This document shows, one piece after another, positions 1 to 64,000 of a stretch of 64,000 bases of DNA. Source of the stretch: Streptomyces humicola (GTDB lineage Bacteria > Actinomycetota > Actinomycetes > Streptomycetales > Streptomycetaceae); assembly GCF_024436035.1 (NCBI RefSeq), contig NZ_JANFNG010000001.1, positions 141,689 to 205,688 of the forward strand, read 5' to 3'. The notes beneath the pieces are model-generated. The model worked only from the letters and a program-made list of their open reading frames with translations. It did not search any database and was not told the origin of the DNA. Positions within the stretch are counted from its first letter, which is position 1. Every line of letters starts with the position of its first letter. Both the position numbers and the translations under genes were made by a program.

Positions 1-2
1 AG

Positions 3-179
3 TTCCAGTACATCGCCCCGGCCGGGACCCCGGAGCAGGTAGCGGAGTTGCTGCAGCCCTTCGCCGAGTCGGGAGCCGAGTACATCACGCTGATCCCTGT
101 CGGCTCGTCCATCGAGGCGGAGATCGACGCGGTGGCGGAGGTGAAGGAGCGACTCGGGAAGGCCGTTGGCGCGACGTGA
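3..179 (+). CDS. LLM-class flavin-dependent oxidoreductase, C-terminal end (partial)
   Basis: The reading frame is open from the left edge and stops at TGA 177-179, giving 58 residues. They include GTPEQVAELLQPFAESGAEY, the usual C-terminal helix of luciferase-like (LLM) F420- or FMN-dependent oxidoreductases, where a GTPEQV motif precedes the last strand and helix of the TIM barrel. Only this tail is in the window, so cofactor and substrate cannot be judged. The gene ends about 120 bases before the first acyl-CoA dehydrogenase and reads the same way. A promoter-like element lies between them, so it is probably a separate unit. Confidence 0.7.
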   Translation, partial: FQYIAPAGTPEQVAELLQPFAESGAEYITLIPVGSSIEAEIDAVAEVKERLGKAVGAT

Positions 180-251
180 GACCGTGGCTGCGCGGTCGAC
201 CACGGCACCGATCGGCTCGGCCAAGAGCAGGCTTCCGACGGGCAACTGATT

Positions 252-285
252 TGGTCTGACCTATAGTATGGTTTGAACTCAGACC
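252..285 (+). promoter_or_regulatory. Promoter/operator with TGGTCTGACC element
   Basis: TGGTCTGACC (252-261) directly abuts a -10-like TATAGT (262-267), and a looser related element, GGTTTGAACTCAGACC, follows at 270-285. The start codon of the acyl-CoA dehydrogenase lies 15 bases further on. The motif matches a family of elements found at several other places in this window (about TGGYCNGRCCA) and resembles FadR-type GntR operators. The binding protein is inferred, not seen. Confidence 0.5.
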
Positions 286-300
286 GACGAGGTGGTGACC

Positions 301-1476
301 ATGGACCTGTCCGACGATCCTGACGAGGCGCAGTTCCGGCACGACGTCCGGACCTGGCTCCACAACAGCCTCCCCAAGCTCCCTTGGCCGGAGCCGGCCG
401 ACCTTGGGGCGAAGGCGCCCTTTTGGCGGCAGTGGCAGCGGATGCTCTTCGATGCGGGCTACGCCGGTCTCACCTGGCCGAAGGAGTACGGCGGCCAGGG
501 GCTCGACGAGCGGATGCGCGCAATCTTCACGGAGGAGTGCGATCACGCAGGTGCTCCGGAACGGTTGAACACCATCGGCGAGGATTTCGCCGGGCCCACC
601 ATCGCGCACTTCGGCACCGAGGCGCAGAAGGCGCGGTACCTGCGGCCGATCCTGACCGGCGAGGAGATCTGGTGCCAGCTGTTCTCCGAACCTGACTCCG
701 GATCCGACCTCGCCTCACTGCGCACCAAGGCGACCAAGGCCGACGGCGGCTGGCGGATCCAGGGGCAGAAGATCTGGACCAGCCGCGCGCAACTGGCCGC
801 CCACGCGATCCTGCTGGCGCGCACCGGCGGCGGGGAGCGCCACAAGGGCATCACCTACTTCCTCCTGCCCATGGACAGCGACGGCGTCACCGTCCGCCCT
901 CTTGCCCACATGTTGGGTGAAGCGGAGTTCAACGAGGTGTTTCTCGACGAGGTCTTCGTATCCGACGACGCCGTGGTGGGCGAGGTCGATGGCGGCTGGA
1001 AGGTGGCCATGGCGACACTGGCCTTCGAGCGGGTCGCCATCGCCACCGGCCGCGTCAACACCACAAAGGCGATCGAGGACATCATCGCCGACATCCGCAC
1101 CAGGAAGTCCGCCGATGGCAGCCCGCTCGGCGCCGACCCGCACGTGCGGCAGAAGGTCGCCGACCTGTGGGGGCGCGCGCTGGTGCACCGCACGATCAGC
1201 CAGCGGGTGATCTCCGGTGCGGAGTCCGACGAACTGCCCGGGCCGGTTACGTCGATTGGAAAGCTCTACTTCTGCCCGCTGGTGGAGGAGCTCGCCGACT
1301 TCCGCCTCTCCCTTGAGCCGCTGGGCGGCCAGTTCGCTCTGGACGACGAACGTGCCGAAGCGCAGAGGTGGCTGCGGCTCGCCAACCAGTCCCGGGGCAC
1401 CGCGATCGCAGGTGGCTCGACCTTCATCCAGCGCAACATCGTCGCCGAGCGGATTCTCGGCATGCCGAGGAGCTGA
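301..1476 (+). CDS. acyl-CoA dehydrogenase, probable catalytic subunit of a heteromeric enzyme
   Basis: This 391-residue flavoprotein should insert a 2,3 double bond into an acyl-CoA. The N-terminal helical domain, the beta-domain FAD motif (LFSEPDSGSDLASL, then WTSRAQLAAHAILLAR) and the C-terminal helical domain ending in GGSTFIQRNIVAERILGMPR are all present. A glutamate in LAFERVAIATG sits where isovaleryl-CoA-type dehydrogenases keep the catalytic base. In-frame GTGs occur at 292 and 295, but GAGG at 289-292 lies 8 bases before ATG 301, so 301 is preferred. The smaller dehydrogenase at 3513 lacks that glutamate. In actinobacterial steroid catabolism such unequal pairs form alpha2beta2 enzymes (FadE28/FadE29 type), and the same is inferred here. 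The substrate is unknown. Confidence 0.85.
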   Translation: MDLSDDPDEAQFRHDVRTWLHNSLPKLPWPEPADLGAKAPFWRQWQRMLFDAGYAGLTWPKEYGGQGLDERMRAIFTEECDHAGAPERLNTIGEDFAGPTIAHFGTEAQKARYLRPILTGEEIWCQLFSEPDSGSDLASLRTKATKADGGWRIQGQKIWTSRAQLAAHAILLARTGGGERHKGITYFLLPMDSDGVTVRPLAHMLGEAEFNEVFLDEVFVSDDAVVGEVDGGWKVAMATLAFERVAIATGRVNTTKAIEDIIADIRTRKSADGSPLGADPHVRQKVADLWGRALVHRTISQRVISGAESDELPGPVTSIGKLYFCPLVEELADFRLSLEPLGGQFALDDERAEAQRWLRLANQSRGTAIAGGSTFIQRNIVAERILGMPRS

Positions 1477-1477
1477 C

Positions 1478-3412
1478 GTGGTCTACACCTGGCACCCGTC
1501 GCGGGACTACCTGGAGAACTCCAACGTCGCCCGTCTCATGCGCACACTGGGCGTGGCCACCGCCGACGAACTGCGCGCCCGGTCGGTGGCCGACATCGGC
1601 GACTTCTGGGACCGGGTGGTCAAGGACCTCGGCATCCCGTTCCGCACGCCCTACACGGACGTGGTCGATCTCAGCCGCGGTGTCGAGTACCCCGAGTGGT
1701 TCGTCGGGGGCCGGATCAACATCGTCGACGCGGCGCTGACTCGTTGGGCTCGTCAGACCCCCGACGGCATCGCCATCGTGCACGAGAGCGAGGACGGCAC
1801 AGTACGCCGGTTGACCTTCGCCGAGCTCGACGACCAGGTGGCCCGGGCCTGCGCCGGCCTCCGCGCACGGGGCGTCGGCAGGGGCGACGCCGTCGCGATC
1901 TACCTGCCCATGACGCCTGAGGCCGTCGTCGCGACGTACGCCGTGGCAAGCATTGGTGCGATGGCGGTGCCGCTGTTCTCCGGATTCGCGTCCGCCGCCA
2001 TCTCCTCGCGCATCCGGGACGCGAACGCCAAGGCGGTCATCACCGCCGACGGCACCGTCCGCCGCCGCAGGACCGCGAGCATGCTCCCACAGATGCTGCA
2101 GGCGCTGACGTCGTGCCCCAGCGTGGAACTCGTCGTGGTCGTGGACAACCTCGGTGAGCCGCTCGCCCCGCAGGACGGCCGGGAGACCTCCTGGCAGCAA
2201 CTCCTCGACATCGGGCCCGACTCGGAGGTCGAGGCCACCTCTGCCTCGGACACGCTGCTGCTCGCCTACACCTCCGGTACCACCGGCAAGCCCAAGGGAG
2301 CGCTGCACACCCACGCCGGTTTCCTGGTGAAGACCGCCAGCGAGGTGGCCTACGGATTCGAGATCACGCCCGGCCGGACGTTCTGCTGGATCACCGACAT
2401 GGGCTGGATCATGGGCCCGCTGTCGATCTTCGGGACCCACGCCAACGGCGGCACGCTGCTGCTCTACGAAGGCTCACCCGACGTACCCGACACCAGCCGG
2501 CTGTGGCAGCTCGTCGAGCGGCACCAGGTGTCGATGCTCGGCGTGTCCCCGACGTTGATCCGCACGTTGCGGGCTGTGTCCCAGGACCCGCCGGCCGTGG
2601 ACCTGTCCTCGGTGCGGGTCCTGGGCTCGACGGGGGAGCCGTGGGACCCGGACTCCTACGAGTGGCTCGCCCGCGACGTGTTCGGCAGCCAGGTTCCGGT
2701 CATCAACTTCTCCGGCGGCACGGAGGTCGGAGGATCGTTCCTGTGCCCCTACCCGGTGGAGGACATTCACAGCTGCTCTCTGGGCGGACCCGCGCTCGGC
2801 ATGGACGTCGACGTGGTGGACGACAAGGCCCGGCCGATGCGCGGCAGCATCGGCGAGCTGGTGTGCCGTCAGCCGTGGCCGGCGATGACCCGGGGCGTGT
2901 GGAACGACGACGAGCGGTACCGCGAGGCCTACTGGTCCACCTTCCCCGGGCTGTGGCGTCACGGTGACTACGCCCTCGTCGACGAGAGCGGCAGCTGGTT
3001 CGTCCTCGGCCGCTCCGACGACGTGATGAATGTGGCCGGCAAGCGCGTTGCGCCGGCCGAGATCGAGTCGGTGCTCGCCGCGGACCCGGCGGTCGCCGAG
3101 TCCGCGGTCGTCGGCATCCCGGATGTCAAGAAGGGCGAGGCGGTGTGGGTGTTCTACGTCCCGCGGGCCGGTGCCGAGGACGACGAGACGGTCGCGGCGA
3201 GACTGCGTCAGCGCGTGGCCGAGGAGGTCGGCAAGCCGTTCGCGCCCGCTCGGGTGATCCGGGTCGGCCGGCTCCCCAAGACCCGGTCGGCGAAGATCCT
3301 TCGGCGTGCGGTCCGGGCGGCGGTGCTCGACTCGGACCCGGGTGACCTGTCGGGCGCGGAGAACCCGGACGCGGTCGAGGAGATCCACCTGCAGGTCAAG
3401 GGCCTCCGGTGA
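1478..3412 (+). CDS. AMP-dependent acyl-CoA synthetase (acetyl-CoA synthetase-like)
   Basis: A 644-residue adenylate-forming ligase that activates a carboxylic acid to its CoA ester through an acyl-AMP. The P-loop-like A3 motif YTSGTTGKPKGALH, the A8 hinge around GRSDDVMNVAGKRV and the C-terminal catalytic lysine region LPKTRSAKILRR are all intact. Its N-terminal block (around SRGVEYPEWF) and length resemble acetyl/propionyl-CoA synthetases more than long-chain FadD proteins. The GTG start at 1478 follows the previous stop by one base and is preceded by GAGGAG. The open frame continues upstream, but only as antisense/overlap coding inside the previous gene. Its position between two acyl-CoA dehydrogenases implies it feeds them with the CoA ester. 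The natural acid is unknown. Confidence 0.85.
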   Translation: MVYTWHPSRDYLENSNVARLMRTLGVATADELRARSVADIGDFWDRVVKDLGIPFRTPYTDVVDLSRGVEYPEWFVGGRINIVDAALTRWARQTPDGIAIVHESEDGTVRRLTFAELDDQVARACAGLRARGVGRGDAVAIYLPMTPEAVVATYAVASIGAMAVPLFSGFASAAISSRIRDANAKAVITADGTVRRRRTASMLPQMLQALTSCPSVELVVVVDNLGEPLAPQDGRETSWQQLLDIGPDSEVEATSASDTLLLAYTSGTTGKPKGALHTHAGFLVKTASEVAYGFEITPGRTFCWITDMGWIMGPLSIFGTHANGGTLLLYEGSPDVPDTSRLWQLVERHQVSMLGVSPTLIRTLRAVSQDPPAVDLSSVRVLGSTGEPWDPDSYEWLARDVFGSQVPVINFSGGTEVGGSFLCPYPVEDIHSCSLGGPALGMDVDVVDDKARPMRGSIGELVCRQPWPAMTRGVWNDDERYREAYWSTFPGLWRHGDYALVDESGSWFVLGRSDDVMNVAGKRVAPAEIESVLAADPAVAESAVVGIPDVKKGEAVWVFYVPRAGAEDDETVAARLRQRVAEEVGKPFAPARVIRVGRLPKTRSAKILRRAVRAAVLDSDPGDLSGAENPDAVEEIHLQVKGLR

Positions 3413-3440
3413 ACGGTCGGCCTGGACCGGCACCGCTTTT

Positions 3441-3451
3441 TGGCCATACCT
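3441..3451 (+). promoter_or_regulatory. Weak TGGYCNGRCC-like element
   Basis: TGGCCATACCT lies in the 100-base gap between the CoA ligase and the second acyl-CoA dehydrogenase, just after a run of four T. It shares the outer bases of the recurring operator but differs in the core, so it may be a degenerate copy or chance. Confidence 0.2.
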
Positions 3452-3512
3452 ACCTAACAGATCGTCAGCCTCCGTCGGCCGGATCGGCGGTGGCCTCGGG
3501 AGAGGACGAGTC

Positions 3513-4580
3513 GTGCAGTGGAAGCTCTCTGAGGAGCAGGAGGCATACCAGAAGACGTTCCGGGGATGGCTTGCCGACGTGGCGCCCTCGGATAGGGTGC
3601 GCCGGTGGCTCGACGCCGGCGACGCCTCCGCCTTCGAGTCGCGTTTCATCGCCGACGGTTGGGCCGGAGTCGGACTCACCGAGAAGCTCGGTGGTCAGGG
3701 AGGCGGCCTGGTCGAGCTGGCGCTGACCGCCGAGGAGCTCGCCCGCGCGGCGGCTCCGTCGGCCTCTTGGCTGGCGACGGTGCTGGCCGTGACGGCTCTG
3801 GCGGGTCATCCCAAGCTGGTCGAGGCGGCGCTGGCGGGCGAGACGGTGTCCCTGCTGGTACCGGCCGAGGCGGTTCCCGACCGGGCCCCGTCACTGAGCG
3901 TCGACGCCGAGGGCATGGTTACCGGTACCGCGGCCCGGGTGCTGGCCGGGGACATCGCCACTCGGTTCGTCGTGCCGGTCGGGGCGGGCGGCGTCCGGGA
4001 GCTGCGGCTCGTCGAGGCGGCCGCCCCGGGCGTCAGCCGCACCGCGCGGCGTCTGCTGGACCGCTCCCGGTCGGTCGCCGATGTGACGCTGCATCAGGTG
4101 CCGTCGGTGCGGCTGGACGTCGACGCGGTCGACGTGCTGTGGCAGGCGTCGGCCATGGCCGCGGTCCTGGTCGCCGCCGACTCGTTGGGTGCCACCGAGC
4201 GCGTGCTCGATCTGGCCGTGGAGTACAGCAAGCAACGCCACCAGTTCGGGTTCCCGATCGGCTCGTTCCAGGCGGTCAAGCACGCGGCCGCCGCAATCCT
4301 GGTCAGTGTCGAGGCAGCCCGCTCCGTGGTCTACTTCGCCGCCGCGTCGGTGGACGGCGGTGCGCCGCAGGCGTTGCTGCACGCGGCGGCGGTGAAGGCG
4401 CAAGTCACCGCCGATGGCGTCCGCGGCGCCGACAGCGCGCTCACCATTCACGGTGCGATCGGCTACACCTGGGAGCACGACCTTCACCTGTTCTTCAAAC
4501 GGGCGAAGCTCGACGAGAGGCTGTTCGGCGCCCCGGTGGTGTGGAACGAGCGCATCGCGGAAGGCCTTGCTCTCATTTAA
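3513..4580 (+). CDS. acyl-CoA dehydrogenase family protein, probable non-catalytic partner
   Basis: This 355-residue member is short for the family. It keeps the N-terminal helical domain (starting QWKLSEEQEAYQKTFRGWLA) and a good C-terminal domain with QRHQFGFPIGSFQAVKH and HGAIGYTWEHDLHLFFKRAK. The helix that carries the catalytic Glu in the partner (FER motif) reads VLWQASAMAAVLVAADSLG here, with no acid. The GTG start at 3513 has GAGAGGACGAG just upstream. The most economical reading is a partner subunit for the dehydrogenase at 301, as in FadE28/FadE29-type heterotetramers where only one subunit is catalytic. It could instead be an independent enzyme with an unconventional base. It ends in TAA, unusual among its neighbours. 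Confidence 0.8.
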   Translation: MQWKLSEEQEAYQKTFRGWLADVAPSDRVRRWLDAGDASAFESRFIADGWAGVGLTEKLGGQGGGLVELALTAEELARAAAPSASWLATVLAVTALAGHPKLVEAALAGETVSLLVPAEAVPDRAPSLSVDAEGMVTGTAARVLAGDIATRFVVPVGAGGVRELRLVEAAAPGVSRTARRLLDRSRSVADVTLHQVPSVRLDVDAVDVLWQASAMAAVLVAADSLGATERVLDLAVEYSKQRHQFGFPIGSFQAVKHAAAAILVSVEAARSVVYFAAASVDGGAPQALLHAAAVKAQVTADGVRGADSALTIHGAIGYTWEHDLHLFFKRAKLDERLFGAPVVWNERIAEGLALI

Positions 4581-4583
4581 TTA

Positions 4584-4611
4584 TGGTCAGTCCTTTGATA
4601 AGGTCCTACCA
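4584..4611 (+). promoter_or_regulatory. Two operator-like half-palindromes before the third acyl-CoA dehydrogenase
   Basis: TGGTCAGTCCT (4584-4594) and AGGTCCTACCA (4601-4611) flank a TTTGATAA stretch in the 55-base gap before the GTG at 4636. The first resembles the TGGYCNGRCCA elements. The second, read in reverse as TGGTAGGACCT, also resembles the left half of the palindrome at 17694-17707. An internal promoter here is inferred. Confidence 0.4.
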
Positions 4612-4635
4612 GAGTACGGAGAGGATGTGGGCACC

Positions 4636-5802
4636 GTGGACTTTGCGCTCACCGAGGATCAGGAGACCATCCGCAAGGCGGTACGCGAGCTGGCCGCCAA
4701 GTTCGACGACCAGTACTGGATGGAGAAGGACGCGGCGCACGAGTTCCCGACGGAGTTCTACAAAGCCTTCGCTGACGGCGGCTGGCTCGGCATCACGACT
4801 CCGGAGGAGTACGGTGGCCACGGCTTCGGTATCACCGAGGCGTCGCTGCTGCTCGAGGAGGTTGCCGCCTCCGGTGCGGGTATGAACGGCGCCAGCTCCA
4901 TGCACCTGTCGATCTTCGGGATGCACCCGGTGATCGTGCATGGCTCGCAGGAGATGAAGAGGGAGAACCTTCCCCGGATCGTCAGCGGTGACCTGCACGT
5001 ATGCTTCGGCGTCACCGAGCCGGGTGCCGGTCTCGACACCACTCGGATCACCACCTTCGCCAGGCGCGACGGCTCCGACTACGTCGTGAACGGCCGCAAG
5101 GTGTGGATCTCCAAGGCGGTGGAGTCAGAGAAGGTCCTGCTGCTGACCCGGACCGCGAAGTTCGAGGACTCGCCGAAAAAGACCGACGGGTTGACCCTCT
5201 TCTTCACCGACCTCGACCGCGACCACGTCGACATCCGGCCGATCAGGAAGATGGGCCGGAACGCGGTCACCTCGAACGAGCTCTTCATCGACGACCTGCG
5301 CATTCCCGCCGAGCACCGGGTCGGGGAGGAGGGCAAGGGCTTCACGTACATCCTCGACGGACTCAACCCGGAGCGGATGCTGGTGGCCGCGGAGGCCCTC
5401 GGCATCGGCCGCGCTGCACTGCGCCTGGCGGTCCGGTACGGCAACGAGCGCGAGGTCTTCGGCCGGCCCATCGGCATGAACCAGGGGCTGCAGTTCCCGC
5501 TGGCCGACTCACTGGCCCGGCTGGACGGCGCGGAGCTCGTGCTGCGCAAGGCGACGTGGCTCTACGACCACGGCAAGCCGTGCGCGCGCGAGGCGAACAC
5601 CGCCAAGTACCTCTGCGCGGACGCCGGCTTCCAGGCTGCCGACCGCGCGCTGCAGACCCATGGCGGCATGGGGTACTCCGAGGAGTACCACGTCTCGCGC
5701 TACTTCCGTGAGGCGCGGCTGACCCGGATCGCCCCGCTCAGCCAGGAGATGGTCCTGAACTTCCTCGGCGAGCACGTTCTCGGACTTCCCAGGAGCTACT
5801 GA
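4636..5802 (+). CDS. acyl-CoA dehydrogenase
   Basis: A 388-residue acyl-CoA dehydrogenase beginning MDFALTEDQETIRKAVREL. It has the substrate/FAD motif FGVTEPGAGLDTTRI, the WISKA flavin-contact segment, catalytic-type Glu in LNPERMLVAAEALG, and the dimer-interface block REVFGRPIGMNQGLQFPLAD. The C terminus ends GEHVLGLPRSY. GTGs are in frame at 4627 and 4636. GGAGAGG at 4618-4624 suits 4636 (11 bases) and is too close to 4627. The stop overlaps the next start (TGATG), so it is translationally coupled to the SDR, thiolase and CoA-transferase that follow. It probably catalyses the first step of a beta-oxidation round on an alicyclic or branched acyl-CoA; the substrate is inferred only. Confidence 0.85.
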   Translation: MDFALTEDQETIRKAVRELAAKFDDQYWMEKDAAHEFPTEFYKAFADGGWLGITTPEEYGGHGFGITEASLLLEEVAASGAGMNGASSMHLSIFGMHPVIVHGSQEMKRENLPRIVSGDLHVCFGVTEPGAGLDTTRITTFARRDGSDYVVNGRKVWISKAVESEKVLLLTRTAKFEDSPKKTDGLTLFFTDLDRDHVDIRPIRKMGRNAVTSNELFIDDLRIPAEHRVGEEGKGFTYILDGLNPERMLVAAEALGIGRAALRLAVRYGNEREVFGRPIGMNQGLQFPLADSLARLDGAELVLRKATWLYDHGKPCAREANTAKYLCADAGFQAADRALQTHGGMGYSEEYHVSRYFREARLTRIAPLSQEMVLNFLGEHVLGLPRSY

Positions 5803-6551
5803 TGTTCTCTCTGCAGGACCGCTCCGCTCTCGTCACCGGCGCGGGCAACGGCATCGGCGCAGCGGTCGCCAAGGCGTTCGCCCGGGCGGGAGCGACCGTT
5901 GTCGTCACCGACATCGACAAGGACGCCGCAGCGTCGGTGGCACAGGAGATCACGGAGGCCGGCGGCCGAGCGGAGTCGGCCGTGGTCGACGTCCGTAACG
6001 CCGAGCAGGCCGCCCAGGCCGCCGAGCAGGCCGCAGACCTCAACGGCGGCGTGCTCAACATCCTGGTCAACAATGCCGGCGCCATCGCGCCCGCGATGTT
6101 CCCGAAGATGACGGCTGACCAGTTCGATCTCGTGATAGGCGTTCACGTCGGCGGAACCTTCACCGTCAGCCAGGCTGCGCTTCCCTTCCTTCCCACGGAC
6201 GGCACCGGACGGATCATCAACGTCACCTCGGCCGCCGGGCTGGTCGGCACGATCGGGCAGGTGAACTACGGAGCGGCCAAGGCCGGTATCGTGGGGATCA
6301 CCAAGTCCCTGGCCAAGGAGCTGGCGAAGAAGCAGATCACCGTCAACGCCCTGGCCCCGCTGGCTGCGACCTCGATGACGGAGAACATCCGCAGCGACGA
6401 GAAGCTCGCCGCGATCACACTGTCCCGCATCCCACTGGGACGCTGGGCCTATCCGGACGAGATCGCGGGCAGCTTCGTGTTCTTCGCCTCCGACGCGGCG
6501 TCGTACATCACCGGCCAGGTGCTGCCGGTCGACGGCGGGACGGTCATCTGA
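5802..6551 (+). CDS. SDR-family oxidoreductase, probable 3-hydroxyacyl-CoA dehydrogenase
   Basis: A 249-residue classical short-chain dehydrogenase. The cofactor motif TGAGNGIG is at residues 12-19, the NNAG motif follows beta-4, and the catalytic Tyr-Lys occurs as YGAAKAGIVG with the upstream Ser in NVTSAAG. The C-terminal signature is SYITGQVLPVDGG. An Asp after beta-2 (VTDID) suggests NAD preference. It overlaps the previous gene by one base (TGATG) and the next thiolase likewise, so the trio dehydrogenase-SDR-thiolase looks like a complete beta-oxidation turn, with the SDR oxidising the 3-hydroxyacyl-CoA. Exact substrate unknown. Confidence 0.8.
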   Translation: MFSLQDRSALVTGAGNGIGAAVAKAFARAGATVVVTDIDKDAAASVAQEITEAGGRAESAVVDVRNAEQAAQAAEQAADLNGGVLNILVNNAGAIAPAMFPKMTADQFDLVIGVHVGGTFTVSQAALPFLPTDGTGRIINVTSAAGLVGTIGQVNYGAAKAGIVGITKSLAKELAKKQITVNALAPLAATSMTENIRSDEKLAAITLSRIPLGRWAYPDEIAGSFVFFASDAASYITGQVLPVDGGTVI

Positions 6552-7738
6552 TGCCGGCGAACCCCTTCATCGGCAACGGCCGCGAGGTGCTGGTCGTGGA
6601 GGCGCTGCGTACCCCGATGGGCAAGTCGCATCCCGAACGTGGCTGGTTCCGCGACACCCACCCCAACGAGTTGCTCGGCGCCGTCTACACCGCGCTGCTC
6701 AAAAGCACTGGGCTGGCGCCCGAGGTGGTCGAGGACCTGGTCATCGGCTGCACGGCGCCGTTCGGCGAGCAGTCCCGCAACATCGCCCGCAATGCATGGC
6801 TGCAGGCCGGCTACCCGCCGCAGGTTCCGGCGACGGTACTGGACCGCCGCTGCGGTTCTGCTCAGACCGCGGTGGAGATGGCGGCCGCTCTGGTGTCATC
6901 CGGCACCCATGATGTGGTGATCGCCGGAGGGGTCGAACACATGGGACATGTGCCGATGAACTCCCCCGCGAGGATCTCCGAGCTGTACGGCGATCCCTGG
7001 CCGGCCGAGCTCCGGGCCCGCTACGACTTTGTGCCGCAGGGGGAGAGCGCCGAGCTGATCGCCGACCGCTGGGACATCTCCCGCGAGGAGATGGACCGGT
7101 TCGCGGTCCGCTCGCACCAACTGGCCACCGAGGCGGTCGACGCCAGCCGCTTCGATCGGGAGATGATTCCGCTGGAGCTCGCCGACGAAAAGCGGGACAG
7201 CGACCAGAGCATCCGCCCGGGAACCTCGATGGAGGCGCTGGCGGGACTCAAGCCCGTCTTCCGGGAGAACGGCCGGATCACCGCAGGAAGCTCCTCGCCG
7301 ATCTCCGACGGTGCGGCCGGGGTGCTGCTGGCCTCCAGGGAGGCAGCCGACCGCTACGGCCTGCGGCCGCGCGCCCGGATCCTCGACCAGACCACGATCG
7401 GCGTCGACCCGGTCATCATGCTCACCGGTCCCATTCCGGCGACCCGGAAGCTGCTCGGGCGCAACGGCATGTCGATCGACGACATCGATTTGATCGAGAT
7501 CAACGAGGCCTTCAGCTCCGTTGTCCTGGCCTGGGAGCGGGAGCTTCGCGCGGACATGGGCAAGGTCAACGTCAACGGTGGAGCGATCGCACTGGGCCAC
7601 CCGGTGGGCGCCACCGGCTCCCGGCTGTTCGGCACGCTCATCTCCGAGATGGAGCGCCTGGACGTCGAGATCGGCCTGGTGACCATGTGCTGCGGTGGTG
7701 GGCTCGGCACCGCCACACTCGTGCAGCGGGTGGACTGA
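6551..7738 (+). CDS. acetyl-CoA acyltransferase (thiolase)
   Basis: A 395-residue degradative thiolase that would split a 3-oxoacyl-CoA with CoA. The nucleophilic cysteine is in VLDRRCGSAQTA (C101). The C-terminal half carries the NEAF motif, the GHPVGATGSRL histidine loop and the second catalytic cysteine in VTMCCGGGLGTA. Both active-site cysteines and the histidine are therefore intact. It shares ATG/TGA overlaps with the SDR before and the CoA-transferase after, placing it in one tightly coupled operon. It is not closely similar to the other thiolase in the window (minus strand, 16425), which has NRLCGSGLQ, so the two probably act on different chain ends. Confidence 0.85.
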   Translation: MPANPFIGNGREVLVVEALRTPMGKSHPERGWFRDTHPNELLGAVYTALLKSTGLAPEVVEDLVIGCTAPFGEQSRNIARNAWLQAGYPPQVPATVLDRRCGSAQTAVEMAAALVSSGTHDVVIAGGVEHMGHVPMNSPARISELYGDPWPAELRARYDFVPQGESAELIADRWDISREEMDRFAVRSHQLATEAVDASRFDREMIPLELADEKRDSDQSIRPGTSMEALAGLKPVFRENGRITAGSSSPISDGAAGVLLASREAADRYGLRPRARILDQTTIGVDPVIMLTGPIPATRKLLGRNGMSIDDIDLIEINEAFSSVVLAWERELRADMGKVNVNGGAIALGHPVGATGSRLFGTLISEMERLDVEIGLVTMCCGGGLGTATLVQRVD

Positions 7739-8976
7739 TGCTCGACCTGACGCCATATATCCGGGCCGGCGACGGCGTCTGGTGGGGTCAGGGCGGTGCC
7801 GAGCCCGAGCCGCTGGTCAACGCCCTGCTCGACCAGGTCGACGGCATCGGTCCGGTGCGCGCCTTCTGTGGTCTCACCTGGAACGAGCGGCTCTCCGGCG
7901 ATCTGCCGGAGTCGCTGACCGTGCTGTCCTACGGTGGCCTGGGCCGACTGCGCGAACTGAGCAGGCACGGACGGCTGGAGGTGGTGCCGTGCCACTACTC
8001 GGCGCTGCCGAGGATGTTCGCCCGGGGGCAGCTGCCCTGTGACATCGGTCTGCTGCAGGTGTCGCCGCCGGATGACGACGGCATGGTCTCGCTGGGGATC
8101 GGTGTGGAGTACGTCGCCGACGCGCTGCGTCAAACGCGGACTCTCATAGCCGAGATCAACCACCGGATGCCGCCGACCGTCGGCGCCGACCGATTGCCGT
8201 TGCGCGCTTTCGCGGCCACGGTGGAGACCGATCGTCCGCTGAGGGAAGCGCCCATGCGTGCTCCGGACGCCGTCGATCGTGCCATTGCCGAGCGGGTCGC
8301 CGGGCTCGTCGAGGACGGCGACACCCTGCAGATGGGCGTCGGTTCGTTGCCCAATGCGGTGCTTGAGTCGCTGTCCGGCCACGTTGATCTGGGTTTTCAC
8401 ACCGGGATGATCACAGACGGGGTGCTGGCCCTGATCGAGAAAGGTGTGGTGACCGGCGCCAGGAAGGAGATCGACCTGGGGCTGGTGGTCACGGGCGCGG
8501 CGCTCGGGAGCGTGTCGATGTACGACCGGTTGCACGAGTTCCCGGTCGAGTTCCGGGCGGCCAGCTACACGCACGACCCGGGGGTGTTGTCCCGGCTTCG
8601 CTCGCTGGTGTCGATCAACTCCGCCATCGAGGTCGACCTGCTCGGCCAGGTCGGTGCCGAGTTGAGCCGCGGGGTCCACATCGGCGCGGTAGGCGGCCAG
8701 GTCGACTTCAGCCGTGCGGCGTCGCTGACCGGTGCTCGGTCGATCATCGCGCTGCGGTCGGAGGCGGGCGGGGAGTCGACGATCAATTCGACGCTGCGCG
8801 GCGGCGCTGTCACCACGGCGCGAGTCGACGTCGACGCGGTGGTCACCGAGCACGGCGTGGCCATGCTTACCGGCTGCACTGTGGCGGAACGGGCCCGCCG
8901 CCTTATCGAGGTGGCCGCGCCCCAGCACAGGGAGAGGCTGGAGAGGAGCCTCGTGGACCAGGAGGTGTCGAGATGA
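7738..8976 (+). CDS. acetyl-CoA hydrolase/transferase family CoA-transferase
   Basis: A 412-residue protein of the acetyl-CoA hydrolase/4-hydroxybutyrate CoA-transferase family. The N-terminal half has the CoA-binding Rossmann-like domain, and the C-terminal half has GVGSLPNAVLESL, FHTGMITDGVL and the terminal VVTEHGVAMLTGCT block typical of the family. ATG 7738 overlaps the thiolase stop, and the longer open frame upstream lies inside the thiolase. It would exchange CoA between an acyl-CoA and a free acid such as acetate or a ring-derived acid. Coupled 4-base overlap with the HMG-CoA-lyase-type gene suggests that it activates or releases the acid produced there. That partnership is inferred from gene order. 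Confidence 0.75.
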   Translation: MLDLTPYIRAGDGVWWGQGGAEPEPLVNALLDQVDGIGPVRAFCGLTWNERLSGDLPESLTVLSYGGLGRLRELSRHGRLEVVPCHYSALPRMFARGQLPCDIGLLQVSPPDDDGMVSLGIGVEYVADALRQTRTLIAEINHRMPPTVGADRLPLRAFAATVETDRPLREAPMRAPDAVDRAIAERVAGLVEDGDTLQMGVGSLPNAVLESLSGHVDLGFHTGMITDGVLALIEKGVVTGARKEIDLGLVVTGAALGSVSMYDRLHEFPVEFRAASYTHDPGVLSRLRSLVSINSAIEVDLLGQVGAELSRGVHIGAVGGQVDFSRAASLTGARSIIALRSEAGGESTINSTLRGGAVTTARVDVDAVVTEHGVAMLTGCTVAERARRLIEVAAPQHRERLERSLVDQEVSR

Positions 8977-9917
8977 CGCAGGACAACCGCACCCCGGGGG
9001 AGACCCGGCGGGTGCACATTCGTGAGGTCGGCCCCCGCGACGGCTTCCAGAACGAGCCGGAGACAATCGCGACCGCCGACAAGATCCAGCTGATCAACGC
9101 ACTCGGGCAGGCCGGCTTCACCCGGATCGAGGTGGCCAGCTTCGTGCGGTCGGACGTCATCCCGCAGCTCTCCGACGGCGTCGAGGTGCTCAGGGGCATC
9201 GACCTGCCCGGCAACGTCGAGCGTATGGTGCTGATCCCCAACAGCAAGGGGCTGGACAACGCGCTGAGGGTGCGTGACTTCTTTGAGGACGCCGCCTTGT
9301 TCGTCAGCGCCTCCCAGACCCACAACAAGAAGAACATCAACCGGACCATCGAGGAGACCATGGCCGACGTCAAGGCGATGGGCAAGCGGATCCTCGCCGA
9401 GGGGCTGAAGTTCTGCGCGGTGATCGCCACCTCCTTCGGATGTCCCTTCGAGGGCAAAGTGCCTATGAAGCGGGTGCTCGATCTCGCCGAGGAGTTCGCC
9501 GAGGCGGGTGCCACCGAGGTCGGATTCGGGGACACCACCGGGATGGCGAACCCGGCCTACGTGTCACAGTTCTTCACCGCCGCCCTGGAGCGGCTGCCGC
9601 AGGTGGATCTGACCGCGCACTTCCACAACACCCGCGGGCAGGGCCTGGCCAACGCCTATGCCGCCCTCGAGGCCGGCTGCACCAGCTTCGAGTCGAGCTT
9701 CGGCGAGCTCGGCGGCTGCCCGGTCCCGGCCGGCTCCACCGGCAACATCGCCACCGAGGATCTGGTGAACATGTTCCATGAGATGGGCGTCGAGACCGGC
9801 CTCGACCTCGAGAAGGTCATCGAGGCCGCGCGCGAGGCGCAGACGATCCTCGGTCGCAGACTGACCAGCCACTCGATCGTCGCCGGGCCCGTCCTGTGGA
9901 CCCCGGTCGCCCACTGA
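8973..9917 (+). CDS. HMG-CoA lyase-type retro-aldolase
   Basis: A 314-residue TIM-barrel lyase. Hydroxymethylglutaryl-CoA lyase signatures are complete: RDGFQNE (R22, D23), TSFGCPFEG, GDTTGMA, HFHNTRGQG (H216, H218), and the loop ELGGCPVPAGSTGNIATED with C249 and N258. Metal ligands and the catalytic cysteine are therefore kept. Known members split 3-hydroxy-3-methylglutaryl-CoA into acetyl-CoA and acetoacetate, acting on a tertiary beta-hydroxy acyl-CoA. In this operon there is no leucine-pathway biotin carboxylase, so the natural substrate may be another beta-branched 3-hydroxyacyl-CoA from ring opening (inference). It starts inside the CoA-transferase stop (ATGA). Confidence 0.8.
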   Translation: MTQDNRTPGETRRVHIREVGPRDGFQNEPETIATADKIQLINALGQAGFTRIEVASFVRSDVIPQLSDGVEVLRGIDLPGNVERMVLIPNSKGLDNALRVRDFFEDAALFVSASQTHNKKNINRTIEETMADVKAMGKRILAEGLKFCAVIATSFGCPFEGKVPMKRVLDLAEEFAEAGATEVGFGDTTGMANPAYVSQFFTAALERLPQVDLTAHFHNTRGQGLANAYAALEAGCTSFESSFGELGGCPVPAGSTGNIATEDLVNMFHEMGVETGLDLEKVIEAAREAQTILGRRLTSHSIVAGPVLWTPVAH

Positions 9918-9944
9918 ACCACCACGCCTACAGGAGATTTCGCA

Positions 9945-10703
9945 ATGAGCAACCGCGTCGCACTCGTCACCGGCGGTGCCCAGGGCATCGGCAAGGGCAT
10001 CGCCACCACGCTCGGGTCGCAGGGGTTCAAGGTGGCGATCGCCGACATGAACCTCGACATCGCCACCCAGACCGCCAAGGAGATCACTGAGGCGGGGGGC
10101 ACCGCCATCGCCGTCGAGGTCGACGTCACCGACACAGCCTCGGTCGAGGCCGCCGTGCGCAAGGTCGAGGACGAGCTCGGCCCCGTCGAGGTCGTGGTCA
10201 ACAACGCCGGATGGGACGACTTCATGCCGTTCGTCAAGACGACCGAGGAGTTCTGGGACAGGGTCCTCGACGTCAACTTCAAGGGCGCGCTCCGCGTCAC
10301 CAAGGCGGTCGTCCCGGGCATGATGGAGCGCGGCTTCGGCCGGGTCATCAACATCGGTTCGGACGCGGGCCGCGTGGGCTCCTCGCTGGAGGCCGTCTAC
10401 TCCGGCGCCAAGGGCGGCATCATCGCCTTCACCAAGACCCTCGCGCGCGAGGTGGCCACCAAGGGCATCACCGCCAACACCGTCTGCCCCGGCCCCACGG
10501 ACACCCCGGCCCTGCGCAAGTTCATCGACGGGGCCGGACAAGACGCCGAGAAGGTGATCGGCGGCATGACCCGCGCCGTCCCGATGAAGCGGCTCGGCAC
10601 GCCCGAGGACATCGGCCCCGCTGCCGCCTTCTTTGCCTCCGACGCCGCCGGCTTCATCACCGGCCAGACCCTGTCGGTCAGCGGCGGACTCACCATGGCC
10701 TGA
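9945..10703 (+). CDS. SDR-family dehydrogenase, BadH-like (2-hydroxycyclohexanecarboxyl-CoA dehydrogenase type)
   Basis: A 252-residue short-chain dehydrogenase starting MSNRVALVTGGAQGIGKGIA. NNAGWDDFMPFVKTTEEFWD, the Ser in INIGSDAGRVGS and the catalytic YSGAKGGIIAFTK are present, with FITGQTLSVSGG at the C terminus. The NNAGWDDF segment is one I associate with BadH, which oxidises 2-hydroxycyclohexane-1-carboxyl-CoA to the 2-oxo form in Rhodopseudomonas; this is from memory. A BadI-type ring hydrolase at 18697 supports that role. AGGAGA lies 7 bases upstream of the ATG, and the gap to the lyase gene is 27 bases. An acetoacetyl-CoA reductase-like activity is the alternative. Confidence 0.7.
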   Translation: MSNRVALVTGGAQGIGKGIATTLGSQGFKVAIADMNLDIATQTAKEITEAGGTAIAVEVDVTDTASVEAAVRKVEDELGPVEVVVNNAGWDDFMPFVKTTEEFWDRVLDVNFKGALRVTKAVVPGMMERGFGRVINIGSDAGRVGSSLEAVYSGAKGGIIAFTKTLAREVATKGITANTVCPGPTDTPALRKFIDGAGQDAEKVIGGMTRAVPMKRLGTPEDIGPAAAFFASDAAGFITGQTLSVSGGLTMA

Positions 10704-10767
10704 CCGGCACACCTTCGTCCCGCGTGCCGGGCCATCCGCGGGAGGCTCGGCACGCCGCGCGACGATA

Positions 10768-10778
10768 CGGTCAGACCA
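10768..10778 (+). promoter_or_regulatory. Operator-like CGGTCAGACCA
   Basis: CGGTCAGACCA (reverse TGGTCTGACCG) lies 27 bases before the enoyl-CoA hydratase start, in a 102-base gap, and is followed by a GGGAGG ribosome-binding site. It is among the closest copies to the shared TGGYCNGRCCA pattern. Confidence 0.45.
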
Positions 10779-10805
10779 TATGACTGGATCGAAAGGGAGG
10801 AACCC

Positions 10806-11594
10806 ATGGCCGAGCCGAATCAGCCTCACGATGTCGTCACCTGGAAGATGGAAGCGCCGGGGATCATGCACGTGACCATGGCGAGGCCGCCGGCCAACGC
10901 CCTCGGCGTGCCGCTCCTCGAGGGCATGCACGCCGCGATCGACGCGGCCGTGGCGGCCGGGAGCGTCAAGGTCGTGATCGTTTCCTCGGCGCTCGACGGC
11001 TTCTTCGCGGCCGGTGCGGACATCAAGCACCTCTCGAGCGTCGACGCCGGGTCGTTCACGGCGTACGGCGACCAGATGCGGGCGGTGAACGACCGGCTCG
11101 CGTCAGCGTCGTTCCTTTCGATTGCCGCGGTCGACGGGCTGGCCCTCGGCGGCGGCCTCGAGTTGGCCATGGCGTGCACCATGCGGGTCTGCGGCCCCCG
11201 GGGGAAGTACGGCCTGCCCGAGGTGAAGATCGGCCTCATCCCGGGCGCCGGCGGCACGCAGCGCCTGCCGCGGCTGGTGGGCCGCGGTCGCGCGCTGGAC
11301 ATCATGCTCACCGCCCGTCAGGTGCCGGCGGCCGAGGCACTGGCCATCGGCCTTGTGGATCGGCTCACCGAGGGCGACGTGGTGAAGGAGGCGCTGGCGC
11401 TGGCCGAGGAACTGGTCGGCGCATCGCTGCCGGCGCAGCTCGCCGTCGTCCGCACCGTCGATGCGGCCTTCGACCTGCCGATCGAGGAGGGCTTCGGCTA
11501 CGAGGTGGCGCAGGAGCAGTCGCTGTTCGAGGACGGCGAGGCGGCCGAGGGCATCACGGCCTTCGTCGAGAAGCGCCCCCCGAACTTCGCCTGA
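10806..11594 (+). CDS. enoyl-CoA hydratase (crotonase family)
   Basis: A 262-residue crotonase. Both hydratase glutamates are seen: LALGGGLELAMACTM gives the first Glu, and YGLPEVKIGLIPGAGGTQRL gives the second. The oxyanion-hole glycines (FFAAGADIKHL and the GGG stretch) are intact. It should add water across a 2-enoyl-CoA. GGGAGG stands 7-8 bases before ATG 10806. An operator-like element lies just upstream, so it may head a sub-operon with the thioesterase and the two atypical crotonases that follow. In the alicyclic scheme it would hydrate cyclohex-1-ene-1-carboxyl-CoA or a ring-opened enoyl-CoA; that assignment is inferred. Confidence 0.85.
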   Translation: MAEPNQPHDVVTWKMEAPGIMHVTMARPPANALGVPLLEGMHAAIDAAVAAGSVKVVIVSSALDGFFAAGADIKHLSSVDAGSFTAYGDQMRAVNDRLASASFLSIAAVDGLALGGGLELAMACTMRVCGPRGKYGLPEVKIGLIPGAGGTQRLPRLVGRGRALDIMLTARQVPAAEALAIGLVDRLTEGDVVKEALALAEELVGASLPAQLAVVRTVDAAFDLPIEEGFGYEVAQEQSLFEDGEAAEGITAFVEKRPPNFA

Positions 11595-11629
11595 CCTCGG
11601 CGGTATTCCCCCGGGAAGCCGAAGGACGA

Positions 11630-11651
11630 TATATTTCGAATGGCCTGACCA
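11630..11651 (+). promoter_or_regulatory. Promoter -10 TATATT with overlapping start-site operator TGGCCTGACCA
   Basis: TATATT (11630-11635) makes a good -10 hexamer, with a weak TTCCCC about 18 bases upstream as -35. TGGCCTGACCA begins 5 bases after the -10, where transcription would start. A repressor bound there would block initiation. The downstream gene is the thioesterase at 11706. Confidence 0.5.
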
Positions 11652-11705
11652 AATGCCGCGGTGGGTGCCGCGGCTCGCACGAGACGGACGGCGGACTCAG
11701 TGACG

Positions 11706-12533
11706 ATGACCGACAAGTTCGGGCAGCGGCAGGCTGTGCCTACCACGGAGAGCGGACCCGAACGCTCGTTCCGGGTTACGGGACTGGCCGCCGATGGAGA
11801 TCTCGTCTCCGGTTCGATGCCGACGGGCTCATGGCTGAACGGCCCGGCAGGTCGGCCGACCGCCGGGGCGCTGGGTGTGCTCGTCGACGAGGTGCTGGGT
11901 CACGCCATCATGCTGGAACCCCCGGTGGATCACTGGTCGGTGAGTTCTGAGATATCGGTCGACATCTGCCGACAGATCCCGACCGACGGGACGCTGCTCT
12001 CTGCCCAGGCTCGCATCCTGCACGCCGACTCCCGTGGGGGGATCTCCTCCGGCTCGGTCGTCGACGACCGGGGCAGGCTCGTTTCCGGGTGCCGGCAGCA
12101 CGGTCGGTGGGTGCGGGAGCTGCCCGCCCAGTTGCCCACGGACGGGGGCGCCACCGTCCCTGACCCGCGGCCGGGCGCGGAAGGCGTGTTGGGGCTGCTC
12201 GGCGCGCAGGTGAAGATCACCGGCGACGGTGCTGAGCTGCACCTCGTCGTGACGCCGGAACTGGTCAACCCACTCGGCAACCTGCACGGCGGTATCGCGC
12301 TGTGCGCCTCGGACGTCGTTGCTCACGCTGCGCTGGAGGCTGCCGGACGACCGTCCGACACGGCGTCCCTCCATATCGCCTATGCGCGTCCGATCCCCCT
12401 GGACACGGCGGTGCGGTTCGAAGCGTCGGTGGCGCACTCCGGGCGCAGTTTCGGGGTGGTGAGGGTGACAGGAACGAATGGGACCGGCAAGCCGTACACG
12501 ATCGCAACTGTCACGACGGCTGCGCGTGCGTGA
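11706..12533 (+). CDS. double-hotdog PaaI-type acyl-CoA thioesterase
   Basis: A 275-residue protein made of two hotdog folds in tandem. The first half has AGALGVLVDEVLGHAIM and the second NPLGNLHGGIALCASDVVAHAA; the HGG stretch and following acidic residue are typical of PaaI-like thioesterases. The first half looks degenerate (GAL in place of HGG), so catalysis probably resides in the second. Likely role: hydrolysis of dead-end or surplus acyl-CoA to free CoA during ring catabolism. Start is uncertain: GTG 11700 and ATG 11706 are in frame, and neither has a strong ribosome-binding site. It has its own promoter-like element, so it can be expressed apart from the preceding hydratase. Confidence 0.65.
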   Translation: MTDKFGQRQAVPTTESGPERSFRVTGLAADGDLVSGSMPTGSWLNGPAGRPTAGALGVLVDEVLGHAIMLEPPVDHWSVSSEISVDICRQIPTDGTLLSAQARILHADSRGGISSGSVVDDRGRLVSGCRQHGRWVRELPAQLPTDGGATVPDPRPGAEGVLGLLGAQVKITGDGAELHLVVTPELVNPLGNLHGGIALCASDVVAHAALEAAGRPSDTASLHIAYARPIPLDTAVRFEASVAHSGRSFGVVRVTGTNGTGKPYTIATVTTAARA

Positions 12534-12612
12534 GCCCTGGGCCGCCGGCGCAGGGACCAGGGCCCGGCCCCCGGCCCGTGCCGACATGGCAACGCTTGAG
12601 CGAGGAGCACTG

Positions 12613-13425
12613 ATGAAGAGCCTGGACACGTCGTACGAAACGATGAGCCTGGAGGAGCGCTCTTCCGGCGTCGTCGTGGTCACGTTGAACCGGCCGGACC
12701 GCTACAACGCGATGACGAACACGATGTTCGTCGAGCTCGAGCAACTGGCGATCGCGCTCGACGACGAGGACGACTGCCGGGTCGTGATCCTCACCGGGGC
12801 CGGCAAGGCGTTCTGTGCCGGCTACGACCTGGCCGACGCCGAGGAGTTGCCGAACCTCGGCGCGCTCGGCATGCTCGACCAGCAGGAGCGAGCGGCTCGC
12901 GCGCTGCTCGCGGTGCGTTCGATGCGGGTGCCGGTCATCGCCGCGGTCAACGGCGCGGCCGCGGGCGGCGGTCTGTCCCTCGCACTGGCCGCCGACATCC
13001 GGCTGGCCTCGATGAACGCCAAGTTCAACGCCGCCTTCGTCCGTATCGGTCTTTCCGCCGGGGACCTCGGGGCGTCCTGGCTGCTGACCCGGCTGATCGG
13101 GCCCGGTGCCACCAGCGAGATCTGCTTCACCGGCCGCTTCGTGTATCCGGACGAGGCGCTCAGGCTCGGGCTGGTGAACGGCGTCAGCGAGCCGGCCGCC
13201 CTCCTCGACGACGCCATCACGCTCGCCCGGTCGATCGTCGCCAACTCCCCAGGCGGCGTGCAGCTCTCCAAACGGGCGCTGCAGGCCAACATGGAGACCG
13301 CCTCCTATGCCGCGGCTCTCGAGCTGGAGAACCGCGGCCAGGCGCTGCTGACCAGGAGTTCGGACATGTCCGAGGCGCTGGCGGCCTTCAAGGAGAAGCG
13401 TGAGCCGGTCTTCACCGGGCGCTGA
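12613..13425 (+). CDS. crotonase-family protein lacking hydratase glutamates (isomerase-like), copy 1
   Basis: A 270-residue enoyl-CoA hydratase/isomerase-fold protein. The oxyanion-hole elements FCAGYDLADAEE and AAAGGGLSLALAADIRLA are present. At the two catalytic Glu positions of true hydratases it has Ser (GGGLSLAL) and non-acidic residues (FNAAFVRIGLSAGDLGASW). The Asp in SAGDLGASW is placed like the catalytic Asp of enoyl-CoA isomerases such as PaaG, so isomerisation is more likely than hydration. GAGGAG precedes ATG 12613. It shares the C-terminal pattern AAALELENRGQALLTR with the next gene, so the two are tandem paralogs. Confidence 0.75.
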   Translation: MKSLDTSYETMSLEERSSGVVVVTLNRPDRYNAMTNTMFVELEQLAIALDDEDDCRVVILTGAGKAFCAGYDLADAEELPNLGALGMLDQQERAARALLAVRSMRVPVIAAVNGAAAGGGLSLALAADIRLASMNAKFNAAFVRIGLSAGDLGASWLLTRLIGPGATSEICFTGRFVYPDEALRLGLVNGVSEPAALLDDAITLARSIVANSPGGVQLSKRALQANMETASYAAALELENRGQALLTRSSDMSEALAAFKEKREPVFTGR

Positions 13426-13457
13426 CGGCGATGACGACGACGATCGAAGGACCCACC

Positions 13458-14273
13458 ATGGCGACCTTGGACCTTCCCGAGCTGGAGACCCTGACGGTCG
13501 AGCTGCTCGACGGTGATGTGGCCGCGCTGCGGATGAACCGCCCGGAGCGGATGAACTCGCAGACGGTGAAGATGTTCACCGAGTACGGCACTGCCGCCCG
13601 CGCGCTGCGCGACAGCGGCCTGCGGGCACTGATCCTGACCGGGGCAGGGGAGCAGGCGTTCTGCGCCGGCTTCGACCTCGACGAGATCGAGGTCATCACC
13701 CGGATGGGTGTGCGCGAGTTTGTCAAGTTCGTGGAGACCGCCACCGGCGGCATCCAGGCGATCCGGCATCTGCCCTTCCCGGTCATCGCGGCCGTCCACG
13801 GTGCGGCCACCGGAGGCGGGATGGCCCTGGCCCTGGCCGCGGACATCCGCCTCGTCGCGCCGACGGCCAAGTTCAGCGCCGCCTTCGTGAAGGTGGGCCT
13901 GTCGATCGGCGAGCTGGGCACCTCGTACAACCTCAGTCGCCTCGTGGGTCCCGGACGCGCCGCCGAGATCGGCTACACCGGCCGACTCGTCGGCTCCGAG
14001 GAAGCCGTGCGGATCGGGCTGGCCAACCGGATGGTGCCGGCCGAGCGGCTGTTCGATGAGGCGGTCGCGACAGCCCGGCTGATCGCCACCAACTCGCCTG
14101 GCGGAGTGCGCATGTCCAAGCGGGCCATCCAGCGCAACCAGGAGATCACCTCCTACGCTGCTGCCCTCGAACTCGAGAACCGCGGTCAGGCGCTGCTGAC
14201 GCGCACCGAGGACATGTCTGAGGCGCTGGCCGCCTTCAAGGAGAAGCGCGCGCCCCAGTTCACGGGAAGGTGA
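13458..14273 (+). CDS. crotonase-family protein lacking hydratase glutamates (isomerase-like), copy 2
   Basis: This 271-residue paralog of the preceding gene has matching blocks FCAGFDLDEIE, AATGGGMALALAADIRLV, FSAAFVKVGLSIGELGTSY and the terminal EALAAFKEKRAPQFTGR. The first hydratase Glu is replaced by Ala (GGGMALAL). The Asp of copy 1 becomes Glu (SIGELGTSY), so the two copies may differ in chemistry. ATG 13458 is preferred because AAGGA lies 7 bases upstream; ATG 13431 has no ribosome-binding site. The pair may form a heteromeric isomerase or act on successive double-bond isomers of the ring. Neither role can be settled from sequence. Confidence 0.75.
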   Translation: MATLDLPELETLTVELLDGDVAALRMNRPERMNSQTVKMFTEYGTAARALRDSGLRALILTGAGEQAFCAGFDLDEIEVITRMGVREFVKFVETATGGIQAIRHLPFPVIAAVHGAATGGGMALALAADIRLVAPTAKFSAAFVKVGLSIGELGTSYNLSRLVGPGRAAEIGYTGRLVGSEEAVRIGLANRMVPAERLFDEAVATARLIATNSPGGVRMSKRAIQRNQEITSYAAALELENRGQALLTRTEDMSEALAAFKEKRAPQFTGR

Positions 14274-14283
14274 GGTCCGCGGC

Positions 14284-15351
14284 ATGAACGCGGAGTGGAC
14301 ACCGGAGACTCTCGACGCTCTCGCCCGATTCTTGCGCGAACGCGGCCTGTGCGAGGGCGACCTCGACGTGAGGCGGATCGGCGAGGGTCACTCGAATCTC
14401 ACGTTCCTGGTGTCAGACGGCGTTGGCCGGGTGGTGATGCGCCGGCCGCCGCCACCGCCGACGCCGCCGGGAGCGCACGACATGTTGCGTGAGGCACGGC
14501 TCGTGCACGCACTGCGGGACACCCAGGTGCCGGTGGCTCGGGTGCTGGCCACGGCCCGCGCAGGGGAGGTGCTCGACGTGCCGTTCTACGTCATGAGCTT
14601 CGCCGAGGGCCCCGTGGTAACCACGTCGACCCCTGCGACGCTCGACCGCCCCGAGATCCGGCGCCAGATCGGCGAGGCCCTCATCGACACCCTCGCCGAC
14701 CTGCACGCGGTCGACTGGCGTGCCGCCGGCCTGGGTGACCTGGGTCGGCCGGAGGGCTTCAACGCGCGCCACCTGCGCCGGATGGCCCGGCTGGTCGCGG
14801 ATGCGGACGGCAGTCCACCGCCGCACTTCGCTGTCGTCGAGGCCTGGCTCGCAGCGCACGTGCCACCGGAGTCCGGTGCCGCGATCGTGCACAACGACTA
14901 CCGGATCGGCAACGTGGTCCTTGCCCCGAACCCGCCGGGGCGCGTCGCCGCAGTGCTCGACTGGGAGTTGGCCACCATCGGCGACCCGCTGTTCGACGTG
15001 GGGTACTTCCTGGCCTCGGTGCCCGAGGCGGACAGCCCGCGGACCCCGACGGAGGATCTCGGCACCGCGATGCTCGAGGACGGGTACCCGACCCGCAAGG
15101 AGCTCGCCGACCGGTACGCCGAGCGCACCGGACGCGACGTGTCGAACCTGGACTGGTACACCGCCCTCGCGTTCTGGAAGCTCGCGGCGCTCTACGAGTA
15201 CAGCCGCCGCCGGACCCTGCGAGGGGTGGGCGACCCGTACTACGCCGACCCGGCGCTGGTGCGGTCCTTCCTCGAAGCGGCGCACCGGATCGCGGGGTTG
15301 GACGAGCCGCCGGCCGCACCCGAGGACCGGCCCACCGAGGAGACACGATGA
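14284..15351 (+). CDS. phosphotransferase (APH/ACAD10-like kinase fold)
   Basis: A 355-residue protein of the aminoglycoside-phosphotransferase superfamily, in the branch found beside acyl-CoA dehydrogenases (the N-terminal part of human ACAD10/11 is the best-known relative). Visible motifs are the nucleotide loop IGEGHSNLTFLV, the hinge VMSFAEGPVV, the catalytic loop IVHNDYRIGNVV with Asp and Asn, and the metal-binding VLDWELATIGDPLFD. In ACAD10/11 the kinase phosphorylates 4-hydroxyacyl-CoA. A similar hydroxyacyl-CoA kinase would fit this cluster but is inference. The stop overlaps the start of the next gene (ATGA). There is a short proline-rich run (residues about 55-62). Confidence 0.75.
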   Translation: MNAEWTPETLDALARFLRERGLCEGDLDVRRIGEGHSNLTFLVSDGVGRVVMRRPPPPPTPPGAHDMLREARLVHALRDTQVPVARVLATARAGEVLDVPFYVMSFAEGPVVTTSTPATLDRPEIRRQIGEALIDTLADLHAVDWRAAGLGDLGRPEGFNARHLRRMARLVADADGSPPPHFAVVEAWLAAHVPPESGAAIVHNDYRIGNVVLAPNPPGRVAAVLDWELATIGDPLFDVGYFLASVPEADSPRTPTEDLGTAMLEDGYPTRKELADRYAERTGRDVSNLDWYTALAFWKLAALYEYSRRRTLRGVGDPYYADPALVRSFLEAAHRIAGLDEPPAAPEDRPTEETR

Positions 15352-16361
15352 CGAAAACCTTCCACGACGCCCTGCTGGCGCCGGACACCCCGGGTCTCCC
15401 CGAGCGGTTCTTCGACCGGTTCGTGTTCAACCTCCACCCGGCGGACGCCTCGTCACCGTCCATCCTCTTCGGGCTCGGCACCTACCCACCGAAGGACGTG
15501 GTGGACGGCTTCGCGATCCTCGTCACCGGCACCGAGCAGCGGAACCTGCGCTTTTCCACCGAGCTCAGCGCCACCGACGGCACCAGCGCCGGACCGATCT
15601 CCTGGCACCTGGTCGAGCCGATGAGGACCTGGCGGGTCGTGCTGGGCCCGAACCCGACCGGGCTGGAATTCGACCTCACTTGGCGCGCCCGGACACCGGC
15701 GTGGACCGGTGAGGTGAGGGTGACCAACGACGACGGGACATCTTCGTCCTTCACGCACCTGTTCCAGTCCGGGCGCTACTCCGGCACGCTGAGCATCGAC
15801 GGCCGGCGGCAGCGGATCGAGGGCTGGTACGGCCAGCGCGACCGCTCCCGGGGCGTGCGCACGATGTCCGGGGGCCAGGGGTTGCACATCTGGTACCAGG
15901 CCCAGTTCCCGGACCGCTCGATCGGCTTCCTGCTGGTGGAGACTCGGGAGCACGAGCGACTGCTCCTCGAAGGCGCCGTGATGCACGAGAGCGGCCGGCT
16001 CGACCGCATCGTGGACGTGCACCACGACCTGCGGTTCGACGAGCACCTGGATCTGAAGAGCGGCACGGTGGAGGTGACCACCGAACGGGGCGTCGTCTAC
16101 GTGGTGGACACCGACGCCTCCGCCGCCGGTGGCTACATGTCCGGTGGCGGATACGGCGGTCACCACGGCCGGCCGATGGGGCGCGACCACATCGAGCACG
16201 ACGTCTACCCGCTCGACGGGTCGGTGTCTCCTCGTACGCTGGACTCCGCCCTGACCGACCGGCTGGCGTCGTTCACCTGGAACGGCACGTCTGGGCGGGG
16301 GATCTTCGAGTTCGCGCTGACCCGCAGCCGCTCGTACACCTACCGTCCGACACTGCGCTGA
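15348..16361 (+). CDS. conserved protein of unknown function, CrtC/AttH-like beta-barrel suspected
   Basis: A 337-residue protein with no signal peptide. I do not recognise an enzyme family with certainty. The stretch YGQRDRSRGVRTMSGG resembles the G-x-RDxSxGxR motif of CrtC/AttH-type lipocalin-like proteins (carotenoid 1,2-hydratase relatives), which are built from two beta-barrels; many alternating beta-like segments support that. A Gly/His-rich loop (GGYMSGGGYGGHHGRP, about residues 261-276) is unusual. It is translationally coupled to the phosphotransferase, suggesting the two act on one substrate. A hydratase or isomerase for a terpenoid-derived intermediate is one speculation. A non-catalytic lipid binder is another. 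Confidence 0.6.
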   Translation: MTKTFHDALLAPDTPGLPERFFDRFVFNLHPADASSPSILFGLGTYPPKDVVDGFAILVTGTEQRNLRFSTELSATDGTSAGPISWHLVEPMRTWRVVLGPNPTGLEFDLTWRARTPAWTGEVRVTNDDGTSSSFTHLFQSGRYSGTLSIDGRRQRIEGWYGQRDRSRGVRTMSGGQGLHIWYQAQFPDRSIGFLLVETREHERLLLEGAVMHESGRLDRIVDVHHDLRFDEHLDLKSGTVEVTTERGVVYVVDTDASAAGGYMSGGGYGGHHGRPMGRDHIEHDVYPLDGSVSPRTLDSALTDRLASFTWNGTSGRGIFEFALTRSRSYTYRPTLR

Positions 16362-16390
16362 CTGCCGGGAGGCGCAAGGAAGCGCGGGGA

Positions 16391-16415
16391 CCCTGCCCCG
16401 CCGGGCGGAGCAGGG
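16391..16415. terminator. Hairpin between convergent genes
   Basis: Arms CCCTGCCCCGC and GCGGAGCAGGG pair with one mismatch around a three-base loop, in the 63-base gap between convergent genes ending at 16361 (plus) and 16425 (minus). There is no T-run on either side, so it would be an imperfect bidirectional terminator. Confidence 0.45.
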
Positions 16416-16424
16416 CGCCATCGC

Positions 16425-17609
16425 TTACCCCACCCTGCGGAAGAGCGCGGCCAGCGCCTGCCCGCCGCCGATGCACATCGTGACGATCCCCAGCTCGAGG
16501 TCGCGGCGGACCAGGTCCTGGGCCACCCTCAGGGACAGGATCGCGCCGGTCGCGCCAACCGGGTGGCCGAGCGCGATCGCGCCGCCGTAGGGGTTGGTCT
16601 TCTCCGGGTCCAACTTGGCGTCGCGGATCACCGCGACCGCCTGGGAGGCGAACGCCTCGTTCAGCTCGATCGTGTCGATGTCGCCGGGTGTCGTGCCGGT
16701 CTGGGCGAACAGTTTCCGCAGCGCCCGCACCGGCGCATAACCCATCAGCTCGGGCTCCATCGCCGCCGTCGCCACGGCCTCGAGCGACACCAGGCCTGTC
16801 AGTCCGCGGTCCTTCGCCACGGACTCCCGGGCCAGCACGACCGCCGCACCGCCGTCGTTGATGCCCGAGGCGTTGCCGGCGGTGACGGTGCCGTCCTTGG
16901 CGAACGCCGGCCGCAGCTCGGCCAGCACCTCCAGCGTGGTACCGGGCTTGGGGTGCTCGTCCTCGGTCACCGCGAACGGCTTCCGGCCGCCGACCTCGAC
17001 CGGCACGATCTCCTCGGCGAACGCCGCCTTCGCCGCCTGCGTCGCCGCGCGCCTCTGGGACTCCACCGCGAACTCGTCCTGCTGCCGGCGCGACACGTCG
17101 TACTTCGCGGCGACGTTCTCCGCGGTGACGCCCATGTGGATCTGGTGGAACGGGTCGGTGAGCATCAACACCGTGCCGTCCACCAGCTGACGGTTGCCGA
17201 GCTTGTAACCTGAGCGTGCGTCAAAGTCGTAGAACGGCATTCGAGTCATGGACTCGTCCCCGCCGGCCAGGGCGAAGTCCACCCCACCCCAGCGCATCTG
17301 CATCGCTGCGGACCAGATCGCCTGCAGACCACTCCCGCAGAGCCGGTTCACGGTATAGGCCGGAACCTTTGCCGGCAGCCCCGCCGCGATCGCCACCCGG
17401 CGGGCGTTGTAGGCATCCGAACCGACCTGGCCGATACAACCCATCACGACCTCGTCGATGTCCTCCGCGGCGACGCGGGCGCGCCTGAGCGCCTCCTTCG
17501 CGGCGGCCGCGCCCAGTTCAAAGCCGGCCACGTCCTTGAACACGCCGCCGAAGCTCCCCACCGGGGTCCGGGCTCCGTCGAGGATGACGATCTTCTCTGC
17601 ATCAGCCAT
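16425..17609 (-). CDS. acetyl-CoA C-acyltransferase (thiolase)
   Basis: A 394-residue biosynthetic/degradative thiolase. Catalytic cysteine lies in VNRLCGSGLQAIWSAA, the histidine in ALGHPVGATGAIL, the second cysteine in VTMCIGGGQALAALF, and NEAF in IELNEAFASQAVAV. These are the AtoB/FadA-like signatures of acetoacetyl-CoA or medium-chain 3-oxoacyl-CoA thiolases. ATG 17609 is chosen over an upstream in-frame TTG at 17621. It is transcribed away from the metal-receptor gene at 17752, and the 14-bp palindrome 17694-17707 lies in the shared control region. It likely performs the last thiolytic steps that yield acetyl-CoA. Confidence 0.85.
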   Translation of the reverse strand: MADAEKIVILDGARTPVGSFGGVFKDVAGFELGAAAAKEALRRARVAAEDIDEVVMGCIGQVGSDAYNARRVAIAAGLPAKVPAYTVNRLCGSGLQAIWSAAMQMRWGGVDFALAGGDESMTRMPFYDFDARSGYKLGNRQLVDGTVLMLTDPFHQIHMGVTAENVAAKYDVSRRQQDEFAVESQRRAATQAAKAAFAEEIVPVEVGGRKPFAVTEDEHPKPGTTLEVLAELRPAFAKDGTVTAGNASGINDGGAAVVLARESVAKDRGLTGLVSLEAVATAAMEPELMGYAPVRALRKLFAQTGTTPGDIDTIELNEAFASQAVAVIRDAKLDPEKTNPYGGAIALGHPVGATGAILSLRVAQDLVRRDLELGIVTMCIGGGQALAALFRRVG

Positions 17610-17693
17610 GTGTGCACCCAATCTTGCGCGCGCCGTAGGGCGAGAGTTGTCGGCGACGATGGTTCGACGGTCTCACGCGGGTTACACGAAATG

Positions 17694-17707
17694 GTAGGAC
17701 GTCCTAC
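17694..17707. promoter_or_regulatory. Perfect 14-bp palindrome GTAGGAC/GTCCTAC
   Basis: GTAGGACGTCCTAC is a perfect inverted repeat between the divergent thiolase (start 17609, minus) and metal-receptor-like gene (start 17752, plus). Its TAGG-N4-CCTA core is shared with the palindrome at 34013-34036. It is probably a TetR-type or similar operator controlling one or both genes. Confidence 0.55.
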
Positions 17708-17751
17708 TATCGGGCCGCCACGACGGATGCGTCACACCAAGGGAAGCAGCA

Positions 17752-18516
17752 ATGCCGCCGCTGTACGACGACATGGGCACCCCCCTGAACCTCGCTCGCC
17801 CGCCACGACGGGTGGTCTCCCTCGTGCCGTCGCTGACGGAGGCGATCGCCGCCGGCCGCAGGGATGTCCTGGTAGGGGCGACCCAGTGGTGCACCCACCC
17901 CGGCGACCTTGACGTGGTACGGGTGCGAGGCACCAAGAACCCGGACCGTGACGCGATCATCGGACTGCGGCCGGACCTCGTCATCGCCAACAAGGAGGAG
18001 AACCGGGAGCTCGACGTCACCCGGTTGCGCGATGCGGGCGTGCCGGTGTGGGTGACCGTCATCGAGACCGTCCCGCAGGCATTGGACTCGCTCCAGCGGT
18101 TGTTCATCGAGGCGCTGGAGACGTCAATCCCCGACTGGCTCCGCGTGGCACGAGCGCTCTGGTCGGGTCCGCTTCCGGACGTCGCCGCGACCACCGCAGT
18201 CCCGGTCTGGCGGGATCCCTGGATCGTGGTCGGAAGGTCCACCTTCACCGGCGACCTGCTGCGCCGGGCCGGCCTCGCCAACGCCTTCGCCGGACACCGG
18301 GACCGCTACCCGCATGTGGCACTGGAGGAGATCGACCGGCCGGACGTGGACGTCGTGCTGCTGCCCGACGAGCCGTACGTGTTCACCGAGAGCGACGGCC
18401 CCGAGGCCTTCAACCGCGTGCCGAACCGACTGGTGAACGGCCGGCTGATCACCTGGTACGGCCCGTCCCTGGTGACTGCGCACGACGCGCTGCGGCAGCT
18501 CGTCGCGACGCTGTGA
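17752..18516 (+). CDS. helical-backbone metal receptor (BtuF/TroA fold), cytosolic
   Basis: A 254-residue protein beginning directly with the fold: RRVVSLVPSLTEAIAAG, the CTHPGDL loop, VRGTKNPDRDAIIGLRPDLVIANKEENRELD and the long helix before the C-terminal lobe (VVGRSTFTGDLLRRAGLANA). This matches the class III periplasmic binding fold of cobalamin/iron-siderophore receptors (BtuF, TroA), in which two lobes are joined by one long helix. There is no signal peptide, lipobox or neighbouring ABC permease, so it is not an ordinary transporter component. Role unknown: a cytosolic cobalamin or metal binder is possible. AAGGGAAG precedes ATG 17752. Confidence 0.7.
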   Translation: MPPLYDDMGTPLNLARPPRRVVSLVPSLTEAIAAGRRDVLVGATQWCTHPGDLDVVRVRGTKNPDRDAIIGLRPDLVIANKEENRELDVTRLRDAGVPVWVTVIETVPQALDSLQRLFIEALETSIPDWLRVARALWSGPLPDVAATTAVPVWRDPWIVVGRSTFTGDLLRRAGLANAFAGHRDRYPHVALEEIDRPDVDVVLLPDEPYVFTESDGPEAFNRVPNRLVNGRLITWYGPSLVTAHDALRQLVATL

Positions 18517-18518
18517 GC

Positions 18519-18549
18519 GCCGTCGCCGTCCCACCGCAGCGGCGTCGGC
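18519..18549 (+). terminator. Stem-loop just after the metal-receptor gene
   Basis: GCCGTCGCCG (18519-18528) and CGGCGTCGGC (18540-18549) pair with a single mismatch across an 11-base loop, two bases after the stop codon. No U-tract follows. It probably ends the 17752 transcript before the promoter at 18587. Confidence 0.4.
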
Positions 18550-18586
18550 TGGGGCGTGCGTCACACCTGCCGGCGGCGACCGACAG

Positions 18587-18635
18587 TTGATAACGACCGT
18601 TCACGGCCCTAGAGTTCTTTTGAATGGTCAGGCCG
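18587..18635 (+). promoter_or_regulatory. Sigma-70-like promoter with operator at the start site
   Basis: TTGATA (18587-18592) and TAGAGT (18610-18615) are separated by exactly 17 bases, a near-consensus housekeeping promoter. TGGTCAGGCCG (18625-18635) begins 9 bases after the -10, over the predicted start. It is a member of the TGGYCNGRCCA set, so repression by steric block is the natural reading. The first downstream gene is the BadI-type hydrolase at 18697. Confidence 0.6.
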
Positions 18636-18696
18636 AAACGTCGTTGTGCTCACCCACGCCGCCGGCGTCGGCCATCACCAGAAAGGACCGAGGCAA

Positions 18697-19491
18697 ATGA
18701 GCGAGTTCACTGACATCACCTACAAGGTCGAGGACGGCCTGGCCTGGATCACCATCAACCGGCCTGAGCGGTACAACGCGTTCCGGGCGCGCACGGTCGA
18801 CGAGCTCGTGACGGCCTTCAAGCGGGCCTGGGCCGGCGACGAGGTCGGCGTGGTTGCGCTCACCGGCGCCGGGGACAAGGCGTTCTGTGCCGGGGGTGAC
18901 CAGAAGCAGCGCATGGAGACCGGCGACTATGGGCCTTCGCAGAGTGGTCTGTTCGAGGTCGACGCCCTGCACCGGGTGATCCGGGACACGCCCAAGCCGG
19001 TCATCGCAGCGGTGAACGGTCTGGCGATCGGCGGCGGCCACGTGCTGCACGTGTTGTGCGACCTGACCATCGCGGCGGACACCGCGCAGTTCGGCCAAAA
19101 CGGCCCGCGTGTAGGGTCGTTCGACGCCGGTCTCGGCTCCGGCTACCTGGCTCGCGTGGTCGGCGAGAAGCGGGCCCGCGAGATCTGGTTCATGCTGCGC
19201 CGGATCAGCGCACAGGAAGCTCTGGAGTGGGGGCTGGTCAACAAGGTCGTCCCGGCCGACCAGCTGCGCGCCGAGGTGCGCGTGTGGGCCGACCAGATGC
19301 TGCAGTTCTCCCCGACCGCGCTGAAGGTGCTCAAGCAGTCGATGAACACCGACACCGAGCATTTCGTGAGCATCGGCTCGATGGCCTACACCACGCTCAA
19401 GCTGTTCGGTGAGACCCCCGAGGCCCAGGAAGGCATCACGTCGTTCAACGAGAAGCGCCGGCCCGACTTCTCCAAGTACCGGGGTGCCTGA
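18697..19491 (+). CDS. badI: BadI/MenB-type ring-cleaving hydrolase (2-ketocyclohexanecarboxyl-CoA hydrolase-like)
   Basis: A 264-residue crotonase-fold enzyme. The N terminus MSEFTDITYKVEDGLAWITI aligns from memory with Rhodopseudomonas BadI, which opens 2-oxocyclohexane-1-carboxyl-CoA to pimeloyl-CoA. Shared BadI/MenB features are AFCAGGDQ (residues 63-70), AIGGGHVLHVLCDLTIAAD, the catalytic SFD at 141-143, LARVVGEKRAREIWFM and the terminal RRPDFSKYR. MenB (naphthoate synthase) shares these motifs but is normally about 285 residues with a longer N-terminal extension and sits among men genes. Here the next gene is an acyl-CoA dehydrogenase. The ATG at 18697 has GAAAGGA upstream. Confidence 0.75.
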   Translation: MSEFTDITYKVEDGLAWITINRPERYNAFRARTVDELVTAFKRAWAGDEVGVVALTGAGDKAFCAGGDQKQRMETGDYGPSQSGLFEVDALHRVIRDTPKPVIAAVNGLAIGGGHVLHVLCDLTIAADTAQFGQNGPRVGSFDAGLGSGYLARVVGEKRAREIWFMLRRISAQEALEWGLVNKVVPADQLRAEVRVWADQMLQFSPTALKVLKQSMNTDTEHFVSIGSMAYTTLKLFGETPEAQEGITSFNEKRRPDFSKYRGA

Positions 19492-19492
19492 G

Positions 19493-20629
19493 ATGCAGCT
19501 GAGCAAGGAGCAGCAGCAGTTCGCCGAGGCTGTCCGCGAGTTCTGCCTGCGGGAGTGCGGCACACTGGCGCAGCGGGACGCCGTCACCGAGGGCGGTACG
19601 CTTTCCAACAGCCCGCAGATCCTCTCCAAGCTCGCCGCGCTTGGCTGGTTGGGCGTGTCCCTGCCGGCCGAGTACGGCGGCGGCGGTGCAGGCTTCGTCG
19701 ACGAGTGCGTCTTCCTGGAGGCGACCTCCCGGGGGCTACTGCCCATCACGGGATACATGACTGGCCTGACCGCGGCGCAGACCTACCTGCGGTGGGGGTC
19801 GGAGGAGCAGAAGAAGACCATCGTGTCCAACCTGGTCGCCGGCAGGCTGGAGGCGATTGCGTTGAGCGAGCCGGGTGCGGGCTCCGACCTGGGCGGGGTG
19901 CGCGTGCGCTCCACGCGGGACGGCGACGAGTACGTGGTCAACGGCCAGAAGACGTGGATTTCCGCCGCGCACGTGGCGGAGCACATGCTGGTGCTCGCCC
20001 GTGAGGACAGCAGTGGCACCAAGCACGAGGGGCTCACCCTGCTCATGGTGCCCACGAACACGCCGGGCCTGGAGATCCGCGGCATCCAGACGATGGAGGC
20101 GCACACCGTCAACGATGTCTTCTTCACCGATGTTCGGTTGCCGGCGTCGGCCGTGGTGGGCCGGCCACGCAACGCCTGGAAGCAGCTGATGCGCGGGCTC
20201 GGTGTGGAACGGCTCATCATCGCCGCGATGAGCCTGGGCGCGGCTCAGCGTGCCCTCGACGACGTGATCGCCTACGTCGGGCAGCGTGAGCAGTTCGGAC
20301 GTAAGATCGGCAGCTTCCAGGCGCTTCGCCACCGGATCGCCGACCTCGCCACCGACATCGAGCTCGCCCGGGCCTTCGTCTACGACGCCGCCGCTCGGGT
20401 CGACACCGGGCAGGAGGACGATCTGGCCCGCGAGAGCGCGATGGCGAAGATGCGCTGCACCGAGATCGCGAAGAACACCGCCCTGGAGGCCATGCAGATG
20501 ATGGGTGGTTACGGCTACGCCCGCGAGTACGGCATGGAGGGCCAGGTCCGCAGGGCCCTGGTCCCGCCGATCTACGGCGGCACCAACGAGATCCAGCGCG
20601 AGATCATCGCCAAGAGCCTGGGGCTGTGA
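19493..20629 (+). CDS. acyl-CoA dehydrogenase, probable cyclohexanecarboxyl-CoA-type
   Basis: A 378-residue dehydrogenase starting MQLSKEQQQFAEAVREFC. The FAD motif IALSEPGAGSDLGGV, NGQKTWISAA, QREQFGRKIGSFQALRHRIAD and the C-terminal PPIYGGTNEIQREIIAKSLGL are complete. The usual short/medium-chain base in YEGT is Gly here (YGGT). A Glu in LGVERLIIAAMSLG stands where isovaleryl- and long-chain enzymes keep theirs. It starts two bases after the BadI-type gene and shares its promoter, so it probably introduces the ring double bond in a cyclohexanecarboxyl-CoA-like substrate (AliB-like role, inferred). It converges on the aldehyde dehydrogenase gene, with a hairpin between them. Confidence 0.8.
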   Translation: MQLSKEQQQFAEAVREFCLRECGTLAQRDAVTEGGTLSNSPQILSKLAALGWLGVSLPAEYGGGGAGFVDECVFLEATSRGLLPITGYMTGLTAAQTYLRWGSEEQKKTIVSNLVAGRLEAIALSEPGAGSDLGGVRVRSTRDGDEYVVNGQKTWISAAHVAEHMLVLAREDSSGTKHEGLTLLMVPTNTPGLEIRGIQTMEAHTVNDVFFTDVRLPASAVVGRPRNAWKQLMRGLGVERLIIAAMSLGAAQRALDDVIAYVGQREQFGRKIGSFQALRHRIADLATDIELARAFVYDAAARVDTGQEDDLARESAMAKMRCTEIAKNTALEAMQMMGGYGYAREYGMEGQVRRALVPPIYGGTNEIQREIIAKSLGL

Positions 20630-20662
20630 GCTGATCGCGGTCCACAGCCGGCGCAGCCACTC

Positions 20663-20688
20663 CTCCCCCGGCGCCAGGCGCGGGGGAG
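20663..20688. terminator. Strong GC hairpin between convergent operons
   Basis: CTCCCCCGGCGCC pairs with GGCGCGGGGGAG, with one bulged G and a one-base nominal loop (so the top pairs must open), between genes ending at 20629 (plus) and 20730 (minus). Its symmetry and position suit a bidirectional terminator. Confidence 0.6.
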
Positions 20689-20729
20689 GGGGAACCTACG
20701 GACCGACCTACCTCGAAGCTGAGAGCCGA

Positions 20730-22187
20730 TCACCCCTTGTGGTTGTCGAGGTAGATGGTCTTGAACACCTGGTAGGAGTGCAGGCCCTCGGGGCCCAGTT
20801 CGCGGCCGATACCGCTGGACTTGACTCCTCCGAAGGGCGCGGTCGGGTCGTTGGCGTAGGCGTTGATGCCGATGGTGCCCGACGCGACCCTGCGCGCGAC
20901 CGCCTCTCCGCGGTCCGGATCCGCTGTCCAGACGGTGCCGCCCAACCCGTATTCACTCGCGTTGGCGATCGCGATCGCCTCCTCCTCGGAGGAATACGGG
21001 ATGACCGACAGCACCGGGCCGAAGATCTCCTCCCGCGCGATCGTCTGGGTGTTCTCCACGTCGGCGAACACGGTCGGTTCCACGAACCAGCCGCGGTCGA
21101 AGCCCTTGGGCCTCCCGCCACCCGTGGTGAGGCGTGCCCCCTCGCCGAGGCCCTTGGAGATGTAGGACTCCACACGTTCGCGCTGACGACCCGAGACGAG
21201 CGGACCGACCTGCGTCGAGGGGTCCAGCGGATCACCGACCTGGAGCGACTCGGCCAGCCCGGTGACGGTGTCCACGACCTCCTGGTACCTGGAACGAGGC
21301 GCGAGCACCCTGGTGCCCAGCCAGCAGATCTGGCCGTTGTTGAGCAGGGTGGCCGCGAAGAAGCTCTCGATCGTGGACGACAGGTCCGCATCGTCGAGCA
21401 CGATCGCGGCCGACTTGCCGCCGAGCTCCAACGTCACCGGGCGCAGAAGCCGGCCGCAGGTCTCGGCGATCGAGCGGCCCGCCGCCGTCGACCCCGTGAA
21501 CGACACCTTGTCCACGCCGGGATGCGCGACCAGGTAGGCGCCGAGTTCGCGACCGCCCGGAATGACGCTCAACACCCCCTCGGGCAGCCCCGCCTCGGCG
21601 GCGGCCTCGCTCATCAGCATCGCGTCGAGCACGGTTTCCGGCGCGGGCTTGAGCACCACCGTGCACCCGCAGGCGAGCGCGGGGGCGAGTTTGAGGAAGG
21701 CGATGGCCTGCGGCACGTTCCACGGCACGATAGCCGCGACGACGCCGATCGGTTCGCGGACCACCCGGGAACGGCCGCCCAGCATTCCCGGCCGGGTCTC
21801 CTCCTGGGGCGATTGCGCCATCACGCCGGAGAAGTACCTCAGCAGCACTGCGGGAAAGCCTGCCTCGAACTGGTTCGCCAGCGTGATCGGCATGCCGTTC
21901 TGCATCGTGACCCGCCGCGCAGTCTCCGCGCCACGGTTCTCCAGCGCCACGGCGAAGCGCTCCAGCACTTCGGCCCGCTGTGCCGGATCCCAGCGGGACC
22001 ACCCCGTGGCGCTGTCGAAGGCTCGCCGGGCGGCCGCGACGGCGTTGTCGACGTCGGCCTCGGAGCCTTCCGGGACGCTGCCGAGGAGCTCCTCCGTGCT
22101 GGCCGAGTGCACCGCGATCCGCTGCCTTGTGGCGGATTCCGCCCACCTGCCGGCCAGATACAGCTCGTTGTAGTCGATGGTGGTCAT
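20730..22187 (-). CDS. NAD(P)-dependent aldehyde dehydrogenase of the terp-like operon
   Basis: A 485-residue aldehyde dehydrogenase. It has VPWNVPQAIAFLKLAPALA, FTGSTAAGRSI, the catalytic Glu in TLELGGKSAAIVLDDAD, the catalytic Cys in NNGQICWLGTRVLAP, and the EEIFGPVLSVIPY block. ATG 22187 is chosen over 22205 because GAGGAG precedes it by about 6 bases. It is the last gene of the minus-strand set P450, reductase, ferredoxin, alcohol dehydrogenase, aldehyde dehydrogenase. The expected job is oxidation of the aldehyde formed from the P450-hydroxylated methyl group to the carboxylic acid. The gap to the alcohol dehydrogenase is 14 bases. Confidence 0.85.
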   Translation of the reverse strand: MTTIDYNELYLAGRWAESATRQRIAVHSASTEELLGSVPEGSEADVDNAVAAARRAFDSATGWSRWDPAQRAEVLERFAVALENRGAETARRVTMQNGMPITLANQFEAGFPAVLLRYFSGVMAQSPQEETRPGMLGGRSRVVREPIGVVAAIVPWNVPQAIAFLKLAPALACGCTVVLKPAPETVLDAMLMSEAAAEAGLPEGVLSVIPGGRELGAYLVAHPGVDKVSFTGSTAAGRSIAETCGRLLRPVTLELGGKSAAIVLDDADLSSTIESFFAATLLNNGQICWLGTRVLAPRSRYQEVVDTVTGLAESLQVGDPLDPSTQVGPLVSGRQRERVESYISKGLGEGARLTTGGGRPKGFDRGWFVEPTVFADVENTQTIAREEIFGPVLSVIPYSSEEEAIAIANASEYGLGGTVWTADPDRGEAVARRVASGTIGINAYANDPTAPFGGVKSSGIGRELGPEGLHSYQVFKTIYLDNHKG

Positions 22188-22201
22188 GGTGGCTCCTCGG
22201 T

Positions 22202-23305
22202 TCACTCGTGCACGAGCACGATCTTGACGGCCTCGCCGCGATGCTGGGCGGCCACGGCCTCGTTGATGTGCGAGAAGGGCATGGTGGTGACCAGCTTGTC
22301 GAACGGGAACCGGCCGGTGCGGTGCAGTTCGAGCAGCTGGGGGATGAACACGTCCGGGTCGCTGTCGCCCTCGACGATCCCGATCACCCGCACGCCGAGC
22401 ACCTGCGCCTGGATGAGGTTCAGCGCGAGCGCGGCTTCGGGGTCGGCCGGCACGCCGATGATGCCCACGGTGGCGCGGTGCGCCACGGTGAGCATCGCCT
22501 GTTGCAGCACGTCGGCGATGCCGGTCGTGTCGATCGCGTAGTCCACGCCGCCGGGAACGATGGCTCGCACCTGGTCGGGCAGCGGTCCTGCCGCCGGGTC
22601 GATCACATGGGTGGCCCCCAGGGACAGCGCCAGGTCACGCCGGCCGGCGTGCGGTTCCACGACGATGATCCGTGCCAGTTCCCGTACGACACCGGCCAGC
22701 ACCGCGGACAGGCCGACCGAGCCGCCGCCCAGGACGAGCAGCGTCGAGCCGGGCGCGCAGTCCAGCGAGTTCAGCACGGCACCGGCACCGGTCTGGACAC
22801 CGCAGCCGAGTGGGCCCAGCAGGGCCAGCGGCGCATCGTTGCCGACCTTCACCACGTTGCGCTCGTGCGCGATGGCGTAGGTGGCGAACGAGGACTGGCC
22901 GAAGAACTCGGACCCGAGTGACTGCCCGTTGTGGTGCAGGGTGCTCGTGCTGTCCTGACGGGCGCCGCCGAAGTTGTAGGCCATGAACTCGTGGCAGTAG
23001 GCGGGTTCGTTCCTGCGGCACTCGGTGCAGCGGCCGCAGCTGTTGAAGCTGAGCACCACCTTGTCGCCGACGGCGACCTTGGTGACGGCACTTCCCACCG
23101 CGGCCACGACGCCGCTGCCCTCGTGACCGAAGACCCCAGGTAGCGGGAAGGGGAGGTGGCCGTCTCTGGCGGCCAGGTCGGTGTGGCACAGACCGACTCC
23201 GGCGATCTCCACGAGGATCTCGTCGGGAGCCGGGTCGTCGAGCGTGACCGTCTGCAGGGTGAAGGCGCCACCGATCTCGGTGGCCACCGCAGCGGTGATC
23301 TCCAT
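22202..23305 (-). CDS. Zn-dependent alcohol dehydrogenase (aryl/allylic alcohol type)
   Basis: A 367-residue medium-chain dehydrogenase. Catalytic zinc ligands appear in GLCHTDL and FGHEGSG, with the third Cys in LLGPLGCGVQTGAG. The four-cysteine structural zinc loop is SCGRCTECRRNEPAYC, and the NAD motif is LVLGGGSVGLSAV. The pattern is that of benzyl-alcohol/aryl-alcohol dehydrogenases, which oxidise primary alcohols on rings. Between the ferredoxin and aldehyde dehydrogenase genes it should oxidise the primary alcohol made by the P450. Gene order parallels the Pseudomonas terp (alpha-terpineol) operon, as I recall it. Confidence 0.85.
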   Translation of the reverse strand: MEITAAVATEIGGAFTLQTVTLDDPAPDEILVEIAGVGLCHTDLAARDGHLPFPLPGVFGHEGSGVVAAVGSAVTKVAVGDKVVLSFNSCGRCTECRRNEPAYCHEFMAYNFGGARQDSTSTLHHNGQSLGSEFFGQSSFATYAIAHERNVVKVGNDAPLALLGPLGCGVQTGAGAVLNSLDCAPGSTLLVLGGGSVGLSAVLAGVVRELARIIVVEPHAGRRDLALSLGATHVIDPAAGPLPDQVRAIVPGGVDYAIDTTGIADVLQQAMLTVAHRATVGIIGVPADPEAALALNLIQAQVLGVRVIGIVEGDSDPDVFIPQLLELHRTGRFPFDKLVTTMPFSHINEAVAAQHRGEAVKIVLVHE

Positions 23306-23341
23306 GCGAACTCCTTTGTCGGGTGGAGAGGAAAGCAGGGC

Positions 23342-23659
23342 TCAGCCGTTGGTGCCGGGGACCGTCACGCGCACGGCCGCGCAGCCGTCGCTAATGATCA
23401 ACTGGCACGACAGCCGCGAGTTCGGGCGCACTCCTTCGGCGAACTCGAGCAGCTCGCGCTCCTCGTCGGTAGGTTCGTCGAAGAAGGACTCTCCCGCTTC
23501 GAGGAACACATGGCAGGTGGCGCACGAGCAGCTGCCGCCGCATTCGGCCACGATGCCGGGCAGGTTGTTGCGGACGGAGCCGTCCATCACGCTCTGTCCG
23601 CAGGGGACATCGACGTCGTGCACGGTTCCGTCGGGCAGTTCGTAAGTGACCTTGGGCAT
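23342..23659 (-). CDS. [2Fe-2S] ferredoxin, putidaredoxin/terpredoxin type
   Basis: A 105-residue adrenodoxin-class ferredoxin. The cluster ligands follow C-x5-C-x2-C-x35-C: C40, C46, C49 and C85 in AECGGSCSCATCHVF and RLSCQLI; an extra Cys at 44 lies inside the loop. This class passes electrons from an FAD reductase to class I bacterial P450s. It lies 15 bases after its reductase gene, in the P450 operon. It might also serve the Rieske dioxygenase at 55668, which has no ferredoxin gene nearby; that cross-use is speculation. Confidence 0.9.
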   Translation of the reverse strand: MPKVTYELPDGTVHDVDVPCGQSVMDGSVRNNLPGIVAECGGSCSCATCHVFLEAGESFFDEPTDEERELLEFAEGVRPNSRLSCQLIISDGCAAVRVTVPGTNG

Positions 23660-23674
23660 GGTGGTGCTCCGTAG

Positions 23675-24886
23675 CTAGTGAAGAATGGCGTCGCGCAGCG
23701 GGGTCGTGTCGTCGGCCAGCCGCGCCGGGTCGATCCGCGTCCCTGACGCGATGAACTGCTTGCCCGCCATGAACTCGGCGGCCCGGTTCGCCGATTCGAC
23801 GGCGATCAGGGTGCCGTTGTCGTGGTGGAAAAGGGCGAAGCGGCCAGCGGACGGGTCTCCTCGGACGACCGTCCGCGGCAGGGGTGGGACGAGCCCGGCA
23901 ATCTTGAGCTTCAGATCGAACTGATCGGACCAGAACCAGGGGACCTCAGCCGCCGTGGGTACGTCGCCCATGATGGTGGCGACAGCCTGCCGCGCCTGTT
24001 CGGCAGCGCTCGGGATGCTTTCCAGGCGCACCAAGGTGCCGGTGCCCAGCGGGCGTCGGGTGACGTCACCGATCGCCAAGATGTGCGGATCGTTGGTGCG
24101 TGCCTGCGCGTCCACCACGATCCCCTGATCGCAGCGCAGTCCCGCCGCGGCCGCGAGCTCGTCGCGGGGGAGGGCGCCGATACCGACCAGCACCGCATCA
24201 CTGGTGATCTCGGTGCCGTCGTCGAGCACGACGGCTCTGACCCGCCCGTCTGCGCCGCTCAGCCTGACAACCCTGGCCCCGGTGAGGATCCTGGTGCCCC
24301 GCGCGCGATGGTGAGCCGTGAGGATCTCCGAGAGCCGGGGACTGGCGACCCGGGCGAGTACCCGCTCTTCGCGTTCCACGACGGTGACCTCGACACCGTT
24401 GGCGCGCGCGACCGCGGCTACCTCCAGGCCGATGTACCCGCCACCGACGATGGCCAGGCGACGTCGCTCCGCAACGCACTTGCGCAGAATCCGGGCGTCG
24501 GCGAGCGTCCGGAGCGACACGGTCCCATCGAGGTCGGCCCCGGGCACAGGCAGCGGCCGTGGCCGGGCGCCGGTCGCCAGGACCAGGTGGTCGTAGTCGT
24601 AGGACTCGCCTGAGGCCACGTGCACGCGGCGCTCCGCCCGGTCGATAGCCACGACGCGATCGCCCAGCCGAACGGTGATGTCCTGGTCCTGGTAGAACTC
24701 CATGGGCCGGAGCCATTGCTCCAGCTCGCCCTCGGCGAACTTCTTTGACAGCGGCGGACGGTGGTAGGGAAGATCCAACTCGTCGCCGAAGAGCTCGATC
24801 GGGCCCGGGTGGCCGGCCTGCCGCAGCAGGCCGGCAAGGGTGGCGCCGGCGTGGCCGGCGCCGATGATCAGGACGCGCTCGGTCAC
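23675..24886 (-). CDS. FAD-dependent ferredoxin reductase (putidaredoxin reductase type)
   Basis: A 403-residue NADH-ferredoxin reductase. The FAD motif is [21 protein letters not shown], the NAD motif [21 protein letters not shown], and the second FAD segment ILAIGDV; the C-terminal reductase domain follows ([16 protein letters not shown]). The GTG start at 24886 overlaps the P450 stop (GTGA). Longer upstream frame lies within the P450 and is ignored. It reduces the [2Fe-2S] ferredoxin of the next gene for the P450. It is clearly more like the reductase at 61583 (shared [18 protein letters not shown] and [11 protein letters not shown]) than like the one at 31386. Confidence 0.88.
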
Positions 24887-26205
24887 GCCAGCTCCAGCCG
24901 GACCGGCAGTTTCTTCAGCCCGCCGACGAAGTTCGTCACCACGCACTTGCGCCGGCCGGTCACCTGAACGCTCTTGATGAGCGGCAGCAGCTCCTCGAAC
25001 ATGATGCGCAGCTCCAGCTTGGCGAGGTGCTGGCCGATGCACATGTGCGGGCCGTAGCCGAATGCGATCTGCTTGTTGGGCCTGCGGTCCAGCCGGAACA
25101 CCTCAGGGTCGCCGAACACCTCGGCGTCCCGGTTGGCCGACTGATACAGCAGCATGAATCGGTCGCCCTTTCGGATCTCCCGCCCGCGCAAGGTGTAGTC
25201 CTGAGTCGCCATGCGGGTGAACTGCTTGACGGGGGACACCCACCGCAGACCCTCGGTGACCAGGTCAGGGATCAACTCGGGGTGCTGCTGCGCCTTCGCG
25301 AGCTGGTCGGGGAACTGCGTGAGCGCCTCGATGGTGCCCGCCATCGTGCTGGAGGTGGTGTCGTGACCCGCGGTGGATATCGCGATGAACCAGCCGTAGG
25401 CGAATGTCTTGCGGTGGTACTCACCGTTGGCGTCGCGGGCCTGGGCGATGATGGTCGCCAGGTCGTCGCGGGGAGTCGCGCGACGGTCCTCGACCAGTTG
25501 GTCGAAGTAGGCGTAGAAGTCGTTGATCGCGGCCGACCACTGCTGGGCTGCGGCCTCCGCGGTCAGCGGCTCGACGTCATCCCGCTGCGCGTCGGGATCG
25601 GCGGTGCCGAAGAAGTCCTGCGTCAGCGCCATCATGCGCGGTTCGTCCTCCTCGGGGACACCGAAGAGGCTCATGATCACGTGCAGGGGGTAGTAGAGCG
25701 CGAAGTCCTGGACGAAGTCGATGTCGTTGGTGCCGCTGCGCAGGTGCCTGCCGATGGCCTCCTTCGCCAGCGTCCGGATGATGTCTTCCCACTTCTTGAG
25801 GTTGGTGGGCCGGAACCAGTCGTTGGCGATGTCCTTGATCTCGGTGTGCTCGGGCGGATCGAGGTAGGTCAGGGTGTCCAGAATGCGAAGGCTGCCGCCG
25901 GTGAGCTGCTTGGTGAAGGCATCGCCGGCCTGGTTCTGGAGGATCGGGTTGTGCGATCCGGGCTCGTCCCCACCCCCGCTGGTGAACACATGTGGCTGGC
26001 GCTCGATTTCCATGATGTCGGCGTGCTTGGTCACCAGCCACACGGGGTCGTAGCCCTCGACGTGGGCCTGGCCCAGCGGGTTGTTCTCCCGCAGCCACCG
26101 GTAGGCCTCGAACAACGGGCCGTCGTCGCGGTGTCCCTCCGGCAGCACGACCCGCCGGGCGATCTCGTCCGGGATCGGGCGGCTCAGTTCGGGCGTGGTG
26201 GTCAT
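24883..26205 (-). CDS. cytochrome P450, CYP108 (P450terp)-like
   Basis: A 440-residue soluble bacterial P450. The I-helix oxygen-binding motif AGHDTTSS is near residue 279, ExxR occurs in VTEGLRW (E318, R321), and the heme ligand is C389 in [12 protein letters not shown]. Long blocks such as [20 protein letters not shown] and LTQDFFG closely recall P450terp (CYP108A1), which hydroxylates the ring methyl of alpha-terpineol; the comparison is from memory. It is first in the minus-strand operon with its reductase, ferredoxin, alcohol and aldehyde dehydrogenases. GGAGGG precedes the ATG, and a perfect inverted repeat lies 33 bases upstream. Confidence 0.88.
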
Positions 26206-26237
26206 GACATTCCCTCCGAAAGGTGGCGTCGTCGCAG

Positions 26238-26264
26238 GTGGTGGTCCAATCTTTGGACCACCAC
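26238..26264. promoter_or_regulatory. 27-bp perfect inverted repeat upstream of the P450 operon
   Basis: The arms GTGGTGGTCCAA and TTGGACCACCAC (12 bases each, spacer TCT) lie 33 bases before the P450 start codon and 73 bases after the end of the LuxR-type gene. As an operator it would regulate the terp-like operon. As a hairpin it could end the regulator transcript, but no U-run follows. The half-site TGGTCC resembles the half-site of the island-wide element with wider spacing. Confidence 0.6.
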
Positions 26265-26336
26265 GATGAGTCGTGAATCACCCTCGGGGGAGAGTTTTCT
26301 CTACCCTGTGCCTCTCCCGGTCGGCCTCTCCGGGTC

Positions 26337-27527
26337 TCATCGGCTCCGTTGCATCACTGCGTGGTAGCGCGCGGTGGCCTCGGCACGGTTGGCGACGCCG
26401 AGCTTGCGCAGCACGTTCTTGACGTGCGTCTTTACGGTTCCGGGGGAGACGAAGAGCTCTGCGGCGATCTGGCTGTTGGTCTCCCCGCAGACGAGGTGCC
26501 GGAGCACTTCGAGCTCGCGGCGCGTCAATTCCGCGAACGGGCCCTCGAACCGGCGCAGCGGATCATCCGGGCGGGACTGCTCGGGTCGCGGTGCCGGCAC
26601 GTCGCACCCAAGGTACCCGTTGATGAGATCGCCCACCGAGCGGGCCTGGTCCTGCAACTGCCGCCGAATCCCGTCGAGTTGCTCGAAGCACACCAGGCGC
26701 TCGAACACACAGCCCAGCCCTTCGGCGAACAGACCGAGCAACCGCCGGTCGAACTCGTCCACGCGGTCGGTATCCACCTGCTGGTCGGCGTGCAGCAGGC
26801 CGACGACCTCGCCGTGCCCGACCAGCGGGGCGACCACGTAGTCCCTGGTCCTGGCCAGGTTGATCAGCCGGTGGTGTACCCCCGGGTTGTGCTGCGCGTC
26901 CTCGACGAGCACCGGGGTCCGCTTGCGGACCACCTCGGTCTCCGGCAACTCCCTTCCGAGCTGCCCGGGGATGGCGGTACCCAGCCGGACGAGATCGTGC
27001 GCCAGTTGGGAATCGGCGTGAACGAACGCCGAGCGGGGGCTCCAGTTCGGCCCGGACAGACGGCAGAACAGCGAGCGCTTGTAGCCCAGGCGGTTGATCT
27101 CGACCGGTACCTGCTCGACCAGGTCCTCCAGGGAGGTTGCCGCCCGCAGCCGGGACAGGCAGCGGTGCAGGTCGGTGATGGCGGCCGATCTCGCGTTGAG
27201 CCTGCTGTCCCGGATCGCGGCGAGCGTGCCGCTCAGGAGGGCCAGTGTCGCCGCCAACTGCCCTCCGGCGGAGCCTCCGCCGGCATCGCCCCATGCCGCC
27301 AGCTTGCGCAGCGCGACGTGTTCCGCCGCCCGCAGCGCGGACTCGGCCGAATGGAGGTCACGGGGCCCGGTCTCCGTCGCGAGGCCCGGCTCCCCGGTCA
27401 GGGTCGCGACAATGTCAAGAATGTCCCGGGACCGCCGCAGCAACTCGTCGGCCGGCTCAAGACCGTGCCACCGCGGTTGCTCGTCGTGGCCGCGACGCAC
27501 GGGGCCGCGTCGAACGTCATCGTTCAT
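26337..27527 (-). CDS. GAF-LuxR transcriptional regulator 1
   Basis: A 396-residue one-component regulator. The central region (about residues 120-300) is GAF-like, with VPVEINRLGYKRSLFCRLSG and VVGLLHADQQVD. The C terminus is a clear LuxR helix-turn-helix: LTRRELEVLRHLVCGETN, IAAELFVSPGTVKTHVKNVL and RKLGVANRAEA. There is no receiver domain, so it probably senses a small ligand directly. ATG 27527 is preferred over GTG 27533 because GGAGG lies 8 bases upstream. It sits just upstream of the P450 operon on the same strand and is a paralog of the regulator at 60071 beside the ring-cleavage genes. Each likely controls its neighbours. Confidence 0.8.
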   Translation of the reverse strand: MNDDVRRGPVRRGHDEQPRWHGLEPADELLRRSRDILDIVATLTGEPGLATETGPRDLHSAESALRAAEHVALRKLAAWGDAGGGSAGGQLAATLALLSGTLAAIRDSRLNARSAAITDLHRCLSRLRAATSLEDLVEQVPVEINRLGYKRSLFCRLSGPNWSPRSAFVHADSQLAHDLVRLGTAIPGQLGRELPETEVVRKRTPVLVEDAQHNPGVHHRLINLARTRDYVVAPLVGHGEVVGLLHADQQVDTDRVDEFDRRLLGLFAEGLGCVFERLVCFEQLDGIRRQLQDQARSVGDLINGYLGCDVPAPRPEQSRPDDPLRRFEGPFAELTRRELEVLRHLVCGETNSQIAAELFVSPGTVKTHVKNVLRKLGVANRAEATARYHAVMQRSR

Positions 27528-27816
27528 GGCCACCGCCTCCGCTCGCCCTCGTGCGAGGGTATCAACGGCTCATTTCCGTTCCATTGTCTCGTCCCGAAGC
27601 ACGCCGGCCTTTGCCCTGTGGGGAGAAGCGTTCGGGCAACGGCCTCGCGCGCAGGGCCGGTCTCGGTGTGAACGCGGCGGCGCGCCGTCCGAGGCCAGGC
27701 GATCCCGGGTTCGTGGTTGGGCGTCCGCGGCACCGGTTGTGGCAGTCGTGACGTTGTGCTGCCGGGTCGTCGTTCGGCCCTGATCAGGGGTGTGGGGTGG
27801 TGGGATGTTAGGCGGG

Positions 27817-29520
27817 TTACGAGATGTCTGTGGTTTGGTCGATCTTGTGGGCGATGTCTTGTCGGAGGAGGTGTTTTTGGATCTTTCCGGTGGCGGTCAT
27901 GGGCATGGTGTCGAGGATTTCGAGTCGCTCCGGGGTTTTCTGGATGGCGACTCCCTTGTCGTGGAGGTAGTGCTTGAGTGAGGTGAGGGTGGGGGGGCTG
28001 GTTGGGTCGGTGGGGACGATGTAGCAGCAGAGGCGTTCGCCGAGGCGTTGGTCGGGCATGCCCACGGCTGCTGCGGCGCGGATGGCCGGGTGGGCGGTGA
28101 GGAGGTCTTCGATTTCTCGGACGCTGATGTTCATGCCGCCGCGGATGACGATGTCTTTGGTGCGTCCGGTGACGCGGACGTATCCGTGGTGGTCCATGGT
28201 GCCCAGGTCGCCGGAGCGGGAGTATCCGTCGGGGGTGCACAGTTCGGCGGTTTCTTCGGGGCAGTTGAGGTAGCCGAGCATGTGGGAGGGGCCGCGGTAG
28301 GCGATGTCGCCTTCTGTGCCGGCTGTGAGCTTGTTGCCGTGTTCGTCGACGATGCGCACGTCGCTGAAGGGTTGTGCGGCGCCGTCGGAGGTCAGGGCGC
28401 GTTCGGGGTTGTCGTGGACGGTGCAGGTGGTGGTGGTGAGGTTCTCGCTGCGGCCGTAGAGGCTGAGGATCTTGGTGCCGGGCAGGAGGGTGCGTGCCCG
28501 CTCGACGACGGCCCGGGGGATGGGGGCACCGGCTGAGACCCATACCCGCAGGCTGGAGGCGTCGTGCCGGTGTGGGTCGTAGGTGTCCAGGAGCATTTGG
28601 ATGAAGGTGGTGGCGGTGACGCTGACCGAGCAGCGGTACTGGGCGATCTCGGCGAGTCCTCGGGCCGGGTCCCATTCGGGCATGACGTGGGTGGCTGCAC
28701 CGTGGAGGAGGGGTAGCAGGATGCTGGTGACCAGCCCGGTGGTGTGGGTGATGGGGGAGGGGCCGAACTGGACGTCGTTTTCGGTGTAGGCGAAGGCGGT
28801 GCCGAGCGTGCGTGCGCCGGACGAGTAGGTGTTGAAGGTGTGGACGCAGCCTTTGGGCCGGGCTGTGGTGCCCGAGGTGTAGACGATGACGAAGGGGTCG
28901 TCGGCGGTGACGGGTGTGGCGAGTTCGGCGTGTGTGGAGGCAGGGTCGACGTCGGCGGTCGCGGCGGTGAAACTGAGGATAGTGGTTTGGTCGCCGACGG
29001 CCTGGCCGTGGGCGGCCGCTGTCGAGGCTGCCTCGTCGTCACGCGCCACCACGATCGAGCGCAGCATGGGTCGGGTGCGTGCCAGCGCGCGGTACATCTG
29101 CAGGTAGTCGAACCCCTTGAAGACGGAGGGTATGACGACGGTGCTGACCTCGGCGTCGTCGAGGACGTGTCCGACTTCGTCCCGGCGGTAGATCGGCATG
29201 ATCGGGACCATGATGGCGCCGAGTCGGGCGACGGCGGCGGTGATGAGGGCGAACTCGGCCCAGTTGGGCAGTTGCACGGCGATCCGGTCGCCGGGTCGTA
29301 CGCCCAGGGTGCGCAGGCCGGCGGCGAGGCGGAGGGAGTCCTCGTGGAGAGCCCGGTAGCTGATCGAGGTGGTGCCGTCGGTGATGAAGGTCTTGGTGCC
29401 GAGCCTGGCGGACTGGCGGGCCAGGATGTCTGAGAGCGTCTCTGGAGTCCAGCAGCCCGAGGCGTAGTACTCCTTGATGTCGGCGGCCGAGTAGCGGTCG
29501 TTGACGGTGGGGATCTTCAT
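27817..29520 (-). CDS. AMP-dependent CoA ligase, cyclohexanecarboxylate-CoA ligase-like
   Basis: A 567-residue adenylate-forming ligase. It has VYTSGTTARPKGCVHTF, the A5 motif LYGRSENLTTTTC, the hinge SRSGDLGTMDHHGYVRVTGR, IVIRGGMNISVREIEDLL and the catalytic lysine in MPMTATGKIQKHLL. Segments PIMPIYRRDEVGHVL and VFKGFDYLQMYRAL are ones I associate with AliA-type cyclohexanecarboxylate-CoA ligases. ATG 29520 begins the conserved region; upstream open frame is non-coding in character. The promoter at 29611-29639 carries the shared operator. It would activate the ring acid produced by the P450/alcohol/aldehyde dehydrogenase set. It stops in TAA. Confidence 0.8.
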   Translation of the reverse strand: MKIPTVNDRYSAADIKEYYASGCWTPETLSDILARQSARLGTKTFITDGTTSISYRALHEDSLRLAAGLRTLGVRPGDRIAVQLPNWAEFALITAAVARLGAIMVPIMPIYRRDEVGHVLDDAEVSTVVIPSVFKGFDYLQMYRALARTRPMLRSIVVARDDEAASTAAAHGQAVGDQTTILSFTAATADVDPASTHAELATPVTADDPFVIVYTSGTTARPKGCVHTFNTYSSGARTLGTAFAYTENDVQFGPSPITHTTGLVTSILLPLLHGAATHVMPEWDPARGLAEIAQYRCSVSVTATTFIQMLLDTYDPHRHDASSLRVWVSAGAPIPRAVVERARTLLPGTKILSLYGRSENLTTTTCTVHDNPERALTSDGAAQPFSDVRIVDEHGNKLTAGTEGDIAYRGPSHMLGYLNCPEETAELCTPDGYSRSGDLGTMDHHGYVRVTGRTKDIVIRGGMNISVREIEDLLTAHPAIRAAAAVGMPDQRLGERLCCYIVPTDPTSPPTLTSLKHYLHDKGVAIQKTPERLEILDTMPMTATGKIQKHLLRQDIAHKIDQTTDIS

Positions 29521-29985
29521 CGATGGCCGTCCTGGGTCGTGGGGCTGCGGCAGCGCCGAACTCGGAACGAGGTGACAGCGGCGAGCGCGGCTGTCCGCCT
29601 TTCGGCCTGAAGTATGCAATGGTCTGGCCAAAAGGACAATGGTTCGCGCACCGTACCGCGACACGGTCAGCCGGCCCCGCACGGTGGCCACTGCGGGTGA
29701 AGCTACACACTTCGATGGTTACGTACAAAAGGTGAACAGCCCGTCTGATGCGAGCGCTCGGCGGCCTCCCCCACGAGCACCGGTGGTGTTCGACGTGCGC
29801 GGACGAGGTTTCCGGTGGGGACCACGTCAGCACTGCAGGACCCGGAGAGACCTGATGGCCGTCAGACCGCGGTGAGCCGTACGAGAGAAGCGAGCACCTC
29901 GTTCGGGAGATGGCACGAGCCGGCGCCGCCAATAGCCTCGGGCAAGGACCGTTGTAGCGGTAGCGCAGGGACGCAAGGAGGAACC
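29521..29985. other. 465-base divergent control region
   Basis: This gap separates the CoA ligase (minus) from the second P450 (plus). It holds a minus-strand promoter with an operator (29611-29639) for the ligase. No convincing protein-coding frame or RNA gene is seen. The P450 presumably has a promoter in the right half, but no near-consensus hexamer pair stands out there. Confidence 0.6.
29611..29639 (-). promoter_or_regulatory. Ligase promoter with operator in the spacer
   Basis: On the minus strand TTGTCC (29634-29639) and CATACT (29611-29616) are separated by exactly 17 bases. The palindromic TGGCCAGACCA (29620-29630; TGGTCTGGCCA on the plus strand) fills the spacer. A bound regulator would exclude RNA polymerase. 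The CoA ligase starts at 29520. Confidence 0.55.
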
Positions 29986-31293
29986 ATGACGAGCACTTCA
30001 AGCGCGGCACAGAACACGCGCGTACCAGACGATATCGCGCAGGCTGTGGTGTTGCCGGAGTCCTACGGCAACGAAACGGAGATCACGTATCCGGCGTTCG
30101 CTTGGCTTCGCCAGAACATGCCGGTCGGTCAGGCGTTCGTCGAGGGTTACGATCCGCTGTGGCTGATCACCAAGTTCGACGACATCATGACCGTCGAGAA
30201 GAACCACTCGCTGTTCAACGCCACGATGAACAATCCGATTCTCAACACTCAGGCGGGTGACACGTTCCTGCGCTCGCTGACTCCGGATGGTTCGATTCGC
30301 TACCTCGACGCGCTCCCGTTCCTCGACCCGCCGGAGCACACTCAGATCAAGGCCGCGACGAGCAACTGGTTCACGCCGAAGAACGTGGCCAAGTACACCG
30401 AACGCATTCGCGAGATCGCCAGGGAGGACGTCGAAAAGCTGCTCAGCTATGACGGTGAGTGCGACTGGGCGGCCGACTTCGCGCTGTACTACCCCCTCCG
30501 GGTGATCCTGGGCCTGTTCGGCATCCCCCAGGAGGACCTCGGTCTGATGTTGAAGCTGACCCAGGACTTCTTCGGCGCGAACGATCCGGACGAGAAGCGG
30601 GACGACATCGAGGTCAGCCCCGAGGCGGCCGCCCGCCAATTCCAGGCGGCCTTCGCCGACTTCTTCGCCTACTTCGACCAGTTCACCGAGGACCGACGGG
30701 CCAACCCCAAGGACGACCTCATGTCGGTCATCGCGAACGCCAAGGTCGACGGCGAGTTCCTGTCGCGCGGCATCGTCAACGGAAGCTACCTTCAGGTCGC
30801 CACCGCCGGGCACGACACCACTTCGTCGACGATCTCCGCCGCCGCGTTGGCCATGGCCCGCAACCCTGACCAGTGGCAGAAGGTGCGCGAGGACCACTCG
30901 CTCATCCCGAAGATGGTCGATGAGGCGGTGCGCTGGGGCTCGCCGGTCAAGCACTTCATGCGCAGCGCGTCGGAAGACACCGTGCTTCACGGGGTGCAGA
31001 TCAAGAAGGGCGAGCGCGTGATGCTGAACTACCCTTCAGGCAACAGGGACGAGGACTACTTCACCAACGCAAACGAGTTCGACCTGGAGCGTTCGCCGAA
31101 CAAGCACCTCGGCTTCGGATTCGGTGGCCACATGTGCATCGGGCAGCACATCGCCAGGCTGGAGATGAACATCCTCTTCGAGGAGCTTCTCCCCAAGATC
31201 AGGAAAATTGAGCTGGTCGGCGAGCCCAAGCCGATCAAGACGAACTTCGTCTCCAGCTACAAGAGCCTGCCTGTCAGGTTCACCAAGGCCTGA
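29986..31293 (+). CDS. cytochrome P450, second CYP108-like enzyme
   Basis: A 435-residue P450 paralogous to the one at 24883. Key motifs are AGHDTTSST in the I-helix, ExxR in VDEAVRW, and the heme ligand C384 in FGFGGHMCIGQH. Blocks FALYYPLRVILGLFGIPQED, LKLTQDFFG and LDPPEHTQIKAA again recall P450terp. AAGGAGGA is an excellent ribosome-binding site 6 bases before ATG 29986. Electron-transfer genes of a different type ([3Fe-4S] ferredoxin plus reductase) converge on it from the right. It may hydroxylate a different position or a different terpenoid from the first P450. Confidence 0.88.
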   Translation: MTSTSSAAQNTRVPDDIAQAVVLPESYGNETEITYPAFAWLRQNMPVGQAFVEGYDPLWLITKFDDIMTVEKNHSLFNATMNNPILNTQAGDTFLRSLTPDGSIRYLDALPFLDPPEHTQIKAATSNWFTPKNVAKYTERIREIAREDVEKLLSYDGECDWAADFALYYPLRVILGLFGIPQEDLGLMLKLTQDFFGANDPDEKRDDIEVSPEAAARQFQAAFADFFAYFDQFTEDRRANPKDDLMSVIANAKVDGEFLSRGIVNGSYLQVATAGHDTTSSTISAAALAMARNPDQWQKVREDHSLIPKMVDEAVRWGSPVKHFMRSASEDTVLHGVQIKKGERVMLNYPSGNRDEDYFTNANEFDLERSPNKHLGFGFGGHMCIGQHIARLEMNILFEELLPKIRKIELVGEPKPIKTNFVSSYKSLPVRFTKA

Positions 31294-31304
31294 CCAAAGG
31301 CGGC

Positions 31305-31334
31305 GGCCCCGGAGACCTTGCGGTATCCGGGGCC
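31305..31334. terminator. Perfect 9-bp hairpin between convergent P450 and reductase genes
   Basis: GGCCCCGGA (31305-31313) and TCCGGGGCC (31326-31334) pair perfectly around a 12-base loop, 11 bases after the P450 stop. This is probably a terminator for the P450 transcript, perhaps bidirectional. Confidence 0.55.
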
Positions 31335-31364
31335 GATCGCATTGTCGCGAAATTGCGGTTCCTG

Positions 31365-31406
31365 TCAGTTCCGCACCTTCTCCTCTCAGTTCCGCACCTT
31401 CTCCTC
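31365..31406 (-). repeat. 21-bp perfect tandem duplication of the reductase gene end
   Basis: On the minus strand the last seven codons of the reductase, GAGGAGAAGGTGCGGAACTGA, are repeated immediately downstream. Codons for EEKVRN plus the stop therefore occur twice in frame. Unit one (coding) is 31386-31406 and unit two is 31365-31385. The duplicate gives a ready spare stop codon and looks like a recent slippage event. Confidence 0.85.
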
Positions 31407-32603
31407 GGCGAATTCTACAGCCTCCTGCCAGCTGGCCCGGCTCGCAATCATTCGCCGCAACTTCATGATCAGGGTCGGGCGGTTCACCGTAAGTGCGGCG
31501 ACCAACCTGTCTGCCTTCCTGTACAGCGCAAGCAACTTGCCGTCTTCCCACTCCTTGTCGACGACCTGGATGTCGTCCGCGTGGGGCTCGCCCACAAACT
31601 GGATACGGCTGTCGTACCAGTCCGACCAGAAGTACGGGACAGTGTCATATGGCTTCGCATCGTCCAAGCTGAGAGCGTTGCGCGCAGCCAGCGACCCCTG
31701 CTCGGCGGCACTCGTCCAGTGCTCCAGTCGCAGACGCCCACGGAACAGGTCGCTGATCCAGTGACAGACGTCTCCCGCGGCGTACACACCCGGTGCGTTG
31801 ACCGCCAGCGTGCTATCGCAGAGAACGCCCTTGTCACGGGGGTCGAGGTCGATTCCGCTGCCCTCCAGCCACCCCGTACACGGTGCAGCCCCGATGCCTA
31901 CCACGACCAGATCGGCCGGGATCTCGGCGCCGTTGGTGAGCACGACGCTCTCGGCCGAACCGCTTCCGTCGATGCGTTGCACCCCCGCACCCAGGCGGAG
32001 ATCGACACCCTGGCGACGGTGCAACTCCGCTAGGAGGCCCCCCATTTCGGAGCCCACCGAACGCGTGAGCGGCACTGTTGCCGCCTCGACGAGGGTGACG
32101 GGCAGGCCGCGCTTCCGGGCGGCGGACGCGACCTCCGATCCGATGAAGCCGGCTCCGACGATGACCGTGCGGGCTCCCGCGTCCAGCGCTTCACGCACCG
32201 ACCTCGCGTCGTCGAGCGTGCGCAGAGCGTGGACGCCGCGAAGTCCGGCCGTGTCGGGGAGCGTACGCGCCTGCGCCCCCGTCGCGATGACGAGGGCGGA
32301 GTAGGACACCTCTTCGTCGCCGAGACGGACGACGCGCTGCCGACAGTCGAGCCCGGTAGCGTACCGTCCGAGGCGCAGGTCGACGCCAAGCTCCTCACGG
32401 AGCGCCCGCTCGGCCCGGAAGACCGGATCCACCGGTTCCCCGGATGCGAGGAACTCCTTGGACAAGGGAGGCCGGTCGTAGGGGAGGTGCTCCTCGGCAC
32501 CGATGAGAGTGATCCTGCCGGAATATCCAAGCCTGCGCGCGGATTCGACCGCACGCAGTCCGGCCAGCGAAGCCCCTACGACGACCAGACCGTCTTTCTC
32601 CAT
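31386..32603 (-). CDS. FAD-dependent ferredoxin reductase (rhodocoxin-reductase-like)
   Basis: A 405-residue NAD(P)H-ferredoxin reductase. The FAD motif is LVVVGASLAGLRAVESARRLG, the NAD motif TVIVGAGFIGSEVASAARKRG, and GVYAAGDVCHW is the second FAD segment; the C-terminal domain contains YFWSDWYDSRIQFVG. The GASLAGLRAAE-type opening marks the branch that usually pairs with [3Fe-4S] ferredoxins and P450s in actinobacteria, and such a ferredoxin is the overlapping gene upstream (ATGA). The pair converges on the second P450 and probably supplies it with electrons. The gene ends in a 21-bp tandem repeat that includes the stop. Confidence 0.88.
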   Translation of the reverse strand: MEKDGLVVVGASLAGLRAVESARRLGYSGRITLIGAEEHLPYDRPPLSKEFLASGEPVDPVFRAERALREELGVDLRLGRYATGLDCRQRVVRLGDEEVSYSALVIATGAQARTLPDTAGLRGVHALRTLDDARSVREALDAGARTVIVGAGFIGSEVASAARKRGLPVTLVEAATVPLTRSVGSEMGGLLAELHRRQGVDLRLGAGVQRIDGSGSAESVVLTNGAEIPADLVVVGIGAAPCTGWLEGSGIDLDPRDKGVLCDSTLAVNAPGVYAAGDVCHWISDLFRGRLRLEHWTSAAEQGSLAARNALSLDDAKPYDTVPYFWSDWYDSRIQFVGEPHADDIQVVDKEWEDGKLLALYRKADRLVAALTVNRPTLIMKLRRMIASRASWQEAVEFAEEKVRN

Positions 32604-32797
32604 CAGTCCTCTTCGATCCGAAGAGCCTCAGTCGGGCAGCCCTCAACCGCCTCCCGGGCGGCTGAACAGAGACTGCCCTCGGGGCGCTCGTTCAGGATGA
32701 TCAGGGATCCGTCCTCCTGAACTTCGAACAATTCTGGCGCCAGAGACTCACAGACCCCCAGCGCGGTGCATTTACTACGGTCGACGGTAATTCTCAT
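32603..32797 (-). CDS. [3Fe-4S] ferredoxin, P450 partner
   Basis: A 64-residue ferredoxin. The ligands are C10, C16 and C54 in KCTALGVCESLAPELF and VEGCPTEALR. Position 13, where a [4Fe-4S] protein would carry a further Cys, is Leu/Gly context instead, so a single [3Fe-4S] cluster is expected. Such proteins (SuaB/FdxE type) donate electrons to actinobacterial P450s. The ATG at 32797 is chosen because the domain begins there; longer frame upstream is not family-like. It is the first gene of a two-gene unit with the reductase. Confidence 0.88.
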   Translation of the reverse strand: MRITVDRSKCTALGVCESLAPELFEVQEDGSLIILNERPEGSLCSAAREAVEGCPTEALRIEED

Positions 32798-33087
32798 GAG
32801 AAGTTCTCCAAATACTTCGCGGGGGAACGCCGACACCCAGCGGCTGCGCTCCAGCGTAAGGACGTGAAACCGGCGGCTCATCGTCCGTCGGCGGTGCTCT
32901 TTTCCCTCGAGTGGGAGACGTCGAGGCCTGCGCCCACCCTCTGACGCCGTTGCAGTGACGAGCCGCAGTAGCCGTCTCTCTCCCCCGCTGCGTCAGGGCA
33001 GGTCCGCTACGTCGTTGAATCGCGTCCTGTTGGGTGAGATGACTGAGGACTCTTGCGCGCTTGCGCCCTCCGGCGGGATCGGCCGCG

Positions 33088-33948
33088 TCAGCCGTATGTG
33101 TAGAACCCCTGGCCGCTCTTGCGGCCAAGCCGGCCACCGGCAACCATGCGGCGCAGCAGGGCAGGCGGCGCGTACAGCGGCTCCTTGAACTCCTCGTACA
33201 TCGATTCGGCGATGGCCTGGGCGGTGTCCAGGCCGATGAGGTCGAGGAGACGCAGCGGTCCCATGGGGTGGGCGCAGCCGAGTTCCATGCCGTGGTCGAT
33301 GTCTTCGACGCCGGCCGCGACGTTCTCGACCATCCGGACGGCCGCCAGTAGGTACGGGATGAGCAGGGCGTTGACCACGAAGCCGGCGCGGTCAGGGGCT
33401 TGCACGACCTGCTTGCCCAGCTGCTCGGTGGCGAAGTGCCGGGCGCGCTCCAGGGTCTGCCGGCTGGTGGTGAGGGCGGGGATCAGCTCGACGAGCGGCT
33501 GCACCGGGACCGGGTTGAAGAAGTGCATGCCGAGCAGTTGCTCCGGCCGGGTGGTGACACTGGCAAGGTCGATGATGGGAATCGAGGACGTGTTGCTGGC
33601 CAGGATCGCCTGCGGATCGGTGACGGTTTTGTCGAGGGCCCGGAGAACCTCGGTCTTGAGGTCGCGGTTCTCGGCGATGGCCTCGATGACCAACTGGCGG
33701 TTGGCCAGATCGCCGCGGTCGTGGGTGAAGGCGAGCCGGGCCAGGGCCTGGTCGCGCAGCTCCTCCGTCAGCTTGCCCCGCCGCACTGCGCGGTCGAGGG
33801 AGGCAGTGATGCGCCGACGGCCGGCCTGGGCCGCGGCACGGGTGGCCTCGGCGACCAGGACGTCGAGGCCCCGGCACGCGGCGATCTCGGCGATGCCGGA
33901 GCCCATCAGGCCGCAGCCGACGACGCCGAGGCGGGTGATGGTGTCCAT
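33088..33948 (-). CDS. 3-hydroxyacyl-CoA dehydrogenase (3-hydroxybutyryl-CoA dehydrogenase family)
   Basis: A 286-residue FadB2/Hbd/PaaH-type dehydrogenase. The NAD motif is LGVVGCGLMGSGIAEIAA, the catalytic His lies in LLGMHFFNPVPVQPLVE, and the C-terminal domain has GFVVNALLIPYLLAAVRM and ends GRKSGQGFYTYG. It oxidises L-3-hydroxyacyl-CoA to 3-oxoacyl-CoA in beta-oxidation. It is monocistronic on the minus strand. The upstream region holds the perfect palindrome 34013-34036, about 65 bases before the start, which probably controls it. It serves general chain shortening and does not tell the substrate. Confidence 0.88.
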   Translation of the reverse strand: MDTITRLGVVGCGLMGSGIAEIAACRGLDVLVAEATRAAAQAGRRRITASLDRAVRRGKLTEELRDQALARLAFTHDRGDLANRQLVIEAIAENRDLKTEVLRALDKTVTDPQAILASNTSSIPIIDLASVTTRPEQLLGMHFFNPVPVQPLVELIPALTTSRQTLERARHFATEQLGKQVVQAPDRAGFVVNALLIPYLLAAVRMVENVAAGVEDIDHGMELGCAHPMGPLRLLDLIGLDTAQAIAESMYEEFKEPLYAPPALLRRMVAGGRLGRKSGQGFYTYG

Positions 33949-34012
33949 GGCGGGTCCTTTACTGGGGATGGCGGATGGGCCGCTGAGCGTCTCTACTAGT
34001 TACTCTGCGTTG

Positions 34013-34036
34013 ATGTACTAGGAAGCCCTAGTACAT
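34013..34036. promoter_or_regulatory. 24-bp perfect inverted repeat ATGTACTAGG/CCTAGTACAT
   Basis: The 10-base arms ATGTACTAGG and CCTAGTACAT flank AAGC. It lies 65 bases before the hydroxyacyl-CoA dehydrogenase (minus) and 14 bases before the small frame at 34050 (plus). The TAGG-N4-CCTA centre matches that of the 17694 palindrome. It is probably a TetR-type operator. Confidence 0.6.
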
Positions 34037-34049
34037 ACAGGAGGCTGAC

Positions 34050-34163
34050 ATGCCTACAAGTCCCTCAGGGCGGAGGTGGCTCACATCACGGTCGACGTCT
34101 GGCGGTTGGGCCGACCTGGACTGGTCCGCCGCCACTCCTCCCACCGGCCAGGTACGCCGCTGA
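34050..34163 (+). CDS. possible 37-residue small protein or gene remnant
   Basis: ATG 34050 follows AGGAGG by 6 bases, just after the 24-bp palindrome, and the frame runs 38 codons to TGA 34161. The product (MPTSPSGRRWLTSRSTSGGW and so on) resembles no family I know, and the region beyond it has no continuing similarity. It could be a leader peptide, a real small protein, or the 5' end of a regulator or enzyme lost by deletion. The strong ribosome-binding site next to an operator is the only positive evidence. Confidence 0.3.
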   Translation: MPTSPSGRRWLTSRSTSGGWADLDWSAATPPTGQVRR

Positions 34164-34382
34164 TGGCGGCACAGGGCCGCCTTTGTGCGGTTTCACGACG
34201 TGTCAATTGCTCATAGTCGCAGAAAGACAGGCTTTCCTCTCGCCTGCTTCCCCGATCAGGAGAGCGATGCACCCCCTGCGGAGGATGAATCACACTTCGC
34301 CGCCCCATAAGTTCTGGTGGTCAAGCGGCTCGTCGCTCCTGACGACGACGTGGTGATCAGGGAAGAAAAAGGAGAGGTTGCC

Positions 34383-34787
34383 GTGGGTTACTTCGCTAAC
34401 TCCGCCGAAGTGGATAAGTACATCGGCGGCATGTTCCGGGCGGCTGCCGACCATCCTGAGGTCGGTCCGCAAATGAAGGCCGCGAACCTGGTGATGAACG
34501 TCGTCTATCAGGAGCCGGACTGTGTGCTGACGGTCGTCTTCAAGGAGCCGATGACCGTCACGATGGAGGGCGCCGAGTACAAGCCTGACATCACTCTGAC
34601 GATGCGCGCCGACACGGCCGATCAGTACTGGCGAGGCAAGTACAACCTCGCCGTCGGTCTGGCCAAGGGTCAGGTCAAGGCCAAGGGGCCGGTCAGCAAG
34701 ATTCTGAAGCTGGTGCCACTCACCAAGCCGCTGTTCCCCGTCTACAACGAGCTCGTCAAGGAAAAGGACGCGCAGGCGGCCTCCTGA
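34383..34787 (+). CDS. SCP-2 sterol-transfer-like domain protein
   Basis: A 134-residue single-domain protein of the SCP2 fold: a first helix (SAEVDKYIGGMFRAAADHPEVG), then strands around CVLTVVFKEPMTVTME and PDITLTMRADTADQYWRGK, then the ligand-tunnel helix NLAVGLAKGQVKAKGPVSK. Such proteins bind fatty acyl or sterol-like ligands in a hydrophobic tunnel. GTG 34383 is selected because AAAGGAGAGG lies 6 bases upstream; the longer frame from 34317 has none. It leads an operon with an alcohol and an aldehyde dehydrogenase (gaps 21 and 6 bases), so it may present a hydrophobic alcohol or its oxidation products to those enzymes. Confidence 0.75.
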   Translation: MGYFANSAEVDKYIGGMFRAAADHPEVGPQMKAANLVMNVVYQEPDCVLTVVFKEPMTVTMEGAEYKPDITLTMRADTADQYWRGKYNLAVGLAKGQVKAKGPVSKILKLVPLTKPLFPVYNELVKEKDAQAAS

Positions 34788-34808
34788 TCGCGGAAAGAGG
34801 CAGAACCA

Positions 34809-35858
34809 ATGGCGACAATGAAAGCCGTTGTGCTCCAGGGACCGAACGAAGTTCGAGTCGAGGAGGTGCCCAAGCCCTCCGAGGTCGGACCCACCGACGC
34901 TCTGGTACGGATCGATCGAGCCGCGCTGTGCGGCACCGACCTGCACGCCTACGACCAGAGCATGCCGGTGGATCCGGGCACCATCATGGGCCACGAGTTC
35001 ATCGGCACGATCGTGGAGGTCGGCAGCGCGGTGCAGCAGTTCGAGCCCGGTGACAAGGTCACCGGTGCTTGCATCGTGAGCTGTGGCACCTGCGCGTTGT
35101 GTCGTCGCGGCAAGTCCGGAAACTGCCCGGGCATGCGCGTCTACGGTCTCGGCGTGGCCTTCGGCGACCTGCCCGGCGTGCACGCCGAGTACGCGGTGAC
35201 GCCGTTCGCGGACGTCACCCTACGCAAGATCAACAACGAAAAGAAGGCCGAGGACGTCCTGTTCGTCGGGGACATCCTGACGACCGGATACGAGGCGGTC
35301 CGTCGGAGTTACCAGCCCGGCGACGCGGTCGCGATCGTCGGCGCCGGGCCGGTGGGCCTCTGCGCGACCATGTCGGCGGTAGCGCTCGGCGCCGGAACCG
35401 TGGCCGTGATCGACCGGGTGCCCGAACGGCTCGCCGAGGCCGAACGGTTCGGCGCTATCGCCATCAATGCTGCGGAAACCGACCCGCAGGACGCCGTCTT
35501 CGACCTGACCGGTTGGCGGGGGGCCGATGTGGTGGTCGACGCGGTGGGCCATCCGTCCGCGCTCGAGACGGCGATCCGCGTGGCTTCGGCCGGCGCGTCC
35601 ATCAATATCCCTGGGGTGTACATCCAGGAGTCGCTGGAACTGCCGATCGGAGAACTCTGGTTCAAGGGCATCTCCGTCAAGGGTGGTGGGTGCAACCTGC
35701 TCCGCTACATGGACGAGGTAATGGCGCTGGTCGAAGCGGGGCGGCTCAACCCGTCCTCGATGATCTCGCACCGGATGGGTCTGTCCGAGGCGGAGAAGGC
35801 GTACGAGATGTTCGCCAAGCGTGAAGCCATGAAGATCGTCTTCGATCCGACCAAGTGA
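34809..35858 (+). CDS. Zn-dependent alcohol dehydrogenase (threonine/sorbitol dehydrogenase-like)
   Basis: A 349-residue medium-chain dehydrogenase. The catalytic zinc site is ALCGTDLHAYD plus MGHEFIGTI, the structural zinc loop is SCGTCALCRRGKSGNC, and the NAD motif is VAIVGAGPVGLCATMSAVALG followed by VIDRV. The Asp after the second strand favours NAD. It resembles threonine dehydrogenase-like secondary alcohol dehydrogenases and differs from the aryl-alcohol type at 22202. It lies between the SCP2-like and aldehyde dehydrogenase genes and probably makes the substrate of the latter. Confidence 0.82.
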   Translation: MATMKAVVLQGPNEVRVEEVPKPSEVGPTDALVRIDRAALCGTDLHAYDQSMPVDPGTIMGHEFIGTIVEVGSAVQQFEPGDKVTGACIVSCGTCALCRRGKSGNCPGMRVYGLGVAFGDLPGVHAEYAVTPFADVTLRKINNEKKAEDVLFVGDILTTGYEAVRRSYQPGDAVAIVGAGPVGLCATMSAVALGAGTVAVIDRVPERLAEAERFGAIAINAAETDPQDAVFDLTGWRGADVVVDAVGHPSALETAIRVASAGASINIPGVYIQESLELPIGELWFKGISVKGGGCNLLRYMDEVMALVEAGRLNPSSMISHRMGLSEAEKAYEMFAKREAMKIVFDPTK

Positions 35859-35864
35859 GGCAGG

Positions 35865-37376
35865 ATGTCTGACATTCCCACCTACGGGCTGCACATCGAC
35901 GGCCAGCGGGTTGAGACCGGTCAGTGGATGGAGATTCGCAACCCTCAGAACAACGTCGTTGTGGCGAGGGTCGCGAAGGGCGGCTCGGAGCACATCGACC
36001 AGGCGGTCGCCGCCGCCAAGCGCTCGTTCGAGTCCGGCGTGTGGTCGCGGCTGGAACCGGTCGATCGCTCGCGCACCATGGCACAGATCGCCGCGCAACT
36101 CGCCGAGCAGATCGATACGCTGCTGGCGGCGGAGATCATGGCCAACGGCGCCACCGTTCGCCAAGCCGCCGGATTCCACGTCGGACTGGCCAGCGGGCAT
36201 ATGAACTACTTCGCCGAACTGGCCGCCCGATACGAGTTCGAGCGCGCGGTTCCTCCGGCCCTGTACCCGACGCTGGGCCAGAGCATCATCCGGCGGGAGC
36301 CCATCGGCGTGTGTGGTGCCATCACGCCGTGGAACTTCCCACTCGTGCTCACTCTGTGGAAGATCGGGCCCGCGATCGCTGCCGGGAACAGCATGGTGAT
36401 CAAGCCGGACGAGAAGACGCCGCTGTCTCTCCTGGAGTTCGTCCGGATCGCCGAGGAGTGCGGGCTTCCGCCCGGCGTGATCAACGTGGTGCCGGGTGTC
36501 GGCGAGGAGGCGGGCGTTCGGCTCGTCGAGCATTCCGACGTCGGCAAGATCGCGTTCACCGGGTCCACGGCCGTGGGCCGGGAGATCATGAGCAGTGCCG
36601 CCGCAACAGTCAAGCGGGTCAGCCTGGAGCTGGGCGGCAAGTCGCCTTCCATCCTGCTGGATGACGCCGACCTGGACCTGGCAGCCGACGGCATCCTGTT
36701 CGGATGCTTCCTCTACTCGGGGCAGATGTGCGAGTCCGGCACCCGTGTCCTGGTCCCGCGCTCCCTGCACGACGAGTTCGTGGCCCGACTCGTCGACCGG
36801 GCAAAGACCATCAAGCTCGGAGCCATCGACGACTGGGAGACCGATCTCGGCCCGGTCATCTCGGGTGCTCAACAGGCCCGGATCATGGAGCTGATCAGGT
36901 CGGGTGTCGATGAGGGCGCGAAGCTGGTTCTCGGCGGCGGGGTACCGGAGGGCCCGGAGTTCGAACAGGGATTCTGGGTCGAGCCGACCATCTTCACCGA
37001 GGTGACCAACGATATGCGAATCGCCCGGGAAGAAATCTTCGGCCCGGTTCTTTCCGTCCTTGTCTACGACGACGAGGAGGAAATGCTGCGGATCGCGAAC
37101 GACACGATCTACGGGCTCGCCGCAACCATCTGGAGCTCCGACAACGAGCGGGCTCTCGATCTCTCCAAGAAATTGCAGGCGGGCACGGTGTGGATCAACG
37201 ACCACCACCAGGTCAATCCCTCCGCGCCGTTCGGGGGATTCAAGCAGAGCGGGCTGGGACGTGAGCTCGGCGTGGACTGCTTGGACGAGTACACCGAGCC
37301 CAAGCACGTCTATCTCGACCTCTCCGGCAAGCGGGAGAGCCGGCCGTACGACCTGCTGCTCAGCCACGTTGACTGA
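35865..37376 (+). CDS. aldehyde dehydrogenase
   Basis: A 503-residue NAD(P)-dependent aldehyde dehydrogenase. It shows TPWNFPLVLTLWKIGPAIAAG, FTGSTAVGREI, the catalytic Glu in SLELGGKSPSILLDDADLD, the catalytic Cys in YSGQMCESGTRVLVP, and EEIFGPVLSVLVY. It ends the SCP2-alcohol dehydrogenase-aldehyde dehydrogenase operon, and a 12-bp-stem hairpin follows. Together with the gene before it, it forms a second alcohol-to-acid oxidation pair besides the terp-like one, perhaps for another position or another substrate. Confidence 0.85.
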   Translation: MSDIPTYGLHIDGQRVETGQWMEIRNPQNNVVVARVAKGGSEHIDQAVAAAKRSFESGVWSRLEPVDRSRTMAQIAAQLAEQIDTLLAAEIMANGATVRQAAGFHVGLASGHMNYFAELAARYEFERAVPPALYPTLGQSIIRREPIGVCGAITPWNFPLVLTLWKIGPAIAAGNSMVIKPDEKTPLSLLEFVRIAEECGLPPGVINVVPGVGEEAGVRLVEHSDVGKIAFTGSTAVGREIMSSAAATVKRVSLELGGKSPSILLDDADLDLAADGILFGCFLYSGQMCESGTRVLVPRSLHDEFVARLVDRAKTIKLGAIDDWETDLGPVISGAQQARIMELIRSGVDEGAKLVLGGGVPEGPEFEQGFWVEPTIFTEVTNDMRIAREEIFGPVLSVLVYDDEEEMLRIANDTIYGLAATIWSSDNERALDLSKKLQAGTVWINDHHQVNPSAPFGGFKQSGLGRELGVDCLDEYTEPKHVYLDLSGKRESRPYDLLLSHVD

Positions 37377-37389
37377 TACAGCGGGTCAC

Positions 37390-37437
37390 GCGAACCGGCG
37401 GCTGCCCACCCCAACCGGGTGATCACCGCCGGTTCGC
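37390..37437 (+). terminator. Hairpin with 12-bp perfect stem after the aldehyde dehydrogenase
   Basis: GCGAACCGGCGG (37390-37401) and CCGCCGGTTCGC (37426-37437) are perfectly complementary across a 24-base loop, 14 bases after the stop codon. It separates this operon from the mce operon. Confidence 0.55.
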
Positions 37438-37644
37438 CTGCGGAGGCTGAGTGGTCACGGTCCGGCATCCGCCGAACGGGGTGGTGAGGTACCCCCGGCA
37501 GGAGAGGTGACCGGCGGTGAGGTGCTGACACTCTGTACGGACGCGCAATCGCGAAGTCAAGAGCCATAGATCTGTTTCCGTTCGGCCAATTCGCATCATT
37601 GCAAGGGGATGCCATGTCGAAAATGAGCAGCCGGCTTCCAGCGC

Positions 37645-37670
37645 GACGCTGTTTCGGGCGAAACAGTGTC
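37645..37670. promoter_or_regulatory. 26-bp inverted repeat upstream of the mce operon
   Basis: The arms GACGCTGTTTCG and CGAAACAGTGTC (one mismatch) flank GG, ending 23 bases before the first ATG of the operon. The centre CTGTTTCGGGCGAAACAG is perfect. Its length and symmetry suit a TetR- or GntR-type dimer, and it differs from every other palindrome in the window. Confidence 0.6.
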
Positions 37671-37693
37671 GCGGCGTGGGTGAGGGCCGACTG

Positions 37694-38134
37694 ATGAGAC
37701 CGCGTAGCGGCGTCGCGAAGCGCACGCGGAACGAGGAGACCGGCGCGTTGGGCCTGATGCGCGGTGCCTCGGCGGGCTTCAGCATCCTCGTGGTGGGTGG
37801 AGCCATCGCCCCCCTGGCCGGCGACCTTCCGTTGATTGGGCGGTTCTGGCTGACCGCGTCAGCGCTGATCGCGTTCCTGGTCGCCGGTCTGCGCGCCGGG
37901 GGCGACGGTCGGATGGGGCCGGGTGTGCTCGCGGCGCTGGGAGCTTACTTGCTGATGCTGCCCATCGTGTGGATGACTTCGCGCGGCTGGGACGTACAGC
38001 AGGTATCGGCCACAGCCGCCACCGCCGTTGTGGTCGGTGGTGGCGCGTCGCTCGTCTCCGGCCGCTGGAGCTGGATGAACGGCCTGCGATCCGACAGGGA
38101 AAGCCGGTCTTCACACCACCGGGAGGCGGCGTGA
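37694..38134 (+). CDS. small membrane protein at the head of the mce operon
   Basis: A 146-residue protein with about four hydrophobic segments: GASAGFSILVVGGAIAPLAG, FWLTASALIAFLVAGLRAGG, GVLAALGAYLLMLPIVWM and VSATAATAVVVGGGASLVSG. I do not recognise the family. ATG 37694 has GAGGG 8 bases upstream. Its stop overlaps the GTG start of yrbEA (GTGA), so it is co-translated with the permease. It may be an accessory membrane subunit of the Mce transporter; that is inferred from coupling only. Confidence 0.7.
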   Translation: MRPRSGVAKRTRNEETGALGLMRGASAGFSILVVGGAIAPLAGDLPLIGRFWLTASALIAFLVAGLRAGGDGRMGPGVLAALGAYLLMLPIVWMTSRGWDVQQVSATAATAVVVGGGASLVSGRWSWMNGLRSDRESRSSHHREAA

Positions 38135-38973
38135 GCACCTCCGCGGCAATGAAGGAAGCATCCGCCGTGCGGCGCAGGAAGCCCTGGCTCGGTGCCAGGA
38201 TCCAGGGACCGCTCGCCGAGGCGGGTGAGATGGTGCAACTGTTGGGCGAGGTGCTCTGGTCGGCGATTCGACACCCGATCGGCTACTGGCATGACGTACG
38301 TGACCAGATGTACAGCCTGCTCAAGTTGTGCTGGGCGCCCATGGCCATCTCGACCGTCGCGTTCGGTCTGGGCGCGCCGGGCATCCAGGGCGGCAACATC
38401 TTCCACCTGTTCGGCATTCCAGAGCGCCTCGGATCGTTCTTCATCATGGCCAGCGTCCGCGAGTTCGCCCCCTGGATCAACGCCATGGTCGTCGCCGGCG
38501 TCGTGGGCACTGCCATGACCGCCGACCTCGGCGCGCGTCGGATCCGTGAGGAGATCGATGCCATGGAGGTGCTCGGCGTCGACCCGATTCGGGACCTGAT
38601 CCTGCCCCGCGTGATCGCTGTGACCATCATGACGGGCCTGATGGATCTGGTGGCCCTGGTGTTCGGCGTCGTCGGCGGCTACATCGCCGGCGTCTGGGTG
38701 CTCGGAGCCAACAGCGGAGCGTTCTTCAACAGCTTCTTCGACAACGCCACCACACCGGACATCTGGGGAAGCGTGGTGAAGACGACGATCTTCGGCCTCA
38801 TCATCGGCGTGGTGTGCTGCTACAAGGGACTGCACGCCCGCGGCGGCCCGAACGGCGTGGGACGCGCGGTGAACCAGGCCGTCGTCAGCGCCTTCGCCGC
38901 CATCTGGGTGATCGACTATGTGTTCACCACCATCCTGCTCGGGCTCAACCCGCAAATGCAGGTCTACAGGTAG
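38131..38973 (+). CDS. yrbEA: YrbEA/MlaE-type permease of Mce transporter
   Basis: A 280-residue integral membrane permease. It contains the conserved MlaE motif EEIDAMEVLGVDPIRDLILPR, which contacts the ATPase, and several hydrophobic helices (for example TIMTGLMDLVALVFGVVGGY and FGLIIGVVCCYKGLHA, the latter with the family GG-P-GVGRAVN loop after it). With YrbEB it should form the inner-membrane core that powers lipid or sterol passage from the Mce shuttle. The GTG start at 38131 is preceded by GGGAGGCGGC. Confidence 0.88.
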   Translation: MSTSAAMKEASAVRRRKPWLGARIQGPLAEAGEMVQLLGEVLWSAIRHPIGYWHDVRDQMYSLLKLCWAPMAISTVAFGLGAPGIQGGNIFHLFGIPERLGSFFIMASVREFAPWINAMVVAGVVGTAMTADLGARRIREEIDAMEVLGVDPIRDLILPRVIAVTIMTGLMDLVALVFGVVGGYIAGVWVLGANSGAFFNSFFDNATTPDIWGSVVKTTIFGLIIGVVCCYKGLHARGGPNGVGRAVNQAVVSAFAAIWVIDYVFTTILLGLNPQMQVYR

Positions 38974-38988
38974 GGAAGGCCCTCAGCG

Positions 38989-39852
38989 ATGGCGATGACG
39001 ACGAAGCCCGGTGACACCGCGTCCGGCCGTGCACCAAAGCCTGAGGACGTGACGGTATCCCTCTCCTCGGTCGGGGCCCGGGTACGCGCCGCGATCGCCA
39101 CGGGCGGTGAGGTGGCACGCTTCTCCGGGCAGACGATCCGCGCACTGCCGGAAGTGCGCAAGTACCTCACCGAGGCCGTTCACCAGGCGGGAATACTGGT
39201 TCTGTCCAGCGGCCTCATCATCTGGATGATGCAGTTCGTCATGGGCTCGGTGTGCGGGCTGGAAGCGAGCTACACCCTCAAGCAGATCGGCGCGCCCGTC
39301 TACAGCGGGATCTTCAACACCTACTGTGGCACCCGCGAGATGTCCCCCTACATGTGGGGCTACATCTTCGCGGCGAAGGTGGGATGCGGCCTGGTGGCCG
39401 AGATCGGCTCCATGCGGATTTCGGAAGAGATCGACGCCATGGAGGTGATGGGCGTCAAGTCACGTAGCTATCTGGTGGGTACCAGGGTCGTGGCGACGTG
39501 GCTGGCGATGCCGTTCCTGTTCACCGTGGGTCTCGGCGTCATGTACATCTCCATGTATCTGGTGACCGTTCTCCAGTTGGGTGGCGTCTCCTCCGGCGGC
39601 TACCTCTACGTGTTCTGGATCTACCAGAACCCGCTCGACTTCCTCTACGCACTGCTGAAGGCGATGGCGATGGGTACGGCCGTGGTGTTCGTCGGCTGCT
39701 ACTACGGCTACACGGCATCCGGCGGACCGGTCGGCGTCGGCCGCAACACCGCGAAATCCATGATGCTGTCCCTCGTCCTGATACATGTGGTGGGGCTGCT
39801 TGGTACACAGCTGTTCTGGGGACTGAGTCCGAACGCGCCAATCGCAAACTAG
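38989..39852 (+). CDS. yrbEB: YrbEB/MlaE-type permease of Mce transporter
   Basis: A 287-residue permease, second of the pair. It has the MlaE coupling motif EEIDAMEVMGVKSRSYLVGTR, GYIFAAKVGCGLVAEIGSMR, and the C-terminal VGCYYGYTASGGPVGVGRNT. The N-terminal 40 residues are hydrophilic. It begins 15 bases after yrbEA and is followed after 40 bases by the ATPase gene. Two non-identical YrbE chains are the rule in actinobacterial Mce systems. Confidence 0.88.
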   Translation: MAMTTKPGDTASGRAPKPEDVTVSLSSVGARVRAAIATGGEVARFSGQTIRALPEVRKYLTEAVHQAGILVLSSGLIIWMMQFVMGSVCGLEASYTLKQIGAPVYSGIFNTYCGTREMSPYMWGYIFAAKVGCGLVAEIGSMRISEEIDAMEVMGVKSRSYLVGTRVVATWLAMPFLFTVGLGVMYISMYLVTVLQLGGVSSGGYLYVFWIYQNPLDFLYALLKAMAMGTAVVFVGCYYGYTASGGPVGVGRNTAKSMMLSLVLIHVVGLLGTQLFWGLSPNAPIAN

Positions 39853-39892
39853 CCGTTGCCCGAACCAGCCTGGCCACGACAAAGGAGACGAC

Positions 39893-40741
39893 ATGGATCC
39901 CGCCGCCGCCGAGGCAACCAAAGAGTTGACTGCCGTGCAGGCACGGCAGGCCGCACCCGATAAACCACACGATCCGGGTGGCCGTCCAGCACACACCATG
40001 GAAGTCCGCAACGTCCATAAGTCCTTCGGTCAGTTCAACGTCCTCCAGGGCATGTCGCTGAACTTCGCCAATGACGCGATCACCACAGTGCTGGGCCCCT
40101 CGGGCACCGGCAAGAGCGTACTCATCAAGCACCTGGTCGGTCTCCTGGAGCCCGACCAGGGCGAGATCCTGATATTCGGACAGGACATGTGGCGGATCAG
40201 CGAGCACGAGCGGTACGAACTGCGTACGCGTTTCGGCGTGCTGTTCCAGGACGGCGCGCTTTTCGGGTCGATGAACCTCTACGACAACGTCGCGTTCCCG
40301 CTGCGGAAACACACCGACATGTCGGAAGCGGACATCGAGGAAGTGGTCATGGCCAGGCTCAGTGAGGTCGGCCTGGAGGCGGCGCTGACGAAGTACCCGA
40401 GCGAGGTGTCCGGTGGTATGCGCAAGCGCGCCGGCTTCGCCCGTGCTCTGGTGATGAACCCCGAAATCGTGCTGTTCGACGAGCCCGACTCGGGGCTCGA
40501 CCCCGTGCGCACCAGCCTGCTGTGCGACCTGATTCTGGAGATGCACGAGCGCCACAAGGGCACCTACCTCGTCGTCACCCATGACATCCGCAGCGCACGC
40601 AAGGTCAGCGATTACGTCGGACTGATATGGAAGGGCAAGGTCGTCCACTACGGCGAGGCCAAGGCGGCATTCGAGTCAGAAGACCCGTTCGTCCGGCAAT
40701 TCCTGGCCGGAGAGTCAGACGGCCCGCTGGGAATGGACTGA
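39893..40741 (+). CDS. Mce-associated ABC ATPase (MceG/Mkl/MlaF-like)
   Basis: A 282-residue nucleotide-binding subunit. Walker A GPSGTGKS is at 68-75, the Q-loop FQDGALF includes Q119, the signature SGGM is at 173-176, Walker B IVLFDEPDSGLDP has D196 E197, and the switch His is H230. The EPDSGLDP form is typical of MlaF/Mkl proteins. A roughly 34-residue hydrophilic extension precedes the domain; M36 (MEVRNVHKSF) is an alternative start. In mycobacteria the shared ATPase is unlinked to mce operons, and in Streptomyces it is linked. Here it is inserted between yrbEB and mceA, implying a dedicated motor. Confidence 0.88.
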   Translation: MDPAAAEATKELTAVQARQAAPDKPHDPGGRPAHTMEVRNVHKSFGQFNVLQGMSLNFANDAITTVLGPSGTGKSVLIKHLVGLLEPDQGEILIFGQDMWRISEHERYELRTRFGVLFQDGALFGSMNLYDNVAFPLRKHTDMSEADIEEVVMARLSEVGLEAALTKYPSEVSGGMRKRAGFARALVMNPEIVLFDEPDSGLDPVRTSLLCDLILEMHERHKGTYLVVTHDIRSARKVSDYVGLIWKGKVVHYGEAKAAFESEDPFVRQFLAGESDGPLGMD

Positions 40742-40747
40742 AAGCAC

Positions 40748-41980
40748 ATGCGACGACTTCTGATCACCACCGTGGCGGTGTTGGCCATGGCGGGGGCCGC
40801 ATTCGGAGCGTGGTCCGCCCTCCGGCCGAGCTACCACGCAAGCGTGCTACTCGCGTCGGCCGACAACCTGACCACGGGCGGCTGGGTGACGGTGAACGGC
40901 TTCAAGGCCGGAAAGATCGACAGCATCACGGTACAGGACGGCAAGGCCCTCGTCGGCTTCACCCTCGACAGCCGTGACGCTCCGCTGCATGACGGTGCGA
41001 AGGTGACCGTCGAGTGGGAGGCCCTGCTCGGCGAGCGATGGGTCGAGATCCAGGACGGACCCAAGTCCGATGCCACGATCCCGAGCGGAGGCATGATCCC
41101 CGGCCAGCAGGCGACACCCGTGAATCTCGACCAGGTCCTGAACGCGCTGGACCCACCCACCCGCCAGCGCCTCGCGTCCCTGGTCAACCAGTTGAACGAC
41201 GCGGTTCGCGGCCACGAGGGCGACACCAATGCCACACTGCTGGCGGCCGGACCAGCACTCTCGTCGCTTGGCCAGGTGCTCAGCTCTCTGGGCTCGGACG
41301 GTCCGGCGATGCACGATCTGGTCTCCCAACTCAACAAGATGGTCGGCACGTTGTCCGCGCGAGACCAGGACATCCGGGGCGTCATCGACGATCTGTCCAA
41401 GACGACGTCGGCGACGGTCGGCCAGCGCCAGCAGCTGGCGGCGGCACTGCAGGCCCTGCCGTCGACCCTCGACACCGCCCAGAACACGTTGAACGACGTG
41501 CCGGGCGCCGCGAACAAGGCCGTGCCGCTCCTCAACGACCTTCGGCCCGCGACGAACCAATTGCCGACGGTGGCACAGCATCTCGAACCGGTGCTGACGA
41601 ACCTGACACCACTGGTCGAAAGGCTGGGGCCGACGCTGACCGCGGCGCAGGCTCTGCTGCAGTACACGCCTGACCTCCTGGATTCGGCCAATGCCACGCT
41701 GCCCGGCATCACGAACACGACCAGCTACCTGCAACCGGCGCTCAACTACCTGCGCCCTTACACCCCCGAACTGGCCGGCTGGTTCTCGGAGTGGTCCGGA
41801 AACGGATCTCGCTACGACGCCAACGGGCACTTCGTCCGCTTCTACCCCCAGGAAGGCGCGACGACGTTCTCCGACAACCCGGGAGTCGTTCCCCCGGGAT
41901 CCGTGTACGAGCCGTATCCGCTTCCGGGTCAGAACGTGAACCAGCCGTGGACCGACGCATGGGGAGGTACGGCACGATGA
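40748..41980 (+). CDS. mceA: MCE-family substrate-shuttle protein, first (MceA position)
   Basis: A 410-residue protein with an N-terminal membrane anchor/signal segment (residues about 4-24), an MCE/MlaD domain at about 30-110 (LTTGGWVTVNGFKAGKIDSI, then LLGERWVEI), and a long helical region rich in Leu, Gln and Asp (about 120-350). The helical part in Mce proteins packs into a hollow needle that spans the periplasm. It begins 6 bases after the ATPase gene and is joined to mceB by an ATGA overlap. No lipobox is seen. Confidence 0.85.
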   Translation: MRRLLITTVAVLAMAGAAFGAWSALRPSYHASVLLASADNLTTGGWVTVNGFKAGKIDSITVQDGKALVGFTLDSRDAPLHDGAKVTVEWEALLGERWVEIQDGPKSDATIPSGGMIPGQQATPVNLDQVLNALDPPTRQRLASLVNQLNDAVRGHEGDTNATLLAAGPALSSLGQVLSSLGSDGPAMHDLVSQLNKMVGTLSARDQDIRGVIDDLSKTTSATVGQRQQLAAALQALPSTLDTAQNTLNDVPGAANKAVPLLNDLRPATNQLPTVAQHLEPVLTNLTPLVERLGPTLTAAQALLQYTPDLLDSANATLPGITNTTSYLQPALNYLRPYTPELAGWFSEWSGNGSRYDANGHFVRFYPQEGATTFSDNPGVVPPGSVYEPYPLPGQNVNQPWTDAWGGTAR

Positions 41981-43338
41981 ACGCGAGCGGAAAGCCGAGC
42001 GCGGCGTCCCGGCGCAGTCGGATCACGGTCGCGATGGTGGCGATTCTCGGCCTGGTGACTACCATCGCGATCACCGCGGGATACAGCCCCACGTCCGACA
42101 GGGTGGTGGTCGCGGAATTCAGCGACGCCAGCCCGCTGCTTGTCGGCAACGACGTGAAGGTCGACGGAGTCAAGGTAGGCAGCGTCACCGGCATGTCCGT
42201 CGTCGACGGTCATGCCAACGTGGCCTTCACGGTGAGCAACCAGGCGCTGCCGCTGCACATGGATGCACGGGTGGAGGTGCGCCCGGTGAGTCTGCTCGGC
42301 GAACGTTACCTGGACGTGTACCGCGGCAGTTCGTCCGCACCGGTTCTGCCGGTGGGCCACGTGATCCCGCTGTCGCAGACGAGCCAGAACACCGACCTCG
42401 ACCAGGTGTTGAACGTGTTCGACAACCAGACCGGTGACGCGCTGGCCGCGCTGGTGACGGTGCTCGGTCAGGGGATGCAGGGCAACGGGGCGAACATGGC
42501 GGCCACGATCAAGGCGCTCGCTCCGGCGATGACCGACACCGACGGGTTGATGCGGATTCTCGACCAGCAGAATTCGACCTTGAACGACTTGGTCGACAAC
42601 GTCGAACCTGTCGCCCAGGCGCTTGCCCACGACGACGGGAAGACCATGAACGCGCTGGTCGACTCGGCCGATCACCTGCTCGGCACCACGGCCGCCAACC
42701 AGCAGGCGCTGGAGTCGCTGCTGGCTCAGCTGCCGTCGACGCTGACAGTGGCGCGGCAGACCCTCGGTGATCTCACGGACACGGCGAACGCCGCCGTACC
42801 GACCCTGCGTGCCATCCGGCCCACCGTCGACAATCTGAACGCGATCAGCCATGAGATCGACGAGTTCTCCACTGCGGCCGACCCCGCGCTCGCGCACACG
42901 CAACCGGTACTGGACAAGGCGCAGGCGCTGCTGGACGCCGCCCGCCCCGTTGCCGACGAGCTGCTCAGGGCCGGACCGTCGCTGCAGTCCGACGCGGGGT
43001 CGCTCGCCCCGCTGGTGACGACGCTGAGCGGCAACATCGACCATGTCATGAACTTCATCCGCGGGTGGGCTTTGTGCACCAATGGCTCGGACGGGCTGTC
43101 CCACTACTTCCGGGCCATGGTCATCGTTACCCCGTCCATCGCCACCGGCCTCCTGCCCGCGGGTGGCTCCACACCAACCACAACGCCGCATGCCGCACCG
43201 GCTCCGACCCAACCGGGGCTGCCCGGTCTCCCTAGCGGGATCCTCCCCACCAACCCGGGACCGGGCGGTGGAGTCACCGGTCTGACCCCGCAACAAGAAA
43301 GCGGCGCACTTCAGTTCCTGCTGGGAGGCGGATCATGA
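41977..43338 (+). CDS. mceB: MCE-family protein, second (MceB position)
   Basis: A 453-residue MCE protein with a transmembrane anchor at about 18-36 (ITVAMVAILGLVTTIAITAG), an MCE domain with ASPLLVGNDVKVDGVKVGSV and the VSLLGERYLDVY strand, and a helical repeat region. A Pro/Thr-rich tail (GSTPTTTPHAAPAPTQPGLP) follows, which may thread the cell wall or be flexible. The ATG lies inside the mceA stop (ATGA). It forms part of the hetero-hexameric shuttle. Confidence 0.85.
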   Translation: MNASGKPSAASRRSRITVAMVAILGLVTTIAITAGYSPTSDRVVVAEFSDASPLLVGNDVKVDGVKVGSVTGMSVVDGHANVAFTVSNQALPLHMDARVEVRPVSLLGERYLDVYRGSSSAPVLPVGHVIPLSQTSQNTDLDQVLNVFDNQTGDALAALVTVLGQGMQGNGANMAATIKALAPAMTDTDGLMRILDQQNSTLNDLVDNVEPVAQALAHDDGKTMNALVDSADHLLGTTAANQQALESLLAQLPSTLTVARQTLGDLTDTANAAVPTLRAIRPTVDNLNAISHEIDEFSTAADPALAHTQPVLDKAQALLDAARPVADELLRAGPSLQSDAGSLAPLVTTLSGNIDHVMNFIRGWALCTNGSDGLSHYFRAMVIVTPSIATGLLPAGGSTPTTTPHAAPAPTQPGLPGLPSGILPTNPGPGGGVTGLTPQQESGALQFLLGGGS

Positions 43339-44624
43339 GCAACCAACGCCGGAACGGACGCCGGCGTTCCACGCTGCTGGGCGCCGCGCTGGTAGCCGTG
43401 TTCGCGGCGGCGCTGTTCGTCGCCCTGAACGCGGCGAATGGTCTCCCCGACTCCTCGGGGACGGTCGTCAAGGCCGCTTTCAGTGACGTGAGCGGACTGC
43501 TGCCGGGCAACGACGTGCGTGTCGCCGGCACCCGGGTCGGCCGGGTGACGGCGATCGACCTCAGGGCAGGCCATCCGGTCGTCACCCTCGAACTGGACGA
43601 CCACCGGCCGGTCTACCGGGATGCCTCGGCGACGATCGCCGACCAGTCGCCGCTGGGTGAGAAGTACGTCGAGCTGAGTCCTGGTGACGCGAGCTCCGGA
43701 ACCATGGCGGCCAAGGACACCATCGCGGAGAGCCGGACGAGCCCGTCACAGAACCTGGCGGACCTGCTGCAGGTGCTGGACGGGCCGACCCGCGAGGCCC
43801 TGGGATCGACACTGCGGCAGGTCGGCGGGGGAACGGCGACCCACGCCCAGGACCTCCACGCAGCCGGTGCGGCCTTGCCTGCGGCACTGCCCGACCTGGG
43901 CACGATATCCAGGGCGCTGAGCGCCAACTCCGGGGCGGACACGACGCAGCTGCTGCATGCGGCCGACAACCTGGCCGGCTCGTTCGCCGGGCGCCAACAG
44001 CAGATCGCCGCGTTGCTGGGCAATCTGAACACCACGCTGGCCGCCCTTGACGTGAACAACGGAAAGCCACTGGCGGAGTCGATCGGCCAGGCGCCGACCG
44101 CGCTGTCCAACACGCGCAATGCGCTTCACAGCCTGCAGGCCCCGCTGGTGAACGCACGGGAAGCGCTGACCACACTGCAACCCGGGGCGACCGCACTCGG
44201 CAAGGCGACGCCAGACCTCCGAGGCGTGCTTCGAGGGAGCGTCCGTCCCATGCAGCGGCTGACGGGCGTGGCCGATCAGGCCGTGCCGGCGGTCGAATCG
44301 TTGACGACCACCCTTCGCGATGCCCGCCCGCTGGCTCCGCAGCTGGGGCAGGCCCTCCGAACCGCGACACACCCGCTCGCGGTCATCGCCCCGTACGCGC
44401 AGGACATCTCCCTGTTCTTCACCTACTTCTCGGACGCGATGAAGGACGGGGACGACGCCGGCCACTGGCTGCGGATCTATCCGCCGATCGACGCCCAGAG
44501 CGCCGCCGGCCTGTTGCCGATCCAGGATCCCACCGCGTCGCACGACGCCTACGCGCCGCCCGGGGTGGCCTACAAGGAGAAGAAGACGACATTGCTTGGT
44601 GGCCAGCAGGGAGGCGGACAGTGA
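43335..44624 (+). CDS. mceC: MCE-family protein, third (MceC position)
   Basis: A 429-residue MCE protein. The anchor is at about 12-30 (TLLGAALVAVFAAALFVAL), the MCE domain has VSGLLPGNDVRVAGTRVGRV and SPLGEKYVELSPG, and the helical segment runs to about 370. The C terminus ends in a short glycine/glutamine run (LLGGQQGGGQ). Translation is coupled on both sides (ATGA before, GTGA after). Confidence 0.85.
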   Translation: MSNQRRNGRRRSTLLGAALVAVFAAALFVALNAANGLPDSSGTVVKAAFSDVSGLLPGNDVRVAGTRVGRVTAIDLRAGHPVVTLELDDHRPVYRDASATIADQSPLGEKYVELSPGDASSGTMAAKDTIAESRTSPSQNLADLLQVLDGPTREALGSTLRQVGGGTATHAQDLHAAGAALPAALPDLGTISRALSANSGADTTQLLHAADNLAGSFAGRQQQIAALLGNLNTTLAALDVNNGKPLAESIGQAPTALSNTRNALHSLQAPLVNAREALTTLQPGATALGKATPDLRGVLRGSVRPMQRLTGVADQAVPAVESLTTTLRDARPLAPQLGQALRTATHPLAVIAPYAQDISLFFTYFSDAMKDGDDAGHWLRIYPPIDAQSAAGLLPIQDPTASHDAYAPPGVAYKEKKTTLLGGQQGGGQ

Positions 44625-45967
44625 GACTGATCTGGACGCTGTTCGGCCGGCGGGGCGCCGGCCCGACGGCACCGAGACTGTCACCGTTCAAGCTGGGCGT
44701 CGTGTGCATCGTGGTCGTGCTCGTCGCCGGAATCCTGGTCCTGAACCGGAACTACCTCAGCACGACGTTGCGGTCCGGGCAGACGTTCCGCATCCACTTC
44801 GCCCGCGACTACCGGCTGCAACCGGACCTCAGCCAGGTCAAGGTCAACTTCGTCCCGGTCGGGGTGGTCACGGACGTGCAACGCGAGCCGGACAACAGCG
44901 CCCTGGTCACGGTCAAGGTGGACAACGGCATCACCGAGAAGATCCGGACCGATCCGACAGCGGTCATCCGCCCCACCACACTGCTCGGGGGCAACTACTT
45001 CGTGGACCTCATCCCCGGAGGCGCACCCGGTGCGTTCTCCGGAACGATCCCCCAGGACCACACCAGGCTGCCGGTCGAGTTGGGTCAGGTCGCGCAGGCG
45101 CTGCCGCCCCCGGCGTTGTCCGGCCTCCAGCACACCGTGGGTGACCTGGACCAGACACTGCGGGACGGTGGCGGCACGGAGCTGGACAAGTTGCTGGCCG
45201 ATGCACCCGGTGCGCTGCGCCCGGCCGGTCAGGTCCTGTCCGCAGCGCAGGGCACGCACCCCGACACGGACCTCACCAACCTGGTCAGCGGGCTGGAGAC
45301 GACGGCGTCTGTGCTGACCGCGCGACAGGGGCAGCTCGACTCGGTGGTGACCAATCTGCACACGACCACGTCGGTGCTGTCGGACAACCGTGACGCGATC
45401 GCGCGTACGATCGCGGACCTGCCGAGCACCCTGAACACCGCCAGGACCGGGTTGCAGGACCTGGACACCACACTCGGCAAGCTACGCGACACCGCAGACT
45501 CCGCCCGCCCAGCGGTCCAGCAGCTCAACCCAACCCTGCAACACCTGGATCCCGTCCTGGTCCGCACGGCGCCGTTCGTTACCCGGCTCAATGGACTGCT
45601 GGTCGACGCCCAGCCGCTGGTCCAGCAACTGGTGCCGGCCAGCCAGCAGAGCACCTCGGTGCTCGACAACCTCCGTGGTCCGGTGCTCGACCGGGTGAAC
45701 GGCCCGATCAAGCACTTCATTCTCTCGCCCTACAAGGGGACCGGGCCGTACGCGACCTCGACGACCGATCAACCGATGTACAAGGAACTCGCCGGTGCGG
45801 TGGCGAACTTGGACAAGACCTCCTCACTGCTCGACGCAAACGGCTACGCGATCGCGATCCAGGTCGGATTTGGGCTGGGCAGTGCGGGTGGCCTCCCCGT
45901 GAACCCGCAGGTCCTGCTCGACCACATCATCGGCCAGAGCGCGCCGAACCCACAGGAGGGACGATGA
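44621..45967 (+). CDS. mceD: MCE-family protein, fourth (MceD position)
   Basis: A 448-residue MCE protein starting at GTG 44621. The anchor is LGVVCIVVVLVAGILVLN (about residues 25-42). The MCE domain includes DLSQVKVNFVPVGVVTDV and TTLLGGNYFVDLIPGG. The long helical part carries repeated Leu/Gln/Asp heptad-like patterns to about residue 350, and the last 70 residues are less helical. There is no lipobox despite the Cys in the anchor, because no small residue pair precedes it in the proper context. Confidence 0.83.
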   Translation: MRLIWTLFGRRGAGPTAPRLSPFKLGVVCIVVVLVAGILVLNRNYLSTTLRSGQTFRIHFARDYRLQPDLSQVKVNFVPVGVVTDVQREPDNSALVTVKVDNGITEKIRTDPTAVIRPTTLLGGNYFVDLIPGGAPGAFSGTIPQDHTRLPVELGQVAQALPPPALSGLQHTVGDLDQTLRDGGGTELDKLLADAPGALRPAGQVLSAAQGTHPDTDLTNLVSGLETTASVLTARQGQLDSVVTNLHTTTSVLSDNRDAIARTIADLPSTLNTARTGLQDLDTTLGKLRDTADSARPAVQQLNPTLQHLDPVLVRTAPFVTRLNGLLVDAQPLVQQLVPASQQSTSVLDNLRGPVLDRVNGPIKHFILSPYKGTGPYATSTTDQPMYKELAGAVANLDKTSSLLDANGYAIAIQVGFGLGSAGGLPVNPQVLLDHIIGQSAPNPQEGR

Positions 45968-47235
45968 CCAAGACAGTCGGTCGGTTCGGGCGCATCTGGC
46001 AACGAGTGCGTACCGAACCCAAGCTGGGACGTCACGTCACGGTCGTGGTTGCCCTCATCGTGCTGGCGGCCGTCGCCGGCGGCTCCATCCTGAGCAACGA
46101 GCGCTTCAGCTGGCCGTGGAACAAGACCTTCACCTTCTATGCGACGTTCCCCGGCAGCCCGGGCGTGAGCCCCGGACACGGTCAGGAGGTTCGTATCGCG
46201 GGCGTGCACGTCGGCGAGATCGAGGCCGTCGACGTGGACAAGCAGGGTCACGCGCGGCTGACGTTGTCCGTCGACCCCAAGTACCCGGTCTACCAGAACG
46301 CGACTCTCGTACTGCGGCCGAAGAGCCAGCTGAACGAGATGTACGTGGAGATGAACCCGGGAAGCCCCCCGGCCCAGCGGTTGGCCGCCGGCGACACGCT
46401 GCCGGTGACCAGCGCGCAGTCTCCGGTCCAGCTGGACCAGGTGCTCGGCCACCTGGATACGAACACCCGGGAGGCGCTGACCACGCTGCTCCAGCAGTCC
46501 GACGTGGCACTCGCCGACGCCGCCAACAACCTGCCGCAGGGACTGTCAGCCGGAGACGTCGTGATGCAGCACCTCCAGCCGGTGGTGACAGCCCTGCAGA
46601 CCCGGAGGGGGACTCTCCAGAAGCTGGTGACCGCACTGTCGCAGATATCGACCGCGATCGGTGGGGACGACCAGCGCCTCACCGACCTGATCAACTCGCT
46701 GGAGGGGACCTTGCAGGCGGTGGGCGGTCACGGTGACGACCTGAGCTCGTCACTGGCCCAACTGCCCCAGGTCACCGCGCAGCTCAAGGACGCCACTTCG
46801 GCCGTGCAGACGCTGAGCGACCAGCTCAACCCCACCCTGGACGGCCTGCGGTCGGCATCCGGGTCGCTGCCCGGCGCACTGCGCAAGCTGCGCGGCACGG
46901 TGGACCAGGCGGGCAAGGTCGTCGACAGCGGAACACCGGTGGTGCAGCAGGCCGTACCGGTCGTGCAGGACCTGCGCCCTTTCGTGAACAACCTGGACAG
47001 CGCCCTGCCCGCCCTGCGCTCGGTGACGAGCCTGTTGAACAAGGACACCGCGGCACTCGTGCCCAGCCTTGACGACCTGGGCCCGTTCCTCATCAACACC
47101 CGTTCACTGACCAGTTTCAAGGACGGCAACGGCGGCATCCTGCGCGGCTTCCTCGTCCTCGCGCCATCCATGGTGTCCAGTCCCAACCTCCACTCGCTGT
47201 CCACCCCGACCCAGCCTTACCGATTCCCGCAGTAG
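45964..47235 (+). CDS. mceE: MCE-family protein, fifth (MceE position), not a lipoprotein
   Basis: A 423-residue MCE protein. The anchor is VTVVVALIVLAAVAGGSIL (residues about 25-43), the MCE domain includes SPGHGQEVRIAGVHVGEIEA and KSQLNEMYVEMNPG, then a helical needle region. In mycobacteria the MceE member is typically a lipoprotein (LprK type); here no lipobox cysteine follows the hydrophobic core. ATGA overlap with mceD, and an 11-base gap to mceF. Confidence 0.83.
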   Translation: MTKTVGRFGRIWQRVRTEPKLGRHVTVVVALIVLAAVAGGSILSNERFSWPWNKTFTFYATFPGSPGVSPGHGQEVRIAGVHVGEIEAVDVDKQGHARLTLSVDPKYPVYQNATLVLRPKSQLNEMYVEMNPGSPPAQRLAAGDTLPVTSAQSPVQLDQVLGHLDTNTREALTTLLQQSDVALADAANNLPQGLSAGDVVMQHLQPVVTALQTRRGTLQKLVTALSQISTAIGGDDQRLTDLINSLEGTLQAVGGHGDDLSSSLAQLPQVTAQLKDATSAVQTLSDQLNPTLDGLRSASGSLPGALRKLRGTVDQAGKVVDSGTPVVQQAVPVVQDLRPFVNNLDSALPALRSVTSLLNKDTAALVPSLDDLGPFLINTRSLTSFKDGNGGILRGFLVLAPSMVSSPNLHSLSTPTQPYRFPQ

Positions 47236-47246
47236 GTGGTCGCACC

Positions 47247-48542
47247 ATGAAGATCTCGCAAACAGCACTGCCGAGGATCCGGTTCAGCGTGCTGATCGCC
47301 TTCACCGCGCTCTGTGCCCTGATCTTCGGGTACCTGTGGGTGAACTCGGGCGGTCGCCTCCCGCTGATCAGCAGCGACGGGTACCGAGTCAGCTTCGACG
47401 TCCCCACGGTGGGCAACCTCGTGGACAACTCCGACGTCGTGATCGCCGGTGTCCGGGTGGGCAGAGTCGTCGGCTTGGACACGCAAGGTGGCCAGGCGCA
47501 CGTCACCATGCAGCTGACCAGTCAGGCGCCGCTCCACCAGGGCGCTCATGTCCAGGTGCGAGAGAAGACGCTGATCGACGAGACGTTCCTCCAGATCGTC
47601 GACGGCCACGGCCCGGCACTACCCGGCGGTACCACACTGCCGTCCGGATCGGCGACGCCGGCGGTCGAACTCAACGACATCCTGTCCAGTCTTGACCCGC
47701 GCACCCGCAGCGCGCTCGCGTCGTCCGCACGCTCGCTCGGACTGGCCACCAACGGAACCCGGCAGAGCATCAGTCAGGCGCTCGACGGGCTCGGGGCCAT
47801 CGGTCGGCAGGGCAAGGACACGCTCGACGCGCTCGCGGCGCAGTCCGCCGACCTGCGCGCCATGACAGGCAACACGGCGGCACTCCTGGCGGCGCTCAAC
47901 ACCAGGCAGGGGGAGATCGCCGAGCTGGTCACGGACGCCAACCAACTCGCCTCGGCGACTGCGAACAACACGAGTTCCATCAAGTCCACCATGACCGAGC
48001 TGCCCAACGTCATCAGGTCGGCCAACCAGGCCAGTTCCAGTATCACGGCCCTGTCGTCCGCTTTGCAGCCCGTCGCCGGCAACCTGAACGCCGCCGCGCC
48101 GGCACTCAGCCAGGCACTCCAGCAGCTTCCGCCAGCGGCGGCGGCGCTGCGCGCCCTGCTGCCGACCCTGGACAGCGTACTGGCCGAAGCGCCGGGCACG
48201 TTGGTCCGGGTCCCCGCAGTGGCGACCAACGCCGATCAGCTGATGCCGAGCCTTGAGCAGGACCTGCTCCAGCTCAACCCGATGCTCAGTTACCTGCAAC
48301 CCTACGGGCAGGACATTGCTCACCTGTTCGTCAACTGGGGCGCCTCGCTGGCCACCGGAGACGGAAACGGACACGCACTGCGTCTGCTGCCAGTGATCAA
48401 CCGGCAGGCCGTCACCGGTGTCCCGGCCAACACGAACATCGGCCCGCTCAACGAGCGCAACCCGTACCCGGCCGCCGGAACCGCGGATGATCCGCAGCCC
48501 TGGCAAGGCCAGTACCCGCGGGTGCAGGAGGCGCCGAAATGA
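47247..48542 (+). CDS. mceF: MCE-family protein, sixth (MceF position)
   Basis: A 431-residue MCE protein. The anchor is VLIAFTALCALIFGYLWV (about residues 14-31), the MCE domain has VGNLVDNSDVVIAGVRVGRV and EKTLIDETFLQIVDG, and the helical region is Ala/Leu/Asn-rich with many short repeats (about 145-345). It completes the set of six shuttle chains. Its stop overlaps the ATG of the RND transporter gene. Confidence 0.85.
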   Translation: MKISQTALPRIRFSVLIAFTALCALIFGYLWVNSGGRLPLISSDGYRVSFDVPTVGNLVDNSDVVIAGVRVGRVVGLDTQGGQAHVTMQLTSQAPLHQGAHVQVREKTLIDETFLQIVDGHGPALPGGTTLPSGSATPAVELNDILSSLDPRTRSALASSARSLGLATNGTRQSISQALDGLGAIGRQGKDTLDALAAQSADLRAMTGNTAALLAALNTRQGEIAELVTDANQLASATANNTSSIKSTMTELPNVIRSANQASSSITALSSALQPVAGNLNAAAPALSQALQQLPPAAAALRALLPTLDSVLAEAPGTLVRVPAVATNADQLMPSLEQDLLQLNPMLSYLQPYGQDIAHLFVNWGASLATGDGNGHALRLLPVINRQAVTGVPANTNIGPLNERNPYPAAGTADDPQPWQGQYPRVQEAPK

Positions 48543-50920
48543 TCGTGCGGAACCCTGGATCCGCACGGCCGAGGCGGCGGCGCGTCGTCGGCCGCGCGAC
48601 AACGGCCCTGCGCGCGGTCGCCGCTCACCGGCGGGGGTGGCACCTGGCCCACCCCTGCCGGTGGACCCGGCGCGGGATCGCGCTGGCCCTCGCACTGGTG
48701 CTGGTCTGCGCATGTGGCGCGGCAGGGTTGGCCAGGGTGAGGGTCGAGACGACCCTCGACTCGTTCCTTCCGGCCGGTGATTCCTCCCTCGCCCAGCTCG
48801 ACCGCGTGGAGCAGAACTTCGGCGGGGACCCCATCGTGGTGTTGCTGGAGTCTTCGCAGCCTCAGCAGCTTCTCGACCCAGGGCACGTGTTGCCGGAACT
48901 GAGGCTGGAGGGGACACTCGCCAAGCTGCCGAACGTCGCCTCGGTGTACGGGCCCGCCACCGCACTGAACCAGATCGCCGGCCAGGCACAGGACGTGCTC
49001 GCAGAGTTGACCGGACGGCGCGACGCCGCCCGTGCCCTGGCGGTGGCGCAGGCCAAGCAGGCAGGCGACACCGACGCGCAGGCCAACGCGGCCGGGCAAC
49101 ACGCGCTCGAGCAATTCGACGCCCGCTACGGCCCGCTGATGATTCAGGCCATGCCGACCGGTCTGCCCACGCTGTCGAACGCCCGCTTCGTCAGCTCGGT
49201 GATCTACGACGGCGCCGGCGGCGTCCGGCCCCAGTGGCATTTCATCGTGCCGTCGGTCACTTCGGTGGCCATCCTGGTCCGGCCACGACAAGGCATGGAC
49301 GCAGGGTCGATCCGCGGCCTGGTCGATGCCGTTCACCAGACGGTGTCGCAGTCTGCGATCGACGCGCAGCACGTCACGGTGTCCGGGGTACCCGTGATCG
49401 CGTCGTCGATCGGCGACGAGGTGGCCCGTGAGGTGCCACTGATCGGTGGGCTCGCAGTGCTGGCCGTCGGGGTCTGCTTCCTGCTGGTGCCCTGGTGCCG
49501 GTGGCGACGCCGGCTGCTGCCCGTGTGCACCACACTGATCGCCATCGCGTTGACGCTGGCCGTGTTCGGCTGGATCGGGCGGCCACTCTCCCTCGGTGTG
49601 GTCGCGTTCCTCTCCGTCCTGCTCGGTGTGGGGAGTTACTACCCGACGTACTTCGCCCAGCGAGCGCGGACGCGGACCGTCCTGTCGGTGGCCGGCGGCA
49701 GCGCCGCGAGTTTCGCGACGCTGCTGACATCTCCGCTGCCCTTCGTCCGGGACCTCGGGATGACGCTCTCACTGGGCGTGGTGATGTCGGCGCTGGTGGG
49801 GATGTTGCTGGTACGACGGTTCGCCCGGACCACGGACGAGGCTCGCGACGATGCTCCTGAGGCCGCACGGCCACGAGCCACCCGCTGGGTGGTGGTCGTC
49901 GGTGTGGTCGCAGTCGCCATGGCCGGGATCGGCTGGCGGGAACTTCCGACCATGCCGCTGCAGGCCAACGTGGAGAGCTTCGCGTCCGGTCTGCCTGCCC
50001 TGAAGGACGCACAGCACGTCGAGAGTGTGATGGGCTCTTCCGGGGAGGCGGACATCGTGCTGAGCGGGCCGGACGTCACCTCGCCGGCAGCGTTCGACTG
50101 GATGCGCCGCGCCCAGGACGTCGTCGTCAGCGCGTACGGCGACCGCATGAGGCCCGCGTTGTCACTGCCCACGTTGCTGATGTTCCTCGGGGACCATCCG
50201 AGCTCGGAGCAGCTCGCCTCCGGCCTGCGCCTGATACCGCCGTATCTGAGCACCGCGGTCGTCAGCGGTGACGATCACACGGGCGTAATGGTCTTCGGGG
50301 TCAGGATGGACGACCTTGAGGCACTGCACGTCCTGCGGGACGACGTGCTGCGCAGCCTGCCGCCCGCGCCCCAGGGCTACCAGGTGTCCCTCACCGGTCT
50401 GCCGATGGTGGCTGTGCGCGGCGAGGAGCTTGTGTCCGCCGGGCGAGTGCCCGGCAACCTGCTGGGCATTCTCGTTGCGGGGGCAGTGCTGGCCGTCGGG
50501 CTGCGCAGGCGAACCTACGCGCTGCGAGCCGTGGCGGCCGCGCTGATCGCGACCGGGTTGGGCCTGTGCGCCCTGTGGGCCACGCACATCCCGCTCAGCG
50601 CCATCACCGCCGCACTGGGACCGCTGACGGCGGCGGTGAGCTGCGAGTTCACCGTACTGCTGGCGGAGTCGAAGAGCTCCGGGAACATCTCGCTGCGCCG
50701 TTCGGTGCTCTTGGCCACCGCCACCTCCGCCGTCGGTTACCTGGTCCTGGTCGGCTCCGGACTGGCCGCAATCCAGCAGTTCGGTGTGCTGCTGGCAGGT
50801 GCCGTCGTGCTGGCCCTGGGATCGGCCGTCCTGGTCGTGCGGCTGACCGCACCACGCAGATCCGCGCGGATCGAACGCACCCACTCCGAAGAGAAAGTAC
50901 TTACGGGAGTCAGCCAATGA
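48539..50920 (+). CDS. RND/MMPL-family membrane transporter
   Basis: A 793-residue two-halved RND protein. One membrane helix at about 45-62 is followed by a large extracytoplasmic loop (about 65-285), five helices (about 290-430), a further helix near 450, a second loop (about 470-630) and a last helix bundle (about 635-765). The segment VAFLSVLLGVGSYYPTYFAQRARTR resembles the conserved region of MMPL/HpnN-type lipid exporters. ATGA coupling to mceF and to the parvulin-like gene shows it belongs to this operon. It may move lipids or extrude the substrate, but direction cannot be told from sequence. The Arg-rich N terminus is cytoplasmic. Confidence 0.8.
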   Translation: MIVRNPGSARPRRRRVVGRATTALRAVAAHRRGWHLAHPCRWTRRGIALALALVLVCACGAAGLARVRVETTLDSFLPAGDSSLAQLDRVEQNFGGDPIVVLLESSQPQQLLDPGHVLPELRLEGTLAKLPNVASVYGPATALNQIAGQAQDVLAELTGRRDAARALAVAQAKQAGDTDAQANAAGQHALEQFDARYGPLMIQAMPTGLPTLSNARFVSSVIYDGAGGVRPQWHFIVPSVTSVAILVRPRQGMDAGSIRGLVDAVHQTVSQSAIDAQHVTVSGVPVIASSIGDEVAREVPLIGGLAVLAVGVCFLLVPWCRWRRRLLPVCTTLIAIALTLAVFGWIGRPLSLGVVAFLSVLLGVGSYYPTYFAQRARTRTVLSVAGGSAASFATLLTSPLPFVRDLGMTLSLGVVMSALVGMLLVRRFARTTDEARDDAPEAARPRATRWVVVVGVVAVAMAGIGWRELPTMPLQANVESFASGLPALKDAQHVESVMGSSGEADIVLSGPDVTSPAAFDWMRRAQDVVVSAYGDRMRPALSLPTLLMFLGDHPSSEQLASGLRLIPPYLSTAVVSGDDHTGVMVFGVRMDDLEALHVLRDDVLRSLPPAPQGYQVSLTGLPMVAVRGEELVSAGRVPGNLLGILVAGAVLAVGLRRRTYALRAVAAALIATGLGLCALWATHIPLSAITAALGPLTAAVSCEFTVLLAESKSSGNISLRRSVLLATATSAVGYLVLVGSGLAAIQQFGVLLAGAVVLALGSAVLVVRLTAPRRSARIERTHSEEKVLTGVSQ

Positions 50921-52152
50921 AGTCGACACGCCTGGAGAGCATCACCGCGAGCACCGAGGACGTGCCCGCTGACCAAGCCGACATCCTTGATGCGCCCACC
51001 GGGAGCGAGCCATCCGACGAGACCCCCGCCGAGGGTTGGGCCCGGCGGCTGCGGCGCGCGGCGCGGATGCCCGTCAGCCGCTGGCGACGTGCCGTTCTGG
51101 TCGTGGTCGTGGTGCTCCTTCTGGGTGGCGGCACGGGAGGGTATTTCTGGTTGACCGCCGGGCGCTTGCCGTCCGGGGTGGCGCTACGGGTCGACGGCCA
51201 GGACGTGACGGTCTCGCAGCTTCAGGCGGAGGCAGCCCGGCTGCGCGCGCTCTACGGCGTCCAGCAGCCCACAGACAAATCCAAAGTCAACGGCTTCTGG
51301 CGGTCGATGGCTCAGGCCGAGGCGGTGCGCATCATTCTCGATCACACGGCGCACGATCGGAACGTCGTGATATCGGACAAGGCGGCCCAGGACGTGATCA
51401 CCCGGTTCGTCACGCAGGAGTACGGTGACGGACAGGACGCGCAGGCCAAGTTCCTCGCCGCGCTGGGGAACGCCGGTACGTCGGAGACCGACGTGCTGGA
51501 CGAGATCAAGCACATGCTCGCGGTGAACCAGCTGTTCAGCCAGGTCACTTCCGGCGTCACGGTCACAGATCCCGACGTGCGCCGAGCGTACGCCCAACGG
51601 CGCGACCAGCTGGGCACCCCGGAACGCCGAGACATCCACAACATCGTCGTCGGCAGCAAGGACGAGGCCATCAGCGTCGTCAACCAGTTGGCACACGGCG
51701 CATCGTTCTCGTCGCTCGCCCGACAGGTCAGCCTCGACGACAGTACCCGTGACTCGGGCGGCGACCTCGGCCAGGTCTCCGCTTCGCAGCTCGATTCCGG
51801 GTATGCGAAGGTCGCGTTCGCCGCACCGCTCAACGGCGTGTTCGGGCCGGTGCAGAGCCAGTACGGCTGGAACGTCGGACAGGTGACACAGATTCTGCCG
51901 CCGGTGCCCGCGTCGTTCGACACTGTGGCGGGACAGCTCAAGCAGGAACTGGTGTCCGAGAAAGCCATGAGTGTGTGGCGCAACTGGCTCAGCCAGCAGA
52001 TCAGGGGCGCGCATGCCCAGTACGCGGCCACGTACCGGCCCAGCGATCCGAACGCGCTGCCGGCCAGCCCCCAGCCGGGAGGGGCGGGCGCCACACAGAG
52101 CGGTGGCAGTGATGCGCTGCCGGCCGCGCCATCGGTTCAGCCCGCACAATGA
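50917..52152 (+). CDS. membrane-anchored peptidyl-prolyl isomerase (parvulin/SurA-like)
   Basis: A 411-residue protein. A cytoplasmic N terminus of about 55 residues is followed by one membrane helix (AVLVVVVVLLLGGGTGGYFW), a SurA-N-like helical chaperone region (about 85-220) and a rotamase domain (about 225-330) with HNIVVGSKDEAISVVNQLAHG, SLARQVSLDDSTRDSGGDLG and FGPVQSQYGWNVGQV. The tail is Pro/Ser/Gly-rich. It should fold secreted or membrane-anchored proteins outside the membrane, most simply the Mce chains or the RND loops encoded just before it. ATG 50917 is inside the previous stop and has GGGAG upstream. Confidence 0.8.
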   Translation: MKSTRLESITASTEDVPADQADILDAPTGSEPSDETPAEGWARRLRRAARMPVSRWRRAVLVVVVVLLLGGGTGGYFWLTAGRLPSGVALRVDGQDVTVSQLQAEAARLRALYGVQQPTDKSKVNGFWRSMAQAEAVRIILDHTAHDRNVVISDKAAQDVITRFVTQEYGDGQDAQAKFLAALGNAGTSETDVLDEIKHMLAVNQLFSQVTSGVTVTDPDVRRAYAQRRDQLGTPERRDIHNIVVGSKDEAISVVNQLAHGASFSSLARQVSLDDSTRDSGGDLGQVSASQLDSGYAKVAFAAPLNGVFGPVQSQYGWNVGQVTQILPPVPASFDTVAGQLKQELVSEKAMSVWRNWLSQQIRGAHAQYAATYRPSDPNALPASPQPGGAGATQSGGSDALPAAPSVQPAQ

Positions 52153-52385
52153 GAAGCCGGGAGCGAGCCATGCTGGTCGGCATCGTGTCACAGATGGCAC
52201 TGGCGCTCGGCCTGATGCTGGTCGGCCGATGGGGGCGCCGCCGCGCGGCCGCCCTGGTGCCGGCCAGCCTCAGCGGTACCGATCGTGACCGGCGGATCGT
52301 GGCGATGCGCCGAGGCGCGCTGGCATGTAAGGCACTTGGGGTGTTGTTCGCCTTCGCGTCGATTCCGGCCATCGGGTGGCGTTGA
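52149..52385 (+). CDS. small membrane protein at the end of the mce operon
   Basis: A 78-residue frame starting in the parvulin-like stop codon (ATGA). It has two hydrophobic stretches, MLVGIVSQMALALGLMLVG and CKALGVLFAFASIPAIGW, separated by an Arg-rich loop, so it is probably a two-helix membrane protein with the loop in the cytoplasm. ATG 52170 is an alternative start. I know no family for it. The overlap and hydrophobic profile support a real gene. Confidence 0.5.
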   Translation: MRSRERAMLVGIVSQMALALGLMLVGRWGRRRAAALVPASLSGTDRDRRIVAMRRGALACKALGVLFAFASIPAIGWR

Positions 52386-52641
52386 ACGTTCCCATCCGTC
52401 GCCACGGCACGGATGCGCAGATGAGAGGCATGAACACCCCGATCGAGAGATGCGTCCCCCGATGCCTTTCGACACGCTTGGTCACAGGTCAACAGCCCCA
52501 ACGGATTGGTGGACCCATGGCTCACCGCGAGTCAGCTCGGCGCCGCGCGCGGCGCCTGCATGGACGGAACCTGATGTGGACGAGGACGGCGTGCGGAAGA
52601 CGACGACGAGGCTCCCGGCAACTGCCCGGGCAGGTGCGGCG

Positions 52642-53700
52642 ATGACGACAACAGTGGAAGGTGAGACCGCGGGGGGTGGCTCGCACGGCTCGCCAGGGCT
52701 CGTGGATGTACACACCCATGCCCTGCCACCCCAATTGCCGGACCTGGCCGCCTACCGGTGGGACAGGTGGCCCTCCGTCGAGCGCACGGCCGAGGACCGG
52801 GCGCGGATCCTGGTCGGTGGCAAGCCCTACCGGGGCGTGGACGACCGGTGCTGGTCGGCACGTCGACGGCTGGCCGACATGGACGAGGACGGCGTCGCCA
52901 TCCAGGTCCTCTCGCCGGTGCCGGTGACCTTCTGCCATGACGCGCCGGCCGAGGGCGCGGCCGTGCTGGCCCGGGCGCAGAACGAGTTCCTGGCCGATCT
53001 GGTGGCGCAGGCCCCGGGCCGGTTCCGCGCGCTCGGCGCCGTGCCGTTGCAGGATCCGGCCCGCGCGACCGAGGAACTGATCCGTTGTGTCACCGAACTG
53101 TCCTTCGTGGGCGTCGAGATCGGAACGCGGGCGGGTGCTCTCGAACTCGGTGACCCGGCACTCGATCCCTTCTTCGACACCGCGGCCGGCCTGGACGCGC
53201 TGGTCCTGGTGCATCCCGCCGACACCACGCTCGATCCGCGGCTGGCGAAGCTGGGCATCGCCTTCGGCGCCGGCATGCCGTCGGAGACCGCGATCGCCGC
53301 CGCCGGCCTGCTCTCCGGAGCCAGCGCCGCACGGCGGTCGGCGGTGAGATTGTGCCTGGCCCACGGTGGTGGTTCGCTGCCTTCGCTGATACCCCGCCTG
53401 GACCGAGGCAAGCTGCTGCAGAGCGGTGGTGACCAGCGGCAGCCGCTGCCCAGTACCCTCGCCCGATCGCTGTACTGCGACTCGCTGACCTATGACGCGG
53501 ACAGTCTGCTGCTCGCCATTCACCGGTTCGGCGCCGACCACGTCCTCCTCGGGACGGACTATCCCTTCGCGGCACGGGAGGCGCCGGCCGGCGCGGTACT
53601 GGCGGCCGCGGGCTCACAGCTGTCGGAACCGCTGCGCTCAGCGATCGGCCGCGACAACGCGCTTCGGCTGATGGCCGGCGCTGGATACCCCATTAGGTGA
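52642..53700 (+). CDS. amidohydrolase-family decarboxylase (ACMSD-like)
   Basis: A 352-residue TIM-barrel metalloprotein. The N-terminal metal motif is LVDVHTHALPP, a further His lies in LVLVHPADTTLDP, another in CLAHGGGSLPSLI, and the Asp ligand is in LLGTDYPFAARE. This set matches the ACMSD/gamma-resorcylate decarboxylase branch, which removes CO2 from ring-cleavage products or hydroxybenzoates without oxidation. Beside an extradiol dioxygenase it probably decarboxylates a carboxylated ring-cleavage product (the CmtD step of p-cumate breakdown, by analogy). The start is uncertain: ATG 52642 begins the conserved part, and the frame continues upstream with no ribosome-binding site. Confidence 0.75.
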   Translation: MTTTVEGETAGGGSHGSPGLVDVHTHALPPQLPDLAAYRWDRWPSVERTAEDRARILVGGKPYRGVDDRCWSARRRLADMDEDGVAIQVLSPVPVTFCHDAPAEGAAVLARAQNEFLADLVAQAPGRFRALGAVPLQDPARATEELIRCVTELSFVGVEIGTRAGALELGDPALDPFFDTAAGLDALVLVHPADTTLDPRLAKLGIAFGAGMPSETAIAAAGLLSGASAARRSAVRLCLAHGGGSLPSLIPRLDRGKLLQSGGDQRQPLPSTLARSLYCDSLTYDADSLLLAIHRFGADHVLLGTDYPFAAREAPAGAVLAAAGSQLSEPLRSAIGRDNALRLMAGAGYPIR

Positions 53701-53727
53701 ACACTCGCCCATTCAACGGAGGTGATC

Positions 53728-54804
53728 ATGGCAGAATTCCTGGGTCTCGGACTGACCCACTATCCACTTCTGGCGGGGACCGACGAGCACATGGCGAGCC
53801 TGCTGCGCTGGACCCTGCAGGATCCGGACATCCCGGCCGAGCTCAAGGATCCGGCCTCATGGTCCGCGTCGATGCGGGCCGAGTGGTCCGACGACGGCGG
53901 CAGGGCGGCCGCGACCGGGCATCGTCGCCAGCTGCTGGAGGGCCTCGCACGCTGCCGGAAGACGTTGGACGCCTTCGCACCCGACGTACTCGTCGTCTGG
54001 GGCGACGACCAGTACGAGAACTTCCGGGAAGAGGTGGTCCCGCCGTTCTGCGTCCTCGCCTACGGTGACCTCGAGGTGCAGCCGTTCGAGCTGATGAACA
54101 AGCGGGGAAGCCCCAATGCCTGGGGGCGCCCAGAGGATATGACCTTCGTGCTGCACGGAGACCCGGCGACGGCCCGCGAACTGGCCGACGACGTGCTCTC
54201 CGCCGGTTTCGACATCGCCTACTCCTACCGCAAGCGTCAGGACGCGCCGTTCCCGCACGCCATCGTGAACACGCAACTGTTCCTCGACTACGACCATGCG
54301 GGAACCGAGTTCCCTTACCCGATCGTGCCGATCACGGTCAACTGTTACGGCCAGCACGCCATCGCCCGCAAGGGCGGACTGGCTCGCTTCGCCGAGATCG
54401 CCCGCGAACAGCTGGACCCGGCCGGGCCGTCCCCCGCTCGGTGCTTCGCGCTCGGCAAGGCGGTGGCTGCGGCGCTCCGCCGGACAGACAAGCGCGTGGC
54501 CCTCGTCGCGTCGTCGAGTTGGTCGCACGCCTTCCTCAACGACAAGGACTGGCACCTGCGCCCCGACACCGCGGCCGACCAGCTCCTCTATCAGGCTCTC
54601 GTCAGCGACGACTACGACACCTGGCTGCACCTGACCAGCACCGACGTCGTCGCCGCCGGCCAGCACGAGATGCTGAACTGGTTCTGCCTGCTGGGCGCGG
54701 TCACCGAACTCGACATGAAGCTCGACTGGTCGGCGCTCGTCACCACGGACGTTTTCAACTCCAACAAGTGCTTCGCAGTATTCAACGGGAAGGACCCCCG
54801 GTGA
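53728..54804 (+). CDS. LigB-type (class III) extradiol ring-cleavage dioxygenase-like protein
   Basis: A 358-residue protein. The first metal His is H11 in LGLTHYPLL. Conserved LigB-like segments follow: VVWGDDQYENFREEVVPPF, QDAPFPHAIV, PIVPITVNCYGQH and ASSSWSHAF (H267), with a C-terminal Glu (GQHEML, E314). In MhpB/LigB enzymes the second ligand is the His of a DH-x-x-x-F motif; here the aligned residue seems to be Gln95 (DDQYENF), an odd substitution. ATG 53728 has GGAGG upstream. The gene is coupled by GTGA to the meta-cleavage hydrolase, so ring cleavage of a catechol is the expected reaction. Confidence 0.75.
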   Translation: MAEFLGLGLTHYPLLAGTDEHMASLLRWTLQDPDIPAELKDPASWSASMRAEWSDDGGRAAATGHRRQLLEGLARCRKTLDAFAPDVLVVWGDDQYENFREEVVPPFCVLAYGDLEVQPFELMNKRGSPNAWGRPEDMTFVLHGDPATARELADDVLSAGFDIAYSYRKRQDAPFPHAIVNTQLFLDYDHAGTEFPYPIVPITVNCYGQHAIARKGGLARFAEIAREQLDPAGPSPARCFALGKAVAAALRRTDKRVALVASSSWSHAFLNDKDWHLRPDTAADQLLYQALVSDDYDTWLHLTSTDVVAAGQHEMLNWFCLLGAVTELDMKLDWSALVTTDVFNSNKCFAVFNGKDPR

Positions 54805-55646
54805 CCCTCACAGCAGAATCGGGCGGGCGCCTCGTCGACGCCGGCGGAATCGCCACTCACTACCACGAAGCCGGCACCGGGGAACCGGTCCTGCTCCTGC
54901 ACGGTTCGGGCCCCGGCGTCTCGGCCTGGGCCAACTGGCGCCTCACCATACCGACGCTGTCCCGGCACTTCCGGGTCCTCGCGCCGGACAGCGTCGGCTT
55001 CGGGTACACCGAGCGCCCGCAAGACGTGCGCTACTCGCTGCAGACCTGGATCGACCACGTGTGGACGTTCATGGACGCCCACGGCATCGCGCGCGCCGCC
55101 GTGGTGGGCAACTCGCTCGGTGGCAGGATCGCACTGGGCATGGCAGCGCAGCGCCCGGAGCGGGTGAGCCGGATGGTGCTGATGGGCGCCCCTGGGGTCG
55201 GCATGCGGATCACCGAGGGGCTGCGTGCGCTCCGCGCGTACGAACCGTCCCTCGAGTCCATGCGAGACCTGCTGGTCCGCTACTTCGCCGTCGACCCGTC
55301 GATCATCACCGACGACCTGGTCCGTGCCCGGTACGAGGCGAGCGTCGCCCCGGGTGCCTACGAGGCCTACCGCGCGATGTTCTTCGACCCCCGGCACGCC
55401 GGCAGCGACCTGGCCATCACCGAGGAGGAGGTCACCGGCATCACGACCCCAACTCTGCTGGTGCACGGCCGGGAGGACAAGGTCGTTCCGGTGGACGTCG
55501 CCTGGACCATGTCGCAGCTGCTGCCCACCGCGGATCTGCACGTGTTCGCCCGCTGTGGTCACTGGACGCAGATCGAACGGTCGGCGGAGTTCTGCGACGT
55601 GGTGCGCTCGTTCCTCGCGGCCCCGCCCGCCTGCCCCATGCGATGA
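54801..55646 (+). CDS. meta-cleavage product hydrolase (alpha/beta hydrolase)
   Basis: A 281-residue C-C hydrolase. HGSGPGVSAWANW holds the oxyanion region, the nucleophile is S105 in GNSLGG, the acid is D226 in HGREDKVVP and the base H254 in CGHWTQIE. HGSGPG and WANW are hallmarks of 2-hydroxy-6-oxo-dienoate hydrolases such as TodF, BphD, CmtE and HsaD. It cuts the yellow ring-cleavage product into a carboxylic acid and 2-hydroxypenta-2,4-dienoate. GTG 54801 overlaps the dioxygenase stop. With a p-cumate-type substrate the released acid would be isobutyrate (inference). Confidence 0.85.
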   Translation: MTLTAESGGRLVDAGGIATHYHEAGTGEPVLLLHGSGPGVSAWANWRLTIPTLSRHFRVLAPDSVGFGYTERPQDVRYSLQTWIDHVWTFMDAHGIARAAVVGNSLGGRIALGMAAQRPERVSRMVLMGAPGVGMRITEGLRALRAYEPSLESMRDLLVRYFAVDPSIITDDLVRARYEASVAPGAYEAYRAMFFDPRHAGSDLAITEEEVTGITTPTLLVHGREDKVVPVDVAWTMSQLLPTADLHVFARCGHWTQIERSAEFCDVVRSFLAAPPACPMR

Positions 55647-55667
55647 GAACAGGAATGGGAGACAACG

Positions 55668-56960
55668 ATGACTCTTGCACATGACCTTCCGGATGCCGCT
55701 ACCGCGGTTCCCGCAGTCGACGAGGACCCGGCGGCGTGCCGATTCCGTGTGCATCGCTCCACCATGACCTCCGACCGGATCTACCGGCGGGAACTGGAAC
55801 GGATTTTCGCGCACTCCTGGCTTTATGTCGGGCATGAGTCCGAGGTGCGCAACCCGGGTGACTATGTGCGCAGGCCGGTCGGTGGCCGGCCGGTGTTCAT
55901 GGTGCGCGGCGCCAAGAGCGGCCAGGTGCATGTCTTCCACAACACCTGCACGCACCGTGGGGCGGTGGTGTGCCGCAAGGACGCCGGCAACGCGAAGGTG
56001 TTCTCCTGCTTCTACCACGCGTGGACCTTCGACTCCGAGGGACGCCTGATCGGGGTGCCGGACCGTGAGGCCTACGGCGCGGGACGGGATTTCTCCACCC
56101 TCGGGCTGAAATCCGTCGCCCGGGTGGCAAGCTACCGAGGCTTCGTGTTCGCCAGTTTTGACGCGGACATTGTGGACCTGGAGACCTACCTCGCTGGGGC
56201 ACGGGAATACCTCGACCTGGTGATCGATGCCGCGGACGGCGAGATGGAGATCATCAAGGGAACCAATCAGTACTGCATCAACGCCAACTGGAAGCTGCTC
56301 GTGGAGAACAGCATCGACGGCTACCACGCGGTGTCCACCCACGACACCTACTTCAAGTACCTGCTGTCGCTCGGTACGGACCTCAGCACCGGCGTGAGCG
56401 GCTCCGCCACGGACCTCGGCAACGGCCACGCGGTGATCGAGTACCAGGCGCCGTGGGGCCGCCCGGTGGCCAAGTGGGAACCGCTCTTCGGGGAGCAGGC
56501 CAAAAAGGAGATCGAGCGACTGCGGCAGCAGCTCATCGCCCGGCACGGCGAGGAGCGCGGTCGGCGGATCGCCGACACCAACCGCAACCTGCTGATCTAC
56601 CCCAACCTGGTCGTCAACGACATCATGGCGGTCACCGTCCGCACGTTCATGCCGCTCGCGCCGGACAGGATGGACATCACGGCCTGGGAAATGGCGCCTC
56701 GGGACGAGCTGCCCCAGCTTCGGCAGCGACGCCTGGACAGCTTCCTTACCTTCCTCGGGCCCGGAGGCTTCGCCACCCCCGACGACATCGAGGCGCTGGA
56801 GTCATGCCAGCAGGGCTTCTCCAGCGGGGGAGTGCAGTGGAACGACATTTCTCGGGGAATGGGCCGGGCTTCGCAGGCCAACGACGAGAAGCAGATGCGT
56901 GCGTTCTGGCGGCGGTGGCAGGAGCAGGTGGGCGCGACGGTGGAGGAGGACGAGCGATGA
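55668..56960 (+). CDS. Rieske aromatic-ring dioxygenase, alpha subunit (p-cumate/benzoate type)
   Basis: A 430-residue oxygenase large subunit. The Rieske [2Fe-2S] ligands are C94/H96 in NTCTHRG and C114/H117 in SCFYHAW. The mononuclear iron motif is D217-GY-H220-AVST-H225. The catalytic domain ends with a VQWNDISRGMG segment. It resembles benzoate/toluate and p-cumate dioxygenases, which act on aromatic carboxylates; p-cumate is favoured by the surrounding gene set. Its small subunit overlaps it (ATGA). No dedicated ferredoxin lies beside it; the reductase at 61583 is the nearest candidate electron donor. Confidence 0.85.
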   Translation: MTLAHDLPDAATAVPAVDEDPAACRFRVHRSTMTSDRIYRRELERIFAHSWLYVGHESEVRNPGDYVRRPVGGRPVFMVRGAKSGQVHVFHNTCTHRGAVVCRKDAGNAKVFSCFYHAWTFDSEGRLIGVPDREAYGAGRDFSTLGLKSVARVASYRGFVFASFDADIVDLETYLAGAREYLDLVIDAADGEMEIIKGTNQYCINANWKLLVENSIDGYHAVSTHDTYFKYLLSLGTDLSTGVSGSATDLGNGHAVIEYQAPWGRPVAKWEPLFGEQAKKEIERLRQQLIARHGEERGRRIADTNRNLLIYPNLVVNDIMAVTVRTFMPLAPDRMDITAWEMAPRDELPQLRQRRLDSFLTFLGPGGFATPDDIEALESCQQGFSSGGVQWNDISRGMGRASQANDEKQMRAFWRRWQEQVGATVEEDER

Positions 56961-57469
56961 CGGCGACGATCGGTTCGGCGCTGGACCTGGCGACGCTGCG
57001 CCGGGACCAGGTGGAGGACTTCTTGTTCCACGAGGCCGCCCTCCTCGACGACTGGGACCTCGACGAGTGGCTGGCTCTGTTCACCCCGGACGCCAGTTAC
57101 GTGATTCCCTGCAACGACGACCCGGACGGTGACCCCGATCGCGACCTGGTGCTGGTCGACGACAACATGCTGCGGTTGTCCGCCCGCGTGGAGCGGCTGA
57201 ACAGCCGGCGAGCACACCGGGAGTATCCACACTCACGAACGAACCACCAGGTGAGCAACGTTCGGTTGAGCCCACCGGACGGTGACGAACTCGCAGTAAC
57301 CGCGCAGTTCACGGTCTGGAGGTTCCGCAACGGCCGGGCCACCAACTACGTCGGCCGTTACCACTACCGACTCGTCGTGGTCGATGGGCTGCTGCGGATT
57401 CGGGCCAAGCGCGTGGTGCTGGACATGACCACGCTGCGTCCCGCCGGAGACATGGCGATCATCCTGTGA
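56957..57469 (+). CDS. Rieske aromatic-ring dioxygenase, beta subunit
   Basis: A 170-residue SnoaL/NTF2-like small subunit. Typical features are the helical start (QVEDFLFHEAALLDDWDLDE), WLALFTPDASYVIP, the NMLRLSARVERLNSRRAH segment and NHQVSNVRL. Together with the alpha subunit it should form an alpha3beta3 dioxygenase. Its stop TGA overlaps the ATG of the diol dehydrogenase (TGATG). The family has no catalytic residues of its own; it stabilises the oligomer. Confidence 0.85.
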   Translation: MTATIGSALDLATLRRDQVEDFLFHEAALLDDWDLDEWLALFTPDASYVIPCNDDPDGDPDRDLVLVDDNMLRLSARVERLNSRRAHREYPHSRTNHQVSNVRLSPPDGDELAVTAQFTVWRFRNGRATNYVGRYHYRLVVVDGLLRIRAKRVVLDMTTLRPAGDMAIIL

Positions 57470-58248
57470 TGGGCGGTCGACTGGAGGGCCGTACGGCGAT
57501 TGTCACCGGTGGCGCGACCGGAATCGGCCTGGCGATCAGCCGTCGGCTGCTGAGTGAGGATGCCCGCGTGGTCGTCGCCGCGCTGGCACAGGACGATCTC
57601 AAGGCGGCCTTCGAGGAGCTCTCGGGCGTCGGCCGTCACCGGCCTGCGGGATTCGTCGGCGACCTCGCCGCGCCCGGAACGGCGTCGGAGCTGTTGCGCA
57701 CTGCCTGTACCGAGTTCGGGCAGGTGGACATCCTGGTCAACAACGCCGGGGGCGGTGTGATTCGTCCGACCCTCGAACACACCGAGGAGTCGCTGCGGGC
57801 GACGATCGACAACAACCTGTGGACGACCCTCCGGTGCATCCTCGCCGTACTGCCGCACATGGTGGAACGCCGGTACGGACGCATCGTCAACATCGGTGCG
57901 GAGTCGGTCCGAAACGGGCTGACCGACCACGCGATCTACAACGCGGCCAAGGGCGGCGTCCACGGTATGACCAGCGGCCTGGCTCGCGAGTTCGCCGAGT
58001 CGGGTATCACCGTGAACACGGTCGCCCCGTCCTACGTCGAGACGCCGGAGCTTCGGCACGCACAGTCCAGCGGCGCTCTGCCCCAGCGCCTGGCGTGCGT
58101 CATCGAGCGTGCGGTGGAGTTGATACCGATGGGCCGGCCGGGCGGGGTGGATGACATCGCGGGGGCCGTCGCCTATCTGGCGAGCCAGGAAGCTGCCTTC
58201 GTCACTGGTCAGGTGATAAGTATCAATGGAGGCAGCAGCATGGGCTGA
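57469..58248 (+). CDS. SDR dehydrogenase, probable cis-dihydrodiol dehydrogenase (CmtB-like)
   Basis: A 259-residue short-chain dehydrogenase with IVTGGATGIGLAIS, NNAGGGVIRPTLEHTEE, the Ser in NIGAESVRNG, catalytic YNAAKGGVHGMTSG and FVTGQVISINGGSSM. Placed right after the Rieske subunits it should rearomatise the cis-dihydrodiol to the catechol with NAD. The NNAGGGV segment recalls 2,3-dihydroxy-2,3-dihydro-p-cumate dehydrogenase from memory. GTG 57466 is an alternative start. Nothing indicates it is truncated. Confidence 0.75.
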   Translation: MGGRLEGRTAIVTGGATGIGLAISRRLLSEDARVVVAALAQDDLKAAFEELSGVGRHRPAGFVGDLAAPGTASELLRTACTEFGQVDILVNNAGGGVIRPTLEHTEESLRATIDNNLWTTLRCILAVLPHMVERRYGRIVNIGAESVRNGLTDHAIYNAAKGGVHGMTSGLAREFAESGITVNTVAPSYVETPELRHAQSSGALPQRLACVIERAVELIPMGRPGGVDDIAGAVAYLASQEAAFVTGQVISINGGSSMG

Positions 58249-58316
58249 GCGACCGGGACCGGACGCGTCCGGTCGTCACGTCGGGTAGTGAGGCACGTCT
58301 TATCGAAAGAGGGCAC

Positions 58317-60035
58317 ATGAGCGGGACAGCTCGTAGCGCAGGCGCGGCGTCGTTCGCCGCAGCACGGGATTATCTGCTGACGCACCGCGAGGACTACGGC
58401 AAGGCCAGGCTGGGTTTCCGCTGGCCGCGGCCGACCGAGTTCAACTGGGCGCTGGACTGGTTCGACACGATCGGGCAGCGCCACGATCGCCCGGCGCTGT
58501 GGATTGTCGAGGACGACGATTCGGAGCAGATATTGACCTTCGGGCAACTGTCCCGACGGTCGAACCAACTCGCGAACTGGCTGCGGAGTCACGGCGTCGC
58601 CCGCGGCGACCGGCTGCTGCTCATGCTCGGCAACCAGGTCGAGTTGTGGGAGTCGATCCTCGCCGCGATGAAGCTGGGGACGGTGATCATTCCGGCGACG
58701 CAGATGCTGGGGCCGGACGACCTGCGCGACCGCGTGGAGCGCGGCAAGGTCCGCCACGTGCTGACCACCGCCGACGACACGGGGAAGTTCGCTGAGGTGC
58801 CGGGTGACTACACCAGGATCGCGGTGGGCGGGCCGGTCACCGGGTGGCAGGACTACGCGGACAGCGCCGCCGCCGGCGAGGAGTTCACCCCGGACGGCAC
58901 GACGCGCGCCGACGACACCCTGCTGCTGTACTTCACCTCCGGCACGACCGCCCGACCCAAACTCGTCGAGCACACACACATGAGCTACCCGGTGGGCCAT
59001 CTGTCCACCATGTACTGGATCGGGCTGGAGCCGGGTGATGTGCACCTGAACATCTCCTCGCCCGGATGGGCGAAGCACGCATGGAGCAACTTCTTCGCTC
59101 CGTGGAACGCCGAGGCGACCGTCTTCGTCTACAACTACAAGCGGTTCGACGCCGAACGGTTGCTCCACCACATGGAGCGCTGCCGCATCACCAGCTTCTG
59201 CGCCCCGCCGACAGTGTGGCGGATGCTGATCCAGGCCGACCTGCGGACACTGCGCACCCCACCGAAGAAGGTGGTCGGCGCCGGCGAGCCGCTCAATCCC
59301 GAGGTCATCGAGCAGGTGCGCGAGGCCTGGGGAGTGACGATCCGGGACGGATTCGGCCAGACCGAGAGTTCCGTGCAGATCGCGAACACGCCCGGTCAGC
59401 CGGTCAAGCCCGGTTCCATGGGCCGGCCGCTCCCGGGTTTCGACGTCGAACTGATCGAACCCGTCACCGGAAAGCCCAGCGAGGAGGGCGAGATCTGCCT
59501 GAAGCTGGACCCGAGGCCGGTCGGGCTGATGGTCGGGTACGCCGACGACGCCGAACGCACCGCGGATGTCATGCGCGACGGCTACTACCACACCGGAGAT
59601 GTCGGCTCCCGTGACGCCGACGGATACATCACCTACGTGGGCAGGGCGGACGACGTGTTCAAGGCCAGCGACTACCGCATCTCGCCGTTCGAGTTGGAGA
59701 GCGTGCTCCTGGAGCACGAGGCGGTGGCCGAGGCGGCCGTCGTGCCGTCGCCCCATCCTGTCCGCCTCGCGGTGCCCAAGGCATACGTCGTGCTGGCCCG
59801 CGGCTACGCACCGGACCGGGCGACAGCATTGTCCCTCCTGCGTTTCGCCCGTGAGCGGCTGGCGTCGTACAAGCGAGTTCGCCGGTTGGAATTCACCGAC
59901 CTGCCGAAGACGATATCCGGCAAGATCCGGCGGGTGGAGTTGCGGAACAGGGAACGCGACTTGCACGACCACGGCGGCAACGGCAGCTCCGCCGAGTTCC
60001 GCGAGGAGGACTTCCCGGAGCTGAAGTCCTCCTGA
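58317..60035 (+). CDS. medium-chain acyl/aryl-CoA synthetase (ACSM-like)
   Basis: A 572-residue adenylate-forming ligase. Motifs are LLLYFTSGTTARPKLVEHTH, FGQTESSVQI, GDVGSRDADGYITYVGRADD and the C-terminal lysine in LPKTISGKIRRVEL. The N-terminal FNWALDWFDTIG is the hallmark of ACSM-type medium-chain or benzoate-CoA synthetases. It follows the diol dehydrogenase by 68 bases and AGAGGG precedes the ATG. Within a p-cumate-type operon it could activate isobutyrate, the acid released by the hydrolase; alternatively it activates the aromatic acid itself. Both are inferences. Confidence 0.82.
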   Translation: MSGTARSAGAASFAAARDYLLTHREDYGKARLGFRWPRPTEFNWALDWFDTIGQRHDRPALWIVEDDDSEQILTFGQLSRRSNQLANWLRSHGVARGDRLLLMLGNQVELWESILAAMKLGTVIIPATQMLGPDDLRDRVERGKVRHVLTTADDTGKFAEVPGDYTRIAVGGPVTGWQDYADSAAAGEEFTPDGTTRADDTLLLYFTSGTTARPKLVEHTHMSYPVGHLSTMYWIGLEPGDVHLNISSPGWAKHAWSNFFAPWNAEATVFVYNYKRFDAERLLHHMERCRITSFCAPPTVWRMLIQADLRTLRTPPKKVVGAGEPLNPEVIEQVREAWGVTIRDGFGQTESSVQIANTPGQPVKPGSMGRPLPGFDVELIEPVTGKPSEEGEICLKLDPRPVGLMVGYADDAERTADVMRDGYYHTGDVGSRDADGYITYVGRADDVFKASDYRISPFELESVLLEHEAVAEAAVVPSPHPVRLAVPKAYVVLARGYAPDRATALSLLRFARERLASYKRVRRLEFTDLPKTISGKIRRVELRNRERDLHDHGGNGSSAEFREEDFPELKSS

Positions 60036-60070
60036 GCGAACGCGGCGGACCGTCGACGCAGTCCAGCGAC

Positions 60071-61279
60071 TCAGCGCCCCTGCTGTACCAGTACGTGGTA
60101 GTGGGCGACGGCCTGCGCTCGGTTCGCCGCGCCGAGCTTCCGCAGAATATGCTTCACGTGAGACTTCACGGTTCCCTCGGACAGCACAAGCCGGTTGGCG
60201 ATCTGCGCGTTCGTCGCGCCGGAGGCCATGTGCCGGAGGATTTCCAACTCGCGGCGGGTCAGCGGACTCGCCGCCGGCGCGGCACTGAATCCCGGATCCA
60301 GGACGCGGGCCGGCCGTGGTGAGACGGGCTCGGCGCCCTCGCTGGCGGTGGAATGCAGCTCGACGTTGGCGCTGACGAACTCGTCGATCAGGTCGTTGAC
60401 CCCTCGCGAGTAGTCGTGCAGCTGCCCCCGAATCGCCTGGAGACGCTCGTAGAACGCAGTGCGTTCGATGGCGTGTCCGACGCCCTCGGCGAACATGCCC
60501 AGCAGGTCGCGGCTGAACTCATCCATCGCGCTTCCGCCGAGGTACTCGTCGGCATGCAGGAAGCCGATCACGTGGTCGCCGGAGATGACGGGTGCCGCGA
60601 CGTAACATCGCGTGTTCGTCGCCACCTTCAGTTTCTGGTGCATTCGGGGATTCTTCTGGGGATCCCTGACGATCATCGGTCGCCGCCTGCGGACCAGTTC
60701 GGTCTCCAGCAGCTGTGTGGTGAGACGGGAAGGTTCCTCACTGCCTGCCTGCACGAGGAGTTCGGCGAGTTCGTCGTCCCGGTCGACGAACGCGTACCGC
60801 GCGACCCAGACACCGTCGGTGACCCGGGACACGAGGGAGCGGCGGAATCCGAGCCGACCTATCTCGCCTGGCAGGCGTTGCGCGAGCTGCTCGACGGTGG
60901 TCACCGAGCGCAGCCGCTCCAGGGCCTCCCGTATGGTGACGACGGCGGCGCTTCGGTCCAGCAGTACGGCCTCACGCAGAAAGACACTGCTCTGGTGCAG
61001 CTGGTTGAGTATGACGAGGAGACGTTGCCAGGCCGCCTCGTTCCGCTCACTCCGAAGACGGTGCGTCACCGCCTCCTCGGCGGCCGCCAGGAGCGCTTGG
61101 CAACGCTGAAAGTCGAGGTCGCTCTCGGATGGCACGTCTGGCATCCCGAGCAGGGAATTCACGGTGGCGAGAAGCTGGCGAACACGTTTGCTCTCGTCAG
61201 CCACGTCGGCTGGCGTTCGGAACCGGCTCTGGACTCCCGTCCCACCGATCGAGGCGATGGAGGTGGTGAAGTCAGGCAT
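60071..61279 (-). CDS. GAF-LuxR transcriptional regulator 2
   Basis: A 402-residue paralog of the regulator at 26337. The shared middle block has LPGEIGRLGFRRSLVSRV and VIGFLHADEYLGGSAMDEF (GAF-like). The C-terminal LuxR domain is LTRRELEILRHMASGATN, IANRLVLSEGTVKSHVKHIL and RKLGAANRAQA. No receiver or sensor kinase domain is visible. The start is uncertain; ATG 61342 would add 21 residues and neither has a strong ribosome-binding site. It is convergent with the CoA synthetase and divergent from the ferredoxin reductase at 61583, so it probably controls the ring-cleavage genes. Confidence 0.78.
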   Translation of the reverse strand: MPDFTTSIASIGGTGVQSRFRTPADVADESKRVRQLLATVNSLLGMPDVPSESDLDFQRCQALLAAAEEAVTHRLRSERNEAAWQRLLVILNQLHQSSVFLREAVLLDRSAAVVTIREALERLRSVTTVEQLAQRLPGEIGRLGFRRSLVSRVTDGVWVARYAFVDRDDELAELLVQAGSEEPSRLTTQLLETELVRRRRPMIVRDPQKNPRMHQKLKVATNTRCYVAAPVISGDHVIGFLHADEYLGGSAMDEFSRDLLGMFAEGVGHAIERTAFYERLQAIRGQLHDYSRGVNDLIDEFVSANVELHSTASEGAEPVSPRPARVLDPGFSAAPAASPLTRRELEILRHMASGATNAQIANRLVLSEGTVKSHVKHILRKLGAANRAQAVAHYHVLVQQGR

Positions 61280-61502
61280 GCATATTGCCCATTCTCGTTG
61301 AGTGGCGGCCGTCGCGAGACTCGGTGTTGGAGGCTTGCACATTGTGGGAACCCGTATAGCTGAGAGTCAAGATGTCGTAACTGATTGGCCGCCTTGTGTT
61401 CAGTGATGTTGTTGTGTGCTTTGAGTGTGGGCTGTGTGGTCACGGCATCCGAGCCGTCCGGATAGCTGCGGCCGCTGAGCCGAGACCGCGCTGGCAGCCA
61501 CC

Positions 61503-61514
61503 TGGGTATACCCA
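61503..61514. promoter_or_regulatory. 12-bp palindrome TGGGTATACCCA
   Basis: A perfect 12-bp palindrome in the 240-base gap between the divergent regulator (minus) and ferredoxin reductase (plus), 69 bases before the GTG at 61583. It is a candidate operator for the neighbouring regulator or for another factor, and was seen only once in the window. Confidence 0.35.
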
Positions 61515-61582
61515 TAAAGAGGGAGCGACATCCCCTCGCGGGAAGATGCCCCGGGAGGGGAGACTGCGAAAAGATCGGTTGC

Positions 61583-62839
61583 GTGACGAGATCGGAGGAA
61601 CAGCGCCGCGTAGTGATCGTGGGCGCCGGCCACGGGGGTGCGAATGCGGCTGCGCTGCTGCGGCAGAGCGGCTACGACGGTCAGGTCGTCCTCATCGGGG
61701 ACGAGCCCGAGTTGCCGTACGATCGCCCACCACTGTCCAAGGACTACCTGATCGGCAAGGTCGAGCGGGACGAGATCAGCTTGTTCCCGGAGGATTTCTA
61801 CCAGGAACAGGGGGTGACGATACGCACCGCTGAGCGTGTCGTGGCGGTGGATCCCGCTGCAGGATGCGTCGTGCTGGATCCTGGCGAAACGATCTACTAT
61901 GACCAGTTGATTCTCGCGACAGGGGCGGCGGCGCGAACTTTGCCTGTACCCGGCAATGATCTGACGGGCATCCATACGCTGCGCACCGCCGCGGACGCAC
62001 GGGCCGTGCGGTCCATAATGCGGCCCGGTGTTCGAATCGCGATAGTGGGTGGTGGATACATTGGCCTCGAAGTCGCCGCCTCGGCGGCTCTCCGCGGTGC
62101 CCAGGCAACTGTCCTGGAACGCGAGTCCCGCATTCTGGCAAGAGTTGCCAGCCCGACTCTCTCGGAATTCCTGACGCGCCATCACAGCGCCCAGGGCGTC
62201 AGTGTGCGACACTCCGTCCACATCGCCGCGTTCGAGGGCGACGCGGCCGGCCGGGTGGTGGTGGTCCGGTTGTCCGACGGCGAGGCGATCCCCTGCGACG
62301 CGGTACTCGTCGGGGTCGGCGCGGTGCCGCGTGACGAACTGGCGGTCGCCGCGGGCCTACGGTGCGACAACGGCGTGCTCGTGGACCCCAACGCGCGTAC
62401 CAGTGTGCCGTCCATCTACGCGATCGGCGACGTGACACGACGTCCGCTGCACTATCGCGACGGTTCCTTCCGCCTCGAGAGCATCCCGAGCGCGCTGGAA
62501 CAGGCCCGGCGCGCGGTCGCCGCGATCCTCGGCGCGCCGGAGCCGCGCCCGGAGATCCCGTGGTTCTGGTCGGATCAGTTCGACCTGAAGCTGCAGATCG
62601 CCGGACTGCTGGACGACGCCGAGCGCACCGTGGTTCGCGGCGACCCGTCGGCACCCAAGTTCGCGGTGTTCCACCTGAAAGGCGCCCGGATCCGGGCGGT
62701 TGAGGCGGTCAACTCGCCTGGTGAGTTCATGATGGGCCGTCGGCTGATGGAGCGGGCGATCGACATCGATCCCGGTCGCCTCGCGGACGAGAGCGTGCCG
62801 CTGCGACAGCTGGTCGCCCGTACCCCAACGGTGCCTTGA
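61583..62839 (+). CDS. FAD-dependent ferredoxin reductase, probable Rieske dioxygenase partner
   Basis: A 418-residue reductase related to BphA4/putidaredoxin reductase. The FAD motif is [21 protein letters not shown], the NAD motif [21 protein letters not shown], then IYAIGDV and [16 protein letters not shown]. It is closer to the reductase at 23675 than to that at 31386. Placed among ring-cleavage genes it probably feeds the Rieske dioxygenase through a ferredoxin not seen nearby. The GTG start at 61583 is not supported by a strong ribosome-binding site. Confidence 0.83.
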
Positions 62840-63015
62840 CCCCGGTCGTAGCGGGCCACGGGCACGCCGACCGGCGGCCCATCCGTACTGCAGGCGTTGG
62901 CAGAGCCTTGGGCACAGCCGACGGATTCCACCCAGCCCGCCATCTGTTGTTCCGGAGGTTCCGACATGTCCGCTTCCTATGCTCTGCTGCCCCGAGCCTG
63001 CCGGCGGTGGTGGCG

Positions 63016-63849
63016 ATGAACACTCCGTCGCTCCCCGAAGCGCTACGCAAGGTGGCCGACGTCCTCGCCCAGGCCGAACGGGCCGGCACCCCCTGCCCTC
63101 CGGTCCGCGACCAACTCGACGACGGCGACATCGCGGCGGCCTATGCCGTGCAGCAGGTCAACGTCCAACGCCGGCTCGCCCAGGGCCGTCGCGTCGTCGG
63201 TCGCAAGATCGGCCTCACCTCGCCGGCCGTTCAGCGTCAACTCGGTGTCGACCAGCCGGACTACGGTGCCCTGCTGTCCGACATGGCGGTGCCCAACGGC
63301 GGCGTGATCCCCGCCGGCCGGTTGCTCCAGCCCAAGGTCGAGGCCGAGGTCGCCCTGGTCCTGGCCGCCGACCTGCCGCACGCCGAAACGACGGTGGCAG
63401 ATGTGCTGCGGGCCGTCGACTTCGCGCTGCCCGCCCTGGAGATCGTGGACAGCCGGATCGCCGACTGGGACATCAGCATCGTCGACACCGTCGCCGACAA
63501 CGCGTCATCAGGCCTGTTCGTCCTGGGTGGCACCCCTGTGCCGCTCACCTCCGTCGACCTGCGCTCGGTACGGATGACTCTCACGAGGGGCGGCGAGAAG
63601 GTCTCCGAGGGCTCAGGCAGCGACTGTCTGGGCGGCCCGCTCAACGCCACGGTCTGGCTCGCCTCGACGCTCGCCGCCATGGGGAACCCCTTGCGCGCCG
63701 GCGACATCGTGCTGACCGGAGCGCTGGGCCCGATGGAGGCAGCCTCGCCCGGTGACACCTTCGAGGCCCGGATCTCCGGTCTCGGCTCCGTGCGGGTCGG
63801 CTTCGCCCCGCACGACCCCGCAACCCCGGCACAGGGAGACGAGAAGTGA
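63016..63849 (+). CDS. 2-keto-4-pentenoate hydratase (MhpD/CmtF-type)
   Basis: A 277-residue fumarylacetoacetase-fold hydratase. Conserved segments are [17 protein letters not shown], the metal-binding acids in [15 protein letters not shown] and [13 protein letters not shown], the [14 protein letters not shown] loop and [12 protein letters not shown]. It hydrates 2-hydroxypenta-2,4-dienoate, made by the meta-cleavage hydrolase at 54801, to 4-hydroxy-2-oxovalerate. Its stop is overlapped by the acetaldehyde dehydrogenase start (GTGA), the usual order in meta pathways. Confidence 0.85.
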
Positions 63850-64000
63850 GCAGCGCAGTGACCCGTGGCCGCACGAAGGTCGCCGTCATCGGCTCGGGCA
63901 ACATCGGCACCGACCTCGTGATCAAGATTCTGCGGCTCTCCGAGAGCCTGGACGTGGTGGCGTTGGCCGGGATCGACCCCGCCTCGGAGGGGCTGGCCCG
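63846..64000 (+). CDS. acetaldehyde dehydrogenase (acylating), N-terminal part
   Basis: GTG 63846 overlaps the hydratase stop; 51 complete codons lie before the right edge. The motif [20 protein letters not shown] followed by [12 protein letters not shown] is the NAD-binding start of MhpF/BphJ-type enzymes, which turn acetaldehyde to acetyl-CoA while channelled from the aldolase. The 4-hydroxy-2-oxovalerate aldolase gene should lie just beyond the window. Confidence 0.85.

Follow-up and report, generated by a model that had tools for sequence, protein, structure and literature searches.

The window, a 64,000-nucleotide stretch of Streptomyces humicola DNA, carries a set of catabolic genes at 292-29691 (Table 1). 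The earlier note had drawn an alicyclic ring-opening route with a P450 oxidation set at 4636-29520, and every enzyme class it named was found at or near the place given: a CYP108 P450 with redox partners, alcohol and aldehyde dehydrogenases, an AliA-like ligase, acyl-CoA dehydrogenases (ACADs), crotonases, a BadH-like SDR and a BadI/MenB-type enzyme. The unit proved to be wider: its first genes, from 292 on, encode two ACADs of the heteromeric type and an acyl-CoA synthetase, and the earlier account had passed over a homologue of HMG-CoA lyase, a thiolase, a CoA-transferase and the APH-kinase/DUF7064 pair within it. A second, P450terp-like CYP108 lies beyond the earlier range. None of these proteins reached the bad, ali or menB equivalog cut-offs of the NCBIfam models; BADH scored 312 bits against TIGR03206 (cut-off 431) and ALIA 387 bits against TIGR03208 (cut-off 792). 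The best PDB match of ACAD0 was Tcur3483, part of a heteromeric steroid-type ACAD. The true start of AMPL0 probably lies inside the annotated ORF, which overlaps ACAD0. Since TE had no match at 50% identity or above in 50 full-flank loci, it is probably not part of the core.

Table 1. Genes of the unit and the adjoining second CYP108, with assignments and identity to Frankia homologues.
Gene	Assignment	Position	Strand	Remarks
ACAD0	acyl-CoA dehydrogenase subunit	292..1476	+	best NCBIfam PimC, below cut-off; Frankia homologue 80%
AMPL0	acetate/acetoacetate-CoA-ligase-like acyl-CoA synthetase	1217..3412	+	Frankia 67%
ACAD-beta	degenerate ACAD, presumed ACAD0 partner	3306..4580	+	Frankia 62%
ACAD1	acyl-CoA dehydrogenase	4636..5802	+	Frankia 87%
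SDR1	FabG-like dehydrogenase	5802..6551	+	
THL1	thiolase	6551..7738	+	
COAT	4-hydroxybutyrate/acyl-CoA:acetate CoA-transferase-like	7687..8976	+	
HMGL	HMG-CoA-lyase family, altered signature loop; proposed 3-hydroxy-3-isopropylglutaryl-CoA lyase	8973..9917	+	
BADH	BadH-like SDR, proposed 2-hydroxycyclohexanecarboxyl-CoA dehydrogenase	9945..10703	+	best NCBIfam model TIGR03206
ECH1	crotonase, candidate ring enoyl-CoA hydratase	10806..11594	+	
TE	4HBT thioesterase	11661..12533	+	
ECH2	crotonase	12478..13425	+	
ECH3	crotonase	13431..14273	+	
APH	ACAD11/25-HSK-type kinase, proposed tertiary-alcohol kinase	14284..15351	+	
DUF7064	Rv3169 family, 25-phosphosteroid-lyase fold, proposed phosphate-eliminating lyase	15348..16361	+	
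BADI	BadI/MenB-type crotonase, distinct subfamily, proposed ring-opening beta-keto hydrolase	18697(18646)..19491	+	
ACAD2	acyl-CoA dehydrogenase adjoining BADI	19409..20629	+	
ALDH1	aldehyde dehydrogenase	20730..22205	-	Frankia 73%
ADH1	zinc alcohol dehydrogenase	22202..23305	-	Frankia 66%
FDX1	2Fe-2S ferredoxin	23342..23659	-	Frankia 61%
FDR1	ferredoxin reductase	23675..25042	-	Frankia 59%
CYP1	CYP108-type P450, closest to P450tol	24883..26205	-	
LUXR	GAF-LuxR regulator	26337..27533	-	
ALIA	AliA-like acyl-CoA ligase	27817..29691	-	Frankia 72%
CYP2	second CYP108, closest to P450terp	29815..31293	+	absent from Frankia stretch

Among 246 genomes of the class, BADI, HMGL and CYP1 were each found in the identical four (G000, G056, G152 and G207), three of which belong to one family. 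Identities in these four were at least 77%, 75% and 73%, respectively; the next best were 64% for BADI among the matches listed, 48% for HMGL and 51% for CYP1, the last being the window's own CYP2. In Frankia (G207, contig C159), most of the gene set (ALIA, BADI, DUF7064, APH, ECH3-1, BADH, HMGL, COAT, THL1, SDR1, ACAD1, ACAD-beta, AMPL0, ACAD0, CYP1, FDR1, FDX1, ADH1 and ALDH1) lies at 95.5-128.8 kb, a stretch of ca. 34 kb made of two conserved blocks with gene order preserved inside each. ACAD2 and CYP2 are missing from this stretch, and Frankia also carries a second HMGL/AMPL0 pair. Since the gene order recurs in other genomes, the unit is more than a chance assembly. The shared four genomes and the Frankia stretch support the earlier joining of the P450 set with the BadH/BadI-type genes. 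Of the 50 full-flank loci, only 7 had a CYP108 gene at 10 kb or less from BADI, while APH was as near in 30 and DUF7064 in 25, suggesting that ring opening by the core genes does not depend on them and extends to other substrates. ACAD2 was next to BADI in 31 of 50 loci.

The scarcity of P450 genes around the BADI family would also suit a general route for alicyclic (naphthenic) acids, with methyl- or alkylcyclohexanes as the substrates oxidised by the P450 set and the plain ring acid as that broken down by the bad/ali-like genes. Its model is chcpca, the aerobic BadI/BadH/AliA/AliB-like set of the actinobacterium Rhodococcus aetherivorans BCP1; cyclohexanecarboxylate induces it, and its gene table, as given in the cited account, lists no P450 set, HMGL, CoA-transferase or kinase/lyase (PMC5906575). 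We consider this reading unlikely; a plain or 4-unbranched ring would yield pimeloyl-CoA and glutaryl-CoA, making the HMG-type lyase, the CoA-transferase and the tertiary-alcohol kinase/lyase pair superfluous, and these are nonetheless kept together in Frankia and others.

BADI scored 345 bits against the MenB model PRK07396 (cut-off 380), its best in NCBIfam, 327 against TIGR03210 badI (cut-off 468) and 305 against TIGR01929 (cut-off 343); it shares 54% identity with E. coli MenB. In the tree, however, it clustered with BadI (support 100/100) and not on the MenB side. Ser161 and Asp163 were kept in all 69 rows of the family alignment, whereas the tyrosine common to MenB and BadI (Tyr258 of E. 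coli MenB) and MenB Tyr97 were replaced. The BadI-like identity thus stands as to the side of the tree, but not as to the curated cut-off or the shared tyrosine. Since MqnC scores above cut-off in the genome, whereas neither MenD nor another MenB-like gene was found there, BADI is unlikely to be MenB. That it acts only as a naphthoate synthase, an outcome the earlier note had set against its proposal, appears unlikely from sequence, and a naphthoate synthase or ordinary hydratase taken together is very improbable.

A second, MenB-side copy (BADI') adjoins BADH in 22 of the 50 loci. This arrangement, like the closeness of ACAD0 to heteromeric steroid-type ACADs, would fit the ring of another isoprenoid (a bicyclic monoterpene, a sesquiterpenoid or a steroid fragment), with one or two hydrolyses to open it. 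The edc operon for estradiol degradation in Novosphingobium tardaugens, an alphaproteobacterium, is similar by description, with a P450, a BadI-like hydrolase, a thiolase and an HMG-CoA-synthase-like gene (PMC7793797). We hold such a substrate to be rather improbable, because BADI' is absent from the window and from the Frankia stretch and the window's P450 belongs to the CYP108 monoterpene/alkylbenzene group.

The P450 set, with ferredoxin, reductase and alcohol and aldehyde dehydrogenases, resembles the systems of CYP108N12/N14 (Rhodococcus globerulus), P450terp and P450tol, described as oxidising methyl groups of limonene, p-cymene and alpha-terpineol; CYP108N12 and N14 act on limonene and p-cymene, and N14 also on alpha-terpineol (PMC11279926; PDB matches). 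Unlike these systems as described, the set here is joined to a complete ring-opening unit. Among PDB sequences, CYP1 matched P450tol (702 bits) better than P450terp (458 bits), and the P450terp-like CYP2 has no counterpart in the Frankia stretch; both points weaken the case for alpha-terpineol in particular. CYP108N12 is reported to start p-cymene breakdown in R. globerulus (PMC11279926), and the right end of the window (52285-63849) encodes a benzoate-dioxygenase-like Rieske alpha subunit, a LigB dioxygenase, an HsaD/BphD-like hydrolase and an MhpD hydratase above cut-off. The P450 and dehydrogenases might thus convert p-cymene to p-cumate for these aromatic genes, the alicyclic genes being separate neighbours. 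This appears improbable, as the P450 set and the ring-opening genes occur together (the same four genomes and 7/50 loci), while the amidohydrolase, LigB, hydrolase and Rieske protein had no match at 50-150 kb of Frankia C159.

We therefore propose, with about an even chance of being right, that 292-29691 is a catabolic unit for the aerobic breakdown of p-menthane-type monoterpenoids, alpha-terpineol/oleuropeate being most likely and limonene/perillate next. The parts, their families and their co-occurrence come from sequence and comparison; substrate and chemistry are inferred. CYP1 with FDR1/FDX1 would hydroxylate the ring methyl, ADH1 and ALDH1 would yield the ring acid, and ALIA its CoA ester, already a 1-ene. 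Water addition by a crotonase, oxidation by BADH to the 2-oxo ester and hydrolysis by BADI would give pimeloyl-CoA bearing the C3 side chain, and one round of beta-oxidation (ACAD0/ACAD-beta or ACAD1, a crotonase, SDR1 and THL1) a 3-substituted glutaryl-CoA. The earlier pathway ended at ring opening and gave no role to the genes for the kinase, the DUF7064 protein, the CoA-transferase and the HMG-CoA-lyase-like enzyme, which are the most telling parts of the unit. If the side chain is 2-hydroxypropan-2-yl, the glutaryl-CoA would carry a tertiary alcohol, being a 4-hydroxyacyl-CoA; APH would phosphorylate it and the DUF7064 protein eliminate phosphate, an ATP-driven dehydration, although just where in the route the pair acts is a guess. 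Isomerisation and hydration would then give 3-hydroxy-3-isopropylglutaryl-CoA, an HMG-CoA homologue and the proposed HMGL substrate.

HMGL, COAT and thiolase fit the cleavage of this compound. HMGL is distinct from the genome's leucine-pathway lyase, which adjoins methylcrotonyl-CoA carboxylase, and all 10 cluster rows show an altered signature loop. The keto acid would be re-activated by COAT or AMPL0, a candidate activator of this beta-keto acid, and thiolysed to isobutyryl-CoA and acetyl-CoA; a valine-type block, which would take isobutyryl-CoA, was encountered next to BADI in just a single record (L105). An equivalent lyase step with a CoA-transferase was proposed in 2025 for the lrc operon, which serves limonene ring cleavage in Syntrophobacteraceae LiM6 (PMC12583861) and is likened here by description: perillyl-CoA is hydrated, oxidised and hydrolytically opened, beta-oxidation leads to 3-isopropenylglutaryl-CoA, and 3-hydroxy-3-isopropenylglutaryl-CoA is cleaved, with an acyl-CoA:acetate CoA-transferase. 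In contrast, lrc is anaerobic with entry via fumarate addition, LrcC is described as an HMG-CoA synthase superfamily member, and the account as cited mentions no kinase/DUF7064 pair. In the mrc cluster of Castellaniella defragrans 65Phen, BadK/BadH/BadI-like MrcF/D/E likewise open the perillyl-CoA ring, but entry is by limonene dehydrogenase, the proposed end product is methacrylyl-CoA, and the cited account mentions neither an HMG-type lyase nor a kinase/lyase pair (PMC4109377). Neither aerobic BadH/BadI-type routes nor their joining to terpenoid oxidation is new, given chcpca, mrc and the estradiol operon as these are described. The cluster, largely common to a Frankia strain, probably serves ring opening of plant fragrance compounds such as terpineol or limonene.

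The kinase and lyase of Sterolibacterium denitrificans dehydrate a tertiary alcohol of sterol side chains using ATP, without oxygen, according to the cited accounts (PMC8449060, PMC11061730). In structure comparison, the APH model matched this 25-hydroxysteroid kinase (25-HSK, Z 24.8) and the DUF7064 model the 25-phosphosteroid lyase (25-PSL, Z 33.2; 9fsg, 9ft5, 9fzn, 9g2i, 9g4c for the pair), which suggests ATP-dependent removal of a tertiary alcohol; judging from the models, the pair may do so by first attaching phosphate. By sequence, APH is closer to ACAD11-type kinases (113 bits) and 3dxp than to 25-HSK (48.5 bits), no ACAD11/LvaC-type dehydrogenase was among the PDB matches listed for ACAD0, ACAD1 and ACAD2, and the DUF7064 fold (AttH/Diels-Alderase/kievitone-hydratase) serves other chemistry too. 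DUF7064 occurs at 35 places in the cluster loci, one of them counted twice, and at 29 of these APH adjoins it. Whereas the 2021 S. denitrificans paper, as cited, reported no candidate for the lyase close to the gene of the kinase, the two genes here overlap by 4 bases.

Gene calling on the window (G000:C11:141689-205688, from a genome of 7.07 Mb in 78 contigs) bore out the enzyme list of the earlier note, which had named a CYP108-like P450 with its redox chain, alcohol and aldehyde dehydrogenases, an AliA-like ligase, acyl-CoA dehydrogenases, crotonases, a BadH-like SDR and a BadI/MenB-type hydrolase, though that list was incomplete and further genes were called. Every called gene from the acyl-CoA dehydrogenase ACAD0 to the DUF7064 protein lay on the + strand. 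CYP1 was a CYP108 by its nearest relatives, with P450tol, P450terp and 3tkt as its top distinct matches. BADH scored 312.4 bits against TIGR03206, still its best model, which is below the NCBIfam cut-off of 431.2, and ALIA scored 386.9 bits against its second-best model, TIGR03208, below the cut-off of 792.3. A TroA-like helical backbone metal receptor lay between the two blocks; among the 50 BADI loci with full flanks, none gave it a match at 50% identity.

Features in gene order, identity of the homologue in the Frankia stretch, and number of the 50 full-flank BADI loci with a match (at least 50% identity)
Feature	Positions	Strand	Frankia identity (%)	Loci
ACAD0 to DUF7064 (whole run)	292-16361	+		
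ACAD0, acyl-CoA dehydrogenase		+	80	
AMPL0, acyl-CoA synthetase		+	67	
ACAD-beta, degenerate acyl-CoA dehydrogenase		+		
ACAD1, acyl-CoA dehydrogenase		+	87	
SDR1, dehydrogenase		+	79	
THL1, thiolase		+	80	
COAT, CoA-transferase		+	79	12
HMGL, HMG-CoA-lyase homologue	8973-9917	+	80	9
BADH, BadH-like SDR		+	79	27
ECH1, crotonase		+	78	30
Thioesterase		+		
ECH2, crotonase		+	75	30
ECH3, crotonase		+	82	28
APH, ACAD11/25-HSK-type kinase	14284-15351	+	74	30
DUF7064, Rv3169-family protein	15348-16361	+	63	25
APH/DUF7064 pair	14284-16361	+		
Thiolase		-		
TroA-like protein	17752-18516	+		
BADI, BadI/MenB-type crotonase	18697-19491	+	79	
ACAD2, acyl-CoA dehydrogenase		+		31
ALDH1, dehydrogenase		-	73	7
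ADH1, dehydrogenase		-	66	8
FDX1, ferredoxin		-	61	
FDR1, reductase		-	59	
CYP1, CYP108-type P450		-	75	7
LuxR-type regulator		-	38	
ALIA, AliA-like ligase		-	72	
CYP2, second CYP108	starts 29815			
Mce-type uptake system	37969-48542			
SurA_N/PPIC rotamase frame	50566-52152			
Aromatic meta-cleavage-type set	52285-63849			

A scan of genome contigs for BADI gave 80 loci kept of 84 relatives, 69 of which (L020-L088) were 66-90% identical and came mostly from Actinomycetota, plus two Pseudomonas and one Aromatoleum. Neighbours were counted in the 50 of these 69 loci with full flanks: BADH, the three crotonases, APH, DUF7064 and ACAD2 had matches in 25-31 loci, and COAT, HMGL, CYP1, ADH1 and ALDH1 were rarer, the low counts for HMGL and the genes beyond it arising because most loci place these close to the 10-kb limit. 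Among the matches listed for 246 evenly drawn class genomes, where short high-identity fragments may hide, BADI (at least 77%), HMGL (at least 75%) and CYP1 (at least 73%) each occurred in the same four genomes (G000, G056, G152 and G207), and the next best identities were 64%, 48% and 51%, respectively. Full agreement of three partner genomes drawn randomly twice from 245 has a chance of about 2e-13, a value in which independence is overstated since the three share one family. Among the matches listed, none of the 21 genomes sampled from the family to which the window belongs had BADI, HMGL or CYP1, which suggests that the unit spread horizontally. BADI relatives of 79-81% identity were also plasmid-borne in Rhodococcus ruber and Mycobacterium paragordonae. 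GC content, considered as a possible mark of foreign origin, was 0.684 and 0.673 in the window halves, as against 0.654-0.721 in eleven other stretches of the genome.

The Frankia copy of the unit, at 95.5-128.8 kb of G207:C159 (the same place as the Frankia canadensis locus L081), held the homologues listed in the table and one of ACAD-beta (62%). Gene order within the blocks was common to Frankia and the window, and the P450 block differed in position, standing on the ACAD0 side in Frankia but on the BADI side in the window. This stretch gave no match to ACAD2, the thioesterase, THL2, the TroA-like protein or CYP2. A second, adjacent pair of HMGL (77%) and AMPL0 (69%) homologues was located at G207:C159:61211-64207, apart from the main cluster, and the pair recurred at one end of G056:C31 (L122).

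The Pseudomonas and Aromatoleum loci (L082, L084 and L085) carried BADI (72-74%), ACAD0 (56-57%), ACAD-beta (42-44%) and ACAD1 (54-55%) and would represent a proteobacterial relative of the pathway; L084 additionally had an AtuA-family gene and an MmgE/PrpD gene. On the M. paragordonae plasmid (L105), genes for a methylmalonate-semialdehyde dehydrogenase and a 3-hydroxyisobutyrate dehydrogenase stood ca. 13 kb away from the BADI relative (79%), which also had a P450, an ALDH and an ADH nearby. Valine-type genes as general BADI neighbours, which would back isobutyryl-CoA, were rejected, as they stood beside BADI in L105 only.

BADI had been described in the earlier note as a BadI/MenB-type hydrolase. 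It scored 326.9 bits against the BadI equivalog TIGR03210, below the cut-off of 467.6 (L089, a bona fide-like BadI, reached 464), and was under both MenB cut-offs (PRK07396, 344.9 vs 380 bits; TIGR01929, 305.4 vs 342.7 bits). In a tree of 100 rows, which excluded 13 near-duplicate family rows, L086 (short) and L100 (the copy of the window itself), the BADI family fell on the BadI side (100/100), with long-branch warnings, opposite MenB plus BADI', a second BadI/MenB-type copy present in some loci. With residues numbered as in E. coli MenB (from L109), Ser161 and Asp163, which we take to be the catalytic pair, were kept in all 69 BADI-family rows and in the window. At three further positions presumed to have a catalytic role, Thr155 was replaced by Asn (67/69), Tyr97 by Asp (66/69) and Tyr258 by Gly (63/69); Tyr258 was kept in 3/3 BadI and 6/6 MenB rows and in 0/69 BADI-family rows, with Gly in the window. 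Loss of Tyr258 may make space for a ring substituent. The Azoarcus KH32C locus examined lay in a different cluster from that cited in the accessible part of PMC4109377.

The possibility that BADI serves as the genome's MenB was also considered. Because MqnC was above its cut-off (465.8 vs 428.1 bits), and the genome had no MenD (best 54 bits vs a cut-off of 244) and no further MenB-like gene scoring over 150 bits, this was rejected, and BADI probably has no part in menaquinone synthesis. In 22 of the 50 full-flank loci (e.g. L022, L024, L041, L060 and L088), ECH1 and BADH had BADI' between them; it was MenB-like, the L088 copy scoring 440 against the MenB cut-off of 380. Since neither the window genome nor the Frankia stretch has it, BADI' cannot be the general ring opener.

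HMGL scored 325.9 bits against the HMG-CoA-lyase subfamily NF004283, above the NCBIfam cut-off of 246, and its signature loop was SFGELGGCPVP in 10/10 cluster rows, as compared to GGIGGCPYA in the leucine-pathway copy of the genome. The R-D, H-x-H and Cys positions of HMG-CoA lyase, presumably the residues with functional roles, were retained in the group of the window lyase. A leucine role for HMGL was rejected: the other HMG-CoA lyase of the genome, 37% identical, lies on another contig, where its neighbours, an acyl-CoA dehydrogenase, a carboxyltransferase and a biotin carboxylase carrying an MCC-alpha domain, make up the leucine set. No carboxylase was near HMGL, and together with the CoA-transferase HMGL would make sense if a 4-substituted ring yields a 3-substituted 3-hydroxyglutaryl-CoA; a chain of such an intermediate, an HMG-type lyase and a CoA-transferase is proposed for the lrc operon of anaerobic limonene use in the available part of PMC12583861. 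Such a variant would take the textbook HMG-CoA-lyase family to branched substrates.

The DUF7064 protein scored 207.1 bits against NF053593 (Rv3169/DUF7064 family), above the NCBIfam cut-off of 150. Its AlphaFold2 model (21 sequences, pLDDT 87.4, pTM 0.87) matched 25-phosphosteroid lyase (25-PSL; Foldseek E 1.5e-23; Z 33.2, rmsd 2.7 A, 314 aligned residues covering the whole chain, 28% identity), with AttH (Z 25.9) and pericyclases (Z about 22.8) lower. The APH model (27 sequences, pLDDT 90.9) matched 3dxp (Z 28.9, top), 25-hydroxysteroid kinase (25-HSK; 24.8), Rv3168 (24.7) and homoserine kinase (21.7). The motifs HxDxxxxN...DWE of APH were present in 37/37 rows, and RDRS.G.R together with D23, R24 and N28 of DUF7064 was invariant in 51/51. 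The models match the folds of the Sterolibacterium 25-HSK/25-PSL pair, which, in the accessible parts of PMC8449060 and PMC11061730, dehydrates a tertiary alcohol via a phosphoester, and the DUF7064 model suggests a candidate phosphate-eliminating lyase acting on a tertiary phosphoester.

At 29 of the 35 DUF7064 places in cluster loci, APH preceded DUF7064 on the same strand at a distance of 0-153 bases, L081 and G207 being one place counted twice. A DUF7064-family member was present in 69 of the 246 class genomes (62 above the cut-off), and of the 30 genomes with the best scores (one locus each, L126-L155), 28 had an APH-like kinase directly upstream on the same strand, although many of these are likely orthologues of one locus and do not make 28 independent cases. 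In a comparison set of 22 loci drawn for other families, the pairing was seen only in two, both overlapping the window's own cluster. The window pair and L126-L155 suggest a general kinase-lyase module, which would include the Rv3168/Rv3169-type pairs. LvaA/LvaC was set aside as the sole model for APH, since no LvaC-type partner was among the listed PDB matches of ACAD0, ACAD1 and ACAD2 (one list giving the best 60 of 76). ACAD11 was likewise not among these matches, and DUF7064 may stand in for the ACAD11/LvaC-type dehydrogenase partner.

Among p-menthane monoterpenoids, alpha-terpineol would fit all parts of the unit as judged from the gene set. The CYP108 would attack its ring methyl, as CYP108N14 oxidises alpha-terpineol according to the available part of PMC11279926, and the resulting ring acid would already be an enoyl ester. 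The C4 branch of the ring would lead to the HMG-type lyase, and ring opening with one round of beta-oxidation would turn the tertiary alcohol into a 4-hydroxyacyl-CoA, the substrate class of the ACAD10/11 and LvaA kinases in the accessible part of PMC11342911. Limonene or perillate fits everything except the kinase/lyase pair. Against alpha-terpineol, CYP1 is nearest to P450tol, CYP2 is missing from the Frankia stretch, and many ring-opening-core loci have no P450 inside 10 kb. We propose tentatively, with somewhat less than even confidence, that a widespread actinobacterial module of APH kinase and DUF7064/Rv3169 lyase uses ATP to dehydrate tertiary alcohols, either free or as CoA esters, and that here it strips the C8 hydroxyl of alpha-terpineol-derived intermediates, letting a dedicated 3-hydroxy-3-isopropylglutaryl-CoA lyase complete the breakdown. 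If true, Rv3168/Rv3169-type pairs would gain a function and the missing lower half of the terpineol pathway would be supplied. The tandem would be the general, aerobic counterpart of a reaction type established for sterol degradation without oxygen. It would also point to a biochemical function for a large, uncharacterised protein family whose genes adjoin a kinase gene in 28 of the 30 top-scoring genomes.

In the available parts of the respective reports, BadKHI-like enzymes open the ring of perillyl-CoA (mrc, PMC4109377), aerobic BadH/BadI-like sets occur in Rhodococcus (chcpca, PMC5906575), a P450 accompanies a BadI-like gene for estradiol (edc, PMC7793797), and the lyase step is in print (lrc, PMC12583861). 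In the open-licence literature, we found no report of a P450, BadI and HMG-CoA-lyase unit in actinobacteria, of the aerobic unit as a whole, of DUF7064 as a phospho-lyase or with an APH kinase as a tertiary-alcohol dehydration module, or of the two subfamilies to which BADI and the lyase belong. Nor did we find an account of how actinobacteria process the products of monoterpene oxidation by CYP108-type enzymes, a lower pathway for which the unit is a complete, compact candidate.

Beside the unit lay an Mce-type uptake system made up of six Mce/MlaD proteins, YrbE/MlaE permeases and an ABC ATPase, and directly behind it a frame with SurA_N/PPIC rotamase domains. The aromatic meta-cleavage-type set was rejected as part of the ring-opening unit, having no match in the Frankia stretch. 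It comprised an amidohydrolase, a LigB dioxygenase, an HsaD/BphD-like hydrolase, a benzoate-dioxygenase-like Rieske alpha, an acyl-CoA ligase, a LuxR-type regulator, a ferredoxin reductase and an MhpD hydratase (362 bits vs a cut-off of 350), and is possibly an aromatic-acid route.
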